The notes under the pieces: generated by a model
Database searches by the model: none
Told to the model about the DNA's origin: nothing
Seen by the model: the letters and a program-made list of their open reading frames with translations, nothing else
Virus record (IMG/VR): IMGVR_UViG_3300047673_000112
Coordinates: 1-42,192 of that record
Strand: one strand, 5' to 3'
DNA: 42,192 nt
From: a virus
Translations under genes and position numbers: made by a program
In this document: positions 1 to 42,192 of the stretch, one piece after another
Layout: each line of letters begins with the position of its first letter
How positions within the stretch are numbered: the stretch's first letter is position 1

Positions 1-127
1 ACGTCCCCACCGAGGGCCGCTGGATCAACGTCCGCCCCGAAGCCCACGGCGCCCTGCTCCGTGACGCCCGCTTCGTGAAGGTCAACGAATCCGGCACCTC
101 CGAAGGCCTCCGCAACGGTATGGTCGG
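1..127. repeat. terminal direct repeat, copy 1 (identical to 42066-42192)
   Basis: Bases 1-127 are identical to 42066-42192. The repeat lies inside the capsid coding sequence. A length of 127 is a common assembly k-mer size, so this is most likely the overlap of a circular contig and not a biological terminal repeat. Unique length is then 42,065 bp. Confidence 0.95.
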
Positions 128-362
128 TCGCGCCGCAGGGTTCGACATCCGCGTCACGAACAACGCCCCCAACACCACGGGCTCCGAGTACGTGACCATC
201 GCCGGCACCAACGCTGCGTACACGTTCGCCGAGCAGATCAACAAGGTTGAGGCGTACCGGCCGCAGTCTTCGTTCTCCGACGCCGTGAAGGGCCTCGTCC
301 TCTACGGCGGCAAGCTCGTCCGCCCCGACTTCCTGGCAAGCGCGCTTGTCACCGTCTCCTAA
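1..362 (+). CDS. major capsid protein, C-terminal part (continues from 41579)
   Basis: This is the 3' end of the major capsid gene; the 5' end lies at 41579-42192 and the two join through the 127-bp overlap of the window ends. Frame is set from base 3 and runs to TAA at 360-362. The joined gene is 849 nt, 282 residues, a whole number of codons across the junction, which supports circularity. The protein has the character of the P22-coat-like/HK97-fold capsid proteins common in actinophages. It forms the icosahedral shell; the scaffold gene lies directly upstream and the connector genes downstream. Confidence 0.9.
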   Translation, partial: VPTEGRWINVRPEAHGALLRDARFVKVNESGTSEGLRNGMVGRAAGFDIRVTNNAPNTTGSEYVTIAGTNAAYTFAEQINKVEAYRPQSSFSDAVKGLVLYGGKLVRPDFLASALVTVS

Positions 363-383
363 CCGAAAGGCAGCTGATCGCTC

Positions 384-746
384 ATGGCTCGCACCGCTGT
401 ACCTGTAACTGACCTGACCGCCGGCACCTCTTTGGTGGACCCGGTTGGTACGACCGCCGACCAGCCCAACGGGCACACCATCACCGGGGCCCGCCCCGAG
501 GTGCTGGTCCTGCGGGTGTCCAATTCGACCGCCGGCCCGCTGAACGCCACCGTGAAGGCTGGCACCCAGCCGATCGCCGAATCGTCCGGTCAGGGCGACC
601 TCGTCGTGTCCGTCCCCGCGACGGGCGCCGTGTTCATCGGCCCACTCGAATCGGCCCGCTTCCTCCAGAACGACGGCTCCCTCAGCCTTGACCTCGGCGC
701 CGGTTTCGCCGGTAAGGTCACCGCGTTCCGGACCAACCGCCGCTAA
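384..746 (+). CDS. small structural protein after capsid (possible decoration protein)
   Basis: A 120-residue protein 21 nt after the capsid stop, with GAAAGG upstream of its ATG. It is rich in Thr, Val, Gly and Ala and looks all-beta: alternating short strands, and segments such as VLVLRVSN and VVSVPATGAVFIGPLES that resemble small capsid decoration or head-fibre domains. Position immediately after the capsid gene fits a capsid-binding protein. No motif proves this; the role is inferred from position and beta-rich composition. Confidence 0.6.
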   Translation: MARTAVPVTDLTAGTSLVDPVGTTADQPNGHTITGARPEVLVLRVSNSTAGPLNATVKAGTQPIAESSGQGDLVVSVPATGAVFIGPLESARFLQNDGSLSLDLGAGFAGKVTAFRTNRR

Positions 747-749
747 TCC

Positions 750-1022
750 TTGACGGATTCCTGGCACATCCGTGGGGAGGGAGGGACGGTTTTCGAACTG
801 TCCCTCCCTCTGCACGAGGTTATCCTCCACCAGCTTCACAAGGGTTCTGTGAAGCGGGTCAATAAGGACGGCACGGACTACGTCGAGAAGGCCGAACGTG
901 TTCGGCCCGCACTGAACGCCCCGAAGGTTGAGTGGGTGTCGTGGGCTGTCCATTCCGGCGCTTCCGTGGACGACGCGGAAGCGTTGACGAAATCTGATCT
1001 GATCGAAAAGTACGGGGTGTAG
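750..1022 (+). CDS. hypothetical head-region protein
   Basis: A 90-residue protein between capsid/decoration and the connector genes. The only early start is TTG at 750, four bases after the previous stop; an in-frame GTG at 849 would give 57 residues. Coding looks real: the frame is open throughout, GC-rich in third positions, and the next gene starts five bases after its stop. It is charged, ends in a short helical segment (DDAEALTKSDLIEKYGV), and resembles small proteins placed between capsid and connector genes in actinophages. Function is not recognised. Confidence 0.6.
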   Translation: MTDSWHIRGEGGTVFELSLPLHEVILHQLHKGSVKRVNKDGTDYVEKAERVRPALNAPKVEWVSWAVHSGASVDDAEALTKSDLIEKYGV

Positions 1023-1026
1023 GTCT

Positions 1027-1479
1027 ATGGCTGGTCTGTTCGGTAATTTTGTGGTCCCTGACATGTTGGCGACCCCGGCGGACCTTGCTGTGTGGACGGG
1101 CGCGGCGGTCCCGGCGAACGCGACACCGCTGCTCCGGTCGGCGTCCTCGCTGGTGTTGGAAGCGTCCTCTTCGTCGTATTACGCGGCGGACCCTGTCACG
1201 GGTTTGGCAACAGACCCGGTCGTGGCGAAGGCGTTGAACGACGCGACCTGTATTCAGGCGGCGGCGTGGGCTGCCCTCGGCATCGACCCCCTCCTCGGCG
1301 GCGTGGTCGTCGCCAGTGTCGCGTCGTCCAAGTCCATCGGCTCCGCGTCCCTGTCCTACGCCGACGCCGGCAAAGCCGCGGACGCGAAGGCTAAAGCACT
1401 CACCACCCTGGTGCCCGAGGCGGCGCGGAAGCTCCGCGACAACAACCTCATGGACTCCAACGTCTGGATGTACGGGTGA
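1027..1479 (+). CDS. head-tail connector (adaptor) protein
   Basis: A 150-residue, mostly helical protein. The N-terminal part (about 14-60) has the PADLAVWTG and LLRSASSLVLEAS pattern seen in gp6/gp15-type head-tail adaptors, where a short helix pair binds the portal; the middle has DPVVAKALNDATCIQAAAWAALG. It would sit under the portal ring to close the head after packaging. It is first in a run of four short genes with the standard order adaptor, stopper, neck protein, tail terminator. Family assignment rests on pattern and order. Confidence 0.7.
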   Translation: MAGLFGNFVVPDMLATPADLAVWTGAAVPANATPLLRSASSLVLEASSSSYYAADPVTGLATDPVVAKALNDATCIQAAAWAALGIDPLLGGVVVASVASSKSIGSASLSYADAGKAADAKAKALTTLVPEAARKLRDNNLMDSNVWMYG

Positions 1480-1793
1480 GCGGCGTTGAGGACTTCTTCG
1501 TCCACACCGTCACCGTGGAAACTTGGCTGGGGACAGGCGCTGTCGGTGACGTGTACCAGGTCCCCGCGACCGTACCCGGGTTCCTGGAGGGCAAGGTCCG
1601 CCTCGTGCGCGACAGTACGGGCCAGCAAGTCACAGCAGCGTCCACGTTCTACTGCTCGACCGCGGACGGGGCCCGCTTCACGCCCGACTCCAAAGTCACA
1701 TCGGGCGGGCGCGTGTCACACGTCATCAGTCAGAATGTCAACGACGCCCCCGGACTTGACCTGCCCGACCACGCCGAAATCTATCTGAAGTAG
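1476..1793 (+). CDS. head closure (stopper) protein
   Basis: A 105-residue protein starting at GTG 1476, which overlaps the TGA of the adaptor gene (GTGA), so translation is probably coupled. It is beta-rich, begins with FFVHTVTVETWLG and ends with GLDLPDHAEIYLK, matching the usual form of SPP1 gp16-like head-closure proteins, which open with a short 'hTVtV' strand and end with a basic strand. It would plug the connector. Assignment comes from size, order and this pattern. Confidence 0.65.
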   Translation: MSGVEDFFVHTVTVETWLGTGAVGDVYQVPATVPGFLEGKVRLVRDSTGQQVTAASTFYCSTADGARFTPDSKVTSGGRVSHVISQNVNDAPGLDLPDHAEIYLK

Positions 1794-1799
1794 GCAACC

Positions 1800-2135
1800 A
1801 TGGGCGAGACGTTCAGCATCCACCTCGACAAGGTCACCGACGCCGTCCTCGCCGGGATCCCCGCCGCGTCATTCAAGGCGATGGAGCATCTGCGGCAGGT
1901 AGCGGTAGAGCGGACGCCGATCGAGTCCGGCGACCTGCGCACCTCAGCGTCAACGATCCAGCACGCTAATGGTGCCGACGTGTACTACCCCGGACCGTAC
2001 GCCCGCTACCAGCACTACGAACTGCTCCGGCACGAACGCGGCGGTGAGCGGCTGTACCTCGAAAAGTCCGTCCTGTCCGAAACCCCCAAGGTCCTGGAAA
2101 TACTCACCCAAGAGTTAAGCAAGGTCATTGAGTAG
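1800..2135 (+). CDS. HK97 gp10-like neck/tail-completion protein
   Basis: A 111-residue protein. It shows the pattern of the HK97 gp10/minor-capsid-2 family: an N-terminal helix (DKVTDAVLAGIPAASFKAMEHLRQVAVERTP), then ESGDLRTSA, then an aromatic YYPGPYARYQHYE segment. This family joins the tail tube to the head connector. It lies between the stopper and the tail-terminator candidate, six bases after the previous stop. Confidence 0.75.
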   Translation: MGETFSIHLDKVTDAVLAGIPAASFKAMEHLRQVAVERTPIESGDLRTSASTIQHANGADVYYPGPYARYQHYELLRHERGGERLYLEKSVLSETPKVLEILTQELSKVIE

Positions 2136-2147
2136 AATGAGGGACAC

Positions 2148-2600
2148 ATGAGCTACGCCAAAGACCTGCTCACCGGGATAGCACAGATCATCTCGGACTC
2201 CAGCATCGCCGTCTACAAACCAGCCGGCGCCTATGATGCTGCGGATAATGCGGTCGTGTTCGGTGCGTGGCCCCAGTCCCCCGACACGTGCGTGGTCCTG
2301 AATTACACGCCCGTGACGTTGGCGACGATGATCCCGATGGAACGCGGCATCCTCGAAGTCCACGTCCGCGGCGCCGCTGGTGACCCGTTCAGCGCCACCG
2401 AAACCGCCGCAGCCGTCCGCGACCTGCTACAGGGCATCCGGTCCCAGCCGCTCGGGTCCGCGAACATCATCCAAATCCTGCACAGCAACAGCGTCCCGCT
2501 CGTGCAGGACACGAACCGCCGGTTCGAGCATGTGGAAACCTTCATCGTCGACGTTGACACCCCCGCCACCGCCAACCGGCCAGACGGCGGGATCTGGTGA
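2148..2600 (+). CDS. tail terminator / minor capsid 3-like protein
   Basis: A 150-residue protein with a good ribosome site (GAGGGA) before ATG 2148. It begins with a helix (YAKDLLTGIAQIISD), has beta strands in the middle (GILEVHVRGAAGDPFSATETA AAVRDLL type pattern) and ends with FIVDVDTPA. This layout fits the tail-terminator/minor-capsid-3 family that caps the tail tube. It is last of the connector genes; the next transcription stop is at 2912-2940. Confidence 0.65.
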   Translation: MSYAKDLLTGIAQIISDSSIAVYKPAGAYDAADNAVVFGAWPQSPDTCVVLNYTPVTLATMIPMERGILEVHVRGAAGDPFSATETAAAVRDLLQGIRSQPLGSANIIQILHSNSVPLVQDTNRRFEHVETFIVDVDTPATANRPDGGIW

Positions 2601-2636
2601 CTATTAAAAGTCCCGGCGACGCTGTAGGATGCGGAC

Positions 2637-2876
2637 ATGACAAGACCTGACGCGTCCGCCCTGCACCTTTCCTCTGGCCTGCTCCTCGGCGCCGTCTCCG
2701 CGGCACTGTCGCTCATCGGCGCACTGACCCGCAGCCCGGAGACAGCGATCTTCGCGACCGTCCTGCTCGTCCCTGCCGCACTGTTGACCATCATCGGCGT
2801 GTACCGCCTCGCGACCGCCGTTGACCACATCGCCCGCAACACGGACACCAAGGCCCGGGAGAACACCCCCGCCTAA
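2637..2876 (+). CDS. small two-helix membrane protein
   Basis: A 79-residue protein with two strongly hydrophobic segments (about 12-29 and 36-58) and a polar, charged C-terminus (HIARNTDTKARENTPA). It sits between the tail-terminator and major-tail genes, where a membrane protein is not part of the standard plan. It could be a lysogeny or superinfection protein, or a second holin-like protein. Upstream, TAGGAT at 2625-2630 could act as a -10 box for a near-leaderless start, but AGGA at 2626-2629 is also an acceptable ribosome site; the sequence does not decide. Confidence 0.65.
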   Translation: MTRPDASALHLSSGLLLGAVSAALSLIGALTRSPETAIFATVLLVPAALLTIIGVYRLATAVDHIARNTDTKARENTPA

Positions 2877-2911
2877 CCCCGAACCATAACTGAATAGCAC
2901 CACCCCCTTCT

Positions 2912-2940
2912 AGCCCCGTAGACCTCCTACGGGGCTTTTT
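2912..2940 (+). terminator. intrinsic terminator before major tail gene
   Basis: Perfect 10-bp stem AGCCCCGTAG (2912-2921) and CTACGGGGCT (2927-2936), loop ACCTC, followed by TTTT to 2940. It ends the head-connector transcript. A third copy of the first arm lies at 2954-2963, next to the ribosome site of the tail gene (see findings). Confidence 0.85.
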
Positions 2941-2973
2941 CATTGCCCGAATCAGCCCCGTAGGAGGCAACCC

Positions 2974-3675
2974 ATGTCCACATCGCTGGCCAGACGCTTT
3001 AAATTTCAGGTATCGACCGATAACACGTCCTGGCTTTCCATCGCCGGTATCACCGACCTGTCCCCGAACGAAACCCCCACCCTCGTCGCCGCAGACGACT
3101 ACGACAGCAACGGCTTCTCCAACTGGGAGAAGACGATGACGGGCGCGAAGGTCGTTGTGAAGGCGAACCGCAAGACGACCGCCGGCACGTTCGACCCGGG
3201 CCAGGAACTCGTCCGCCAGACCCGTTTTCAGTTCGGTGACCAGGCGCGCATCTACATCCGCTGGTACGACCGGAACGGCGCCGCTGAGGCGTACTCGGGC
3301 CGGGCCCTTGTGGATTGGCAGCAGTCGAAGACCGGTGTCGCTGACCTTGAAGAGGTGACGCTGTCGTTCACGATCGACGGTGTCCTCGCGTCCATTGCGA
3401 ACCCGTGGTCGGCTACGGCTGTCCCGGTCATCGCCTCCGCGACCCCGTCCGGTGTCGCTGTTGGCGGTCAGGTCCAGATCACTGGTGGCGGGTTCAACGG
3501 CACCGTCGCCACAACCGGTGTGAAGTTCGGGGCGACGAACGCGACCGCGTGGACCGTCGTGTCGGACTCCACCATCGTCGCGGTCATGCCCGCCGGTTCC
3601 GCTGGTGCGGCGAACATCGTCGTCACGAACGCCGCCGGCGCGTCGACCGCGTTCAGCTACACCCGGGGCGCTTAG
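2974..3675 (+). CDS. major tail protein with C-terminal Ig-like (IPT/TIG) domain
   Basis: A 233-residue protein preceded by a strong TAGGAGG site. Residues about 1-145 have the beta pattern of siphovirus tail-tube proteins (KFQVSTDNTSWLSIAGITDLSP at the start; YDSNGFSNWEKTMTGAKVVVKANRK). Residues about 150-233 form a separate IPT/TIG-type Ig domain (PVIASATPSGVAVGGQVQITGGGF then GVKFGATNATAW and IVAVMPAGSAGAANIVVTNAAG). Such add-on Ig domains decorate the outside of phage tails and may bind cell-surface sugars. It builds the tail tube; tail chaperones and tape measure follow. Confidence 0.88.
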   Translation: MSTSLARRFKFQVSTDNTSWLSIAGITDLSPNETPTLVAADDYDSNGFSNWEKTMTGAKVVVKANRKTTAGTFDPGQELVRQTRFQFGDQARIYIRWYDRNGAAEAYSGRALVDWQQSKTGVADLEEVTLSFTIDGVLASIANPWSATAVPVIASATPSGVAVGGQVQITGGGFNGTVATTGVKFGATNATAWTVVSDSTIVAVMPAGSAGAANIVVTNAAGASTAFSYTRGA

Positions 3676-3768
3676 CCCCATTGACCTGGGGGCGGGTTGC
3701 GTGAGAGTGGCCCGCCCCCAGCACCACCCCTCAACTCTCACACCACACTCTCACAAAGGACTCTCACC

Positions 3769-4224
3769 ATGGCTTTGCGCCCTTACGAAGACATTGTCGG
3801 CCCGCTGGTTATCCCGATCCGCGGCAAAGAATACACACTCCCCACCGTGTCCCTTCAGGACGGGCTCAGGATCCACGCGTCCAAGTCCGGCGGCGAAGCG
3901 CTCACCGCCGAAGAGTTGAACACCATCCTCCTCGGTGACGCGTACCAGCAGCTCATTGACGACCAGGTCGGCGGGGACCTCATGGACCGGATCTGGCTGA
4001 CCGCCTACACCGACTTCACCACCGGACGCGACTCCGCTGAGGAAGCGTGGGAGAGCGGCATCCCAAAAGCAGTACGGGAAGCGGCCCGGGAAGCTCTGGT
4101 CCTAATGACCCCCACGGACGAGGCGACTACGACGCCTCCACTGGCCTCTGGGAATGGTACGACCGCCCCGCCGAAGAAGGCGACCCGGTCACGTGGGAGC
4201 AAATCCTCAACCACTTCCCCCTGA
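3769..4224 (+). CDS. tail assembly chaperone (G protein)
   Basis: A 151-residue protein starting at ATG 3769 with AAAGGA eight bases upstream. Longer reading to TTG 3697 is possible in the frame but has no ribosome site. The N-terminal part is acidic and helical (EDIVGPLVIPIRGKEYTLPTVSLQDGLRIH), typical of the G chaperone that coats the tape measure during tail assembly. The C-terminal 50 residues after the slip site are low in complexity (Thr/Ser/Pro/Lys), as expected where the other frame carries the conserved domain. A -1 slip at CCCAAAA makes the longer GT form. Confidence 0.85.
   Translation: MALRPYEDIVGPLVIPIRGKEYTLPTVSLQDGLRIHASKSGGEALTAEELNTILLGDAYQQLIDDQVGGDLMDRIWLTAYTDFTTGRDSAEEAWESGIPKAVREAAREALVLMTPTDEATTTPPLASGNGTTAPPKKATRSRGSKSSTTSP
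4062..4068 (+). promoter_or_regulatory. programmed -1 ribosomal frameshift site CCCAAAA
   Basis: The heptamer C CCA AAA fits the X XXY YYZ rule exactly in the zero frame of the chaperone gene (codons CCA AAA, Pro-Lys). Slipping back one base gives CCC AAA, still Pro-Lys, followed by AGC in the frame open from 4047 to 4388. This is the standard arrangement for siphovirus tail chaperones. Confidence 0.9.
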
Positions 4225-4388
4225 TCATCGCGGACTTCGCCTCCGAATACGGCATCAGGCTCCACAAGGACCCGCCCGTGTGGGCTGAGTTCCGGGACCT
4301 CGTCTTCGGGCTCCTCCAAACGTCCGAATCCCGGTTGTGGCGTGCGACCCGCCCCGACGACGACGAACCACCACCACCACAGGAGTAG
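4068..4388 (+). CDS. tail assembly chaperone, T extension reached by -1 frameshift
   Basis: This frame has no credible start of its own and is reached by the -1 slip at 4062-4068. The fusion joins 100 residues from the G frame with 106 from this frame (206 in total). The T part contains a conserved-looking DPVTWEQILNHFPLIIADFASEYGIRL segment followed by EFRDLVFGLLQ and an acidic proline end (DDDEPPPPQE). Known T domains recruit tail-tube subunits to the tape measure. Its TAG is two bases before the tape-measure ATG, whose ribosome site lies inside it. Confidence 0.88.
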   Translation, partial: SSTGSGPGSSGPNDPHGRGDYDASTGLWEWYDRPAEEGDPVTWEQILNHFPLIIADFASEYGIRLHKDPPVWAEFRDLVFGLLQTSESRLWRATRPDDDEPPPPQE

Positions 4389-4390
4389 CC

Positions 4391-7108
4391 ATGACCGGGC
4401 CCACAACGACTGGCTCCATCGACGCGAAACTCACCATTGATAAATCCGCGTGGGACCGCTCCGTAGCCGAGGCGAAAGCCGAAGCTAAAGAACTAGGGGA
4501 CCTGTCCCCGACCGTCCGGGTAGACGCGAACGTCGGCCCCGCGCTGGTGAAGCTTGACGAAGTCGCCGCCATTGAGCGGAAGCTCGAAGAGCAGAACATT
4601 AGGCTCGCCGCCACAGAAAAGGGCCTCAACCAGGAGCAGATCAACTCCACCAGCGGGGCGCTACGCCTCGCCACCGTCGAGAAGATGCTCGGTGAAGGTC
4701 GCCGGTCTGAATCGACCGAGACGGACAAGGCAACAACTGTCGAACGCGCCCACACTGTGGAGCGCGACAAGGGCACCGAGTCCACCAACCGGGCCACGCA
4801 GGCGAACCAGCGAAATGTCTCCGGTATCGGCGTCCTCATCGCCATGGCCCCCGCCGTACTGGCAGCGGCGGCGCCTATCGCGGCTGGCGCTGTCGGCTTG
4901 GGTGCCGCGTTCGGTGTCATGGGCGTCGCCGGCGTCCTCGCCATCAAGGGCATCAAGGATGAGATGGCGTCCGGCACCGTCGTGGGCAACACCTACGCGA
5001 CCGGGCTAGGGGTCCTCAAAGGAGACCTTGACCAGCTCGCCGCGACGTCGGCTGACAAGATGCTCGGCGCGTTCTCCTCCGCCGTTGGTGACATCAATTC
5101 CCGGATGCCGTTCCTGACCCAAATGACCGGCGATTTCGCCGGGATGCTAGGGCAGATCGGCGGGACCGCACTCCAGGGCGTCCTCGACGGGATGCGGCAG
5201 ATGAACCCGCTGATTCAGGCCGGCGGGATTGAACTGTCCAAGTTCGTGACCTGGCTTACGTCGTTCAACGGCACGAACGGGTTCAACGAGTTCATCAACT
5301 ACGCCATCGAGAACCTGCCCTCCGTCATGCACCTGATTGAGTCGCTGGTGACCACGGCGGGGCATATCCTCGCCGCGTTCGCACCCCTCGGGCCCGTGGT
5401 GGTCGGCTTCCTCACAGCTTTGTCGGACGGGCTGTCGTCCCTGCCACTCCCGGCCCTCGCCGGGCTCGTCACGACCGCGACAACCATCGCCCCCGCCCTC
5501 CGCCTCGCCGGAACCGCAATGGCCTGGTTCGGGGTCGAATCCTCCATGGCGATCCCCGTTGTGGGCGTGTTCGTCGCAGCCCTCGCGGGCATCGGTGTCG
5601 CAGCCGCAACAGCAGCGTCCAGCACGGACAGCAACACCGTCTCCATGGTCAGCTACGGCGACGCGGTCGAACGCGACAACGGCCTGATCGGTGAGAACGT
5701 CCGCCTCCAAGCCGCGCACGCCGCGACGACCCGGGAAATGCGCGACGCAGCCGACACCCTCGGCGTGTCTACGACCACGGTCATGCAGGCCATGCTGGGC
5801 AACAAGGACGCCCTCGCCCAGGTGAACACGGCCACCCAGTACAACACGGACAAGATCAACGCGAACCAGCGCTCCGGGGAAGACCTGATCGACACCGCGG
5901 CACGGATGGACGCCGCACGGCACACCCTCACGGGCGGCATCGACAACAACTCCTCCGCGATCCACGACAACATCGACGCCTACAACGCGTACAAGTCCGT
6001 GACCGAGCAGACAACCCCGGCGCTCTCGGCGCAGGCTGCCGCAGCGGCTCAGCTCGCGGGCCAGTACGGCACGACCGTCGCCGCTCTTCAGGGTGCGGAA
6101 ACGGCGCAGGCCAACCAGGCTACGGCGGCGCAGAACGCTACCACACAGATGCAGTTGGAGAACGACGCGGCGGGCCTCCTAAAGGGTTCCCTCGACAAGC
6201 TCAACGGCAAGACGCTGACGGCGGCTCAGGCGCAGAACGCGTTCGACTCGTCACTGGCGAACATGGGCGACCACGTCAACGCCACGGGCAAGAAGATCCA
6301 CTTCACGACCACCAGCATCACGGACATGTCCGCGGCGTCTGTGGCGCTGCGGGGCCAGCTCAACGGGCAGATCGCGAACCTTCAGGGCGTTGTGGAGGCT
6401 AACGGCGGGCTCGCGAACTCCACCGGCAAAGCCCGTCAGCAGATGGTCGACATGCGAACGCAGATCATCAACAATGCCGTAGCCCACGGCGTCGACCGGG
6501 ACGCCGTCACCAAGTACATCGACAAGCTGTTGGCGATCCCTAAGAAGGTCCCGCCGACGAAGCTGGACATCGACAAGGCTGCCGCCGATGCGAAACTGGC
6601 CGCGTTCAAGGCCATGGTCATCGCCGCAACCCAGCGGCGCACCCAGTACATCGACATCATCACGAACCGGATTGACGGCCCGGGCAAGAATACGTCCGCG
6701 AAGGACCCGGCAGGCACGGGCTCCAGTGTGGGCGGGCGCGCTAATGGCTCCCTCGCTGGCGGCGCCGCTACCGGTGGCCTGATCCATGCCGGGTTCTCCG
6801 CGTCGTCCCCGGCGTACCTGTCCGAGGGCGGTTCCCCGTTCGTGCCGCGTGGTACGGACACGGTCCCGGCGATGCTCACCCCCGGCGAGATCGTCATGAA
6901 GCGCGCCTCGGTGAACTCCATCGGCGCCGGCACCCTCCTCGAAGCGAACCGCACCGGCAAACTCCCCACCCAGGCAGGTTCCGGCGCGGGGACAACCGAA
7001 CAGATCGTCCTCAACCTCACAGTCCCGGATAAGGCGACCGCCAAAGACTACTTTGACGAAGTCCGGTTCCAACTCAGACAACGGAACCGCGGAGGTGCCC
7101 TGGCGTGA
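4391..7108 (+). CDS. tape measure protein
   Basis: A 905-residue protein starting at ATG 4391, with AGGAG at 4381-4385; a GTG start 18 codons upstream would lie inside the T frame. The first 170 residues are charged coiled coil; about 165-200 is a hydrophobic segment (IAMAPAVLAAAAPIAAGAVG), followed by further hydrophobic stretches. Long Ala/Gln/Asn/Thr-rich helices fill the middle. The C-terminus has the common tape-measure ending GGAATGGLIHAG and RGTDTVPAMLTPGEIVM. It sets tail length (roughly 135 nm at 1.5 angstrom per residue) and helps DNA entry. Not a lysin fusion: no peptidase or muramidase motif seen. Confidence 0.93.
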   Translation: MTGPTTTGSIDAKLTIDKSAWDRSVAEAKAEAKELGDLSPTVRVDANVGPALVKLDEVAAIERKLEEQNIRLAATEKGLNQEQINSTSGALRLATVEKMLGEGRRSESTETDKATTVERAHTVERDKGTESTNRATQANQRNVSGIGVLIAMAPAVLAAAAPIAAGAVGLGAAFGVMGVAGVLAIKGIKDEMASGTVVGNTYATGLGVLKGDLDQLAATSADKMLGAFSSAVGDINSRMPFLTQMTGDFAGMLGQIGGTALQGVLDGMRQMNPLIQAGGIELSKFVTWLTSFNGTNGFNEFINYAIENLPSVMHLIESLVTTAGHILAAFAPLGPVVVGFLTALSDGLSSLPLPALAGLVTTATTIAPALRLAGTAMAWFGVESSMAIPVVGVFVAALAGIGVAAATAASSTDSNTVSMVSYGDAVERDNGLIGENVRLQAAHAATTREMRDAADTLGVSTTTVMQAMLGNKDALAQVNTATQYNTDKINANQRSGEDLIDTAARMDAARHTLTGGIDNNSSAIHDNIDAYNAYKSVTEQTTPALSAQAAAAAQLAGQYGTTVAALQGAETAQANQATAAQNATTQMQLENDAAGLLKGSLDKLNGKTLTAAQAQNAFDSSLANMGDHVNATGKKIHFTTTSITDMSAASVALRGQLNGQIANLQGVVEANGGLANSTGKARQQMVDMRTQIINNAVAHGVDRDAVTKYIDKLLAIPKKVPPTKLDIDKAAADAKLAAFKAMVIAATQRRTQYIDIITNRIDGPGKNTSAKDPAGTGSSVGGRANGSLAGGAATGGLIHAGFSASSPAYLSEGGSPFVPRGTDTVPAMLTPGEIVMKRASVNSIGAGTLLEANRTGKLPTQAGSGAGTTEQIVLNLTVPDKATAKDYFDEVRFQLRQRNRGGALA

Positions 7109-7962
7109 TTTTCAAAATTGGGAACACATCGTTCAACGACGGCGGGGTACTCCACGTCAGGGCGTTCACCCCGGGCGCTTCGGACCTGGTTACGACGGAC
7201 GCGCAACGCGCGCAACAGGACGGCGTCATCGTGGGCCGCGACTATGTCGGGTCTGCGACGTGGGCGTTCACCATCGACACGAAGGCGGGCGGCGAGGCCG
7301 GCGCCGCGGCGGCGGACGCGGCCCTGCACGCCGAGTGGAATAACCCGGCGATCCGCACGAACCCGAACACCACCGTCCCGCTGTCGTATCAGATGGCGGG
7401 TCGGTGGCGGCGGGTCTATGGCCGTCCCGGGAAGTATGCGGGCATCAACGGTGACACGATGACCCGGTTCGGCAGGGGCCGGATTGTGTGTGACTTCCGG
7501 GTCACGGAGCCGTACCACTACGACGACACCGAGACGTCCGTGGTCTTGACGATTGTGCCGGGCTCCACGGGCGGGCTCGTCGCCCCGCTGGCGTCCCCGC
7601 TGTCGACGGTGCGGTCCTCCGCACCCCGCGCCGGGAACGTCCTGAACGCCGGGGACGCGGCGACGGCGTTGAAGGTCACCTTCCACGGCCCGGTCACCAA
7701 CCCGTGGGTCCGCTCCGCGACGGGCATGGAAGTCTCCCTCATCGGCACGCTCGCCTACGACCAGTCGGTCACGATCAGCCCCCGCGCCGGAACCGTCACC
7801 CGGCAAGACGGCACCAACGCCGCAGGGATGCTCACCCGCGCGACCCGCATGTCGACCACGCTCCTCCAGCCCGGCATGACCGTCCTGTCATTCGGCGGGA
7901 CCGACCCGACCGGCACGGCAACAGCCACCCTCTCATGGCGCAACGCCTACACATCTATCTAG
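7105..7962 (+). CDS. distal tail protein (minor tail)
   Basis: A 285-residue protein starting at GTG 7105, overlapping the tape-measure TGA. The N-terminal domain (about 1-130) is a beta-barrel-like region with a WAFTIDTKAGG segment, then RWRRVYGRPGKYAGI and FRVTEPYHY, which is typical of the Dit protein that links the tube to the baseplate. Residues about 145-280 look like a second all-beta domain, probably a galectin-like or carbohydrate-binding extension. Order right after the tape measure supports this call. Confidence 0.82.
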   Translation: MIFKIGNTSFNDGGVLHVRAFTPGASDLVTTDAQRAQQDGVIVGRDYVGSATWAFTIDTKAGGEAGAAAADAALHAEWNNPAIRTNPNTTVPLSYQMAGRWRRVYGRPGKYAGINGDTMTRFGRGRIVCDFRVTEPYHYDDTETSVVLTIVPGSTGGLVAPLASPLSTVRSSAPRAGNVLNAGDAATALKVTFHGPVTNPWVRSATGMEVSLIGTLAYDQSVTISPRAGTVTRQDGTNAAGMLTRATRMSTTLLQPGMTVLSFGGTDPTGTATATLSWRNAYTSI

Positions 7963-7971
7963 GAGTCCATG

Positions 7972-8937
7972 ATGGCTTTTGACCCCACCCCCTGGTTTGT
8001 TGGCGGCGGCGCGCAGCACTCCCCCGAGGTCGCCCGCGCCCTCGCCTATGCTGGCACCCGCGGCTCCGAGGGTATCGCCGGTCTCGCTGACCTGAAGGTA
8101 TCGGCGCAGTCGGTCCCGAACGGCACGGTCGCGGTCGCCCCGGGCGGCGCGCTGTTGCTGAACCGTTACCCGGGCGGCACCGGACAAACGTATTCGCTGC
8201 GGAACGCGACGACCACGAACGTGACCGTCACCCCCACCGGGTCCGCAGGCGGACGGACCGACCTTGTCATTGCCCGGGTGTTGGATCCGCAGTATGAGGG
8301 CGCCGCACCCTCGGACCCGACAACGTTCCAGTACGCCTACCCGACCATCATTCAGGGCGTGCCCGCGGGCACCTTGACGGCGAAGGAACTGAGCCTCGGC
8401 TACCCGGCGGTCGCGCTGGCGAAGATCACCCTGCCCGCCTCCACGGGCACGGTCACATCGGGGATGATCACGGATTTGCGGAAGGTCGCGCAGCCCCGCC
8501 GCGACCGGGCCATGGTCACGATCTTCCCGTCCGCGACGGTGAGCTGCCCGACCGGGGCCTACGCCTCGTGGCCTATCGACCCCGCGCAACGCCCACTGGT
8601 CGCCGTGCCCGACTGGGCCACCCGCGTCGACATTGTCGCGCACATGTCCGGGGTGAAGTTCGTCCAATCCGGCGGGGCCATGACCACCGCGGGCATCCGC
8701 ACCGGGTTCGGCTCCACCCTGCCCGCGCAGAACGGCATCCTCGTGCAGGACTCCACCGACTCCAGCGGACGCTACCACTACACCCTCATCGGCACGCACC
8801 TGATCGACGCGACGCTGCGGGGCACCAGCCAGTACATCAACTTGCAAGGCTACGTGACCGCCGGTTCCGGGGTGTGGACCGCCGACTACCAGACTTCCAT
8901 CGTCATCGACTGGGAGTTCTCCGAAGGGGCGCAGTAA
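7972..8937 (+). CDS. minor tail / baseplate protein
   Basis: A 321-residue protein. Two ATG codons lie in tandem (7969 and 7972); AGGAG at 7961-7965 is six bases from the second and three from the first, so 7972 is preferred. The N-terminal 170 residues follow a pattern common in actinophage baseplates: AQHSPEVARALAYAGTRGSEGI, then SVPNGTVAVAPGGALLLN and DLVIARVLDPQYEG. The C-terminal half is beta-rich with no recognised enzyme motif. It probably forms part of the baseplate next to the distal tail protein. Confidence 0.78.
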   Translation: MAFDPTPWFVGGGAQHSPEVARALAYAGTRGSEGIAGLADLKVSAQSVPNGTVAVAPGGALLLNRYPGGTGQTYSLRNATTTNVTVTPTGSAGGRTDLVIARVLDPQYEGAAPSDPTTFQYAYPTIIQGVPAGTLTAKELSLGYPAVALAKITLPASTGTVTSGMITDLRKVAQPRRDRAMVTIFPSATVSCPTGAYASWPIDPAQRPLVAVPDWATRVDIVAHMSGVKFVQSGGAMTTAGIRTGFGSTLPAQNGILVQDSTDSSGRYHYTLIGTHLIDATLRGTSQYINLQGYVTAGSGVWTADYQTSIVIDWEFSEGAQ

Positions 8938-10382
8938 TGACGTGGCGCTTCCACCTCCAATCCCTCCCCGACCGCACCTGGATTGACCGTGACGTCCCGT
9001 TGCAGGGCGGGCAGGTCATCCAGTCGGTCAACGGCCCGGGCGCGATCAGCGGCTACCTGTCCCTGAACTACCCGAACCTGTCCGCGGTGAAGGAATGGGG
9101 TGCCCTGCTGGTCGCGGAGCAGGACGGCGCCAACCCTGTCGCCGCCATCATCGACACGGCCACCAGCGAACCCAGCACGGGCAGGCTGAAGGTTGAAGCC
9201 GGCGGGTTCAGCATGTACCCGACCGGGATGCCATGGACCGACGCCGACTACGCCGGGATCCAGGTGGACCCGCTCGACCTGTTCCGCATGGTCTGGGCGA
9301 GTGTGCAGTCGAAGCCAAACGGGGATCTTGGCGTGGTCGTGGACCCTGACACGTCCACTGTGCGTCTGGGGATCCCGGAGGACCCGAAGCTGACTGCCGC
9401 GAAAGCCGGTTTGGCTGCGGCGGTCACGGCGGAAGCGTCAGCGAAAGCGGCGTACAACGCCTCCGCTGCGGCGAAGAACGCCACCCGCGTGAACCTGCTC
9501 GCGGCGGGCGGGCTGGGCGGGACCGGGCTTGTGATCTGGCAGGACACCGCACCCGCCGGGTCGCACCGCTCCACCAAGAACCTGTGGATCGACAAGAACG
9601 ACGCCAACAAAGCGTATGTGTGGACGGGTAAGAAGTGGGCCCTGCAAACGGTGTCGACGCAGGCGACCATCAACACCCTGCTCGCCAATTACAACAACGC
9701 CACGACCGCCCCCGCGCAGACGGCGTGGGCGGCGAAGAAGGCGGAACTCGCTGCGGCGAAGAAGAAGAAGTCAGACATCAACGGCGGCGACGCGCAACCG
9801 TTCACGCTGACGTGGTGGGAAAACCACGACCTCGGCAGTGTCCTCGCGGACTTGGCGAAGAACACCCCGTTCGACTACCGGGAATCCTCGGCATGGAACG
9901 GGGAGGACATCACCCACCGCCTCGAACTCGGCGTCCCCGCGCTGGGTGTGCGCCGCCCTGACCTGCGGTTCGAGGTCGGCGTCAACGCAACGGTCGCCCC
10001 GCCCCTACTCGAACGCGACTACGCGTCCGAGGTCATGGTACTGGGATCCGGTACGGGCCGGGCAATGGTCCGCGCGACCGCCACCGGCAACCCCGGGCGG
10101 CTTCGCAGGGCCGTCGTCGTGCAACGCAAGGACATCGGCAAAACCGACAAAGCCGCGACCGCCGCCAGGGCCGAAGTGAACGCGCGCAGCGCCGCCTGGG
10201 TGTTCAACACCCTCGACGTGTCCGACCACCCCAACGCCCCCTACGGGTCGTACCGGCCCGGGGATGTCGTCTACGTCACCGGCGACACCGGCTGGCGGGT
10301 ACTGGACGACTGGGTCCGCGTCACCGAAATCATCTCCGACTGTGTGACCGGGGCCATCAACCTGAAAGTGGAGGCAACATGA
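8937..10382 (+). CDS. baseplate hub / tail-associated minor tail protein
   Basis: A 481-residue protein. ATG 8937 overlaps the TAA of the previous gene (TAATG), so starts further upstream in the frame are rejected. The first 120 residues (RFHLQSLPDRTWIDRDVPLQGG ... GPGAISGYL) are the usual start of actinophage hub proteins. Residues about 155-185 and 255-285 are Ala/Lys-rich coiled-coil segments that surround an inserted domain (LWIDKNDANKAYVWTGKKW). The C-terminal third carries the hub pattern with SYRPGDVVYVTGDTGWRVLDDWVRVTEI. It should form the trimeric tip of the tail. Confidence 0.8.
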   Translation: MTWRFHLQSLPDRTWIDRDVPLQGGQVIQSVNGPGAISGYLSLNYPNLSAVKEWGALLVAEQDGANPVAAIIDTATSEPSTGRLKVEAGGFSMYPTGMPWTDADYAGIQVDPLDLFRMVWASVQSKPNGDLGVVVDPDTSTVRLGIPEDPKLTAAKAGLAAAVTAEASAKAAYNASAAAKNATRVNLLAAGGLGGTGLVIWQDTAPAGSHRSTKNLWIDKNDANKAYVWTGKKWALQTVSTQATINTLLANYNNATTAPAQTAWAAKKAELAAAKKKKSDINGGDAQPFTLTWWENHDLGSVLADLAKNTPFDYRESSAWNGEDITHRLELGVPALGVRRPDLRFEVGVNATVAPPLLERDYASEVMVLGSGTGRAMVRATATGNPGRLRRAVVVQRKDIGKTDKAATAARAEVNARSAAWVFNTLDVSDHPNAPYGSYRPGDVVYVTGDTGWRVLDDWVRVTEIISDCVTGAINLKVEAT

Positions 10383-12043
10383 GCGAACTTCTCGACACCG
10401 CCCGGTGGCTTTCGAGGCAACTGACCGCCAACCATACCGCCATCTCTGCCTTGTCGGCGCCGCAGTTGGCTACGTCCTCGATTGAGGCGGGCACGGTCCA
10501 GGAGTTCGACACGGACGGGGCGCTGGTGTCGGCGGTCGGCGCACAGTTCGACGGCACCCACGCCGCCGTGACGTTGGGTGGACCTGTCCCGCCGGAGCCT
10601 GTCCCGCCGACTGTCACCCCGGGCATCAACACCGCCGAGGTGCGCTGGAACGGCAAGTTCGTGGACGATGAGTTCTCCCCGATGGACTTCTCCCACGTGA
10701 CGGTGCACGCCTCCCAGCTGGAGTCCTTCACCCCGGACAACACCACCCAGCAGGCCACGATTACCGGCGAGTCCGGCGACATCGCAACCTTGACGTTGGA
10801 CGCCGGGGAATGGTACTTCCTCCTCGTGGCGGTGTCGAAGGCGGGCAAGTGGTCCTACCCGTCCGACACTGTGCTGGCTGAAGTCACTGACGCCCCGCAG
10901 GACACCACTACGAACGACTGGCTCAATGTGGTGAACTCCGCGGGCACCACTGTCGCGACGATCAGCGCTGCCGGGGACATGACCGCGAACAGCATCAACG
11001 TCGCAACCGACATCATAATCAAGGGCACCGCCCTGTCGGACAGCCTTAAAACAGCTGGACAAGGCCTCATGGCGTGGGCGTCCCGGTTCACGGACGGCAC
11101 CTACTGGGCTGGGCTCACCCAGCAACCCTACCTGTCCCTGCAGGTCGACGGCATCGTGCCGGGGCGGGCGTACATGGTCCAAACCAGCCCGATCAACACC
11201 AAATCGGACACGGCGAACTCCGACGTCATCGTCCAACTCCACCTCGGACCCGGCGGGCGGGCCGCGAACGCCAGCGACCCGGTCATCGCCCAAGGCTACT
11301 CGGTGCCGACCTCGAACACCTCCGTACGGAACCCCATAACGATCAACCGGCTCCTCACCCCCACCGTAAGCGACCCCATTTCGTTGTGCCTCAGCTACGG
11401 GGTGGAGTCAACGGGGCGCGGGAAGATCATGGCAGACGCCGCCCGGAACGTCGTGCTGACCGTCACCGACATCGGCCTCGGCATGACCCAGACCGGCGAG
11501 GAACGAAACGGCTCCGCCGACGTCGCAGCGGGCGGCACGGGTGGCGGCGAAGTCACACCACCCGCAATCAAGAAGAACTACGACCAGACGTGGACGGCCA
11601 CGGGGTTCGCGTCCTTCAACGGTGACGGGACGAGCAGCACGGGTGACCCATCCATGATGGCTTGCGGGCTGGGGCCCAACGGGGACATGTCCTCGATGGC
11701 GGTCTTCCCCGACCTGACTGGCACCCTCGCCGGGGCGACAGTCACCGGGGTGTGGGCTTACCTGTACTTCGACTACTGGGATAACCCGGCAGGCTCAACC
11801 GCGAACATCGCCCTCCACGGGCAGCCCGCCCTCACGAGCTCCAAGCCAGCCCTGTCATACGCCACCTACGCGGTCTCTGCGAACTGGGCGCAGGCGTCTG
11901 GGCGGTGGGTCAAGATCAGCTCCTCCACGTACGCCGGGTGGGCTGCCGGGACGCACAAGGGGTTCACCCTCGGCGGTAGCGGCTCGACCGAACCCTACGG
12001 ACTAGCCCATAACCCGCAGCTCCGCATCACCTGGACCAAGTAA
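10379..12043 (+). CDS. minor tail protein
   Basis: A 554-residue protein whose ATG overlaps the stop of the hub gene (ATGA). The N-terminal 65 residues are helical and probably attach to the hub. Residues about 80-165 resemble a fibronectin-III-like domain (VTPGINTAEVRWNGKF ... AGEWYFLLVAVSKAGKWS). A beta-structured middle (WTDGTYWAGL-type segments) follows, and about 395-554 is a distinct jelly-roll-like domain (KNYDQTWTATGFASFNGDG ... GVWAYLYFDYWDN) that could bind host sugars. Last gene of the baseplate run; a strong hairpin follows at 12046-12074. Confidence 0.75.
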   Translation: MSELLDTARWLSRQLTANHTAISALSAPQLATSSIEAGTVQEFDTDGALVSAVGAQFDGTHAAVTLGGPVPPEPVPPTVTPGINTAEVRWNGKFVDDEFSPMDFSHVTVHASQLESFTPDNTTQQATITGESGDIATLTLDAGEWYFLLVAVSKAGKWSYPSDTVLAEVTDAPQDTTTNDWLNVVNSAGTTVATISAAGDMTANSINVATDIIIKGTALSDSLKTAGQGLMAWASRFTDGTYWAGLTQQPYLSLQVDGIVPGRAYMVQTSPINTKSDTANSDVIVQLHLGPGGRAANASDPVIAQGYSVPTSNTSVRNPITINRLLTPTVSDPISLCLSYGVESTGRGKIMADAARNVVLTVTDIGLGMTQTGEERNGSADVAAGGTGGGEVTPPAIKKNYDQTWTATGFASFNGDGTSSTGDPSMMACGLGPNGDMSSMAVFPDLTGTLAGATVTGVWAYLYFDYWDNPAGSTANIALHGQPALTSSKPALSYATYAVSANWAQASGRWVKISSSTYAGWAAGTHKGFTLGGSGSTEPYGLAHNPQLRITWTK

Positions 12044-12045
12044 CC

Positions 12046-12074
12046 GTTGCGGGGCCAATTTCGGGCCCCGCAAC
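12046..12074 (+). terminator. strong hairpin after the tail genes (terminator without T-run)
   Basis: Perfect 11-bp inverted repeat GTTGCGGGGCC / GGCCCCGCAAC with a 7-base loop, starting two bases after the tail gene stop. No run of T follows (TCCTGATG), so it may be an inefficient terminator, an RNA-end stabiliser or an RNase site. It also argues against the TTG start at 12047 for the next gene. Confidence 0.55.
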
Positions 12075-12136
12075 TCCTGATGCACCAACCTATTAGACCG
12101 CCACCCCCGGTAGGTCACAACCCGCCGGGAGGCACC

Positions 12137-12550
12137 ATGGACGGCTCTCTACAACTCATTGTCAATATCGGCGCCGCCGCCACCGCGCTAGCCGCGATCG
12201 TGGGCCTTCCTGTCGCCATCGTGAAGCTTTGGCCCCTCCTCAAACGCGCCGTCACCATCGGGGCGTCACTGGAGAAGCTGCCGGAGATGTCGCTGGAAAT
12301 CACAGCACTCACCGTGGGTCAGCGCGCGCAAGGCGACACCCTCACCGGGCAAAACAGGACCCTCGAACAGCTCACGGTTGAGGTTCGCACCGTCAAGCAG
12401 CAGGTCCAGAACTCCCACGTCACCAACCTGCGGGACGACGTTGACGAGGTCATCGGGAAGATCGACACGTTCCACGACAAGCTCGACGACCACCTGAAAT
12501 CCTGCCCGCCGACCACCACAATCAACGTCAACCCCGGGAGCGCATCATGA
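12137..12550 (+). CDS. membrane-anchored coiled-coil protein (lysis region)
   Basis: A 137-residue protein starting at ATG 12137 with GGGAGG just upstream. It has one hydrophobic segment at about 7-34 (LIVNIGAAATALAAIVGLPV then WPLL), a heptad-like coiled coil at about 50-120 (LEQLTVEVRTVKQQVQNSHV), and a polar C-terminus with CPPTTTINVNPG. DUF2746-like actinophage proteins next to endolysins have this form. It could be a holin-like or spanin-like partner of the amidase. Its stop overlaps the endolysin ATG, so the two are co-translated. Function inferred from place and form. Confidence 0.65.
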   Translation: MDGSLQLIVNIGAAATALAAIVGLPVAIVKLWPLLKRAVTIGASLEKLPEMSLEITALTVGQRAQGDTLTGQNRTLEQLTVEVRTVKQQVQNSHVTNLRDDVDEVIGKIDTFHDKLDDHLKSCPPTTTINVNPGSAS

Positions 12551-13344
12551 CGACGATCAACGAGTCACTGACCGCGAAGGGTTACACCCCCGCCGCGCAA
12601 GTACCCGCCGTGTTCGGGCGCGCCCGCACCATCGACGGGATTGTCATCCACCACTGGGGCGCGCTCGGGCAGCGGCACGCCGACGTGGTGGACTTCTTCG
12701 TCAACGGCCCCGGCACCACCTCAGCCCACTTCGTCGTCAGCGCCGGCCGCATCGACTGCCTCGTGTCCCCGCTGGACGCCGCCTGGCATTCGGGTAGCGC
12801 GCTGGGGAACGCCACGACCATCGGCATCGAATGCCACCCGGAAGCGACCGACGCGGACTACGCCACCGTAGCCGAGTTGGTCAACTTCCTCCGCGCCACG
12901 TATGGCCCCCTGCCCCTGAGCCCGCACCGGCAATGGAACCAGACCGCCTGCCCCGGCGTGTGGGACCTGCCCCGCATCGACCGGCTCGCAGCCGGATCCG
13001 CCGCCATCGCCCCGCAAAGCACCCCGACACCTAAAGGATTCCTCATGGCACTCACTGACGCACAGCAGCAGCTCATCTATGACCGGGTGAAGGCCTACCT
13101 TGACATGCCTACCAGCGTCGTCCCCGCCAAGACGTGGGCCGAAACCGTTGTCCGCGGCGGGAAACAGGTCAGCGTGAAGCAGGAGCTTGCCGACGCCAAG
13201 ACTGCCGCGCAACTCGGCCTCAACGCAGCCCCCGCAGCAGCGATCGACGTGAACGCCCTCGCCGCGCAGATCGCCGCCAACCTCACCACCAACCAGGCGC
13301 ACCAGCTACTCGTCGCGCTCGGCAACGCACTACCCAAGGAGTAA
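12547..13344 (+). CDS. endolysin, N-acetylmuramoyl-L-alanine amidase (Amidase_2/PGRP type)
   Basis: A 265-residue protein; residues about 20-140 form a zinc amidase of the Amidase_2 fold. Expected zinc ligands are visible: His35 (in IVIHHWG), His127 (SPHRQW) and Cys135 (TACPG), with Glu95 (IGIEC) in the active-site region. It cuts the bond between muramic acid and L-Ala in peptidoglycan. A linker with STPTPKG follows, then a C-terminal helical domain (about 165-265, LTDAQQQLIYDRVKAYL ... NLTTNQAHQLLVALG) that probably binds the wall. No signal peptide, so it needs the holin encoded just downstream. Confidence 0.93.
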   Translation: MTTINESLTAKGYTPAAQVPAVFGRARTIDGIVIHHWGALGQRHADVVDFFVNGPGTTSAHFVVSAGRIDCLVSPLDAAWHSGSALGNATTIGIECHPEATDADYATVAELVNFLRATYGPLPLSPHRQWNQTACPGVWDLPRIDRLAAGSAAIAPQSTPTPKGFLMALTDAQQQLIYDRVKAYLDMPTSVVPAKTWAETVVRGGKQVSVKQELADAKTAAQLGLNAAPAAAIDVNALAAQIAANLTTNQAHQLLVALGNALPKE

Positions 13345-13346
13345 CC

Positions 13347-13640
13347 ATGGCAACCACCCCCGTATCCCCCAAGGTCAAAGCCGGCGCGAACTGGGCAGCA
13401 TACGCGACCCTCGCCCTCACGCTCCTGTCCACCGTCACCCCGGACAACCTGGCCTTCCTCGGCGCATACGCACCGCTCGCCTACGGCGTCGTAATCGCCG
13501 GCACCTATGCGATCGGCGCCTACCTGAAAGCTGACCCGCTCAGGGAACCCGCGCCCGCGCCGGCCCCTGCCCCCGAAGTGACGGCACCCGAGGTCACAGC
13601 GCCCGTGGTCATCGCCCCGGAAGTCGCACCCACAGCCTAA
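13347..13640 (+). CDS. holin
   Basis: A 97-residue protein with AAGGAG upstream of ATG 13347, two bases after the endolysin stop. It has two membrane segments (about 10-29 and 34-56), a short turn with DNLAF between them, and a C-terminal tail of Pro/Ala repeats (PAPAPAPEVTAPEVTAPVV). Two-helix holins with a charged end next to an amidase are standard in actinophages. It would form membrane lesions that let the endolysin out. The Pro/Ala tail is longer than usual and could span part of the cell wall. Confidence 0.85.
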   Translation: MATTPVSPKVKAGANWAAYATLALTLLSTVTPDNLAFLGAYAPLAYGVVIAGTYAIGAYLKADPLREPAPAPAPAPEVTAPEVTAPVVIAPEVAPTA

Positions 13641-13657
13641 CCCGCCACACCATTAGC

Positions 13658-13677
13658 GGCCTCCCTTGTGGGGGGCC
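13658..13677 (+). terminator. hairpin between holin and fibre gene
   Basis: GGCCTCCC (13658-13665) pairs with GGGGGGCC (13670-13677) with one G-T pair and a four-base loop. No T-run follows, so termination is uncertain. It lies 17 bases after the holin stop, 22 bases before the fibre ATG. Confidence 0.4.
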
Positions 13678-13699
13678 TCCCGCCTGACAAGGAGCCCCC

Positions 13700-15541
13700 A
13701 TGACCTACCCGGCTGGTGTGCAGCTCTCCACGCTGACATTCAATAGCCCCACCACCTACCTCGGCAACCCCGTGACCCGGACCGAGATCACGGTGCAGCT
13801 AAGCGCCGGTGTCGTGTGGGCTGCGACGGGAGAGACAATCGCCGACGTCACCGCGTCGGTCGCCCTCGGCCCCGGCATGCCGGGTGCGGTGACGTTCCCG
13901 ACCGTTGACCAGTCAGGTTTCACGAACCAGTCGGGCACCACGATCACGATGTGGTCCTATGCGGTGACGCGCAAAATGTTTTTCGGGTCCTCGTCAGTGG
14001 TGGTGCAGAAGAACTGGCAACCGCTGACCGGTCAGGTCACCACCGACTTCGACACCCTGCCCGCCGGCGCCGCGGTCACGCCACCCCCTGTCTTCCCGGT
14101 GACATCCGTTGCCGGGAAGACCGGGACCGTGGGGGCCGCGGATTTGGCGGGCGTGCTGGCCCCGTTCCTTCCTACCCCTGATATGCCCGGCAAGCTCGAC
14201 GCGTCCAAGGTGGGCGCCCCGTCTGGTGTAGCACCTCTCGACCCGTTTTCCAAGGTCCCCGACGCGAACCTGCCCGCCACCTCCAACGCCTCAGCCCTCG
14301 CAGGCAAGACCGACAAAACGACCACCGCCGCCGCATCGGACCCGCTCGCATACCTCAATAACGTGGCGATCTTGTGCCAGTTCCCTGTTCGCGAGAACGG
14401 CGAAACGTTCTGGCCCCAGGGCATCAGCATCAACAAGGCCGACAACGAGATATACGTCTCCAACGCGTCCTCTGATGCGGCTTCTCTCCGCATCGACGTG
14501 CGCGACCTCACGACGGGCGTACGCAAGTCCTTCAGTCCGGCGATTACCGTCACGGCCTCGACATGGTCCGAAGGTCTCCCGTGGTTCAAGAACGGCTCTG
14601 GTCAGCTCTGCTTCATCGTCCGCACCACCCCAGAAACCGGCGCAGCGTCAACGTACAGCATCTACAACTACACCACCAGCACCCTCGGGTCGCCCATCGC
14701 GATCAACGGCCCATTCAAGTCTGACGTAAACGGCGACACGTTCGTAACCTCGGACGCTTACAACCACGCCGCAACCACGTTCTACATCTACTCGTGGGCG
14801 TCCATCCAAGCCGGAACACCAACACTGCTCGCCACCGCCCCGCTGGAAAACCCCGGACAGGACATCGGCAAAACGCAGGGCGTTGCTGTTGTCGGGTCGA
14901 ACCTTTACATCCTCACCGGAGACCAGGCATCAAACCCGGGCATCATGGTTTACGACTTCACCGGAAAACTCCTTGCGGTCAGGGACTATGCGAAGGCCGA
15001 CTTCCAGGCCGCCGTGAACGTCCTCAAACCCGGCTACCTCACCAACAACTCATTCGTCTACGAATGCGAGGGTGCGACAAACCTTGACGGCAAGCTTGTC
15101 ACGGGCCAAATCGTCAACAACAACCCGCCTGTCACGGCGGACGGGATAATGCTGGTCTTGCAACACAACCGGATCGACGGGGCGCACATCAAATCCCGGC
15201 CCCTCGCCAACTATGTCCGCGACACCGGGTGGGTAACCCTAACCCCGGCGTCCGGGTGGACTATTGGTGGTGGCATCAACATCCAGGCGCGCCGTATCGG
15301 CAACGAGGTGCGGCTTCGCGGTCACCCCTTGAACGCGTCTACGACGGCGGCGACGTGGACGACCCTCGCGACCCTACCCGCGGGGATGATCCCATCAGCC
15401 AGTGTCCAGTTCGCCCAGTCATCCAACACGACAGCGACGATGGCGGCCCGGGTGAACTCCAACGGCACCATTGACAGCTGGACGTCCGTGGCGACCGGGG
15501 CTTGGCGCCCCCTGAACGGGATCACCTTCCTGCTCGACTAG
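13700..15541 (+). CDS. tail fibre / receptor-binding protein with propeller-like domain
   Basis: A 613-residue protein with AAGGAG before its ATG. Residues 1-130 are a beta domain that probably attaches to the baseplate; about 130-215 is an Ala/Pro/Gly linker (TSVAGKTGTVGAADL, a motif often found in tail fibres). Residues about 225-490 show repeated 'blades' with WPQGISINKADNEIYVS, GLPWFKNGSGQLCFIV, TQGVAVVGSNLYILTG, consistent with a beta-propeller of the kind that binds teichoic acid. The C-terminus (about 505-613) matches a common fibre tip (GWTIGGGINIQARRIGNEVRLRG). It lies after the lysis genes and ends at a terminator. Confidence 0.78.
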   Translation: MTYPAGVQLSTLTFNSPTTYLGNPVTRTEITVQLSAGVVWAATGETIADVTASVALGPGMPGAVTFPTVDQSGFTNQSGTTITMWSYAVTRKMFFGSSSVVVQKNWQPLTGQVTTDFDTLPAGAAVTPPPVFPVTSVAGKTGTVGAADLAGVLAPFLPTPDMPGKLDASKVGAPSGVAPLDPFSKVPDANLPATSNASALAGKTDKTTTAAASDPLAYLNNVAILCQFPVRENGETFWPQGISINKADNEIYVSNASSDAASLRIDVRDLTTGVRKSFSPAITVTASTWSEGLPWFKNGSGQLCFIVRTTPETGAASTYSIYNYTTSTLGSPIAINGPFKSDVNGDTFVTSDAYNHAATTFYIYSWASIQAGTPTLLATAPLENPGQDIGKTQGVAVVGSNLYILTGDQASNPGIMVYDFTGKLLAVRDYAKADFQAAVNVLKPGYLTNNSFVYECEGATNLDGKLVTGQIVNNNPPVTADGIMLVLQHNRIDGAHIKSRPLANYVRDTGWVTLTPASGWTIGGGINIQARRIGNEVRLRGHPLNASTTAATWTTLATLPAGMIPSASVQFAQSSNTTATMAARVNSNGTIDSWTSVATGAWRPLNGITFLLD

Positions 15542-15681
15542 GGCCGATCCGACGTGTATTCGCCGGCCTCAATCCACTGGGATGTGTCGATGCACGCTAG
15601 CTGGTGCAGTCGGTCGCATTTGGTCAGGTAGTCCCCGGATATTCCACAGCGCGGCGCATCATCTTCCATGCACGACAGCAT
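15538..15681 (-). CDS. small cysteine-containing protein, leftward
   Basis: A possible 47-residue gene on the minus strand whose stop overlaps the fibre stop by three bases, tail to tail. The protein has four cysteines and His/Asp residues (PRCGISGDYLTKCDRLHQLACID), suggesting a small metal-binding fold. A second in-frame ATG four codons later is an alternative start. A leftward promoter could lie among the operator triplet at 15720-15780. No strong ribosome site is seen (GGGGG only). Function unknown; moderate support only. Confidence 0.4.
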   Translation of the reverse strand: MLSCMEDDAPRCGISGDYLTKCDRLHQLACIDTSQWIEAGEYTSDRP

Positions 15682-15684
15682 ACA

Positions 15685-15715
15685 GCCCCCACCCTTCACC
15701 GGGTGGGGGCCTTTT
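15685..15715 (+). terminator. intrinsic terminator of the late operon
   Basis: Perfect stem GCCCCCACCC (15685-15694) and GGGTGGGGGC (15701-15710) with a six-base loop, then C and TTTT. It closes the rightward structural/lysis transcript after the fibre gene. On the minus strand no T-run follows. Confidence 0.85.
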
Positions 15716-15719
15716 GTCG

Positions 15720-15780
15720 TTACACACGGTTTCGCAGCCAATAACACCCGGTTTCGTAGCCCGCTACACCTAGTTTCGTG
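15720..15780 (+). promoter_or_regulatory. three tandem copies of the 17-bp operator, 22 bp apart
   Basis: Copies at 15720-15736 (TTACACACGGTTTCGCA), 15742-15758 (TAACACCCGGTTTCGTA) and 15764-15780 (CTACACCTAGTTTCGTG). Starts are exactly 22 bp apart, two helical turns, so a bound protein would sit on one face of the DNA. They fit TNACACNNNGTTTCGTA and lie just past the late terminator, ahead of the leftward small gene. Confidence 0.75.
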
Positions 15781-15822
15781 TCAATGCGTCCCGTAACCGT
15801 CCCGTAAACCCGTTTCGGCGCG

Positions 15823-15897
15823 TCAACTTCCGCGCCAATAAAGGGGTCTGAGGTTATGGGGCCGGTTCCTGTTCAGAATAGGCTTACGAATCGGCAT
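15823..15897 (-). CDS. possible arginine-rich 24-residue peptide, leftward
   Basis: A minus-strand reading frame from ATG 15897 to TGA 15823. Its main support is a strong upstream ribosome site (AGGAAGGG with a six-base spacer) in an otherwise gene-free region, and operator copies close upstream (15917-15933, 15949-15965). The peptide MPIRKPILNRNRPHNLRPLY is very basic. Too short for coding statistics; it may be a leader peptide or chance. Confidence 0.3.
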   Translation of the reverse strand: MPIRKPILNRNRPHNLRPLYWRGS

Positions 15898-15916
15898 GTT
15901 GTTTCCCTTCCTAGTG

Positions 15917-15965
15917 TTACACCCGGCTTCGGCGAACGACTCCCACCGCCCGAAACGGTGTGTAA
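15917..15965. promoter_or_regulatory. two facing operator copies
   Basis: A weaker copy on the plus strand at 15917-15933 (TTACACCCGGCTTCGGC) and one on the minus strand at 15949-15965 (minus reading TTACACACCGTTTCGGG). They flank the start of the possible leftward peptide and may control a leftward promoter that I cannot place with confidence. Confidence 0.55.
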
Positions 15966-16035
15966 CCTTGTGAACCCTGTGAACGTGGTGGTTTTCAAAT
16001 AGTCCCGTACTAGTCCTGTAGACCCTCAAACCGTC

Positions 16036-16073
16036 CCCGAAACCGTGTGCAACTCTTACGAAACTAAGTGTTG
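16036..16073 (-). promoter_or_regulatory. operator pair overlapping the 16071 promoter
   Basis: Two minus-strand copies of the 17-bp motif at 16036-16052 and 16057-16073, 21 bp apart. On the plus strand the second reads TACGAAACTAAGTGTTG and covers the first bases of the -35 box. A protein bound here would block the promoter. Confidence 0.75.
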
Positions 16074-16099
16074 ACTTATGTATATACAGGGCTTAGACT
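16071..16099 (+). promoter_or_regulatory. rightward sigma-70-type promoter
   Basis: -35 TTGACT (16071-16076), 17-base spacer, -10 TAGACT (16094-16099). The predicted start near 16106 is about 30 bases before the ATG of the next gene. It drives the four-gene operon 16138-17256, ending at the terminator 17264-17291. Confidence 0.75.
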
Positions 16100-16137
16100 C
16101 AATACATCGGAACAAGCCGAAGACGGAAGGTAAGACA

Positions 16138-16509
16138 ATGAGCACAGGAACCGAGTTCGCCAAGATGATCCGCAAGAACTTCGGCATCGGCACCACCACT
16201 CGCACCTACCGTCGCGGCCTGAACCTGAAGAACGAAATGTTGGAAGCCATCGCAACTTCCAACAACTACCCCGGATACTACAACGAAGCCAAGACCGCGC
16301 TCTTCCGAGCTGCTTACCCCGTCTTCAACTCCTACCTGAAGCACGTGAAGGGACACCGCATCGACGGCATGACCGCCTTCCGCATCGAACAGATGAGCCC
16401 CTGGCAGTTCGCCGGCTTGCTCGGAGAAATGATCGACGCAGGAATCACCAACAACTTCGAGGGCGAACTGTTCTTCCAGAACATGAGGAAGCAGGCGATG
16501 GCCGCATGA
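16138..16509 (+). CDS. hypothetical protein, first gene of operator-controlled operon
   Basis: A 123-residue protein starting at ATG 16138 (GGAAGG upstream). A frame extension to 16078 would lie inside the promoter, so it is rejected. The protein is basic at the N-terminus (EFAKMIRKNFGIGTTTRTYRRG) and helical after that, with many Asn, Tyr and Phe residues; no known domain is recognised. It is the first gene from the 16071 promoter and is coupled to the ribbon-helix-helix gene by an ATGA overlap. Base use is slightly less GC-rich than the structural genes. Confidence 0.75.
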   Translation: MSTGTEFAKMIRKNFGIGTTTRTYRRGLNLKNEMLEAIATSNNYPGYYNEAKTALFRAAYPVFNSYLKHVKGHRIDGMTAFRIEQMSPWQFAGLLGEMIDAGITNNFEGELFFQNMRKQAMAA

Positions 16510-16652
16510 GCAAGACCCCACTGCGGGCGGTCCGCGTTGATCCTGAACTCTGGGAGAAGGCGCGGGCCGTCGCGGACAAGAACGGCGACAACCTGAGTGC
16601 CGTTATCCGAGACGCGCTCAGAACCTACATCCAAGAGAATGAGGACAAATGA
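16506..16652 (+). CDS. ribbon-helix-helix DNA-binding protein (CopG/Arc-like)
   Basis: A 48-residue protein from ATG 16506, overlapping the previous stop. It fits the ribbon-helix-helix fold: strand RAVRVDPELW (7-16), helix EKARAVADKNG (17-27), turn DN and helix LSAVIRDALRTYIQENE (30-46). These proteins bind DNA as dimers through the paired strands. It may be an autoregulator of its own promoter, a Cro/Xis-type control protein, or the protein that binds the dispersed operators; none of these is shown. ATGA overlap with the following gene. Confidence 0.8.
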   Translation: MSKTPLRAVRVDPELWEKARAVADKNGDNLSAVIRDALRTYIQENEDK

Positions 16653-16912
16653 CCAATCAAGTGATCCCGGACGAGGCTGTCGAAGCGGCGGCGAAAGCGT
16701 TTCAGCTGGAACTCGTTATGAGGAAAGGCGAAATCGGCGCATCATCGCTCGCCTTACTAGCCGCCCTCGAAGCCGCAGCCCCGCACATGATCCAGGCCGC
16801 AAGGGCGGAGGCATGGGACGAGGGGCACCTGATGGGCTGGAATGAAGCCACCGCCAATACGCTGCCCGAACGCGAATCACTCTGGCGAAACCCCTACAGG
16901 ACCGCCAAGTGA
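16649..16912 (+). CDS. hypothetical protein with EAVEAAAKA / EAAAPHM motif
   Basis: An 87-residue helical protein with an N-terminal PDEAVEAAAKAF motif and LEAAAPHMIQAAR in the middle. The same frame of motifs occurs in the next gene and at 28623-28862, so this is a small repeated phage family. Such proteins are widespread in actinophages with no known role. Its first 45 bases include a 36-bp sequence repeated exactly in the next gene (16906-16941). Start and stop overlap both neighbours. Confidence 0.75.
   Translation: MTNQVIPDEAVEAAAKAFQLELVMRKGEIGASSLALLAALEAAAPHMIQAARAEAWDEGHLMGWNEATANTLPERESLWRNPYRTAK
16658..16693 (+). repeat. 36-bp exact direct repeat, copy 1
   Basis: Identical to 16906-16941. 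It encodes the shared VIPDEAVEAAA segment of the two adjacent paralogues. The copies are 248 bp apart, a substrate for recombination that would fuse or delete the genes. Confidence 0.9.
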
Positions 16913-16941
16913 TCCCGGACGAGGCTGTCGAAGCGGCGGCG
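16906..16941 (+). repeat. 36-bp exact direct repeat, copy 2
   Basis: Identical to 16658-16693, at the start of the second paralogue. Identity at third codon positions means either recent duplication or gene conversion. Confidence 0.9.
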
Positions 16942-17256
16942 CGGGCTTCGTGGGAAAAGGCCAATAGCGATCCGTGGATTAGCGGCGACCACGATGACGA
17001 GCGCTGGGCTGATCGCCGGGTCTACCTAGACGACGCCCGAGTGATGCTCGAAGCCGCTGCCCCGCACATGCTCTCCCATGAGCGGGAACAGACCAGGCTC
17101 GCACACTTGGACGCCGTCGTGAACGCGCGGACGGTAGACAAGCTGAACAACGCAGTTGAGGCCGTGCTCGCACTCGTGGATGCCAACACCCTGAACGGTG
17201 TTGTCATAGTCAGCGCGGCCCGAATCCGCGCCGCGATCACCAAGGCACTCCAGTAG
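16909..17256 (+). CDS. hypothetical protein, paralogue of the upstream gene
   Basis: A 115-residue protein from GTG 16909 overlapping the preceding TGA. Residues 2-13 (IPDEAVEAAARA) and about 50-55 (LEAAAPHM) match the upstream protein; the C-terminal half (KLNNAVEAVLALVDANTLNGV VIVSAARIRAAITKAL type helix pair) differs. It ends the operon; a terminator lies eight bases downstream. Role unknown. Confidence 0.75.
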   Translation: MIPDEAVEAAARASWEKANSDPWISGDHDDERWADRRVYLDDARVMLEAAAPHMLSHEREQTRLAHLDAVVNARTVDKLNNAVEAVLALVDANTLNGVVIVSAARIRAAITKALQ

Positions 17257-17263
17257 AACCACA

Positions 17264-17291
17264 AGCCCCCACCAAACGGTGGGGGCTTTTT
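17264..17291 (+). terminator. intrinsic terminator between the 16.1-17.3 kb operon and integrase
   Basis: Perfect 10-bp stem AGCCCCCACC (17264-17273) and GGTGGGGGCT (17278-17287), loop AAAC, then five T to 17291. It closes the rightward operon and abuts the integrase stop codon, so it may also shield the two convergent transcripts. Confidence 0.88.
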
Positions 17292-18482
17292 CTATGTCCC
17301 GAAGATTTCGAGGGCTTCCCCGGTGTCGATGGGGGTCAGGGATTGGGCCACGTAATGGGCCAGCGTGACCTTGTCGGATGCGTGGCCGAGCTGCTTTGAG
17401 GCCAACACGGAACCGTGGGCTTCATTGACCAACGTCGCAACCGTCTTACGCAACGTCTTCTGCGTCACCCACGACCATTCCGAATCGGCGAACGTTGCCG
17501 CCCACGCCCTCGCGACGTTCCTGGGGGCGAGCAGGTTGCCCTTGCCCGTGTGGAACACCATCGGCCCCGTTGCCGTGGCACGTCGTTCCCTCAGCATTTC
17601 GAGGACGACACCGCGCAACCTCAGCCGGCGAATGTCGTGCTCCTTCGTGGGCCTGAGTTGGAGCCCGTTCCCCGGCTCGCGGACGACCTGCTGCCGGATC
17701 TCCACCCACGGCTCCGGCGCGTCAAGGTGAACGTCCTCCCACGCAAGACCCAGCACCTCACCAGCACGGCAACCCGTAGCCAACAGGAAGTGCATCACGT
17801 CCAACGGCAGTTGCCCGCGGTTCTTCCCACCCATCCGGGCCGTGTCACCATTCGCACGCTCGAACCGCTCCTCATACGTGTACGGCTTCAACCGCTCCAC
17901 CGCATAATCACGCATCGCCACAACCTCAGCAACGGTCAACGCACGGATCGGCTTCCTAGCCTGCTTCGGGACCGGCACATAACCAACAGGGTTCATCCCC
18001 GCCGCACCCCACCGCACAGCCGCCGTAAACATCCCCGACAGTTTAGACCTGACGTTGAACGACGCCCCCGGACCATGCTCACGCGTCACATCCCGGACCA
18101 GCTTCTCAACCACCTGCGGCGACACCTCACGAATCCTGAACTTCCCCAGCTTCGGGATGATGTGGTTATCCAGGCACAGCCGCAAATTGTAAAGCGTGTT
18201 CGCCGCTAGACCGTCTTCCTGCTTCGCGGCCCAATACTTCTCCGCCAACTCAGACACCCGCGACTCACTGTCCAACTCCGCACCACCCGCGGACTTCGCA
18301 CGCCCCCGAAACTTCGCCTTCAACGCCGACTCAGCAGCACCCCGCGAGCCGCCCTGAGCCTTCACACGCCGCGTCTCACCATCCACATCCCGGTAACGCG
18401 CCATCGCCACATGCTTCCCATCCGGCGACTTGGAATAGCTGATATGGCCGTAGTCACCTATGGCTAGCTGCGGACGTGGCAC
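17292..18482 (-). CDS. int: tyrosine integrase
   Basis: A 396-residue site-specific recombinase. An arm-type DNA-binding region (1-70) is followed by a core-binding SAM-like domain (about 75-165) and the catalytic domain (about 180-390). Catalytic residues seen: Arg239 (ATGCRAGE), Lys280, Arg345 (TLRK), His367 (LGHAS) and Tyr377 (HYV). The first His of the usual HxxR box is replaced by Lys342, a substitution I regard as compatible with activity. Start is GTG 18482 with AGGGG upstream. It inserts the phage genome at attB, so the phage is temperate. Own promoter at 18509-18538. Confidence 0.95.
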   Translation of the reverse strand: MPRPQLAIGDYGHISYSKSPDGKHVAMARYRDVDGETRRVKAQGGSRGAAESALKAKFRGRAKSAGGAELDSESRVSELAEKYWAAKQEDGLAANTLYNLRLCLDNHIIPKLGKFRIREVSPQVVEKLVRDVTREHGPGASFNVRSKLSGMFTAAVRWGAAGMNPVGYVPVPKQARKPIRALTVAEVVAMRDYAVERLKPYTYEERFERANGDTARMGGKNRGQLPLDVMHFLLATGCRAGEVLGLAWEDVHLDAPEPWVEIRQQVVREPGNGLQLRPTKEHDIRRLRLRGVVLEMLRERRATATGPMVFHTGKGNLLAPRNVARAWAATFADSEWSWVTQKTLRKTVATLVNEAHGSVLASKQLGHASDKVTLAHYVAQSLTPIDTGEALEIFGT

Positions 18483-18508
18483 CCGTTACCCCTGACGTTA
18501 GTGAAGTG

Positions 18509-18538
18509 CTTATACTCCATTTTCCCATGATTAGTCAA
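18509..18538 (-). promoter_or_regulatory. leftward promoter for integrase
   Basis: Read on the minus strand: -35 TTGACT (18538-18533), 18-base spacer, -10 TATAAG (18514-18509). Expected start about 18502, 20 bases before the GTG. It lies between the ImmA-like gene and integrase, allowing integrase expression apart from the repressor transcript. Confidence 0.65.
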
Positions 18539-18543
18539 GTAAG

Positions 18544-19005
18544 TCACGCGGCGCCTATGAGCATTGCGGCGCGCATCTGGATCGCGGGGCACTTCGCGCA
18601 CTCCCAACAGCCCGCCTCGGAGGCTTGGGAGTCCGTCAACGTCGCGGCCCGGTCCATCAGCACTCGTTTCGTCACCCCCAGCAGCTTCGCCGTCTCCGAG
18701 AGCGTCCCCGACTTACACACGCCCGCGATCCGATCCAACGGAAGCAGCCGGCGCGCAGTCTCATACCTGACGGACATCTCCTCAGACTCCAACTGACGCG
18801 TCCCCTGGCCCCGCTCCACATGGATCGCCTCATGCGTCAACGCGCACAACATCTGCACCGCGTTCAACGACTCGTTCAGGTAAATGTTCTCCCCGTCCGT
18901 GTAACCGTGAACACTCTCAGGCAACTTGGTAATAAAGACCTGTCCCACAACAACCCCACAACTGTCGCACCTCAACCCCCCAGCGGTGTTGATTGGCAAG
19001 AGCAT
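18544..19005 (-). CDS. ImmA/IrrE-type zinc metallopeptidase with cysteine pairs
   Basis: A 153-residue protein. HEAIH at residues 58-62 is the zinc-binding HExxH motif, preceded by YLNESLNAVQMLCALT, the usual helix of ImmA/IrrE proteins. A CDSC pair (13-16) near the start and CWECAKC near the end could hold another zinc. ATG 19005 has AGGA five bases upstream; a TTG six codons earlier is less likely. ImmA enzymes cut phage or ICE repressors during induction. It lies just downstream of the repressor gene on the same strand, so it probably acts on that repressor. Inference from family and position. Confidence 0.82.
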   Translation of the reverse strand: MLLPINTAGGLRCDSCGVVVGQVFITKLPESVHGYTDGENIYLNESLNAVQMLCALTHEAIHVERGQGTRQLESEEMSVRYETARRLLPLDRIAGVCKSGTLSETAKLLGVTKRVLMDRAATLTDSQASEAGCWECAKCPAIQMRAAMLIGAA

Positions 19006-19117
19006 AAAGGTCCTACCTGACAATTTGGTTCGAAAGTATGTTCGGGAAACGTCACGATTTCAGCATAAATCAGATAACAAATGGTTACGTGACATCATCA
19101 ACGCAGGTCAGGGGCCT
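19006..19117. other. gap between repressor and ImmA-like genes with inverted repeat
   Basis: A 112-bp AT-richer gap. It holds an inverted repeat GTCACG/CGTGAC (about 19051 and 19090) around CAGCATAAATCAG. A leftward promoter for the ImmA-like gene may lie here (minus CATACT as -10), but no convincing -35 is visible. No gene is seen. Confidence 0.4.
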
Positions 19118-19885
19118 TTAGTCCCTATCATCCTCACCCGGAACATGCTCATCCGACGCGGCCAAATCGTAGTGAGACTGCTCACTGTGCAACGGGACCA
19201 CGTTCGACGGGGCCCGCAACCGGTCAAGCTCCAACTGCATCGCACCCACCTTCCGGGTTAGTTCCATCAGCAACTCATCCACAGACAGGTCACGCGCCTT
19301 GGCAGTCCCAGGCTCCGGCATTGCTGCCCAATCCCGAACCTCAGACAGCGTGAACGCCTTCGTTATCGGCGCCTCCAGGATCTCCGTGATAACCCCACGA
19401 CGCCACCCCAGCGCATCCTCCAACATCGGGCGCGACTTACGCAACGGAGTCACCTCACCATCACGCCACCCATAAAACGACCGCTCAGCCCCCACCGACC
19501 AGCCCCGGAAAATATCCGCCGGCCCCCGCCGCGACTCGTCCAACTCCTCCTTGATCAGGCGCGATAGTTCGGCGCGGTTGTCCTTTGTCTCGGCGCGCAG
19601 CTTGCGGCCCCGGTTTGCAGCAAGCTCCTTAGCCGCATCCTCACGCCCTACAGCGATCAGTTCCTCCTCGGTGACCTCCACTACCGAAGCCATCCGCGCC
19701 AGCGTCTCAGCCGGCGCTACAACCTTTACCTGATCGCCCCTACCGACCGCCTGGTAACCGTTCACGATGTTCCTCCACCTTGTATCTGACATGCCGAGTT
19801 CTTCGGCTGCCTTGCGGGCCGAGATGTGCAGTCTCTTCTGGGCGTCTCCGATGAGCTTGCCCTCGGGTGTTTGCATGTTTTCCAT
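19118..19885 (-). CDS. immunity repressor with two HTH domains
   Basis: A 255-residue protein from ATG 19885. Residues about 10-45 are an atypical XRE-like HTH (ISARKAAEELGMSDTRWRNIVNG); a linker follows, then about 105-171 resembles a second HTH with the actinobacterial prophage pattern GAERSFYGWRDGEVTPLRKS and LEDALGWRRGVITEIL. The C-terminal part (about 200-235) is a helix that could mediate dimers. It is divergent from a Cro-like gene across a region with three TTATGCGAA copies, and upstream of the ImmA-like and integrase genes. No Shine-Dalgarno lies before ATG 19885, pointing to a leaderless mRNA. An in-frame ATG 12 codons upstream would extend into the operator. Confidence 0.8.
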   Translation of the reverse strand: MENMQTPEGKLIGDAQKRLHISARKAAEELGMSDTRWRNIVNGYQAVGRGDQVKVVAPAETLARMASVVEVTEEELIAVGREDAAKELAANRGRKLRAETKDNRAELSRLIKEELDESRRGPADIFRGWSVGAERSFYGWRDGEVTPLRKSRPMLEDALGWRRGVITEILEAPITKAFTLSEVRDWAAMPEPGTAKARDLSVDELLMELTRKVGAMQLELDRLRAPSNVVPLHSEQSHYDLAASDEHVPGEDDRD

Positions 19886-20053
19886 GTCGCTAGCTTGTTC
19901 GCGAAAGTTATGCGAAGTCAATTAGGCCGACTACGTGCTTTGTTCGCAATCACAATCGTGTAATTCTCATTTTTCCGCGTACTTACGCTGTTTTCCGAAA
20001 AACTTATGCGAACTGTGTTGACTTCGCATAACTTCGCAGTGCATGATTGACCT
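19886..20053. promoter_or_regulatory. divergent repressor/Cro control region
   Basis: Three exact copies of TTATGCGAA or its complement: 19908-19916, 20004-20012 and 20023-20031 (the last two form an inverted repeat 10 bp apart). A palindrome TTCGCGAA lies at 19898-19905. -35 TTGACT boxes: plus 20018-20023, minus 19921-19916. Each is 36 bases from its ATG. Plus -10 CATGAT at 20042-20047 (18-base spacer); no convincing minus -10. Both genes lack ribosome sites. Confidence 0.75.
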
Positions 20054-20302
20054 ATGGAAAACAAGTTCAGGGGCCACAGAGTCGCCCCGCTCAACCAGGA
20101 CCCGAAGGCGGTCCGGTGGGCACTTGCAGCCACCCGAATGTCACAGGAACAGCTGCGGTCCCGCACCGGCATCTCCGCATCACTCATCAACGAAATCCTC
20201 TCCGGCAAACGCAACGCCACACCGGAAAAGCTCGGCCTCATCGCCGACGCCCTCAACTGCCCCGTCAGCGTCCTCGAAGCAAAAAAGGACTGGGCAGCAT
20301 GA
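20054..20302 (+). CDS. Cro-like XRE-family regulator, probably leaderless
   Basis: An 82-residue protein with an XRE HTH at about 29-60 (MSQEQLRSRTGISASLINEILSGKRNATPEKL) and a short C-terminal helix (LGLIADALNCPVSVLEAKK). It is the first gene of the rightward early operon and divergent from the repressor, the normal place for Cro. No ribosome site precedes ATG 20054; the -10 at 20042-20047 puts the transcription start at about the A of ATG. Stop overlaps the next ATG. It likely competes with the repressor for the TTATGCGAA sites. Confidence 0.85.
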   Translation: MENKFRGHRVAPLNQDPKAVRWALAATRMSQEQLRSRTGISASLINEILSGKRNATPEKLGLIADALNCPVSVLEAKKDWAA

Positions 20303-20694
20303 GCACCCACCAGCACGCAGACAAAGAGACGTATGTATACCGGCTCTTCAACGCAGACCGGGAACTCATCTACATCGGATGCACCCACGACGTAGAGGCC
20401 CGGATCAACGCACACCGCGTAAGCGCCTGGTGGTATCCGCAGGTTCACTTCTCATCCGTCGAAGACTTCTCGGACCGAACCACGGCCCACGCCGCCGAGA
20501 TGAAAGCCATCTTCACCGAGAACCCGAAATGGAACATCCGCCACCGCTCACTAGGCACCACCGGATGGACTGCGCAGATGTACCTCGACTACATCAAGGC
20601 AGTCCAGATGACCGGCCCTCAGTACGCCTTCCACCGGAACTGCGTGAAGCGCGCGCAGCGGTTCCTATCAGCGCTTGAAACCCAAGCCGCGTGA
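20299..20694 (+). CDS. GIY-YIG domain protein
   Basis: A 131-residue protein from ATG 20299. Residues 11-40 match the GIY-YIG core: YVYRLFN (Tyr12, Tyr14), LIYIGCTHD (Tyr25-Ile-Gly27) and Arg35 (ARINAH); an Glu at about 57-60 or 74-77 would complete the site. GIY-YIG enzymes cut or nick DNA. There is no extra DNA-binding domain, so it is not a usual homing endonuclease; small phage forms may act in recombination or exclusion. Second gene of the early operon, coupled to the Cro-like gene. Confidence 0.75.
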   Translation: MSTHQHADKETYVYRLFNADRELIYIGCTHDVEARINAHRVSAWWYPQVHFSSVEDFSDRTTAHAAEMKAIFTENPKWNIRHRSLGTTGWTAQMYLDYIKAVQMTGPQYAFHRNCVKRAQRFLSALETQAA

Positions 20695-20870
20695 TGAACG
20701 TGACGACCATCTGGTCCACCACTCACACGGCCCCGATCACCTTCGACCGGATCAGTCCGACCATCGTGCAGATCACCCTCGAAGACGGATCAACCCAGCT
20801 CTACAACGCAGCCGACCTCGAAGCGGTCTGCAAAACCGAATCAGCCCAAAACCACCAGGAGAAGAAATGA
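20694..20870 (+). CDS. hypothetical small protein
   Basis: A 58-residue protein from ATG 20694 (a GTG one codon earlier is also in frame), overlapping the preceding stop by one base. Start is beta-like (ITFDRISPTIVQITLEDGSTQLYN) with an acidic/amide C-terminus. Start and stop overlaps with both neighbours support coding. No known family. Confidence 0.6.
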   Translation: MNVTTIWSTTHTAPITFDRISPTIVQITLEDGSTQLYNAADLEAVCKTESAQNHQEKK

Positions 20871-21052
20871 CCGCCAAGACCAGCCCCCAGCACCGCGCCG
20901 AACCGAACGAGAAGACCCTCGCTTTCTGGCAGCGCGAAGAAAACCTCCACCGCATCCACGGTGTGAAGCCTGAGATCCTCCCCGGCTTCGGCAAGCACCG
21001 TCAGCCGTCCATCATGGCCGCACCCGAGACGGAAGCCGAGGCGGCGGCATGA
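20867..21052 (+). CDS. hypothetical small protein
   Basis: A 61-residue protein from ATG 20867, overlapping the stop before it, with GGAGAAG upstream. Charged N-terminus (QHRAEPNEKTLAFWQREENL), then GVKPEILPGFGKHR and an acidic Ala/Glu tail. Coupled on both sides. No function recognised. Confidence 0.65.
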   Translation: MTAKTSPQHRAEPNEKTLAFWQREENLHRIHGVKPEILPGFGKHRQPSIMAAPETEAEAAA

Positions 21053-21336
21053 GCGCCCGGGATGAACTGGCAGAGGTGATCGAAGCAGGTTACGCCGGCA
21101 GTGATAGCCATTGCCCGTACGACCACGCCACGGAAATCGCAGAAGCGATCCTCGCCGCGGGCTACGTGAAGGCGGAACCGGCATGGGCAGAAACTCTCAC
21201 CAACGACGGAACCTACGAGTACACGATCAGTTCCGACTGCGACGGCTCAAACGTCCAGCACTGGCGCCGGGTTCCGGGACTCATTTACGAGGGTCAGGCA
21301 TCGCCTTGGCTCACCTACACCCCCGAGGAGTCCTGA
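21049..21336 (+). CDS. hypothetical protein
   Basis: A 95-residue protein. The N-terminal half (ELAEVIEAGYAGSD ... HATEIAEAILAAGYVK) is a pattern frequent in small actinophage proteins; the C-terminal half is aromatic (YTISSDCDGSNVQHWRRVPG). ATGA overlap with the gene before; its TGA overlaps the next ATG by one base. Role unknown. Confidence 0.68.
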   Translation: MSARDELAEVIEAGYAGSDSHCPYDHATEIAEAILAAGYVKAEPAWAETLTNDGTYEYTISSDCDGSNVQHWRRVPGLIYEGQASPWLTYTPEES

Positions 21337-21701
21337 TGGGCCGCGTAACGGAACCCCAGGCCCGGCAGATCATCCGGGAAATGTGCAGCCAGTTCATCGA
21401 AGACGAACCAGCCCGCAGTGAGAGTGTCATGGCGGAGTTGGACCGGCTCGAACAGCTCGAAGACGACATCACCGCGAAGATCGGCGCCGACATCAGGCAC
21501 GGGTCCTTGGCTGACACCCTCACCACACTCGACGGGATCCAGTCCGTCGAATGCGGCACCCACCCCGACCTTGTCCAGAACGCAGCGCTGACCATCAACA
21601 CGGCGCCCGACATCCTGGACCGCCTCGAATCACAACTCCGCGAAGACCTTTGGTTCGTCCTCCAAGCAGCCGGCTTCACCGCAAAGAGGTACGCGGCATG
21701 A
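21336..21701 (+). CDS. hypothetical acidic helical protein
   Basis: A 121-residue acidic, mainly helical protein from ATG 21336 (GAGGAG upstream). Contains RLEQLEDDITAKIGADI and two later helices with DRLESQLREDLWFVLQAAGF. No catalytic motif. Coupled to the next gene by ATGA. Confidence 0.65.
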   Translation: MGRVTEPQARQIIREMCSQFIEDEPARSESVMAELDRLEQLEDDITAKIGADIRHGSLADTLTTLDGIQSVECGTHPDLVQNAALTINTAPDILDRLESQLREDLWFVLQAAGFTAKRYAA

Positions 21702-21826
21702 ACGACGCCACAACCCTCGCCGCGATCCGGGACACGTTGGACGAGTACTTCCGGGGACAGTCGGACCACTACGAAGTCTTGAATCGCATCGCCTACATCA
21801 CCGGACTGAACGAAGGTGCGAAATGA
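21698..21826 (+). CDS. hypothetical small protein
   Basis: A 42-residue protein from ATG 21698 with AAAGAGG upstream. Sequence MNDATTLAAIRDTLDEYFRG is helical and acidic, followed by HYEVLNRIAYITGL. Start and stop overlap both neighbours, the best evidence that it is translated. Function not recognised. Confidence 0.6.
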   Translation: MNDATTLAAIRDTLDEYFRGQSDHYEVLNRIAYITGLNEGAK

Positions 21827-21936
21827 ACGCCCTAATCCTCCTCCTCGCAACAGTCGGCACGGGCCTCATGATCCACCCCGCTATCCGCCACGACAACGAC
21901 CAACCCATCCAAGTCACAGGAAAGGCACGCAAATGA
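21823..21936 (+). CDS. small single-helix membrane peptide
   Basis: A 37-residue peptide from ATG 21823 (GAAGG upstream). Residues 2-16 (NALILLLATVGTGLM) form a short hydrophobic helix, followed by a polar tail. ATGA at both ends. It could be a small membrane regulator; no family known. Confidence 0.5.
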   Translation: MNALILLLATVGTGLMIHPAIRHDNDQPIQVTGKARK

Positions 21937-22082
21937 TCGAAATAACCGGCAACATCAAGGTCCACCGCCCCGAACGCCGCGACTGGGAAACCGAGGGATG
22001 GCGGGACATCGAAGCCCAAACCAGGGCCACCATCAACCGGCTCCTCGTGGATCAGAACAACCCTGACGGAGACAACCGATGA
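21933..22082 (+). CDS. hypothetical small protein
   Basis: A 49-residue charged protein from ATG 21933 with GGAAAGG upstream, ATGA overlaps on both sides. Sequence includes KVHRPERRDWETEGWRDIEA and a short helix. Not recognised. Confidence 0.55.
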   Translation: MIEITGNIKVHRPERRDWETEGWRDIEAQTRATINRLLVDQNNPDGDNR

Positions 22083-22321
22083 GCTGCACAGAGAAATGCT
22101 GGACCCCTGTCGACTGCCCCGAGCACGGTCAGGAAATGTGGCCCGTTGGCAGGTCCGCCCCGCTAGGCACGTTCGATTGCTGCGACCTATCCGGTCGGCT
22201 GGCAATCAACACCCGGCACCTGTTCAGCGAACACGACAGCGATCGCCACTACTTCGACCGCGAAGGCTGGGAGGCACACGAAGCAACCTGCCCCGAATGC
22301 AACCCGGACGGTGACCTGTGA
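22079..22321 (+). CDS. cysteine/histidine-rich hypothetical protein
   Basis: An 80-residue protein with metal-binding residues at both ends: CTEKCWTPVDCPEHG near the start and HEATCPECNPDG near the end, plus FDCCD in the middle. The pattern suggests one or two zinc sites. Such small zinc proteins in early operons often bind DNA or host proteins, but no function can be assigned. GTGA overlap with the next gene. Confidence 0.65.
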   Translation: MSCTEKCWTPVDCPEHGQEMWPVGRSAPLGTFDCCDLSGRLAINTRHLFSEHDSDRHYFDREGWEAHEATCPECNPDGDL

Positions 22322-22431
22322 ACCCGGTCGAGAAAGACGCCCCGACTAAACCCAAACCCTGCCCCGACAACTGCCCATGCCGCCAAGACGACGCCATGAC
22401 CACACCACTGAACCTGGAGGACGTTGAGTAA
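22318..22431 (+). CDS. small CPxxCPC-containing protein
   Basis: A 37-residue protein from GTG 22318. It has Cys-Pro clusters (PCPDNCPCRQDD), a likely small metal site, and an acidic C-terminus. Its stop overlaps the ATG of the RecE-like gene (TAATG) and it contains that gene's ribosome site (GGAGGA). Confidence 0.5.
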   Translation: MNPVEKDAPTKPKPCPDNCPCRQDDAMTTPLNLEDVE

Positions 22432-23282
22432 TGAGCATCACGATCACGGAGCCGGGCATCTACTCCGGCATCCCGAATGACGTTTACCACAGTGACCCGA
22501 CCCCGGACGGGAGCCTCAGCAGCACCGGGGCGCGGAAGATCCTGGACAAGACGCCGGCTCACTTCCGCTACGACCAAACCCACCCGCACCACTCGGACGC
22601 GTTCGACCTCGGCACCGCCGCGCACTCCGTGATCCTCGAAGGGGACCACGCCGGGATTGTGGTTGTGGACGCCGCGAACTGGATGTCGAAGGCCGCGAAA
22701 GAGCAGCGCGACGAAGCCCACGCCAAGGGGTTGACGCCGCTGTTGTCGAAGGACTACGCCCAGGTGTTGGCGATGGCTGAGCAGATCAAAACCCACAAGG
22801 AAGCCATGTACCTGCTCAAGGACGGGCTGCCGGAGCAGTCGGCGTTTTGGCAGCACGAGACGGGTGTGTGGTTGCGGGCCCGGTTCGACTGGTTGCCGAA
22901 CCACCGCGGCCCCGGACTCCTGCTCACGGACTACAAGACCAGCGTCTCGGCTGACCGGTTCAAGTTCGCCAAGTCCGCCGCCGACTACGGCTACCACCAG
23001 CAAGCCGCGTTCTACATCGACGCCGCCAAAGCGCTCGGCCTGTCCAAAGACCCCGGCATGGCGTTCGTCGTCCAGGAAAAGCAACCTCCATTCCTTGTCA
23101 ACGTCATCGAACTGGATGAGGAAGCCATCGCCACCGGACGGGCCCTCAACGAGAAGGCAATCCGCCTCTACCAACAGTGCAAACTCACCGACACGTGGCC
23201 CGGATACCGGATGGGCGACCCCGTCCCCCTCCCCAAATGGGCCATCTACGACGCCGACAACAAACTAGGCGCTGCGGCGTGA
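22431..23282 (+). CDS. RecE/Exo VIII-like PD-(D/E)XK exonuclease (DUF3799 type)
   Basis: A 283-residue nuclease. Motifs: SSTGARKILDKTPAHFRY near 30-47, FDLGTAAHSVILEG (58-71, with His65), PEQSAFW (134-140), RARFDWLP (149-156, Asp153) and LLTDYKTS (164-171, Asp167, Lys169), then the QAAFYIDAAKALG helix. These are the elements of phage RecE-like exonucleases that resect double-stranded ends to give 3' tails. The RecT-like annealing gene follows after one small gene, giving a RecE/RecT-type recombination pair; SSB and RusA lie downstream. Confidence 0.87.
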   Translation: MSITITEPGIYSGIPNDVYHSDPTPDGSLSSTGARKILDKTPAHFRYDQTHPHHSDAFDLGTAAHSVILEGDHAGIVVVDAANWMSKAAKEQRDEAHAKGLTPLLSKDYAQVLAMAEQIKTHKEAMYLLKDGLPEQSAFWQHETGVWLRARFDWLPNHRGPGLLLTDYKTSVSADRFKFAKSAADYGYHQQAAFYIDAAKALGLSKDPGMAFVVQEKQPPFLVNVIELDEEAIATGRALNEKAIRLYQQCKLTDTWPGYRMGDPVPLPKWAIYDADNKLGAAA

Positions 23283-23539
23283 GTCGCGAATGGGTGGACG
23301 CCATGAAGCGTAAGCCGACAGACAAGCGTTGGGTGATGCGCTGCGACACCTTCAGCCCGAGTGGCAAGAGGTGCAAGACGGAGGGCGAGCCGTCGCCGAA
23401 GCAGCCGGAGCTTGGACAGTACGCGCAGGCGGGCTGGTTCATCGGCAAAGTCTTCGGCGATATGTGCCCCAAATGTCTAGCGGCTGGCTACCAGCCGTCA
23501 TCTGAGCCCCACCAACTAATGAAAGAGACAACGAAATGA
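23279..23539 (+). CDS. small zinc-finger-like protein between nuclease and RecT
   Basis: An 86-residue protein from GTG 23279 (GTGA overlap with the nuclease stop). Pairs of cysteines (MRCDTFSPSGKRC ... DMCPKCLAAG) suggest a zinc ribbon. It sits between the two recombination genes and overlaps the RecT start, so it may help that pair, but this is only context. Confidence 0.6.
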   Translation: MSREWVDAMKRKPTDKRWVMRCDTFSPSGKRCKTEGEPSPKQPELGQYAQAGWFIGKVFGDMCPKCLAAGYQPSSEPHQLMKETTK

Positions 23540-24309
23540 ACGAAATCGTGAAGGCTGAGGGCAACACCCTCGCCACCAAAATGCAGTACGCCCAAGCGAT
23601 GGCAGGATCCTCCCTGCTCCCGCGTGACTACCAGGGGAAGCCGGCGAACCTGTTGTTCGCTCTGGAGTACGCCGACGCGTTGGGGATCGCCCCCATCCAC
23701 GCCATCACCAGCATCCACGTAATCAATGGCAAGCCGTCCGCCAGTGCTGACCTGATCGCAGCATCCGTTCGCCGGGCCGGGCACAAACTCCGGGTCACCG
23801 GTGACGACACCTACGCCGAAGCCGTCCTGATCCGGCAGGACGACCCCGACTTCGAGTACGTCGCCCGATGGGACATGGCGAAGGCGAAGCAGGCGAACCT
23901 CAGCACGGCAACGTGGAAGGCGTACCCCGCCGCGATGCTCCGCAGCAGGGCGATCACTGAGGTGGCCCGCATGGGAGCATCAGACGCCCTCTTCGGCGTG
24001 ATCTACACCCCCGAAGAGCTGGGCGCCGAGGTCGACAAGGACGGGGCGCCCGTACCCGCCCCAACGTTCACCAAGCCCGCGTCCCGGGTTCAGCAGGCCA
24101 TGAACGCCGACCCCGAACCCGAACCGGCGCCGATGGAAGACCTGGGGGAACGCGTGGAACGTGACTGGCTCGAAGAAGCCGGCGAACTGACCGACGTCGA
24201 CGCGCTCCGGGCGCTCTGGCTCGACGCCCAAGCAGCCGGCGCCGAACCCGGGATCCTCGACAGCATCCGACTCCTCGCCACACCAGCCGATGAACCCGCC
24301 GCGGTGTGA
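23536..24309 (+). CDS. RecT-like single-strand annealing protein
   Basis: A 257-residue protein. Its N-terminal core (about 15-165) has the actinophage RecT pattern: LLPRDYQGKPANLLFALEYA, GIAPIHAITSIHVINGKPSASADLI, RRAGHKLRVTGDD, then YPAAMLRSRAITEVARMGASDALFGVIYTPEE. It would load on the 3' tails made by the RecE-like nuclease and anneal homologous strands. The C-terminal 85 residues are a Pro/Glu-rich linker and a helix (DVDALRALWLDAQAAG) probably for protein contacts. Confidence 0.88.
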   Translation: MNEIVKAEGNTLATKMQYAQAMAGSSLLPRDYQGKPANLLFALEYADALGIAPIHAITSIHVINGKPSASADLIAASVRRAGHKLRVTGDDTYAEAVLIRQDDPDFEYVARWDMAKAKQANLSTATWKAYPAAMLRSRAITEVARMGASDALFGVIYTPEELGAEVDKDGAPVPAPTFTKPASRVQQAMNADPEPEPAPMEDLGERVERDWLEEAGELTDVDALRALWLDAQAAGAEPGILDSIRLLATPADEPAAV

Positions 24310-24493
24310 TTGCGGGAAGGACCCGCACACCTACGACGGTGCGCGCCGTGTCATCAAGCAAATGACGTGGACGGCCCGCCGCAAAGGCCGGACCGTTCGC
24401 AGTCAGAAGGTCTACAAATGCCCGCAAGGCAACGGCTGGCACACCACAGCCCACTCTTACACCATCCGAAACCCCAAGAAAGAAGCAGCGTAA
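24290..24493 (+). CDS. small zinc-finger-like basic protein
   Basis: A 67-residue basic protein from ATG 24290, overlapping RecT by 20 bases. Cys/His residues at PRCDCGK, YKCPQGNGWHTTAH suggest a small zinc site of a kind common in actinophage replication operons. Its TAA overlaps the SSB ATG. Likely nucleic-acid binding because of charge; not proven. Confidence 0.65.
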   Translation: MNPPRCDCGKDPHTYDGARRVIKQMTWTARRKGRTVRSQKVYKCPQGNGWHTTAHSYTIRNPKKEAA

Positions 24494-24915
24494 TGGCTAA
24501 CGTCACGTTCACCGGAAACATCGGCAAGTACCACGGACTCAAGTTCGGGCAGGACGGCAAGGCATACGCCAAGTTCAGTGCCGCCGAAACCGCCCGCGAA
24601 AAGAACCCCCAATCCGGGCAGTGGGAAGACGGCGCAACAACCTGGTTCAACGTCACCGTCTTCGGCCACAACGCCGAAGCCCTCGACGCGGCGATCCCGG
24701 AAGGCAAGGGCAAGGTGCTGGTCACGGGCCGTATGAAGACCCGCAAATTCGAGCACAACGGCGAACAGCGCGAATCCCTCGACGTCGCCGCTGAGACCGT
24801 GGCACTCGTCCCCCGCTCACAGCAGAACAACCGGCAGCAGCAGCCGTCCGGGTTCGGGCAGTCCACCGCACAAGAAGACCCGTGGGCGTCCCAGTCCAGC
24901 GAAGTCCCCTTCTGA
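24493..24915 (+). CDS. ssb: single-stranded DNA-binding protein
   Basis: A 140-residue OB-fold protein. Residues 1-105 contain the SSB core: VTFTGNIGKYHGLKF, YAKFSAAETARE, TTWFNVTVFGHNAEAL, KGKVLVTGRMKTRKFE and VAAETVALVPRS. A Gln/Gly linker and the acidic-hydrophobic tip EVPF follow; the usual tip DDDIPF is here shortened to SSEVPF. It coats single-stranded DNA and recruits repair and replication proteins. It follows RecE/RecT-type genes in one transcript. Confidence 0.93.
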   Translation: MANVTFTGNIGKYHGLKFGQDGKAYAKFSAAETAREKNPQSGQWEDGATTWFNVTVFGHNAEALDAAIPEGKGKVLVTGRMKTRKFEHNGEQRESLDVAAETVALVPRSQQNNRQQQPSGFGQSTAQEDPWASQSSEVPF

Positions 24916-24927
24916 CCCACTTCACCC

Positions 24928-24955
24928 GGTGCCCCGTCCACACGGGCGGGGCACC
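24928..24955 (+). other. hairpin downstream of ssb
   Basis: Nine-base-pair stem GGTGCCCCG (24928-24936) and CGGGGCACC (24947-24955), with partial pairing in the loop. No T-run, so it is more likely an RNA-stability or processing element in the early mRNA than a terminator. Confidence 0.45.
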
Positions 24956-24972
24956 ACCGAAAGGAACCCAGC

Positions 24973-25305
24973 ATGTACGTCCACGGCGCAACGACCAACA
25001 CCACCCAGGCTGTCCGCAAAACCGCCGACCAAGTCCGGGCCGACCTCGAACACCTCCGCCGCATCGAACAGCAGATCATGGCAGAGACGGCCGCGAAAGA
25101 CCGGGAACTCGCACGGATCCGGGCCGCACGGAAGAAGCTCGAACCCAAAGCCACCTACCTGCCCACGGCCGAAGCCCTCGCCTACTGGGAGCAGCATCAC
25201 GACACTGTCGCAGCCCAGCCCGCGCCACTCCACGGCGGCCCCGCAGGACTCCGCAAAGCAGCCCACGAAGCAGCCACCTACGACGCACAGAGGAACGCCG
25301 CATGA
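24973..25305 (+). CDS. coiled-coil hypothetical protein
   Basis: A 110-residue protein from ATG 24973 with AAGGAA upstream. Residues about 12-55 form a charged coiled coil (ADQVRADLEHLRRIEQQIM and onwards), then YLPTAEALAYWEQHHD and a Gly/His-rich segment. First gene after the SSB hairpin; ATGA overlap with the next. No enzyme motif. Confidence 0.65.
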   Translation: MYVHGATTNTTQAVRKTADQVRADLEHLRRIEQQIMAETAAKDRELARIRAARKKLEPKATYLPTAEALAYWEQHHDTVAAQPAPLHGGPAGLRKAAHEAATYDAQRNAA

Positions 25306-25394
25306 GTGCCGCTACGGAGGAACGCAAAGCCCAACGCCGGCAAGCAGACCAGGAACGCCGAGCCGCCCAAGCCAAAGACAGGAAGACCCGATGA
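25302..25394 (+). CDS. 30-residue charged peptide
   Basis: A very short gene from ATG 25302, overlapping the stop before and the start after it. The peptide MSAATEERKAQRRQADQERR is a single charged helix. Support is the overlap pattern and GGAGG inside it that serves nearby starts; it may be a real product or a translation-coupling element. Confidence 0.4.
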   Translation: MSAATEERKAQRRQADQERRAAQAKDRKTR

Positions 25395-25540
25395 GCCTCC
25401 TAGCCCGCTCCAAGCCCTACCGTGTCGCCGACCCCAAAACCTACCAATGCAACCGGTGCGGCATCATCCGACCCTTCCGACTCGGACGCTCACCCTACTG
25501 CCGCGACTGCAAACCATACGCACCCAAGGAGAGCAAATGA
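25391..25540 (+). CDS. small zinc-ribbon protein
   Basis: A 49-residue protein from ATG 25391. CNRCGIIRPFRLGRSPYCRDC gives a clear CxxC-x15-CxxC zinc ribbon. ATGA overlaps on both sides. Zinc ribbons of this size usually contact nucleic acid or act as adaptors. Confidence 0.65.
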   Translation: MSLLARSKPYRVADPKTYQCNRCGIIRPFRLGRSPYCRDCKPYAPKESK

Positions 25541-25635
25541 ACGCCGGATACTGCGCGAAATGCAATGAGCCAACGGATGAGTTTGTGGAGGTACCCCTAT
25601 GCGCGTACCACCGCGACCACCCAGAGGAAGGGTGA
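25537..25635 (+). CDS. small CxxC protein
   Basis: A 32-residue protein from ATG 25537 (GGAGAG upstream). CAKCNEPTDEFVEVPLCAYH has CxxC and C-x2-H, a possible one-zinc fold. It precedes the first methyltransferase; GAGGAAGGG at its end is that gene's ribosome site. Confidence 0.5.
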   Translation: MNAGYCAKCNEPTDEFVEVPLCAYHRDHPEEG

Positions 25636-25639
25636 CGTG

Positions 25640-26425
25640 ATGGGCGGCCCGTACTACCAAGACGACAGTGTCACCCTTTATCACGGTGACGCGCTCGAGG
25701 TACTCCCGAACGTGTCCGGCGTTGACCTAATGGTCACATCTCCGCCATACAACCTCGGCAGTTCACCTTGGCCCAAGCTGGGGAACTGGAAGCAAGGCGA
25801 CAGCGTCGACGGCAAGAGTAAATGGCGCAATGGCTCTGACGGCGGCGGCGGGATGGGCTACGACGAGCATGGGGACGATATCCCCTGGCCTGAGTACGTG
25901 GGATGGCAGCACGCCATCCTGAAAGCCTGCTGGGATGCCCTGTCTGACAAGGGTGCCATCTACTACAACCACAAGCCCCGCGTCGTTGGCGGGAAGCTGT
26001 GGATGCCTACGGAACTGAACCCTAACCTGCCGCTCCGCCAAGTAATCATCTGGGCACGCGCTGGTGGAATGAACTTCAACCCGACCGCCTACCTGCCGAC
26101 CCACGAGTGGATCATGGTGCTTGCTAAGGAGAAGTTCAGGCTGAAATCCAAGGGCGCGTCCGGTGCCGGTGACGTGTGGCGTATCAACCAGGACTCTGAC
26201 AACAAGCATCCCGCACCGTTCCCTATCGGCATTCCAGCTCTGGCGATTGAGACGACCGCGCCCAAGCTCGTACTAGACCCCTTCGCGGGCAGCGGGACAA
26301 CGCTGCGCGCCGCCAAGGATGCAGGTGTCCAATCAATCGGGATAGAAAAGTCAGAAGCGTACTGCGAAATGATCGCCAAACGATGCGCACAGGAAGTATT
26401 GGACCTCTTCGGTGGCGCAGCATGA
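25640..26425 (+). CDS. DNA methyltransferase (N4-cytosine or N6-adenine, TSPPY type)
   Basis: A 261-residue beta-class amino-methyltransferase. The catalytic motif TSPPYN (33-38) comes first and the SAM-binding motif DPFAGSGTT (213-221) near the end. TSPPY is most often seen in N4-cytosine enzymes, but N6-adenine activity cannot be excluded. The target-recognition part lies between (about 45-195). ATG 25640 is chosen; GTG 25637 is also in frame. No restriction enzyme gene is near, so it probably protects phage DNA from host restriction. It is one of three methyltransferases in this region. Confidence 0.9.
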   Translation: MGGPYYQDDSVTLYHGDALEVLPNVSGVDLMVTSPPYNLGSSPWPKLGNWKQGDSVDGKSKWRNGSDGGGGMGYDEHGDDIPWPEYVGWQHAILKACWDALSDKGAIYYNHKPRVVGGKLWMPTELNPNLPLRQVIIWARAGGMNFNPTAYLPTHEWIMVLAKEKFRLKSKGASGAGDVWRINQDSDNKHPAPFPIGIPALAIETTAPKLVLDPFAGSGTTLRAAKDAGVQSIGIEKSEAYCEMIAKRCAQEVLDLFGGAA

Positions 26426-26772
26426 GCCTCCCGTGGGTCCGTTTGGACACCGCAATGCCCCGAAACCACAAAATCCTGGCACTCCTCGAGACCCGTGGCG
26501 GCAAAGAATCAGCGTTCGTTTACGTCTGCTCACTGTCCTACTGCGGCGAACAAGGCCTCGAAGGATTTTTCCCCAAAGCAGCCCTCCCATTCATCCACGC
26601 CAAACCAGTAGACGCCCAACGCCTCGTAGACGTAGGCCTCTGGATTGAGCAGCCAGGCGGGTGGATGGTCAACGGCTGGACCGACTACCAACCCACCGAC
26701 GAACAGAACCGGAAACGATCCGAAAAGGCAAAGAAAGCAGCAGCGGCCCGGTGGGAAAAGGCCAAAGTCTGA
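26422..26772 (+). CDS. DnaD-like / replication-associated winged-helix protein
   Basis: A 116-residue protein from ATG 26422 (ATGA overlap). The pattern WVRLDTAMPRNHKILALLET, AFVYVCSLSYCGEQGLEG, FFPKAALPFIH, RLVDVGLWIEQPGGWMVNGW is the winged-helix found at the start of phage replisome organisers and widespread in actinophages. The basic C-terminus (RKRSEKAKKAAAARWEKAK) would bind DNA. No ATPase domain is present, so it is only a replication-initiator candidate. Repeats just downstream (26778-26838) would fit an origin. Confidence 0.6.
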   Translation: MSLPWVRLDTAMPRNHKILALLETRGGKESAFVYVCSLSYCGEQGLEGFFPKAALPFIHAKPVDAQRLVDVGLWIEQPGGWMVNGWTDYQPTDEQNRKRSEKAKKAAAARWEKAKV

Positions 26773-26932
26773 TGCCACAAGCAATGCTCCAAGCATTGCT
26801 ACCCAAGCAATGCACGGACGGACGGACGGACGGACGAACGTCTAACCTCGCCTTTCGCTTCGCTTGGCTTCTAAAGAAGTTGGGGTACTTTCCGCCGCCG
26901 ACGTCACTACCTATACGCGAAGGTCTCACACC
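26773..26932 (+). repeat. iteron-like and tetranucleotide repeat region (possible origin)
   Basis: Three copies of CAAGCAWTGCW start at 26778, 26790 and 26804; the first two form a 9-bp hairpin (26780-26800). Five perfect ACGG units and two variants follow at 26814-26838. An AT-richer stretch with CTTCTAAAGAAG comes next. A 54-residue frame from ATG 26772 reads through the region, but its sequence is a by-product of the repeats and is not called as a gene. Confidence 0.6.
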
Positions 26933-27289
26933 ATGACACAAAAATTCGATGAAGAAGACGCCAAAAACCTCTACTGGATCATCCAACGCCGACGCCCCAA
27001 CTGGCACTGGAAAGGAATCATGCACTCACTACAGCAAGCAGCATCACGTGGCGCTTCACTCACCCAGGTGATGGCGGCGGCGGAGAAGACCTGGAACAAC
27101 CAAAAAGCCACAACCCCCGCCGCGATCCTCTGGGACGAGCACTGGCAGGAGTCCAAGACTTCACAGACAGCCGGGAACATCATGGCCCCCCGCCTCTGCG
27201 TCGAATGCACCGCCAAGAAACCCGTCATTGAAATGACCAAACACGCCCACGGCTGGGTCTGCAATTCGCACGCGGAGGAAGGAAAATGA
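26933..27289 (+). CDS. hypothetical protein with C-terminal zinc-finger-like part
   Basis: A 118-residue protein from ATG 26933 (GAAGG upstream); a TTG extension is rejected because it enters the repeat region. Helical N-terminus (DAKNLYWIIQRRRPNWHWKGIMHSL) and a CVECTAKKP ... HGWVCNSH cysteine/histidine end. Similar proteins occur next to replication genes in actinophages and may be partners of the DnaD-like protein. ATGA overlap with the cytosine methyltransferase. Confidence 0.65.
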   Translation: MTQKFDEEDAKNLYWIIQRRRPNWHWKGIMHSLQQAASRGASLTQVMAAAEKTWNNQKATTPAAILWDEHWQESKTSQTAGNIMAPRLCVECTAKKPVIEMTKHAHGWVCNSHAEEGK

Positions 27290-27975
27290 GCTACAAGATT
27301 CTTGACCTGTTCTGCGGCGCCGGCGGCGCTGGACGCGGCTACATGGATGCAGGGTTCGACGTCACCGGCGTGGACATCGCCGCCCAGCCCGACTACCCCG
27401 GAACGTTCATCCAGGGCGATGCGCTGGCCTACCTCGCAGCGCACGGCCACGGGTACGACGCCATCCATGCCTCACCACCGTGCCAGGCGTCCTCAGCACT
27501 GTCCAAGGGCACGAACAAGGGCAACTACTACCTGAACCTCATCCCCGCCACGCGAGCCCTCCTCGCACTCCACAACGTCCCCACCGTGATTGAGAACGTC
27601 CAAGGATCCGACCTGCGCCGCGACCTCACACTTTGCGGCGAAATGTTCGGCCTCGGCGTCATCCGACACCGCTACTTCGAGGTATCAGGGTTCGCCGCAC
27701 TGCCGACGCCCCACAAACCCCACCGCGGACGTGTAGCCGGCTGGCGACACGGCGAATGGTTCGACGGCCCCTACTTCGCCGTCTACGGAGACGGAGGAGG
27801 CAAAGGGACCGTCGCCCAATGGCAAGACGCCATGGACATGCACTGGACCGACAACCGCAAATCCATCGCCGAAGCAATCCCCAAGGCGTACACAAGATTC
27901 ATCGGCGGACAGATCATGCAGTACCTCGAATCACAACAAGCCATCAACGAACTCCGGGACGAGGTAGCAGCATGA
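27286..27975 (+). CDS. C5-cytosine DNA methyltransferase
   Basis: A 229-residue m5C methyltransferase. SAM-binding motif DLFCGAGGAGRGY (7-19), catalytic Pro-Cys in SPPCQASS (63-70, Cys66) and motif VI ENV (103-105) are all present; the final RFIGGQIMQYL helix matches motif X. At 229 residues it is shorter than typical 300-450 residue enzymes, so the target-recognition domain is small (about 120-190). No endonuclease partner is seen. Probably an anti-restriction function. Confidence 0.9.
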   Translation: MSYKILDLFCGAGGAGRGYMDAGFDVTGVDIAAQPDYPGTFIQGDALAYLAAHGHGYDAIHASPPCQASSALSKGTNKGNYYLNLIPATRALLALHNVPTVIENVQGSDLRRDLTLCGEMFGLGVIRHRYFEVSGFAALPTPHKPHRGRVAGWRHGEWFDGPYFAVYGDGGGKGTVAQWQDAMDMHWTDNRKSIAEAIPKAYTRFIGGQIMQYLESQQAINELRDEVAA

Positions 27976-28379
27976 CCACTGTTGAGAATGGTTCGCAAGA
28001 AGCAAGCGCCTCCCGTTCCCGCGCGCACGTCCTTGAGATCTTAGCGCCGGCTCCGTGGATCAATTCGAACGACAGGAAGCATCGGCAGGCGGAAGCGAAA
28101 TTGACTGCATTGTGGCGGGAGGCTGGGCGGGCGTCTGTGGGCCTCGTGGACGTGGAGCCTTACGCGGGGCCGGTGCATATCTTCGCGCACGTCTACAAGC
28201 CGCGTGGAGGCCGCTACGACCCGAACAACCTGTGGCCCACGGTGAAGGCCGCTGTTGATGGGCTGGTTGACGCGGGGTTCCTGGTGGACGACGACCACAA
28301 GCACGTGATCGGCCCGGACATGCGGCACGGTGGGAAGGGGCCGGCGGCTTTGGTCCTGACGGTCACCGAGATTCCCTAA
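27972..28379 (+). CDS. rusA: RusA-type Holliday junction resolvase
   Basis: A 135-residue protein from ATG 27972. Residues about 78-112 (PRGGRYDPNNLWPTVKAAVDGLVDAGFLVDDD) carry the conserved RusA acidic residues: Asp83, Asp96/Asp100 and Asp106-108. The enzyme cuts Holliday junctions made during recombination or replication. Last gene of the coupled early run from 20054; the stop is followed by an operator-containing gap. Confidence 0.92.
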   Translation: MTTVENGSQEASASRSRAHVLEILAPAPWINSNDRKHRQAEAKLTALWREAGRASVGLVDVEPYAGPVHIFAHVYKPRGGRYDPNNLWPTVKAAVDGLVDAGFLVDDDHKHVIGPDMRHGGKGPAALVLTVTEIP

Positions 28380-28396
28380 CTTTTGCCCGAAAATAG

Positions 28397-28435
28397 TTAC
28401 ACACGGTTTCGTGAAATCTACGAAACGAGGTGTAG
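28397..28435. promoter_or_regulatory. facing operator pair upstream of 28.5-31.4 kb operon
   Basis: Plus-strand copy at 28397-28413 (TTACACACGGTTTCGTG) and minus-strand copy at 28419-28435 (plus reading TACGAAACGAGGTGTAG). The second overlaps a -10-like TAGAAT (28433-28438). The -35 position is poor (CGTGAA at 28410-28415), so promoter activity may need help or may be weak. Confidence 0.65.
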
Positions 28436-28488
28436 AATTGTACGTATCGGCCCGAAGCAGCGGACCCCGAAACCCGGAGATGAGCACC

Positions 28489-28626
28489 ATGACCATCATT
28501 GACGAACTGATCACCCTCGTGGAGAACCTGGACGAGGACGGGCACGACTACCGCGACGTGCGGGCTATCAAACGGATCGCACACAACCTCGCCAAGATCG
28601 CCGAAAACCTGAAGGCGTCGGCATGA
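28489..28626 (+). CDS. hypothetical small helical protein
   Basis: A 45-residue protein. ATG 28489 is nine bases after GGAG (28476-28479); an in-frame ATG at 28480 touches the site and is less likely. The sequence IIDELITLVENLDEDGHDYR then AIKRIAHNLAKIAENL is two amphipathic helices. First gene after the 28.4 kb operators. No function recognised. Confidence 0.55.
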   Translation: MTIIDELITLVENLDEDGHDYRDVRAIKRIAHNLAKIAENLKASA

Positions 28627-28862
28627 GCGAAGCGCGCGTTACGGTCACTGAAGCCGCGGTAGAAGCGGCAGGGAAGGTGATCTACGAGGATGGGTGGGGA
28701 GGACCGCCATTCTGGGAAAGCATGGAGAGTGATCACCCTGCCCGCCTCACCTCGCTGGCAACAGCACAGGAAGCCCTCGAAGCCGCAGCACCGCACCTTG
28801 TCGCTTTCCCAATGGGAATGACTGAGGGTGAGTGGAAGAAATACGTGGAGTCCTACCGATGA
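28623..28862 (+). CDS. hypothetical protein of the EAAVEAA / EAAAPHL family
   Basis: A 79-residue protein from ATG 28623 (ATGA overlap). VTEAAVEAAGKVIYEDGWGG and ALEAAAPHLVAFP are the same paired motifs as in the two proteins at 16649-17256, so three members of this family exist in one genome, each in an operon behind the same operator type. Role unknown. Confidence 0.7.
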   Translation: MSEARVTVTEAAVEAAGKVIYEDGWGGPPFWESMESDHPARLTSLATAQEALEAAAPHLVAFPMGMTEGEWKKYVESYR

Positions 28863-29164
28863 CCGCGGACCCGATCACAGACCCGGAAGGCGTGGAGCTT
28901 GTCGCCCGGATTCACGCCCGGAAGTTGTCACAGCTCAAGGCGGATCTTGCGAAACAGGACGAAATCCTCAACCGGCTGGTCTCCGAAGCATCAAGCCACG
29001 GCACGAAACCCGAAGCGCACATCTGCTGGGAACTCGTCCACGAACGCGCCGGCATCAAAGCGACTATCCAGTCCCGCATCCAGCACTTCATCACCCGGCA
29101 CCTCATCGGTGACGACCCGGACCCGCAACCCTCACGCCTCGACAGAATGGACGGCATCGCATGA
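28859..29164 (+). CDS. hypothetical helical protein
   Basis: A 101-residue, helix-rich protein from ATG 28859. Contains VELVARIHARKLSQLKADLAKQ and ICWELVHERAGIKATI. ATGA coupling on both sides. No recognised domain. Confidence 0.65.
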   Translation: MTADPITDPEGVELVARIHARKLSQLKADLAKQDEILNRLVSEASSHGTKPEAHICWELVHERAGIKATIQSRIQHFITRHLIGDDPDPQPSRLDRMDGIA

Positions 29165-29346
29165 GTCAGCGTCTCCCGGATTACGACGACCTCCGCGCAC
29201 GACAAGCACGGGCCCAGGAACCCGCGACCCCCTTGTCTGAGTGGGAGATCGCAGGCAGGCGGGCACTCCACGAAATCGGCGCCCAACTCACCACCGGCAA
29301 CTACAACATCAACCGCATCCGCGACATCCTCGAAAAGGCGGCATAA
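29161..29346 (+). CDS. hypothetical small protein
   Basis: A 61-residue charged protein from ATG 29161 with ATGA overlap. Sequence DYDDLRARQARAQEPATPLS then WEIAGRRALHEIG and a C-terminal helix. Its TAA overlaps the next ATG (TAATG). Not recognised. Confidence 0.6.
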   Translation: MSQRLPDYDDLRARQARAQEPATPLSEWEIAGRRALHEIGAQLTTGNYNINRIRDILEKAA

Positions 29347-29804
29347 TGCTCACCTCTGGAACAATCATGGCAATCATCTTCGTCCCGATCGGTGGCATCG
29401 TCTCGCTCGTGGCCCTCGGGTTCATCATCGCGGCCATTCGTCACCAGAGTTCGGGCTACATGGACGACTTTCGGCTTGGGGCCGGGCTAGCTGGAGGACT
29501 TGGCCTAGCGCTCGGACTCGTGATGCTCGTCCCGCCAATTGTCGGGCTGTCTATGGTGAACTTCGACAGCGACTATATGGCCTACAAGCCGGTAAGTGGC
29601 AAGGTGGAGCAGATCGCGTCCCGGCAGATCGCAGACGGCAAATCGATGTCGCAGCGGTTCGTGTTCAAGATCAACGGTCAGCAGTACGGCATTGACGACA
29701 CCCGCGCCGCACTCGTCAAAGAAGGCGACACCGTCAACCTGAACTGCACCAGGGAATACGTGTGGGGATCGACCAACAACGGCTACGCATGCAATTGGGG
29801 CTAA
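29346..29804 (+). CDS. membrane protein with two helices and an extracytoplasmic domain
   Basis: A 152-residue protein. Membrane segments at about 7-31 (IMAIIFVPIGGIVSLVALGF) and 44-69 (LGAGLAGGLGLALGLVMLVP) are followed by an 80-residue soluble part (SGKVEQIASRQIADGKS ... NLNCTREYVWGSTNNGYACNWG) with two cysteines that could pair. Similar two-helix proteins with this ending occur in actinophages and their hosts. It could act at the cell envelope during infection, for example in exclusion; this is only inference. Confidence 0.65.
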   Translation: MLTSGTIMAIIFVPIGGIVSLVALGFIIAAIRHQSSGYMDDFRLGAGLAGGLGLALGLVMLVPPIVGLSMVNFDSDYMAYKPVSGKVEQIASRQIADGKSMSQRFVFKINGQQYGIDDTRAALVKEGDTVNLNCTREYVWGSTNNGYACNWG

Positions 29805-29806
29805 GC

Positions 29807-30595
29807 GTGACGTGCACGTGCCAGACGAACGCGACAGGCATCTACCTGTGCAATCACTGTTGTGAGGCGTTGGAGCAGGTCCTTAGCGAGCTGGATAGCG
29901 TGGTTGGTGATCTGGTGCGGGCTGTTCCGCGGGCGAGTCTGACGGCCAGCTACGGGGAACGGGTAAGCAGCTCGGGTAGCTTGCATGCGCCGTTGCCGGT
30001 GAACGAAGCAGCACTGGACGCGCACATCGCGTTGGACAAGTACCTCATGGTGACGGCGTTGGAGTTGGCGAAGGTCACGGGTGCCAGGTTGTCGGGCCGG
30101 GACAGTTCCGCGCTCTCGTCGTACATCCTGACGCACATCGGGACACTCCGCACCCAGTCGTGGGCGCCCGACGTCGAACCAACGCTGCGGGGGCTCGTCC
30201 GCGACTGCGAACGTGCCACGCGCACGGCGACACAAGCCGAGTTCGCCGGCACGTGCCCCGAAGACGGTTCGGAACTGTTCACCCACCAAGGCGGCGCAAC
30301 AGCGACCTGCCGGACCTGCTCCGTGGTGTACGAAGACGTCCAAGGCTGGCGGACCACGGCCAAAGCCTACGCCCGTGCTACCGATGACGAGGTCATCGGC
30401 TACCCCAAAGCACTCTCCGAACGGCTCGCCAAAGTCCACGGCGAAACCATCGGCGCAGACTACATCCGGGTACTCGCAGCACGCGGCCTCCTGGTCAGGG
30501 TCAACCCCGAACGCGGGGACGACGGGAAAGTGCTGCGGCCCATGTACAAGCTCGGAGACATCAAACAACTCATCACTAGGGAAGATGCGGCATGA
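29807..30595 (+). CDS. zinc-ribbon and winged-helix-like hypothetical protein
   Basis: A 262-residue protein from GTG 29807, preceded by GGGG. Cys-rich start (CTCQTNATGIYLCNHCCEAL), a helical middle (about 25-130), a zinc-ribbon-like CPEDG ... ATCRTC (about 150-170), then a C-terminal helix-turn-helix-like region (ALSERLAKVHGETIGADYIRVLAARGLLV). Proteins of this form are common in actinophage early regions; a DNA-binding role is likely but no specific function is known. ATGA overlap with the adenine methyltransferase. Confidence 0.68.
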   Translation: MTCTCQTNATGIYLCNHCCEALEQVLSELDSVVGDLVRAVPRASLTASYGERVSSSGSLHAPLPVNEAALDAHIALDKYLMVTALELAKVTGARLSGRDSSALSSYILTHIGTLRTQSWAPDVEPTLRGLVRDCERATRTATQAEFAGTCPEDGSELFTHQGGATATCRTCSVVYEDVQGWRTTAKAYARATDDEVIGYPKALSERLAKVHGETIGADYIRVLAARGLLVRVNPERGDDGKVLRPMYKLGDIKQLITREDAA

Positions 30596-31407
30596 CACTA
30601 AAACCGCCATTCGCCTACTACGGCGGGAAAACGACACTAGCATTGAAGATCGCCGATTTATTGCCGAAGCACGATCACTACGTGGAGCCCTTCGCAGGCT
30701 CCCTTGCCGTCCTGCTCGCCAAGGAGCCGACCGGGTGGGAAACCGTCAACGACCTCGACGGCGACCTCGTGAACTTCTGGCGAGTGCTCCGTGACCAGCC
30801 GGAAGAACTGGAGCGCGCCGCCATGCTGACGCCACACTCCCGAGAGGAATACGAAACAAGCAGGGATCTTGATGGCGACGACCTAGAGCGGGCACGGCGT
30901 GTATGGGTGCGCCTAACACAGGGGCGCTCACACTCAATGAAGCCGACGGGTTGGTGGTATGGTCGCCGCGCCGCAAGTAGGTTTACCTCCCCACCATCCG
31001 ATGTCGAGGGGTTCGCTGCGCGCACCCTCGCCGCGGCGGAACGCCTGAAGCGGGTAAGCCTAGAGAGCCGGGACGCCATTGAACTGGTGCGCGACTACGG
31101 CGCTGAACCGTCAGTCTGCATCTACGCCGACCCGCCCTACCTCGGAACAACGCGGGCGGCGAACTACCGCGTCGAGATGCTGGAGGATGACTTGCATGTG
31201 CAGCTTGCCGAAGCGCTGCGAGGATGCAAGGCTTCGGTAGTCCTTTCCGGGTATGCGTCACCGCTCTACGAGGACCTGTATCCAGGCTGGCACCGCATGG
31301 AACTCAAAGCGCCCACCGCACTCTCTGGCCGGGCCGCTGAGAATGAAGTCCTGTGGTCAAACGTTCCGCTTGGTGTGCAAGAAGCCTTCGACTTCAGCGC
31401 GGCCTAA
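30592..31407 (+). CDS. Dam-type N6-adenine DNA methyltransferase (D12 class)
   Basis: A 271-residue enzyme. Motif X/I: PPFAYYGGKTTLALKI (5-20), with Phe-Ala-Tyr-Tyr-Gly-Gly-Lys; VEPFAGSLAV (31-40) binds SAM; the catalytic motif is ADPPYLGTTR (179-188, Asp-Pro-Pro-Tyr). The C-terminal half carries HVQLAEAL and SGYASPLYEDLY, as in phage Dam enzymes. It methylates adenine in a short target, probably GATC-like, which cannot be told from sequence. Last gene of its operon; the intergenic operators and promoter follow. Confidence 0.93.
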   Translation: MTLKPPFAYYGGKTTLALKIADLLPKHDHYVEPFAGSLAVLLAKEPTGWETVNDLDGDLVNFWRVLRDQPEELERAAMLTPHSREEYETSRDLDGDDLERARRVWVRLTQGRSHSMKPTGWWYGRRAASRFTSPPSDVEGFAARTLAAAERLKRVSLESRDAIELVRDYGAEPSVCIYADPPYLGTTRAANYRVEMLEDDLHVQLAEALRGCKASVVLSGYASPLYEDLYPGWHRMELKAPTALSGRAAENEVLWSNVPLGVQEAFDFSAA

Positions 31408-31444
31408 CGAAACGATGTGTAACTCTGTACGAAACTAGGTGTTG
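31406..31444 (-). promoter_or_regulatory. operator pair overlapping the 31442 promoter
   Basis: Two minus-strand copies of the 17-bp motif at 31406-31422 and 31428-31444, exactly 22 bp apart. On the plus strand the second reads TACGAAACTAGGTGTTG and runs into the -35 box. Same layout as at 16036-16073. Confidence 0.78.
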
Positions 31445-31471
31445 ACTTTGATACGCGGTTGAACTTACAAT
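31442..31471 (+). promoter_or_regulatory. rightward sigma-70-type promoter
   Basis: -35 TTGACT (31442-31447), 18-base spacer, -10 TACAAT (31466-31471). Predicted start about 31478. A terminator hairpin begins only eight bases later, so most transcripts would stop at about 36 nt unless read through. Confidence 0.75.
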
Positions 31472-31485
31472 TGAGTTGTAGCGAA

Positions 31486-31513
31486 AGAGCCTCCAGGAAT
31501 GGGGGCTCTTTTT
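31486..31513 (+). terminator. terminator/attenuator directly after promoter
   Basis: Stem of nine pairs, AGAGCCTCC (31486-31494) with GGGGGCTCT (31501-31509), one G-T pair, six-base loop, then five T to 31513. It ends transcripts from the upstream methyltransferase operon and also those from the promoter at 31442. Confidence 0.8.
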
Positions 31514-31537
31514 CATGCCCAACGAAACGGGGTTGCC

Positions 31538-31780
31538 GTGAGCCTTGCTGTGGTGTCGCCGGCCCCGATCCTGGACCATGCCGATAGGTGCGATCGTTGC
31601 GGATCCCGCGCGTATGTGTGGACGATCCTGACGTTCCCGTCCTCGGCGACGGGTGAGCTGCTGTTCTGCCGGCACCACTGGTTGCAACACCGGGCCAAGG
31701 TCCAACCGTTCGTGTCCGTCATCGTTGACGAATGCCGGTCCTTGTTCAAACACGTTGAAGACGATAAACACATCACCTAG
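31538..31780 (+). CDS. DUF7455-like zinc-ribbon protein
   Basis: An 80-residue protein from GTG 31538. The segment DHADRCDRCGSRAYVWTILT followed by GELLFCRHHWLQHRAKV matches a small zinc-ribbon family (CxxC ... CxxH) common in actinobacteria and their phages, usually annotated DUF7455. Function of the family is not known. A frame extension upstream to 31499 enters the terminator and is rejected. Confidence 0.7.
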   Translation: MSLAVVSPAPILDHADRCDRCGSRAYVWTILTFPSSATGELLFCRHHWLQHRAKVQPFVSVIVDECRSLFKHVEDDKHIT

Positions 31781-31788
31781 GAGCAGCT

Positions 31789-31953
31789 ATGGCCCGCACT
31801 TTCACCGGCAAAGACGTCCACAACTGGAAGGTCGTGTCGTTCAGCGGCAAGACCATGAAGGGCAATGACGGAAAGCCACTCAACACGTTCGACGGCTACA
31901 AGGCCGCTAGCGTTGTCGCGCGCGCCGTTGGTGGCGTAGCAGTCCGCATCTGA
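31789..31953 (+). CDS. hypothetical small basic protein
   Basis: A 54-residue protein from ATG 31789 with AGGAG (31779-31783) upstream. Basic, with FTGKDVHNWKVVSFSGKTMK then a C-terminal AASVVARAVGGVAVRI. Its stop overlaps the next ATG (TGATG). No known domain. Confidence 0.65.
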   Translation: MARTFTGKDVHNWKVVSFSGKTMKGNDGKPLNTFDGYKAASVVARAVGGVAVRI

Positions 31954-32141
31954 TGAAACGCTATACCCACGCCCCGGCCCACCCAGACGTCGTCGCCGGC
32001 CTGAACGACGCGGCGGTCCTCGCCCAGCTCGCGGAGCGGATTGACACGCTCATCCCCGAGCCGCGCACCCACACCGCGCAGCAAGCCCTCATCACCGCCC
32101 GAGTCGCCTTGCTGGCCGCGGTGAAAGAGTTGACGCCGTGA
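31953..32141 (+). CDS. hypothetical small helical protein
   Basis: A 62-residue protein from ATG 31953. Helical after residue 15 (LNDAAVLAQLAERIDTLIPE; TAQQALITARVALLAAVKEL). GTGA overlap with the next gene. Not recognised. Confidence 0.6.
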   Translation: MKRYTHAPAHPDVVAGLNDAAVLAQLAERIDTLIPEPRTHTAQQALITARVALLAAVKELTP

Positions 32142-32302
32142 GGATCACGTTTGATCGGATGACGAAGGGCCGGCACCTATTCGAGTGCCACGGGTGCGGG
32201 TTCCAAGAGGTGACCCATGTCGACGCGGTCAGCATCACCCACTACTGCGGCGGGCCGACGATCTTCAAAGCGTCGCAAAGCGCCTCACCCCCATCCCCCT
32301 AG
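32138..32302 (+). CDS. small zinc-finger-like protein
   Basis: A 54-residue protein from GTG 32138. Metal-binding residues CHGCG (17-21) and ITHYCGG (33-39) suggest a single zinc site. Last gene before a 289-bp gap. It carries a Ser/Pro tail. Function unknown. Confidence 0.55.
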   Translation: MRITFDRMTKGRHLFECHGCGFQEVTHVDAVSITHYCGGPTIFKASQSASPPSP

Positions 32303-32591
32303 ATTTGGTGCGCGTTGGTCAACACGATGTGACTCGTGATGTGGCCGTATGGGTCTTCCGCGGTTTCGTGAAGCCTACTCCGCTGCTTCGGAACGCTGCC
32401 AACGCGCACCAACAAACTTGATAAGACCGCCGACCACTTTCCGCCTACTGGAGAGGTCGGCGGTCATCTACTTCCGGGAAATGTCACTCAACCACGCAAG
32501 CCCGGTTGCCCCACCGCACCTTATCGCCCCAGTTCAGCGGAACCACAAAGAACGGGCACCCTTTCACCACCGTAAGCAGACGGGAACCGCT
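32303..32591. other. 289-bp gene-free region with long inverted repeats
   Basis: Two stem candidates: a 14-bp inverted repeat TTGGTGCGCGTTGG (32305-32318) with its complement at 32399-32412, enclosing a smaller CACGA/TCGTG hairpin; and an 11-bp stem GACCGCCGACC (32425-32435) with 32455-32465. The second could stop transcription or mark an RNA end, but lacks a T-run. The region lies between the early genes and the packaging operon; a late promoter or packaging site may be here. No tRNA or clear promoter is seen. Confidence 0.55.
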
Positions 32592-33830
32592 ATGACACGC
32601 TGTAAATATGGGCAGGTGGCGACACCGAACGCCGAAGCGATGACGTCCAGGCAGGCCGCGAAGTTCCTCGGCATGGGCAAGTCGGCGATCAACGACCACC
32701 GGGCCGGGAAATGCATCTGCACCAAGGCTGAGGCCCCGGTCAACTCCGAGACTCACCGCCCGGACGGCACAGCCGACTACGTGACCATGAGCGAACGCGC
32801 ATGGGGCTACGAAGACTTCAGGCGGTTCATAGCGTCCAAGGGCCAAGATCCCGACAAGGTCACCTTTACATGGGGAGTCACCAGCACCCCGCAGGGCGGC
32901 TATTTCAATAAACTCAACAACGTCCGGCCTGTTGCGTCGGTTGATGCCGGGCTTGAAGCCGTTGACCTGCCGGCACTGTACGCCGCGGCCCGTCACGCAA
33001 CTTCGATTCCGCGTCCCGTTCTGGCTGACCGGGCAACGGTCATTGTGTGGGCCGATCCGCAGATCGGTAAGACCGGCTCGCGTGGCGGTACTGCTGAGCT
33101 GATCGAACGCTCCACCGTGATCCGTAAGAAACTGGACGAGCTCCTGACAGATCGGAACCCCTCGGCGATCCTCCTGGCTGATGCCGGTGACGGGATTGAG
33201 GGTTTCGAGTCTGGCGGCAACCCCATGTTCACGAACGACCTGAGCCTGTCGGGCCAGCTCGACACGTACGGCACGGAACTGTTCGAGTACATCAACCTCG
33301 CACACTCTTACGCCCCTGTCACGGTCGCGGGCATCCCCTCGAACCACGCTGCTTGGCGCTGTGGGAAGCAGAACCTTGGGCGCCCCAGTGATGACCTTGG
33401 GCTGTTCATGCACAAGCAGGTCCAGAAGGTCACGGACGCCGCTGGTATGGACGTCTCATGGGTGAAGCCAGCCGAGTACGACGAAAGCGTTGCGGTGGAC
33501 TTCTACGGCACCAAAGTGGGCATCGTGCACGGTAATCAGTTCGGCCCGGGACAGGCTGTGACGTGGTGGCAGAAGCAGGCCTTCGGCGCACAAGCTGCCG
33601 CGACCGCCGATGTGCTGGTGCACGGTCACTACCACTCGTTCTCCGCCTCGGTAGCTGGCCGTAACCCCGTATCGGGCCGTCAACGGTACTGCCTCGGCGC
33701 CCCCACTTTGGATAACGGGTCTGACTGGTTCCGGCAAGTCCAAGGCCGCGACAGTGACCCCGGCCTCATGGTCTTCGACGTCACCGAAAACGGGTTTGAC
33801 CTGAGTTCGCTGACGATCCTCACCGCGTAA
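32592..33830 (+). CDS. metallophosphoesterase with N-terminal helix-turn-helix
   Basis: A 412-residue protein from ATG 32592; the open frame upstream to 32349 lies in the inverted-repeat region and lacks a start with a ribosome site. Residues about 16-42 form an HTH (AMTSRQAAKFLGMGKSAIND). Residues about 148-360 are a calcineurin-like phosphoesterase with WADPQIGK (Asp155), ADAGDGIEG (Asp200), IPSNHAAW (Asn251, His252), IVHGNQ (His313) and VHGHYHS (His346, His348). It could be a nuclease or phosphatase that binds DNA. First gene of the packaging operon. Confidence 0.85.
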   Translation: MTRCKYGQVATPNAEAMTSRQAAKFLGMGKSAINDHRAGKCICTKAEAPVNSETHRPDGTADYVTMSERAWGYEDFRRFIASKGQDPDKVTFTWGVTSTPQGGYFNKLNNVRPVASVDAGLEAVDLPALYAAARHATSIPRPVLADRATVIVWADPQIGKTGSRGGTAELIERSTVIRKKLDELLTDRNPSAILLADAGDGIEGFESGGNPMFTNDLSLSGQLDTYGTELFEYINLAHSYAPVTVAGIPSNHAAWRCGKQNLGRPSDDLGLFMHKQVQKVTDAAGMDVSWVKPAEYDESVAVDFYGTKVGIVHGNQFGPGQAVTWWQKQAFGAQAAATADVLVHGHYHSFSASVAGRNPVSGRQRYCLGAPTLDNGSDWFRQVQGRDSDPGLMVFDVTENGFDLSSLTILTA

Positions 33831-33874
33831 CGGCTGAATAGCCACAATCACCCTTCACCAGCTTTAGGAGCACC

Positions 33875-34219
33875 ATGGCTATTCAGACCGCGTCCATGAA
33901 GAACAGTTTGGCGACGGCGTACAAGAACGCGGCCCTCTACGCGGCCCTGTATACGACCGTGCCCGGTGCCGCTGCTGGTACCGAGGTGACGGGTGGCGCG
34001 CCGGCGTATGCCAGGAAGTCGCTGACGTGGGGTGCGCCGTCGAACGGTGTGGTGACCGCGACCGTGACGTTCGACGTCCCGACCGGTGTGACCGTTGCCG
34101 GTGCGGGGATCCACGACGCCGCCACCGCGGGGAACTACCTCGACGGCGGGGCTGTCACGTCCCAAGCGTTCAGTTCCCAGGGCACGTACGCCCTCACCCT
34201 CACGTTCACCGAGTCCTAA
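33875..34219 (+). CDS. small structural protein (actinophage fibre/tail type)
   Basis: A 114-residue protein, ribosome site AGGAG. The sequence MAIQTASMKNSLATAYKNAA, then GTEVTGGAPAYARKSLTWGAPSNGVV and VTFDVPTGVTVAGAGIHDAATAG, is a small all-beta family that recurs in actinophage structural gene clusters, generally of unknown role. Its location directly before the repeat fibre suggests a capsid- or fibre-bound protein. Confidence 0.68.
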   Translation: MAIQTASMKNSLATAYKNAALYAALYTTVPGAAAGTEVTGGAPAYARKSLTWGAPSNGVVTATVTFDVPTGVTVAGAGIHDAATAGNYLDGGAVTSQAFSSQGTYALTLTFTES

Positions 34220-34237
34220 ACACCGTAGGGGGCTGGC

Positions 34238-35536
34238 ATGGTCCAGTGGGTCAACCGCTCCCTCATCCAGGCGCCACGTAACGGCACCACTTCGCACACG
34301 GTCGCATTTACTTCCGCCACTGCGGGGAACCTCCTCGTCGCCGTTGTTGAGGGTGCGGTCACGTCCACGACCCCGGCAGGGTGGACGCTCCCGACCAACG
34401 GTTCGGCGGTCAGCAACTCCGGGCTCTACGTCTGGTACAAAACCGCCACAGCCGCCGAAGCATCCTTCAGCACCACACACAACGGCTCAAACTACCCCAT
34501 CACCGCCGTCGTGTACGAGTTCCCCGCCGGGTCCACGTGGGTTGGTGCGGCGTCCAGCACTGGCGGCGCAGCGGGCGCAGCTAACCCGAACCTGACCGGC
34601 CTGACCGGCACAAACCTGCTGTTCGGTGCGAACGGCCTGGACAACACGGGAACGTCAACAATCTCCGCGGTATGGTCCGGTACCGGCTCCCCGATCGAGG
34701 ACGTGGACACGTCCGTCCCGTTGTCCGGCACGGACGGCTGCTGGCTTGGTGTCGCCTATGTGGAGTCGTCGACGGCGACATCGTTCCAGCCGACAGCGAC
34801 GGTCACGAACGCCCCGACGAGCAAGGAAGCCCTCACCTTCGCGGTGAAGGTCGCCGCTGGTTCGTCCGCGTTCACGGGGTCCGTGGCGCTGTCTGGTGCC
34901 GGGTCACTGGTTGGCACTGGCAAGCCTGCTGTCACTGGTAGCACGGCCCCGTCCGGGGCTGGTGCCCTGGCTTTGGGTGGCTCCCCCGCAGCGTCGGGCA
35001 CGGTCAGCCCTAGCGGTACTGGCACGCTGGCATTGTCCGGTGTTGCTAACGCCGCCGGGTCACTAACCCTTGGCGGTGCTGGTTCCCTGGCGTTCAGCGC
35101 AGGCACCGGCTACACGGGCTCGCTCAACCTGTCGGGCGCGGGCGGGCTGGCGCTCGCCGGCACGCCGAAACCCACAGGCGCGCTCACCCTCGCAGGCTCC
35201 GGGTCACTCGCGCTGTCCGGGAACGGTTCGGGCGCAGGCGCCGGAACACTCGGCATCACCGGTTCGGGCACGCTCACCCTCTCGGGTGCAGTCACCACAA
35301 TGGGTGCGCTCAACCTCGGCGGCATGGGGCAACTCACCGCCACAGGACAACCCGCAACGGGCGGGGCAATCGGCTTTGCTGGCAATGGCTCGCTCACACT
35401 CTCCGGCGCACCCCTCGGCCTGCCGGTAGACATCACTGTCACCGGCACCCTTGACCCGCGACGTTGGGCCACGACGCTCCCCGAACGTTCGAAGACCGCA
35501 ACCCTTGAACCGCGCAGATGGGCAGGCACCTTGTGA
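34238..35536 (+). CDS. Gly/Ser repeat fibre protein upstream of terminase
   Basis: A 432-residue protein. Residues 1-205 are a beta-rich head (HTVAFTSATAGNLLVAVVEG ... LLFGANGLDNTGTSTI) like a jelly-roll. Residues 212-395 are nine repeats of a 'TGSLxLSGxGSLALxGxP' unit; the first six start at 212, 232, 252, 272, 292 and 312, exactly 20 residues apart. The end holds two matching units TLDPRRWATTL and TLEPRRWAGTL. The repeats would form a beta-solenoid or collagen-like rod. A fibre this far from the tail genes suggests a head fibre or a second receptor-binding protein. No enzyme motif. Confidence 0.75.
   Translation: MVQWVNRSLIQAPRNGTTSHTVAFTSATAGNLLVAVVEGAVTSTTPAGWTLPTNGSAVSNSGLYVWYKTATAAEASFSTTHNGSNYPITAVVYEFPAGSTWVGAASSTGGAAGAANPNLTGLTGTNLLFGANGLDNTGTSTISAVWSGTGSPIEDVDTSVPLSGTDGCWLGVAYVESSTATSFQPTATVTNAPTSKEALTFAVKVAAGSSAFTGSVALSGAGSLVGTGKPAVTGSTAPSGAGALALGGSPAASGTVSPSGTGTLALSGVANAAGSLTLGGAGSLAFSAGTGYTGSLNLSGAGGLALAGTPKPTGALTLAGSGSLALSGNGSGAGAGTLGITGSGTLTLSGAVTTMGALNLGGMGQLTATGQPATGGAIGFAGNGSLTLSGAPLGLPVDITVTGTLDPRRWATTLPERSKTATLEPRRWAGTL
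34871..35422 (+). repeat. protein-coding 60-bp repeat array in the fibre gene
   Basis: Nine degenerate units of about 60 bp encode the glycine/serine rod. The first six keep a strict 60-bp period; later units vary by 1-2 codons. Bases have diverged at many third positions, so the array is old or under selection at protein level. Confidence 0.75.
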
Positions 35537-35793
35537 ACAGTTACGAACGCGAGTCGACCGAGTTCCAGCCCGTCACCATCACCGTCGACGGGGTTGCAGT
35601 CACGTCCGGTGTGACGTTCTGTCTCGCCCCGGACGGCGTCAGACCAGTCACATTCACCGCACCCGCCAACGTCGCGGGCAAGATCGGCGTACTCGTCACC
35701 GGGCTAACACCCGGAGCCTACCGGGTGTGGGCAAAGATCACCTCCAACCCCGAAACCCCCGTCCTCAACTGCGGCTACATCACCATCACCTAA
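35533..35793 (+). CDS. small beta-rich structural protein
   Basis: An 86-residue protein from GTG 35533 overlapping the fibre stop. Its form (FQPVTITVDGVAVTSGVTFCLAP, KIGVLVTGLTPGAYRVWAKI) is that of an Ig-like domain found next to phage fibre genes. It could be a fibre cap or attachment protein. Translation is coupled to the fibre. Confidence 0.65.
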   Translation: MNSYERESTEFQPVTITVDGVAVTSGVTFCLAPDGVRPVTFTAPANVAGKIGVLVTGLTPGAYRVWAKITSNPETPVLNCGYITIT

Positions 35794-35802
35794 GGGGCTC
35801 GC

Positions 35803-36270
35803 ATGTTGACAGGACAAGTCGGATGCGTCGTTGACTCCAAAGGCTGGATGGGTAAAGCGATTGAACGCGTCACCGGATCCCGGGCGCATCACACCATCGT
35901 TGCGATCAGTGACACGCAGTGCATCAGCGCAGAGCCGCACGGTGCACGCATCCGCCCCATCACCGACTACGAGACTGTCATCTGGTCCCGATACCCGCAC
36001 ACCGAAGAACAAGCACACCTCGTCGCCGGCCTCGCCGAGTACAGCCAGCACGTCCGCTACGACTACTTGTCGTTCGCGGCGCTGGGTTGGCACTTCATTA
36101 CTGGCGGGCGGATCCCCGACAAGGTAGCCACTTGGTTGGACGACCGCGGCGAGACTACCTGTTCGCAGCTCGCGTCCAACATTATGCACGCCGCACGGTT
36201 AGGCGCACCCGACACCACCGTCGTATGCCCCGGCGACTGGCTCAACTACATCCAAACCCACCACATGTAA
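35803..36270 (+). CDS. papain-like (permuted NlpC/P60 or YiiX-type) cysteine peptidase
   Basis: A 155-residue protein from ATG 35803. Order of the likely catalytic residues is His29/His30 (SRAHHTIVAIS), Glu44 (SAEPHG), then Cys120 (ETTCSQLASN), which is the permuted papain-like order. Such enzymes cut peptide, amide or thioester bonds, for example in peptidoglycan. It sits between the fibre and small terminase, so it may be a virion enzyme that helps entry, or a processing enzyme for head proteins. The substrate cannot be told from sequence. Confidence 0.7.
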   Translation: MLTGQVGCVVDSKGWMGKAIERVTGSRAHHTIVAISDTQCISAEPHGARIRPITDYETVIWSRYPHTEEQAHLVAGLAEYSQHVRYDYLSFAALGWHFITGGRIPDKVATWLDDRGETTCSQLASNIMHAARLGAPDTTVVCPGDWLNYIQTHHM

Positions 36271-36295
36271 GCCCGTAGCATCCAGGAGGTGCAGG

Positions 36296-36838
36296 GTGGC
36301 TCCCAGACTTCCGAAAATGACCGAGGCTGACAAGGACGAGATCCTCCAGCTCCACAAACAAGGCCTCACCCAGCGCGAGATCGCGGAACGCACCGGCAGG
36401 CCCGCGGGCACCATTTCGACGTTCTGCTCCCGCAACGGGCTGAAGTTCGATGGGACCACGACCGAAGCGGCGACCGCGCGGCGGGTCCTCGACGCCAAAG
36501 AACGCGTCTCACTGCTCCGGCTGGAACTGATCGCCGTGCAGGAACACCGGGTCGCCGAGATACGCGCCGTACAAAACGGCGAGAAGAAGTGGAAGACCGT
36601 GCTGCGCGGGACCGGCGCGTCCGAGGGTGAGGCCGAACTATCCTTCATCCCACCCAACGACTACGCCCGCGAACAATCCGCCGCGTCCCAGGCGTCCACC
36701 GCGATCAAGAACTACGCCCCGCAAGAGGTCGCCAAGGACACCACCGCCACCGACTCCGTTGTCGACGCCCTGCTGACCGGGTTCCGGCAGCACTACGACA
36801 CGGCGGTGAAACCCGCGAAAGTGGGGGATGAGACGTGA
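36296..36838 (+). CDS. terS: terminase small subunit
   Basis: A 180-residue protein from GTG 36296 with AGGAGG upstream. Residues about 8-45 form an HTH (MTEADKDEILQLHKQGLTQREIAERTGRPAGTI with FCSRNGLK) that would bind the packaging site. The middle is coiled coil (LDAKERVSLLRLELIAVQEHR) for ring formation, and the C-terminus contacts the large subunit. GTGA overlap with the large-subunit gene. Confidence 0.85.
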   Translation: MAPRLPKMTEADKDEILQLHKQGLTQREIAERTGRPAGTISTFCSRNGLKFDGTTTEAATARRVLDAKERVSLLRLELIAVQEHRVAEIRAVQNGEKKWKTVLRGTGASEGEAELSFIPPNDYAREQSAASQASTAIKNYAPQEVAKDTTATDSVVDALLTGFRQHYDTAVKPAKVGDET

Positions 36839-38106
36839 GCAACCCCGCCCTGTCGGATAAGCAGATCGCGTCCATCGTCGAATCCGAACAGCAGACCATC
36901 AGCCTGTGGGTCGGCGCCGTCTCGGCGGGTAAGACGATCGCGTCCCTGTTCGCATTCCTCCTCGCCGTCAGGCTGTGCAAGGGCACGGGCCTGATCATCA
37001 TCGTGGGCAAGACGCTCCAGACCATCGAACGCAACATCCTCGCCCCGCTCATGGATCAGCGGATCTTCGGGGAACTCGCCAACCACATCGTCCACACCAA
37101 GGGTTCCGGGATCGCCATGATCCTCGGCAAAGAGGTCGCGCTCGTGGGCGCGAACGACACCCGGTCCGAGGAGAAGATCCGCGGCTCCACCGTCGAGTTG
37201 GCTTACGTGGATGAGGCGACGTTGTTGCCGCTGGGGTTCTGGGAAATGCTCGTCTCCCGCCTCCGCGTCGCCGGCGCCCGGTTGCTTGCCACCACGAACC
37301 CGGGCTCGACCCGGCACTGGTTGCGGCTCGACTGGATCCTCCAGGCCGCGGCGAAGAACATGCGCGTCTTCCACTTCACCATGCACGACAACCCGCAATA
37401 CTTCCCCGGCGGCAACCCGGGCCCGGCGTACATCGCGCAGATGCAGGCGTCCTACGCGGGCGTGTTCTATGACCGGATGATCAAAGGGTTGTGGACGAAC
37501 GCCGAGGGCGCCGTGTACGACATGTGGGACCCGACCCGGCATGTGATCCGCTGGGAAGACATGCCCCCGATGAAGCGGGTGTTGTGCGTGTCGATTGACT
37601 TCGGCACCCAGCACGCCACGTCGGCGATCATGCTGGGCATCGGGTATGACCGGAAGCTGTACATGATGGACGAACTGCGGATTGACGCGGGCACGTCCTC
37701 CACCCTCCGCCAGTCACCGTCGCAGCAGTCCAAGACGATCAGGGACTGGATCCGCAAGCCGCATCACCCCGAACAGCTTGCCCTCGCCCCTGAGTGGGTG
37801 ATTGTGGACACCGCGGCGGCGGACTTCCGCCAGGAACTCTACGTCGACGGTTTGGCTACGCAGGGCGCGAAAAAAGATGTGGTGTACGGCATCGGCATCG
37901 TGTCCTCCCTCCTCCAAAAAGGCCAGTTGGTTGTCACCGACCGGTGCGCGGGCTGGGTGGAGGAAGTCACCGACTACGTGTGGGACCCGAAAGCGACCGA
38001 ACGCGGCGTGGACGCCCCGATCAAACGCGGCGACGACAGTATGGACGCCGGTCGTTACGGAATTGTTACAACCGAGTCCCTTTGGCGCGGCGAACTCGCC
38101 GACTAA
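36835..38106 (+). CDS. terL: terminase large subunit
   Basis: A 423-residue packaging motor and nuclease. ATPase part: Walker A GAVSAGKT (27-34), Walker B LAYVDEA (122-128, Asp126-Glu127) and a coupling motif TTNPGS (153-158). RNase H-like nuclease part: SIDFGT (Asp255), VDTAAADF (Asp325/Asp330) and DDSMDAGRY (Asp400, Asp401, Asp404). Pattern is that of the PBSX/T4-like group. It starts at GTG 36835, co-translated with the small subunit. Confidence 0.96.
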   Translation: MSNPALSDKQIASIVESEQQTISLWVGAVSAGKTIASLFAFLLAVRLCKGTGLIIIVGKTLQTIERNILAPLMDQRIFGELANHIVHTKGSGIAMILGKEVALVGANDTRSEEKIRGSTVELAYVDEATLLPLGFWEMLVSRLRVAGARLLATTNPGSTRHWLRLDWILQAAAKNMRVFHFTMHDNPQYFPGGNPGPAYIAQMQASYAGVFYDRMIKGLWTNAEGAVYDMWDPTRHVIRWEDMPPMKRVLCVSIDFGTQHATSAIMLGIGYDRKLYMMDELRIDAGTSSTLRQSPSQQSKTIRDWIRKPHHPEQLALAPEWVIVDTAAADFRQELYVDGLATQGAKKDVVYGIGIVSSLLQKGQLVVTDRCAGWVEEVTDYVWDPKATERGVDAPIKRGDDSMDAGRYGIVTTESLWRGELAD

Positions 38107-38127
38107 ACCACCTTTGAAAGGGGCCTC

Positions 38128-39759
38128 ATGGGCTTGCCCAACACTAATCAGTCGTGGCCCCCGCCGCAGCTCGTCCGGATCCTCCCGAACATGGGGGTCT
38201 GGGCGGCATGGTACTCAGGGGACACGGACCAGCTCTCCAGCGTTTATGGTGGGGCGACCGGTTCGGATCCGAGTGCTACGGGGTTCTTTGCGTCCGATCA
38301 TGGCGGGTTCCGCGCGACCGTGGGCCGTGCGTTGACGCGCTGGTTCTGGGGTGAGGCGTCCCGTGGTCCTGACCGGCGGGTGAAGCTCCACGTGCCCATC
38401 GCAGCCGAGTTGTGCCAAGCCAGTGCGGACCTGTTGTTCGGTGACACGATCACCATCACCTCGGACAACAAGGACGCACAGGCGCGGCTGGACGAGTTGG
38501 TCGATGACCACTTCCACGCCGAACTGACCGGCGCCGCCGACGTGTGCGCCGCCCTCGGCGGGGTGTACCTGCGTGTCGGGTGGGACCCCAAGACCCGCCC
38601 CGACGCCCCGTTCCTCACCCACGTCGACGCGGACCAGGCGATCCCCGAGTTCTCGTGGGGCGTGCTGACGGCGGTGACGTTCTGGCAGGTCGTCGCTAGG
38701 GACGGCAAGCGCGTATACCGGCACCTCGAACGGCACGAAACCGACGACAACGGTACGGGCATCATCCTCCACGGCCTGTATGAGGGCGAGGAGGACAAAC
38801 TCGGCCACCCGGTCCCGCTGACTGAGCAGCCGGCGACCGCGCCGCTTGCCCAGACTGTGGACGCGTTCGGGATCATCAGCAGCGAGACTCCCGGGCTGTG
38901 CGTGATTTACGTGCCGAACCAGACCCCGAACCGGCGCTGGCGCACCGACCCCCTCGGCAGGAATTTGGGCCGGTCGGACCTTGACGGTGTCGAACAGCTC
39001 ATGGACGCCCTTGACGAAACCATGACCTCCTGGATGCGTGACGTCCGGCTCGGCAAGGCCCGCATCATGGTCGCGAAGTCGCTGCTCAACAATGTGGGCA
39101 CGGGCCAGGGTTCGGCGTTCAACGCGGAGCAGGAAGCCTACGCGTCCGTGGAAATGCTCGGCAAGGCTGACGCGTCCCTGTCCGACATGATCGAACAGGT
39201 CCAGTTCAACATCCGGGTCCAGGAACACAAGGAAACCGCGGACGACCTCACCATGAAGATCGTCACCGCCGCAGGCTACTCCGCGGAGACGTTCGGGATG
39301 AAGGGCGCGGAGAAGGCTGTCAAGACCGCCACGGAGGTCGAGGCGCAGCAGCAACGCTCGCTGTTGACCCGTGACCGGAAGTGGCGTTTGTGGCGCCCGG
39401 CGCTTCAGGACGCGTTGGGGAAGCTCCTCACCGTCGACCGTGCCCTGTTCCATAACAACACGGTCCCGGACGGTGTCGACATTGACGCGGCCATCGCAGA
39501 GGGCGTGCAGGAGTCCATGCTGTCCCTCGCCCAGACCGTGCAGGCGCTCCGTGCCGCTGAGGCGGCCTCGGATGAGGTCATCGTCGGGATGCTCCACCCT
39601 GACTGGGACGACGAACAGATCAGCGCAGAAATCAAGCTGATCAACGCGCAGAAACCCGCCGCCCTCCCGGATCCGATGTTCATGCACCCGAGCGATGGGA
39701 TGACCAGTGACGGATCCGCAGACCCAGCAGCAGACGGAGTCGTTGCCGGTAACGGTTGA
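38128..39759 (+). CDS. portal protein
   Basis: A 543-residue protein with GAAAGG before its ATG. The N-terminal half includes VKLHVPIAAELCQASADLLFGD and AALGGVYLRVGWD, typical of SPP1-like portals; a long helical stem region with TMTSWMRDVRLGKARIMVAKS follows, and the C-terminus has an acidic/proline tail. The dodecameric portal forms the DNA gate. Placed between the terminase and MuF-like genes as expected; its last 53 bases overlap the next gene. Confidence 0.92.
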   Translation: MGLPNTNQSWPPPQLVRILPNMGVWAAWYSGDTDQLSSVYGGATGSDPSATGFFASDHGGFRATVGRALTRWFWGEASRGPDRRVKLHVPIAAELCQASADLLFGDTITITSDNKDAQARLDELVDDHFHAELTGAADVCAALGGVYLRVGWDPKTRPDAPFLTHVDADQAIPEFSWGVLTAVTFWQVVARDGKRVYRHLERHETDDNGTGIILHGLYEGEEDKLGHPVPLTEQPATAPLAQTVDAFGIISSETPGLCVIYVPNQTPNRRWRTDPLGRNLGRSDLDGVEQLMDALDETMTSWMRDVRLGKARIMVAKSLLNNVGTGQGSAFNAEQEAYASVEMLGKADASLSDMIEQVQFNIRVQEHKETADDLTMKIVTAAGYSAETFGMKGAEKAVKTATEVEAQQQRSLLTRDRKWRLWRPALQDALGKLLTVDRALFHNNTVPDGVDIDAAIAEGVQESMLSLAQTVQALRAAEAASDEVIVGMLHPDWDDEQISAEIKLINAQKPAALPDPMFMHPSDGMTSDGSADPAADGVVAGNG

Positions 39760-40870
39760 TGCCCTCGCCGCGTCCGTCGTGGTGGTGTACACGGACGCGG
39801 AACAGGGCCTGATCGTCCGGTCCGCGTCCATCGTCCGTGACGCGATCGCCGCAGGCCCGGGCAGTGTGCAGATGGCGACCCTGTACTCGGACCTCCGCAG
39901 GGAAGCCGACAAGACAGCCGCGCACGTGCAGGCGCAGGTGCAGGTCATGGCAAGGACGGTCGCGGACACGGCGGCACGGAACGGTAACGCCACAGCGGCC
40001 CGAGAGGTCAGGCGTTACGCGGACCGTTACGCCCTGTCCGGGAACGTCACCGACCTGCTCCCGCATGATGTGAACAGTGCCCGGCTGATGGGCCAGGATT
40101 TGGAGTCGCGGCTGTCCGCGGCGGCGCACCGCATTACCCGGTTCGCCGATGACGCCTACCGTGCCGCGACGGTGTCCGGTGCGACGGCTCAGATCCTCAC
40201 GGACTTGGGGAAGGCTACCCCGGCGGAGGCCCAGGCGCAGGCGTGGCGGGAACTCACCAGCCGCGGCGTCAAGGGCTTCACCGACAAGGCGGGGCGTGAG
40301 TGGAACCTCGCCACCTACGTCGAAATGGCGACCCGCACAGCCACCCAGCGGGCGTACAACGCCTCCCATCGGGAACGGCTGACCCTCGCCGGGATCACCT
40401 ACTTCACGATCAGCACGACGGGGCGTCCGTGCCCGTTGTGCGCCCCGTGGGAGGGCAAAGTGCTGGCGGACCGGGGCGAAGGTCATGTTACCGAACCCGA
40501 CGCGTCCAACGGCGAGCCCGTGACGTTCCATGTCGCGGCGACCATCGAAGACGCTACCGCCGCGGGGTTGTTCCACCCGAACTGCAAGCACACGCTGACG
40601 GCGTACCTGCCCGGCGTGACCGTGCTCAAACCCAACGCGTGGACCGCGGCGAACGAGCAGGACTACAAGAACACCCAGAAGCTCCGCGCCCTCGAACGGG
40701 CCGTCAGGGCGTCCAAACTCCAAGCCGCAGCCGCCCTCACACCCTTGGACAAGGCGCGCGCCATGCGCGACGTCAGGGCCGGGCAGGCACGCATCCGGGA
40801 CTTCACCGCACAGACCGGGCTCCTACGCCGGAACCGCCGGGAACAGATCGACCTCGGCAATAGACCGTAA
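39707..40870 (+). CDS. MuF-like minor capsid / head morphogenesis protein
   Basis: A 387-residue protein from GTG 39707, overlapping the portal by 53 bases. The N-terminal half is helical (DAIAAGPGSVQMATLYSDLRR). Near 238-295 are CPLCAPWEGKVL and FHPNCKHTLTAY, the hallmark of the SPP1 gp7/phage-minor-capsid-2 (MuF) domain. A basic helical C-terminus follows. A few copies enter the head with the portal. No protease motif is visible, so capsid cleavage by this protein is not claimed. Confidence 0.9.
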   Translation: MTDPQTQQQTESLPVTVDALAASVVVVYTDAEQGLIVRSASIVRDAIAAGPGSVQMATLYSDLRREADKTAAHVQAQVQVMARTVADTAARNGNATAAREVRRYADRYALSGNVTDLLPHDVNSARLMGQDLESRLSAAAHRITRFADDAYRAATVSGATAQILTDLGKATPAEAQAQAWRELTSRGVKGFTDKAGREWNLATYVEMATRTATQRAYNASHRERLTLAGITYFTISTTGRPCPLCAPWEGKVLADRGEGHVTEPDASNGEPVTFHVAATIEDATAAGLFHPNCKHTLTAYLPGVTVLKPNAWTAANEQDYKNTQKLRALERAVRASKLQAAAALTPLDKARAMRDVRAGQARIRDFTAQTGLLRRNRREQIDLGNRP

Positions 40871-40924
40871 CACCCGCCCCGCCTAGATGACGGGGCATCA
40901 TCCGACACGTCCCAGGAGGACATT

Positions 40925-41560
40925 GTGCCTGAAGCAGTAGAGAACGAAGCAGCAGCCGAAGCGACCACGGAAGCCGCGGCAGAGCAGACCGCCGAAGCGG
41001 CAGCGACCACAGAAGCCGCAGCCGAACCGAAGACCTACGACGAAAACTACGTCAAAGGCCTCCGCGACGAAGCAGCAGCGAACCGGGTCAAAGCCCGCGA
41101 CGCCGAAACCGCAGCCGAAGCCCGCATCAACAAGATCCTTGAAGCAGCCGGCATCAAAACCGCCGAGGAACCCCTCGACCCCGCCAAACTCACCGCCGAC
41201 CTGTCCGCCAAGGACCAGGCCATCCGTGCGCTCACCGTAGAGCGCGCCCTCGACAAGGCAGCCCGCAAAGCAGGCGCCGACGAAGACCTCCTCGACGCAG
41301 TCCTCACCCGCAAGGGCGCACTCGCCGAGCTGGACCCATCCTCCGCGGACTTCGCCCAGCAGCTCGACGCGCTGGTCAAAGCCGAAGTGGACGCAAACCC
41401 CAAACTCAAGGCAGTCCGGGCGACTGGTGCGAGCGGCATCGAACTCTCTGGTGGAACCGGGGAACAAGGCCAAATCACCGAGCAGCAGCTCAAAACCATG
41501 ACCCCCGAGCAGATCGTACAGGCCCAATCCAAGGGCCTGCTGCGGAACCTCCTCGGATAA
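40925..41560 (+). CDS. scaffolding protein
   Basis: A 211-residue protein from GTG 40925 with AGGAGG upstream. Ala/Glu/Thr-rich acidic start with repeated TTEAAAE units (about 1-35), a central coiled coil (VKGLRDEAAANRVKARDAET), and a basic C-terminal helix (QIVQAQSKGLLRNLL) for capsid contact. Composition, size and place directly before the capsid gene are standard for siphovirus scaffolds. A weak GCCCCG/CGGGGC hairpin lies upstream at 40876-40896. Confidence 0.88.
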   Translation: MPEAVENEAAAEATTEAAAEQTAEAAATTEAAAEPKTYDENYVKGLRDEAAANRVKARDAETAAEARINKILEAAGIKTAEEPLDPAKLTADLSAKDQAIRALTVERALDKAARKAGADEDLLDAVLTRKGALAELDPSSADFAQQLDALVKAEVDANPKLKAVRATGASGIELSGGTGEQGQITEQQLKTMTPEQIVQAQSKGLLRNLLG

Positions 41561-41578
41561 CCCAGAAAGAGACACCCT

Positions 41579-42192
41579 ATGTCTATCGTGAACTTTCGCC
41601 CAGAGATCTGGTCCGCCAACCTCCTGGTCGCCACCCGCAAAGCCCTCGTCTACGGCGACTGCATCAACCGCGACTACGAAGGTGAGATCAGCGCCGCGGG
41701 CGACACCGTACGCATCACGTCCATCGGTCGCCCCACGATCAGCAGCTACGTCCCGAACGTGACCACGATCAACCCGGAACAGGTCAACGACTCCCAGCGC
41801 ACCCTCGTTGTCGACCAGTCCAAGTTCTTCGCGTTCGCCGTCGATGACGTCGACGCACGCCAGGCCAAGGGCAACGTCATCCCCCAGTCGATGAACGAAG
41901 CCGCCTACGGGTTTGCCGACGTCATCGACCAGTTCATCGCCAACACCATGTACACCGGCATCCAGACCGCCAACCAGGTCGGTTCCATCACCATCGCCGC
42001 GGGCACCCCGTCTGACTTCTACGACAAGGTCCTTGTCCCGATGAAGATCAAACTGGACCTCGCGAACGTCCCCACCGAGGGCCGCTGGATCAACGTCCGC
42101 CCCGAAGCCCACGGCGCCCTGCTCCGTGACGCCCGCTTCGTGAAGGTCAACGAATCCGGCACCTCCGAAGGCCTCCGCAACGGTATGGTCGG
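41579..42192 (+). CDS. major capsid protein, N-terminal part (continues at position 1)
   Basis: The first 204 codons of the major capsid gene, reading MSIVNFRPEIWSANLLVATR and then KALVYGDCINRDYEGEI, a start shared by many actinophage capsid proteins of the P22-coat-like group. GAAAGAG precedes ATG 41579. Because 42066-42192 equals 1-127, the reading frame continues at the start of the window and gives 282 residues in all. It is truncated only by the cut of the circle. Confidence 0.93.
   Translation, partial: MSIVNFRPEIWSANLLVATRKALVYGDCINRDYEGEISAAGDTVRITSIGRPTISSYVPNVTTINPEQVNDSQRTLVVDQSKFFAFAVDDVDARQAKGNVIPQSMNEAAYGFADVIDQFIANTMYTGIQTANQVGSITIAAGTPSDFYDKVLVPMKIKLDLANVPTEGRWINVRPEAHGALLRDARFVKVNESGTSEGLRNGMV
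42066..42192. repeat. terminal direct repeat, copy 2 (identical to 1-127)
   Basis: Identical to 1-127; the overlap of a circular assembly. See copy 1. Confidence 0.95.

Follow-up and report, generated by a model that had tools for sequence, protein, structure and literature searches.

The genome of a phage of temperate, actinobacterial type (the window; all 42,192 nt of IMG/VR record IMGVR_UViG_3300047673_000112) contains eleven dispersed copies of an asymmetric 17-bp sequence, and the question they raise is which protein reads them. The original prediction treated them as a second operator set, apart from the operators between the repressor and cro genes, and that description was supported by our analysis and by conservation in relatives. 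All eleven copies are present at the predicted coordinates and strands, and they lie in intergenic gaps (15542–16137, 28380–28490, and 31406–31540), the sole overlap with coding sequence being at 31406, where the first two bases of the 17-mer belong to a stop codon. The consensus given at the outset, TNACACNNNGTTTCGTA, matches exactly at 15742 but is too long, the other copies having one to three mismatches. We defined the core as ACACNNNGTTTCG (ACAC-N3-GTTTCG), which also came first when the gapped words of the window were counted without bias. Nine exact copies of this core are present, compared with 0.055 expected from base composition, and the remaining two (15919 and 16038) each contain one mismatch. 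In agreement with the original prediction, the motif is not truly palindromic: its halves (YTACAC and CGAAAC, the latter read as reverse complement) agree at up to four of six positions.

A matrix scan had been called for by the original prediction. When a matrix trained solely on the sites of three related phages (G002–G004) was run on the window, the top-ranked places were exactly the eleven sites (scores 26.4–16.2); the twelfth-ranked place scored only 10.8, and simulated sequence held a mean of 0.12 places above the score of the eleventh site. The proposed spacing of 21–22 bp is seen within four groups, and 32 bp separate 15917 from 15949. All 26 short spacings are 21–22, 31–32, or 52 bp, values that place neighboring sites on the same face of the DNA.

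We compared the window with five relatives (G001–G004 and L032). Both the sites and their places are kept in G002, G003, and G004, so that conservation, which had been named as a check, was borne out. A changed word, TGWARA-GAA-CTGYAA, occupies the equivalent places in G001; it was revealed by a gapped-word count and was missed by repeat finding in parts of that genome, and aligning the G001 motif blindly with that of the window gave only a weak likeness (p = 0.04). L032 carries an intermediate operator word at equivalent places, as judged with a pattern chosen after its sequence had been viewed. An IMG/VR scan for the tandem motif returned only two contigs, both of which came up again when the repressor protein was the query of an independent scan.

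The largest operator cluster is interleaved with attP, a feature that the original prediction had missed. Operators 1 (15720..15736, TTACACACGGTTTCGCA), 2 (15742..15758), and 3 (15764..15780), all on the plus strand, form a triple that comes after the terminator of the late operon and overlaps no evident promoter. The first, at the outer left of attP, is kept in G003 (at 2862), the second in G002 and G003, and the third in G002, G003, and G004. Next to the triple is a left pair of plus-strand integrase arm-type repeats, CGTCCCGTA, 11 bp apart (15787..15806), with equivalent pairs in G001–G004. Within attP, operator 4 (15917..15933, plus strand) faces operator 5 (15949..15965, minus strand), and the right arm-type repeats, AGTCCCGTACTAGTCCTGTAG, follow at 16001..16021 (plus strand). 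Seven of the eleven copies are thus located at attP, beside the gene for the tyrosine integrase (17292..18482, minus strand), as would suit sites of the arm type. The integrase is nonetheless an unlikely reader because it has its own paired repeats on both flanks. The two kinds of sequence also vary separately (CGTCCCGTA becomes CGTCGAGTA in G004, where the ACAC motif is the same, and is unchanged in G001, where the ACAC motif is changed), and four copies lie at promoters 12–15 kb away. We consider it exceedingly improbable that the sites are integrase arm-type sites.

One predicted promoter is overlapped in each of the three groups of sites. Operator 6 (16036..16052, minus strand) is upstream of a predicted promoter, TTGACT-17-TAGACT (16071..16099, plus strand), of the 16138–17256 operon, and operator 7 (16057..16073, minus strand) runs into its −35 element. 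Operators 10 (31406..31422, minus strand, kept in G003 and G004) and 11 (31428..31444, minus strand) precede a predicted promoter, TTGACT-18-TACAAT (31442..31471, plus strand), that is identical in G003 and G004, and operator 11 runs into its −35 TTGACT. These are the two −35 overlaps of the original prediction, and both are real. We found a third contact between them: operator 8 (28397..28413, plus strand) is kept in G002–G004 and in changed form in G001 (at 36073), and operator 9 (28419..28435, minus strand) fills the spacer of a predicted promoter, GTGAAA-16-TAGAAT (28411..28438, plus strand), and abuts its −10 TAGAAT.

In the window and its relatives, the sites cover the −35 element or the spacer in either orientation. 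The copies that end at a −35 element (16057 and 31428) would be compatible with the position of an activator of late or middle promoters. In contrast, the 28419 copy, like its counterparts in relatives, falls between the −35 and −10 elements, and in G002, where the pair at 13841/13863 is reversed, the 13863 copy lies over the −35 element in reversed orientation; both positions are typical of steric repression, and we regard activation as very improbable.

The original prediction also likened the sites to the stoperators of mycobacteriophages, at which, as in L5, the repressor would halt elongating RNA polymerase. As in L5 and TipsytheTRex, the 13-bp core is asymmetric and occurs many times, the repressor contains two DNA-binding domains, and operator and repressor vary together among relatives (PMC6550527, PMC9283540), and the left triple downstream of the late-operon terminator would fit a role in elongation. 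However, the sites of L5 are aligned with the direction of transcription, and the majority have no promoter association (PMC6550527, PMC9283540), whereas here both orientations occur (28397 versus 28419, and the reversed pair in G002), every site found lies at a predicted promoter or attP, and none was found inside an operon. With up to two mismatches allowed, the L5 stoperator word occurs 3 times in the window, which is no enrichment over the 2.4 expected. Furthermore, in TipsytheTRex both repressor domains read one site, and in the reported tests they bind only when joined (PMC9283540), whereas the two HTH domains of the present repressor appear to have separate sites, the C-terminal HTH is of the XRE type, and G003, which lacks the N-terminal HTH, keeps the motif. 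The repressor had no match to the L5 or TipsytheTRex Rep in a profile search of PDB sequences or among the top 50 hits of PDB fold searches. On the orientation and placement of the sites, the stoperator reading was not supported, and true stoperators seem very unlikely.

What does change with the operator word is the DNA-binding domain of the immunity repressor (19118..19885, minus strand), a 255-aa protein with two HTH domains. Across these six related sequences, which form one group and represent few independent events, about three operator states are seen: that of the window and G002–G004, that of L032, and that of G001. The C-terminal domain of the repressor is 69%–90% identical to that of the window in G002–G004, which share its operator, and 42%–43% identical in G001 and 46% identical in L032, both of which have changed operators. 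G002 and G004 have a different N-terminal HTH (residues 7–78 in the window; 19652..19867, minus strand) and G003 lacks it, yet the operator is unchanged in these phages. The C-terminal XRE-type HTH (residues 103–171; 19373..19579, minus strand) is the likely reader of ACACNNNGTTTCG, being retained in every phage with ACAC sites and diverged in G001 and L032. On this comparative evidence, we think it probable that the prophage repressor uses the eleven sites as operators and recognizes them through its C-terminal HTH.

Other proteins of the window fared less well as candidates. The RHH protein (16506–16652), which the original prediction had put forward, is excluded, as the motif-bearing G002–G004 yielded no relative of this protein and one is present in G001, which lacks the motif; the 123-aa protein at 16138–16509 has the same distribution. 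The 29762–30595 protein is only 36% identical in G002, which has the same motif. An HTH-containing phosphoesterase (32349–33830) is conserved in G002–G004, and no match to it was found in G001; it is for this reason a possible reader.

In phage P2, one DNA-binding protein, Cox, acts at both attP and promoters. Apl of phage 186 does likewise, binding att and early promoters (PMC7498355), and a small excisionase or regulator of this type is the most plausible owner of the sites other than the repressor; the interleaving of the largest cluster with attP and the equal conservation of attP and promoter copies would both suit it. Nevertheless, none of the conserved small genes tested resembled an excisionase gene, Apl binds direct repeats spaced by one helical turn (here two, three, or five turns), and the HTH that tracks the operator type is the C-terminal domain of the lysogeny repressor. 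We therefore consider another regulator of this kind unlikely.

The assignment of the repressor's C-terminal domain to the XRE class comes from structure prediction. The model is a five-helix XRE HTH (block-mean pLDDT 79–90 across the domain) with the Cro/CI-like fold of the XRE (HTH_3) family. Its best fold matches were mostly XRE regulators, such as C.Esp1396I (TM about 0.65–0.7 by target over about 70 residues, with E-values above 0.2), and it had no Pfam hit. Neither 50,697 phage records nor 72,556 plasmids contained a match to the domain, and two scans covering 84,980 genomes gave none that was confirmed.

The N-terminal HTH tracks a different set of sites. Three TTATGCGAA sites (19908+, 20004+, and 20023−; span 19908..20031) lie in the gap between the repressor gene and that for a Cro-like HTH protein (20054..20302, plus strand), and they are separate from the dispersed motif, as had been proposed. 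The repressors of GMA1, TinyDot, Holliday, TurkishDelight, and phiT46-1 share with that of the window only the N-terminal HTH, and their repressor/cro gaps contain TGCGAAG; the C-terminal domain was not found in repressors of this type, and no ACAC site was present in the stretches of these phages that were read. Conversely, TGCGAAG is absent from the repressor/cro gap of G001–G004. The N-terminal HTH is thus the proposed reader of the TGCGAAG sites and is swapped in relatives. Adjoining the repressor gene is a gene for a metalloprotease of the phage metallo-protease family (18544..19023, minus strand; HEAIH), possibly an ImmA-like inactivator.

The sequences themselves show the sites and how they are conserved, where they overlap predicted promoters and attP, that the repressor is modular, and that operator and C-terminal domain co-vary; from this we infer physical binding, repression, dimerization, and an effect on recombination. 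The N-terminal head would read the TGCGAAG sites and, with Cro, set the repressor/cro switch. The C-terminal head, probably paired through a coiled coil that follows it, would recognize about eleven copies of the imperfect dyad YTACAC-N3-GTTTCG, with bound repressors two, three, or five helical turns apart on one DNA face. Repressor over the −35 element or the −35/−10 spacer of the 16071, 28411, and 31442 promoters would block initiation, and the remaining copies, which bracket and fill attP, would oppose excision in the lysogen. We are evenly divided about a more far-reaching reading, in which one bispecific repressor chain carries two different HTH heads for two unrelated operator sets, the N-terminal head being swapped among phages along with cro and its operators, which alters switch specificity, and the C-terminal head and its regulon (late or middle promoters and attP) staying fixed, with transcriptional silencing linked to an attachment-site lock.

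Dispersed asymmetric operators are already known, as in P1 C1 and L5. The P1 C1 repressor, like the one proposed here, is a single reader of such operators (17 bp, 22 copies across the genome; PMC8546580), but the P1 word is unrelated, with no match in the window, and the sites of the window have as their proposed reader the second of a repressor's two HTH domains and include copies at attP. SPBRE of SPbeta was likewise a dispersed intergenic element predicted from sequence, and it was later shown to be bound by the master repressor MrpR (YopR) (PMC10516654); MrpR, however, is a former tyrosine recombinase rather than a repressor with an XRE-kind HTH, and its motif is 15 bp. For the apparent use of two DNA-binding domains of one repressor for two independent operator sets, we found no description in the literature searched. 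If true, one repressor would control two separate sets of sites, coupling silencing to the locking of the attachment site, and phages could swap switch specificity by recombination with control of distant promoters retained. The three operator states with their matching HTH variants offer a small natural data set for a recognition code, and with this system one could ask directly whether a repressor of lysogeny is able to keep the attachment site closed.

All eleven copies of the asymmetric operator in the original prediction are present in the window. The conserved part is ACAC-N3-GTTTCG, which has nine exact copies in the window (0.055 expected) and none when read backwards. In a scan with a weight matrix trained only on the sites of three related phages (G002, G003, and G004), the eleven sites were exactly the top eleven matches, and the score fell from 16.2 to 10.8 after the eleventh. 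The twelfth match (19077, score 10.8, in the gap 3' of the repressor gene) could be a chance hit or a weak additional site. Over 41 sites in four phages, the consensus is A-n-n-G-Y-T-A-C-A-C-Y-Y-n-G-T-T-T-C-G-T.

The window is one entire virus record of 42,192 bases, and the virus is a temperate phage. On the minus strand lie the integrase (17292-18482), a metalloprotease of the phage metallo-protease family (18544-19023, with HEAIH) that is possibly an ImmA-like inactivator of the adjacent repressor, and the repressor itself (19118-19885); genes for recombination and for methylases follow a Cro-like gene (20054-20302, plus strand), and each end is occupied by structural genes. The terminase/portal region most resembles those of Streptomyces phages; some Microbacterium and Gordonia phages also match, and the DNA identity, in short stretches, is mostly 65-70%.

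When IMG/VR was scanned with two tandem cores, only two contigs matched, and searching separately with the repressor sequence returned those two and a third; these are G002, G003, and G004. All three carry ACAC sites at places equivalent to those in the window: around attP beside the integrase 3' end, before the homologue of 28411-28626, and before the homologue of 31499 or 31953. Short spacings are 21-22, 31-32, or 52 bp (2, 3, or 5 helical turns), many of them homologous and hence not independent; the distance between 16036 and 16057 is 21 bp in the window and one turn more, 31 bp, in G002 and G003. The whole comparison covers six related sequences and three operator states.

The repressor is built of modules. 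Identity to the window in the C-terminal part is 90% in G002, 73% in G003, and 69% in G004, and G002 and G004 carry a different type of N-terminal HTH. The G003 protein begins at MSEDNRDELSRL, with in-frame stops directly upstream, and has no N-terminal HTH (its gene, at 5545-6024 of G003 stretch L020, is the C-terminal half only). The ACAC sites are alike in all three despite the exchanged or missing N-terminal HTH. The C-terminal domain is covered by no Pfam or PHROG family. AlphaFold predicts a five-helix XRE HTH at residues 103-171 (block-mean pLDDT 79-90); the long helix after it (202-224) could bring two repressor chains together. The best matches among solved structures are mostly XRE regulators, including C.Esp1396I, with weak E-values; for the XRE matches, roughly 70 residues align at TM scores of about 0.65-0.7 by target.

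Where the C-terminal domain differs, so does the operator. Phage G001 encodes relatives of the integrase, the protease, the RHH protein, and the 123-aa protein; its C-terminal domain is only 42-43% identical, and it has no ACAC sites. The top word in an unbiased gapped-word count of G001 was ACTGNNNAGAACT, which lies at places matching those of the window sites: beside the integrase, before the 28411 and 31953 homologues, and at one further place upstream of the integrase. A sixth relative, L032 (46% identical in this domain, 63% in its most conserved core), has intermediate sites, TGAARC-N3-STGYAA, in its att region (4780-5260), which contains a tRNA 3'-end-like stretch, unlike the window attP. 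The three forms align without gaps (CGAAAC-N3-GTGTAR, TGAARC-N3-STGYAA, and TGWARA-GAA-CTGYAA). The likely ACAC reader is the C-terminal HTH of the repressor. A less probable candidate is a metallophosphoesterase fused to an HTH (32349-33830), which is also conserved in G002-G004, but its recognition region differs among the window, G002, and G004. At its place G001 has a similar small HTH adjoining a DnaQ-like exonuclease (L016:19582-20000 and L017:1-606).

Five immunity repressors, those of GMA1, TinyDot, Holliday, TurkishDelight, and phiT46-1, share the window repressor's N-terminal HTH, and no match to its C-terminal domain was found in them. The repressor/cro gaps of these five phages contain TGCGAAG words, and no ACAC sites were found in the stretches read. 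The window gap has three TGCGAAG copies in a TTATGCGAAG-like form, and the word is absent from this gap in G001-G004, which have other N-terminal HTHs or none. Because TGCGAAG is distributed with the N-terminal HTH and the ACAC forms with the C-terminal domain, each head, by sequence comparison, tracks its own word.

At the predicted 16071 and 31442 promoters an ACAC site extends into the -35 element; at 28411 a site occupies the spacer and touches the -10, and the attP-side promoter of G002 and G003 also has a spacer-type overlap. The 31.4-kb pair of G002 has the opposite orientation and lies over the -35. As core elements are covered in either orientation, bound repressor probably blocks these promoters sterically. 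Downstream of one operator-covered promoter, 16138-16652 encodes a 123-aa protein without a family and an Arc-like RHH protein, a pair that in G001 sits between protease and repressor instead. Directly 3' of the 31442 promoter, within 31442-31515, is a strong hairpin (z = -4.5) with a U run, so that this could be a late promoter that carries its own terminator; the stem is conserved in G003 with a different loop and in G004 without the U run.

The operators of P1 C1, 22 in number, are dispersed, 17 bp long, and asymmetric (PMC8546580). The dispersed element recognized by SPbeta MrpR had been found by sequence alone years before (PMC10516654), and 186 Apl acts at att and promoters alike (PMC7498355). 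In L5-type phages, a two-domain repressor reads dispersed, asymmetric 13-bp sites, which are oriented along transcription and mostly lie away from promoters (PMC6550527; PMC9283540), whereas the window sites lie at promoters or attP in both orientations; the likeness to stoperators originally drawn is not supported. The window set mixes features of these four systems and appears to match none of them by defining features, save in being a dispersed operator set.

The putative attP (15787-16021) was identified from paired integrase arm-type repeats, CGTCCCGTA, which are 11 bp apart within pairs on both flanks. Operators are interleaved with the arms: three lie outside the left arms, two face each other between the arms, and two lie outside the right arms. 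In G004 the arm repeat becomes CGTCGAGTA and ACAC is unchanged, and in G001 ACAC is changed and the arms are not, so the two elements evolve apart. We infer that repressor bound at attP would oppose recombination.

Follow-up and report, generated by a model that had tools for sequence, protein, structure and literature searches.

We consider it likely, as one joint reading, that the window (the whole 42,192-nucleotide stretch of viral DNA analysed here) carries the immunity switch of a temperate actinobacteriophage in which two divergent promoters, P_rep for the repressor and P_cro for cro, would give leaderless transcripts and share operators of the ACTTCGCA type. The host of the phage is an actinobacterium, and the region has the make-up of an immunity switch with opposed repressor-like and Cro-like genes, a pair that probably decides between dormancy and killing. 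As in a lambda-type switch, two genes for HTH proteins diverge from a control region that lies between them:

19118–19885, minus strand, ATG at 19885: repressor-like protein of 255 aa with an N-terminal Cro/CI-type HTH (open reading frame and N-terminal identity).
20054–20302, plus strand, ATG at 20054: Cro-like protein of 82 aa, HTH_3 (Pfam HTH_3, E = 2e-10).

The N-terminus of the repressor shares 38–55% identity with the N-termini of annotated immunity repressors and their relatives, while the Cro-like protein has a relative in Streptomyces phage TurkishDelight that is annotated as Cro. Beyond the repressor lie an ORF for an ImmA-like metalloprotease and a tyrosine integrase, and cro is followed by a GIY-YIG endonuclease gene (20299–20694) that overlaps the cro stop codon (ATGA), an order also seen in Gordonia phage Holliday. 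A sequence search of the PDB returned no useful match, and structure prediction for the repressor from a three-row alignment reached a pLDDT of 43 and was not used. A DNA-level search for relatives in phages gave no match; protein searches traced this repressor N-terminus to phages of Gordonia, Mycobacterium and Streptomyces, and it was then found in 49 viral contigs and 19 cellular-genome loci, most of them with a divergent Cro-like gene. This genome scan used alignment A2, alignment A1 being too diverse. We grouped the loci by P_rep layout into group A (the window, Gordonia, Mycobacterium and similar) and group B (mostly Streptomyces).

The control region is bounded by mirrored sequence. TTGACTTCGCATAACTT occupies 20018–20034 on the plus strand and its exact reverse complement 19905–19921; the mirrored arms noted in a preliminary description of this DNA are therefore real, and at 17 bp are 1 bp longer than given there. 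In 2,000 dinucleotide shuffles of 19876–20063, the longest inverted repeat was 11 bp, compared with the 17 bp observed. ATGGAAAACA is also common to both starts over 10 nt (19876–19885 and 20054–20063). The arms and the candidate promoter boxes are as follows:

19905–19921, minus strand: left arm of the 17-bp perfect inverted repeat (repeat search).
20018–20034, plus strand: right arm of the 17-bp perfect inverted repeat (repeat search).
20018–20023, plus strand: P_cro −35 box TTGACT (sequence; TTG at −37 to −34 in 82% of relatives).
20042–20047, plus strand: P_cro −10 box CATGAT, 6 nt before the ATG (32/33 cro loci, and 13/13 loci of a second set, have [CT]ANNNT equally far from the start).
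19916–19921, minus strand: P_rep −35 box TTGACT (most group A relatives have TNGACT equally far from the start).
19892–19897, minus strand: P_rep −10-like CAAGCT, a weak match 6 nt before the ATG ([CT]ANNNT there in 72% of 18 group A loci).

The sole sigma-70-like site found in 19840–20100 is the plus-strand TTGACT-18-CATGAT, which, in agreement with the preliminary description, sets the predicted transcript start at or adjoining the cro ATG. Its further statement that neither ATG has a ribosome site also held, as no Shine-Dalgarno (SD)-like 4-mer lies upstream of 19885 or 20054, and we recovered the equal distance it gave from the first T of the arm to the A of the ATG, 36 nt on both strands (20018 to 20054 and 19921 to 19885). 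Such equality would be expected if both genes are leaderless, since a −35 box with a 17–18-nt spacer must then sit 35–36 nt upstream of the start; two leaderless promoters would explain the equal distance, and no duplication is needed to account for it.

Both transcripts had been proposed to be leaderless. Comparison of about 40 non-redundant actinobacterial loci, whose upstream sequences were aligned on the start codon, strongly supports this proposal for cro and supports it for the repressor as well, where the case is weaker. Each start was scored for [CT]ANNNT ending at −9 to −7, an SD 4-mer in the 20 nt upstream, and a pyrimidine at −1, with 148 annotated genes from TinyDot and Holliday as the control set. 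At 33 cro loci, the box was present in 32/33 (97%), an SD 4-mer in 0/33 and the pyrimidine in 31/33 (94%), compared with 3%, 60% and 45% of the control genes, respectively. The aligned cro starts display T at about −35, T at −7/−8 and C/T at −1 (0.98 bits), and a purine-rich ribosome-site signal is absent from their upstream sequences. A second set of 13 cro loci from cellular genomes (Modestobacter, Streptomyces, Mycobacterium, Actinoallomurus and others), gathered after the features had been fixed, had the −10 box at the expected place in 13/13 and a pyrimidine at −1 in 13/13; the one SD-like 4-mer lay upstream of the −10. The cro gene of the window combines the features of a leaderless gene, namely a −10 at the fixed distance (6–8 nt), no SD, and a purine at +1 after a pyrimidine. 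In locus L058 the cro start is further downstream and is preceded by AAGGAG, an exception that fits because a leader is expected to require a ribosome site. In L005, L010 (phiT46-1 type) and L013, the expected start of the rightward transcript coincides with an ATG or GTG (ATGCGTACC/GTGCGTACC), which may mark a short leaderless ORF ahead of a ribosome-site-led gene; in loci of the phiT46-1 type, an ORF that has a ribosome site of its own precedes the HTH gene.

The window's repressor displays the same leaderless features as its cro, with a weak −10. Among 18 group A repressors, [CT]ANNNT occurs in 72%, an SD-like 4-mer in 39% and a pyrimidine at −1 in 89%, whereas the box is found in only 4% of group B repressors, with the pyrimidine still in 83%. 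An unlikely alternative is that cro alone is leaderless; the repressor would then be expressed from a leadered transcript that begins upstream, or from a second in-frame ATG, at 19876, and the mirrored P_rep bases would act only as operator. The weak CAAGCT points this way, as does the GGA 4 nt upstream of ATG 19876, a possible internal start. So do Arthrobacter L018 and L069, which have the closest repressor N-termini (65–70%) and lack the leaderless features; in both, the repressor instead follows an AAAGGA-containing leader and a divergent Cro is missing from its usual place; the cassette-swapped repressor of L015 likewise has an SD-like GGAAGG. The weak box, the internal ATG and the Arthrobacter leaders also count against a leaderless P_rep, together with the SD-like 4-mers of group A and the Streptomyces-type P_rep, whose words are opposite in orientation and whose −10 does not fit [CT]ANNNT. 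However, group A repressors repeat the 35–37-nt distance from TNGACT to the start along with the pyrimidine and box at the frequencies above, no SD precedes 19885, and no other sigma-70-like site was found on the minus strand of the region, all of which argue for a leaderless repressor transcript. ATG 19885 also aligns with the sole start codon of L018 and L069.

Repeated ACTTCGCA words, mostly in tandems spaced by about 10 bp, have the appearance of operators for these promoters:

20021–20028, plus strand: candidate operator word ACTTCGCA, the first of two in the P_cro tandem (sequence comparison).
20031–20038, plus strand: candidate operator word ACTTCGCA, the second in the P_cro tandem, spaced 10 bp from the first (sequence comparison).
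19911–19918, minus strand: candidate operator word ACTTCGCA in P_rep, at the mirrored position (sequence comparison).
19900–19905, minus strand: TTCGCG, a further operator-like word in P_rep, spaced 11 bp from the preceding one (sequence).
20004–20012, minus strand: third TTCGCATAA copy, inverted, directly upstream of P_cro (sequence).

WCGCR words recur at about −30/−20 of cro in groups A and B. At group A repressors they stand at about −31/−21, on the opposite strand from those of cro, and those at group B P_rep, placed at about −26 and −16, point the other way. The recurrent pattern is one of direct repeats 10 bp apart (11 at the window's P_rep) rather than of palindromes; one inverted word pair, with a 10-bp spacer, is present in the window. 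In the aligned loci the two promoters appear to carry identical words that co-vary within loci, and on this comparison mirroring is general in the clade of the window, with this phage as the extreme case in which the arms are identical. In Actinoallomurus L087, the operator words read GTCGCA in both promoters, which suggests that both word sets changed together with the binding protein.

The preliminary description had interpreted the shared bases as a duplicated, inverted promoter-operator-start block, with the residues MEN at the head of both proteins as its trace and common control as a probable consequence. We compared the two promoters of each locus zone by zone, within and across loci, by permutation. 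The −35/operator zone was more alike within than across loci, with 11.3 and 9.8 of 21 positions matching, respectively (p = 0.003; p = 0.001 when the window was left out), whereas neither the −10-to-start zone (p = 0.69) nor the first codons (p = 0.20) showed within-locus likeness, all of these p-values being optimistic since the loci are related rather than independent and, for genes with several possible start codons, the choice was made by eye. Confinement of the likeness to the −35/operator zone suggests that the operators are kept alike by a common binding protein, so that common control is retained from the earlier proposal. Full-block duplication was rejected after the promoter had been split into zones. 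We accordingly regard as improbable the account in which one inverted duplication copied the whole block from gene to gene and left the first residues and promoter shared by descent. Identity over 17 bp and 10 bp at equal offset, and promoters that are more alike within a locus than across loci, would favor it, but the 19 bases between the two common stretches match at 6/19, which is chance level, and the likeness does not extend beyond the −35/operator zone. In relatives the two proteins do not have their first residues in common, and starts of the ATGGAA type turn up on one gene or the other alone; among the loci compared, only the window has MEN at the head of both proteins.

It is very improbable that the words are asymmetric monomeric binding sites of the L5/TipsytheTRex stoperator type, with further sites in the genome blocking elongation: although the group A words are directional, non-palindromic and aligned with transcription, as in the stoperator systems of cluster A phages (PMC9283540; PMC9934374), the window holds 9 ACTWCGCR sites against 4.9 expected, no clear excess, the tandems (window, TinyDot, Holliday) occupy both strands of the immunity region, elsewhere there are just scattered, chance-like matches and no dispersed sites were found, and the divergent cro arrangement is unlike that of cluster A.

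The spacing of group A loci is nearly constant, with 166–168 bp from start to start in 12/14 loci, and two further elements lie between the promoters:

19949–19964, unstranded: central dyad ATCACA-N4-TGTAAT (8–10 of 10 consensus positions in 18/18 group A loci).
19943–19948, plus strand: TTCGCA word adjoining the central dyad (sequence comparison).

The group A consensus of the dyad is ATNACA-N4-TGTNAT, adjoining a WCGCA word. Its distance to the repressor start is 62–64 bp in 13/14 loci measured (about 63 bp in the window) and to the cro start 87–89 bp in 13/14, where the cro position of L058 in the spacing counts is the predicted transcript start; spacing is constant despite only 32% identity in group A over the stretch from the dyad to P_cro. 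Many relatives carry TTCGAACA and a CAGGTCAG-like word beside the dyad, both of which are missing from the window. Because the center of the dyad falls at about −71 of P_rep and the P_rep −10 is weak, the arrangement suggests that the dyad may be an activator site. More tentatively, the mirrored leaderless promoters, the one-turn direct-repeat operators and the dyad at about −71 of P_rep may together form a locked switch in which the dyad serves as activator site or loop anchor.

From these features we infer the transcript starts, the assignment of proteins to words and the direction of regulation. P_rep (minus strand) and P_cro (plus strand) would each have their transcription start point on the first base of the start codon, and both leaderless mRNAs would be translated by the 5′-terminal ATG route common in actinobacteria; leaderless mRNAs with a 5′ ATG or GTG are translated robustly in mycobacteria (PMC4633059). 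The ACTTCGCA-type words, situated between −35 and −10 in the same orientation to their own gene and about one helical turn (10–11 bp) apart, would be bound by repressor and/or Cro through their HTH domains, excluding RNA polymerase. Repressor would thereby shut P_cro and lead to lysogeny, while Cro and/or excess repressor would shut P_rep.

The layout appears to outlast changes in specificity. In L015, the repressor C-terminus is 90% identical to that of the window, while the N-terminal HTH, cro and the operator words differ; its words are TTTCCTATAG twice, 10 bp apart, and here too 36 nt separate TTGACA from the cro ATG. It appears that the specificity cassette was exchanged as a unit. The C-terminal part of the window's repressor (residues about 101–255; 19118–19600) is also 48–67% identical to L017/L016, with differing N-terminal HTH, operators and cro, and the apparent exchange point in L015, L016 and L017 lies near DNRAELSRLI.

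Among known phages, Gordonia GMA1, TinyDot and Holliday, Mycobacterium phiT46-1 and Streptomyces TurkishDelight have homologous repressor N-termini (about 43–57% identity), and their immunity regions, like the window, contain a leaderless-type P_cro and tandem WCGC words. All but phiT46-1 have a divergent HTH/Cro-type gene, and unlike the window none has an exact mirror of the arms or a shared MEN. The annotated starts of GMA1 Orf34 (repressor) and Holliday gene 55 (cro), in loci L002 and L004, lie upstream and overlap the predicted promoters, with the leaderless starts downstream. In lambda, cro has a leader and a ribosome site, and the operators are inverted half-sites. Lambda cI mRNA from PRM, like the repressor mRNA predicted here, is leaderless, as is PaaR2 mRNA (PMC8630535). 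In mycobacteriophage BPs, the repressor and Cro promoters of gp33/gp34 diverge with an operator between −35 and −10 of PR, where the window has candidate operators, but BPs differs in its palindromic 12-bp half-sites, tetrameric repressor and attP inside the repressor gene (PMC4557955). The telomere phage PY54 is likened here by transcript type; its cI and cro mRNAs are both leaderless by RACE (PMC4488713), the property predicted from sequence for the window, although its CI/Cro are gammaproteobacterial and lambda-like, with a single Cro operator. No promoter or operator mapping for the window's repressor family was found in the literature searched, which covers subscription papers incompletely.

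A switch with both genes leaderless is already known, in PY54; what is new is the predicted family-wide layout of mirrored tandem operators with locked spacing and a central dyad. The observation itself is confirmed, and the leaderless reading is probably correct. The analysis yields predicted start sites and operators that can be put to the test in an immunity system widespread among phages of Gordonia, Streptomyces and Mycobacterium, with M. abscessus prophages included, and promoter distance offers a check on start sites in public annotations, such as those of Holliday cro and the GMA1 repressor. Conditions that favor leaderless translation would tune the switch if both of its arms are leaderless. 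Should the locked arrangement also prove true, the decision between lysis and lysogeny would bypass Shine-Dalgarno initiation on both arms and depend on the capacity for leaderless translation.

Follow-up and report, generated by a model that had tools for sequence, protein, structure and literature searches.

The locus near 31.4 kb raises a simple question: why would a phage place its highest-scoring promoter directly before a complete intrinsic terminator, at the head of what look like its late genes? The stretch of DNA analysed here (the window) is a virus record, 42,192 bases long, that looks complete and has a 127-nt repeat at its ends, so that it can be read as a circle. It has the genes of a temperate actinophage: an integrase, recombination genes, methylases, terminase, portal and tail genes. 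The rightward genes from ~16.1 kb to 31.4 kb, mostly for DNA metabolism, look early, and those from 31,538 through the terminase and round to 15,541 look late. Our reading of the locus, to which we give a probability of roughly 0.6, is a late promoter under repressor control whose promoter-proximal attenuator is opened by antitermination. The features around it are as follows.

17292-18482, minus strand: integrase gene
29807-30595, plus strand: candidate regulator gene, encoding a Cys-cluster, a helical part, a zinc ribbon and a C-terminal winged helix (phrog_908/phrog_1467)
30592-31407, plus strand: Dam-type DNA methylase gene, separating the candidate regulator gene from the promoter-terminator unit
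31407-31420, plus strand: operator copy 1, ACGAAACGATGTGT, 22 bp upstream of copy 2
31429-31442, plus strand: operator copy 2, ACGAAACTAGGTGT, overlapping the -35
31442-31471, plus strand: sigma-70/sigma-A type promoter, TTGACT-18-TACAAT, 10/12 consensus positions
31472-31482, plus strand: minimal leader, with a start predicted at 31477-31480 from the -10 spacing
31483-31513, plus strand: intrinsic terminator (putative attenuator), with a 13-bp stem, a 4-nt loop and a U tract at 31509-31513
31538-31780, plus strand: gene for a DUF7455 zinc protein (GTG start; PF24254, E 1.9e-16), the first past the putative attenuator
32580-33830, plus strand: MRE11-like exonuclease gene of the late operon, the anchor for finding relatives
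36296-38106, plus strand: HTH protein (terminase small-subunit candidate) and terminase large subunit, in the downstream operon

The promoter scores 15.8 in a weight-matrix scan of both strands, the top value in the window, and the runners-up at 16071 (plus strand) and 29602 (minus strand) reach 13.3 each; the matrix is a generic sigma-70 one and the host is an actinobacterium. The tetramer TTGA occurs four times, at 31442, 31448, 31459 and 31471, the last three roughly one helical turn apart from the spacer to the -10, and the copies across the spacer and -10 are possible binding-site repeats for a regulator. Downstream, the arms 31483-31495 and 31500-31512 form the stem at -21 kcal/mol, with T5 at 31509-31513. 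The near-consensus promoter under two operators and the full intrinsic terminator of the original prediction both stand up to these scans. That prediction also set the terminator eight bases after the start and the RNA at about 36 nt; the closeness and the short RNA hold, and the single figures become ranges, with the stem beginning 5-8 nt past a start placed by -10 spacing and a predicted RNA of ~34-37 nt. A consensus scanner reported no terminator at 31483-31513, probably because extension of the stem consumes the A/T pairs beside the T tract. Reading from a 31478 start, we found no -10-like pause element, there being no T from 31480 to 31491 and hence no ANNNT. A TTTTTCATGCCC-like sequence follows the terminators at 31508-31520 and 2936-2948 and, by eye, those of several relatives; allowing two mismatches, the motif is not above chance in the window.

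The operon headed by the 31442-31471 promoter carries the DUF7455 gene, the exonuclease, terminase and virion genes. Since just 24 nt separate the U tract from the DUF7455 start codon, a second promoter cannot fit before that gene, and no other plus-strand promoter scoring at least 10.5 was found in the late region from 31538 to 15541, across the circular join, where the plus-strand operon has no gap longer than 97 nt. The window has four strong plus-strand terminators (31483-31513, ~2937, ~15712 and ~17287). The second of these (2911-2941) falls within the late operon, where it immediately precedes the gene for the major tail protein (2974); expression of the tail genes would need read-through or antitermination there.

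From this layout we infer a course of transcription, termination efficiency, antitermination and a regulator. Repressor bound to the operator pair would cover the -35 in the lysogen. With repression lifted, polymerase would start near 31478 and mostly stop at the hairpin after ~36 nt; the late operon would be silent while it stopped there (31483-31513), and the same hairpin would also halt early transcripts coming from upstream. Late expression would begin once polymerase leaving the 31442-31471 promoter became termination-resistant. Because the leader is too short for an RNA antiterminator, which excludes an alternative antiterminator structure, a leader peptide and a nut/put-like RNA, the antiterminator is likely to be a protein acting at the promoter or on polymerase. 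Like lambda Q and AlpA, it would probably load at the promoter, and the prime candidate is the zinc-ribbon/winged-helix protein encoded at 29807-30595. A processive antiterminator would also pass the terminator near 2937.

The layout's anatomy, neighbourhood and conservation are established computationally. A search for relatives with the downstream exonuclease gave 80 loci. Among dereplicated promoters scoring at least 10.5, a terminator followed within 140 nt for 21 of 29 in the homologous zone (1.7 kb upstream of the exonuclease) as against 5 of 71 in the rest of the same loci (Fisher p = 8e-11; the window is one of the 29), and two of those five exceptions look like the promoter-terminator unit outside the zone limits. 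The 100 nt upstream of 24 dereplicated terminators, the window's being one, contain better promoters than dinucleotide shuffles do (combined Fisher p = 6e-7), with eight terminators individually below 0.05. Operators, leaders and hairpins vary by lineage and the promoter-then-terminator architecture stays. The unit of L025, whose DUF7455 protein is 56% identical, has the same layout in unrelated sequence: TCACTG operators, whose repeats are also found elsewhere in L025 at putative promoters, then TTGACA-18-TATCGT and a different hairpin ~15 nt past the -10.

Leaders range from about 7 to more than 100 nt, which rules out a universal -10-to-hairpin distance. Some units have the terminator hairpin alone, and others, including several distant ones, have an extra leader hairpin before it; with leaders so varied, the mechanism need not be uniform. 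Extra hairpins were seen in L202 (Che8, 7145-7240), L203 (GMA1, 2948-3010), L204 (TripleJ), L128, L129, L133 and L178, those of Che8 and GMA1 being similar in sequence (ACGTGTCCCTGAAACACG, ACGTGTCCCAAAAACACG), so that they could be a conserved RNA element. Some relatives have no recognisable unit at the thresholds used. The Arthrobacter phages L032, L033, L034 and L036 have a strong hairpin terminator directly before the DUF7455 gene and no clear promoter, and we considered whether the terminator belongs to that gene, of which there are 74 chromosomal matches in actinobacterial genomes. We rejected the idea because distant units lie upstream of the exonuclease with no adjoining DUF7455 gene, which ties the association to the operon head.

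Immediately before the unit there is usually a gene for a zinc-ribbon protein, either DUF7341/7340 or phrog_908 with a winged helix. In window-like phages a phrog_908/phrog_1467 gene precedes the unit, at times with one or more inserted genes. In the distant phages L146, L160, L171, L176 and L178 the zinc-ribbon gene ends 0-25 nt before the promoter, and in L182 it ends 267 nt before; the proteins of all these phages match DUF7341/DUF7340, some below the curated cut-off. Cultured phages show the same neighbourhood: TripleJ has gp82, of the window-type family, and then directly the promoter-terminator unit; Footloose has gp62 (DUF7341) and then a weaker promoter with a strong terminator; Che8, a weaker case, has gp100 (DUF7341) and, past the neighbouring gp101, a candidate unit. 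Clear relatives of the candidate regulator occur in Che8 and many similar mycobacteriophages.

An alignment of 16 family members shows zinc-ribbon cysteines that are conserved and, after them, a winged helix that varies. In the structure model of the window's protein, of moderate confidence (pLDDT 74.5, pTM 0.52), there are C-terminal helices and a wing, with middling fold matches to the HTH domains of BldC, excisionase and TerS; the L131 and L138 homologues have MerR-like profile matches. A fold search with this moderate-confidence model gave no convincing PDB match and no Q protein among the listed matches, and sequence searches of Pfam, PHROGs and PDB gave no match to a Q family; the missing structural match to Q is not evidence for a different fold.

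Across 16 units, similarity in the 17 nt that precede the -10 follows winged-helix identity (r = 0.67; in the TCACTG group the spacer also holds operator sequence). The relation persists when exonuclease identity is taken into account (partial r = 0.65, p = 0.0002, n = 16), and likewise the regulator's own N-terminal part (r = 0.46, p = 0.0002), whereas the N-terminal part gives no further information beyond that of the winged helix (p = 0.23). In a set of 12 units, pruned of near-duplicates, the partial r is 0.38 (p = 0.002), and physical linkage of neighbouring gene and promoter could yield part of the covariation. That the zinc-ribbon protein is the antiterminator is a tentative assignment, somewhat short of an even chance.

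These data also bear on a reading without antitermination, in which the terminator would block early transcripts and the late genes would be fed by read-through from the strong promoter. The hairpin does stand where early genes give way to late ones, its U tract is moderate (T5), the promoter is strong, and the antiterminator is a candidate only. However, a plain insulator would normally be placed upstream of a late promoter, whereas the order of promoter then terminator is kept in many lineages; a conserved candidate regulator adjoins the unit; and the terminator near 2937 is easier to accommodate with processive antitermination. We regard simple leakage as unlikely.

Two further IMG/VR phages, L023 and L024, share the window's gene order around the unit, and the start of the DUF7455 gene is kept in relatives. 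Coding DNA of the larger genes shared with L023 and L024 is ~79-95% identical. Promoter, leader and the 5' arm of the hairpin are identical over at least 60 nt (31436-31495 in L024, 31436-31510 in L023), and within the exonuclease region comparable runs of identity are found in two or three places only. The promoter spacer is 100% conserved in the three phages and the operators differ among them. In L024 the bases at the loop-proximal top of the hairpin are changed with the stem kept; in L023 (2790-2990) the U tract of the first terminator is lost, and a second, unrelated hairpin with a T tract lies ~20 nt before the DUF7455 start codon. In L122 the hairpin is unchanged, the promoter is different and the operator is reversed in orientation. 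One of the options in the original prediction, an attenuator that polymerase has to pass if the genes from 31538 on are to be expressed, is well supported because the order is conserved, no other late promoter was found and L023, whose first terminator has no U tract left, has a second one ahead of the gene.

The same comparison weakens another of its options, a tiny RNA, which would be a trans-acting or decoy transcript of ~36 nt, with the downstream operon expressed from elsewhere. Promoter and terminator are complete, and L023 and L024 share the first part of the RNA at 100% identity. Yet in other lineages the transcript sequence is unrelated and the architecture alone is kept, the downstream operon has no promoter that we could find for it, Rfam searches gave no match above any family's gathering score, and the L023 RNA would not end at the first hairpin. 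Because its sequence is not kept, a trans-acting RNA is quite improbable.

If, instead, the promoter went unused and the hairpin merely ended the early operon after the methylase gene, the spacing would be unexceptional: the hairpin lies 76 nt past the methylase stop codon, as is normal for an operon-end terminator. But this would leave unexplained the best promoter score in the genome, an operator overlapping its -35 exactly as at 16071, and the enrichment of promoters upstream of such terminators, and the unit is intact where the upstream gene differs. The methylase insertion itself is peculiar to the window phage, being absent from L023 and L024, and because other relatives have different genes there the spot looks like a cargo site. 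We consider an unused promoter very unlikely.

The operators place the unit within a wider regulatory system. The motif CGAAACNNNGTGT occurs exactly nine times in the window, where 0.13 occurrences are expected, and its sites (9-10) always cluster near putative promoters, mostly paired at 21-22 bp. Features of this system beyond the unit are as follows.

15722-15779, minus strand: array of three operators at 22-bp spacing
16058-16099, plus strand: second operator-overlapped promoter, TTGACT-17-TAGACT
19118-19921, minus strand: 267-aa weakly HTH-like protein, the repressor candidate (sub-threshold HTH_31)
28399-28433: divergent operator pair before the 28480 gene

Like copy 2 at 31442, the operator at 16058 overlaps a -35, that of the 16071 promoter, which is the probable early rightward promoter. 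Homologues of the 19118-19921 protein occur in L026-L028, where the operator motif recurs. In region 15690-15779 an end-of-operon terminator (~15712) is followed by the three minus-strand operators. A third operator look-alike beside the unit, at 31522 (AACGAAACGGGG), was rejected, being unconserved in relatives (CGAATC, CGATC), and probably belongs to the ribosome-binding region. When operator plus -35 was sought in IMG/VR as an exact pattern, the 21 stretches that matched were unrelated, and the scan was dropped.

Cluster A mycobacteriophages such as L5 and D29 are alike in that repressor sites overlap a lytic promoter. Their stoperators are 20-30 asymmetric sites across the genome, oriented with transcription (PMC6550527), whereas the window's nine exact sites are few, mostly paired at 21-22 bp and confined to the vicinity of a few putative promoters, and its terminator is intrinsic. 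Abundant short transcripts have been reported from Pleft of L5 and D29, with no stem-loop terminator evident for that of L5 (PMC5712189). A stoperator-like device that soaks up or stops polymerase beside bound repressor, the remaining option of the original prediction, draws on the two co-oriented operators immediately upstream but is highly improbable, since the operator sites cluster near putative promoters where stoperators are scattered (PMC6550527), and an intrinsic terminator works without bound repressor.

Antitermination at a repressor-controlled late promoter, the reading we prefer, has its nearest parallels outside the Actinobacteria. Both Q (PMC6606751) and AlpA (PMC7969949) recognise a site in the promoter spacer, between -35 and -10, and let polymerase pass terminators that stand shortly before the first gene. 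As at lambda pR'-tR' and in its phage 21/82 relatives, a sigma-70 promoter here heads the late operon with an intrinsic terminator directly downstream, before the first gene, a layout conserved in relatives; a candidate regulator gene lies close upstream, and the spacer conserved in the window, L023 and L024 is a putative counterpart of the stretch that holds Q binding elements. In contrast to lambda, the promoter is overlapped by immunity-repressor operators, the leader is just 5-8 nt with no -10-like pause element recognised, the candidate regulator has no detectable relation to Q, and the host is an actinobacterium. The AlpA system of Pseudomonas aeruginosa (alpB promoter and tB; PMC7969949) likewise has an intrinsic terminator just upstream of the first gene and a DNA-binding protein with a predicted winged helix, which the structure model also gives for the 29807-30595 protein; binding between -35 and -10 is putative here. 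AlpA differs in governing a cell-lysis programme and, by its description, in having neither a zinc ribbon nor a helical N-terminal domain. On balance we favour a unit that works like the Q system, and we do not file it as one because no canonical Q pause element was seen.

Actinobacteriophages are among the largest sequenced phage groups. We found no description of antitermination-controlled late genes in them in the open-access literature, a silence that is weak evidence of novelty. The unit may represent a widespread and undescribed late switch of these phages, a repressor-covered promoter plus terminator with new zinc-ribbon antiterminators (DUF7341/DUF7340, phrog_908) encoded alongside and unrelated to lambda Q, a generalisation that we offer with considerable doubt. 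The unit supplies a concrete cis element and a candidate trans factor (DUF7341/7340, phrog_908/1467), both of them open to test in cultured phages. If true, it would extend processive antitermination of the Q/AlpA type to the Actinobacteria via a new protein family, and would assign a role to proteins now annotated as hypothetical.
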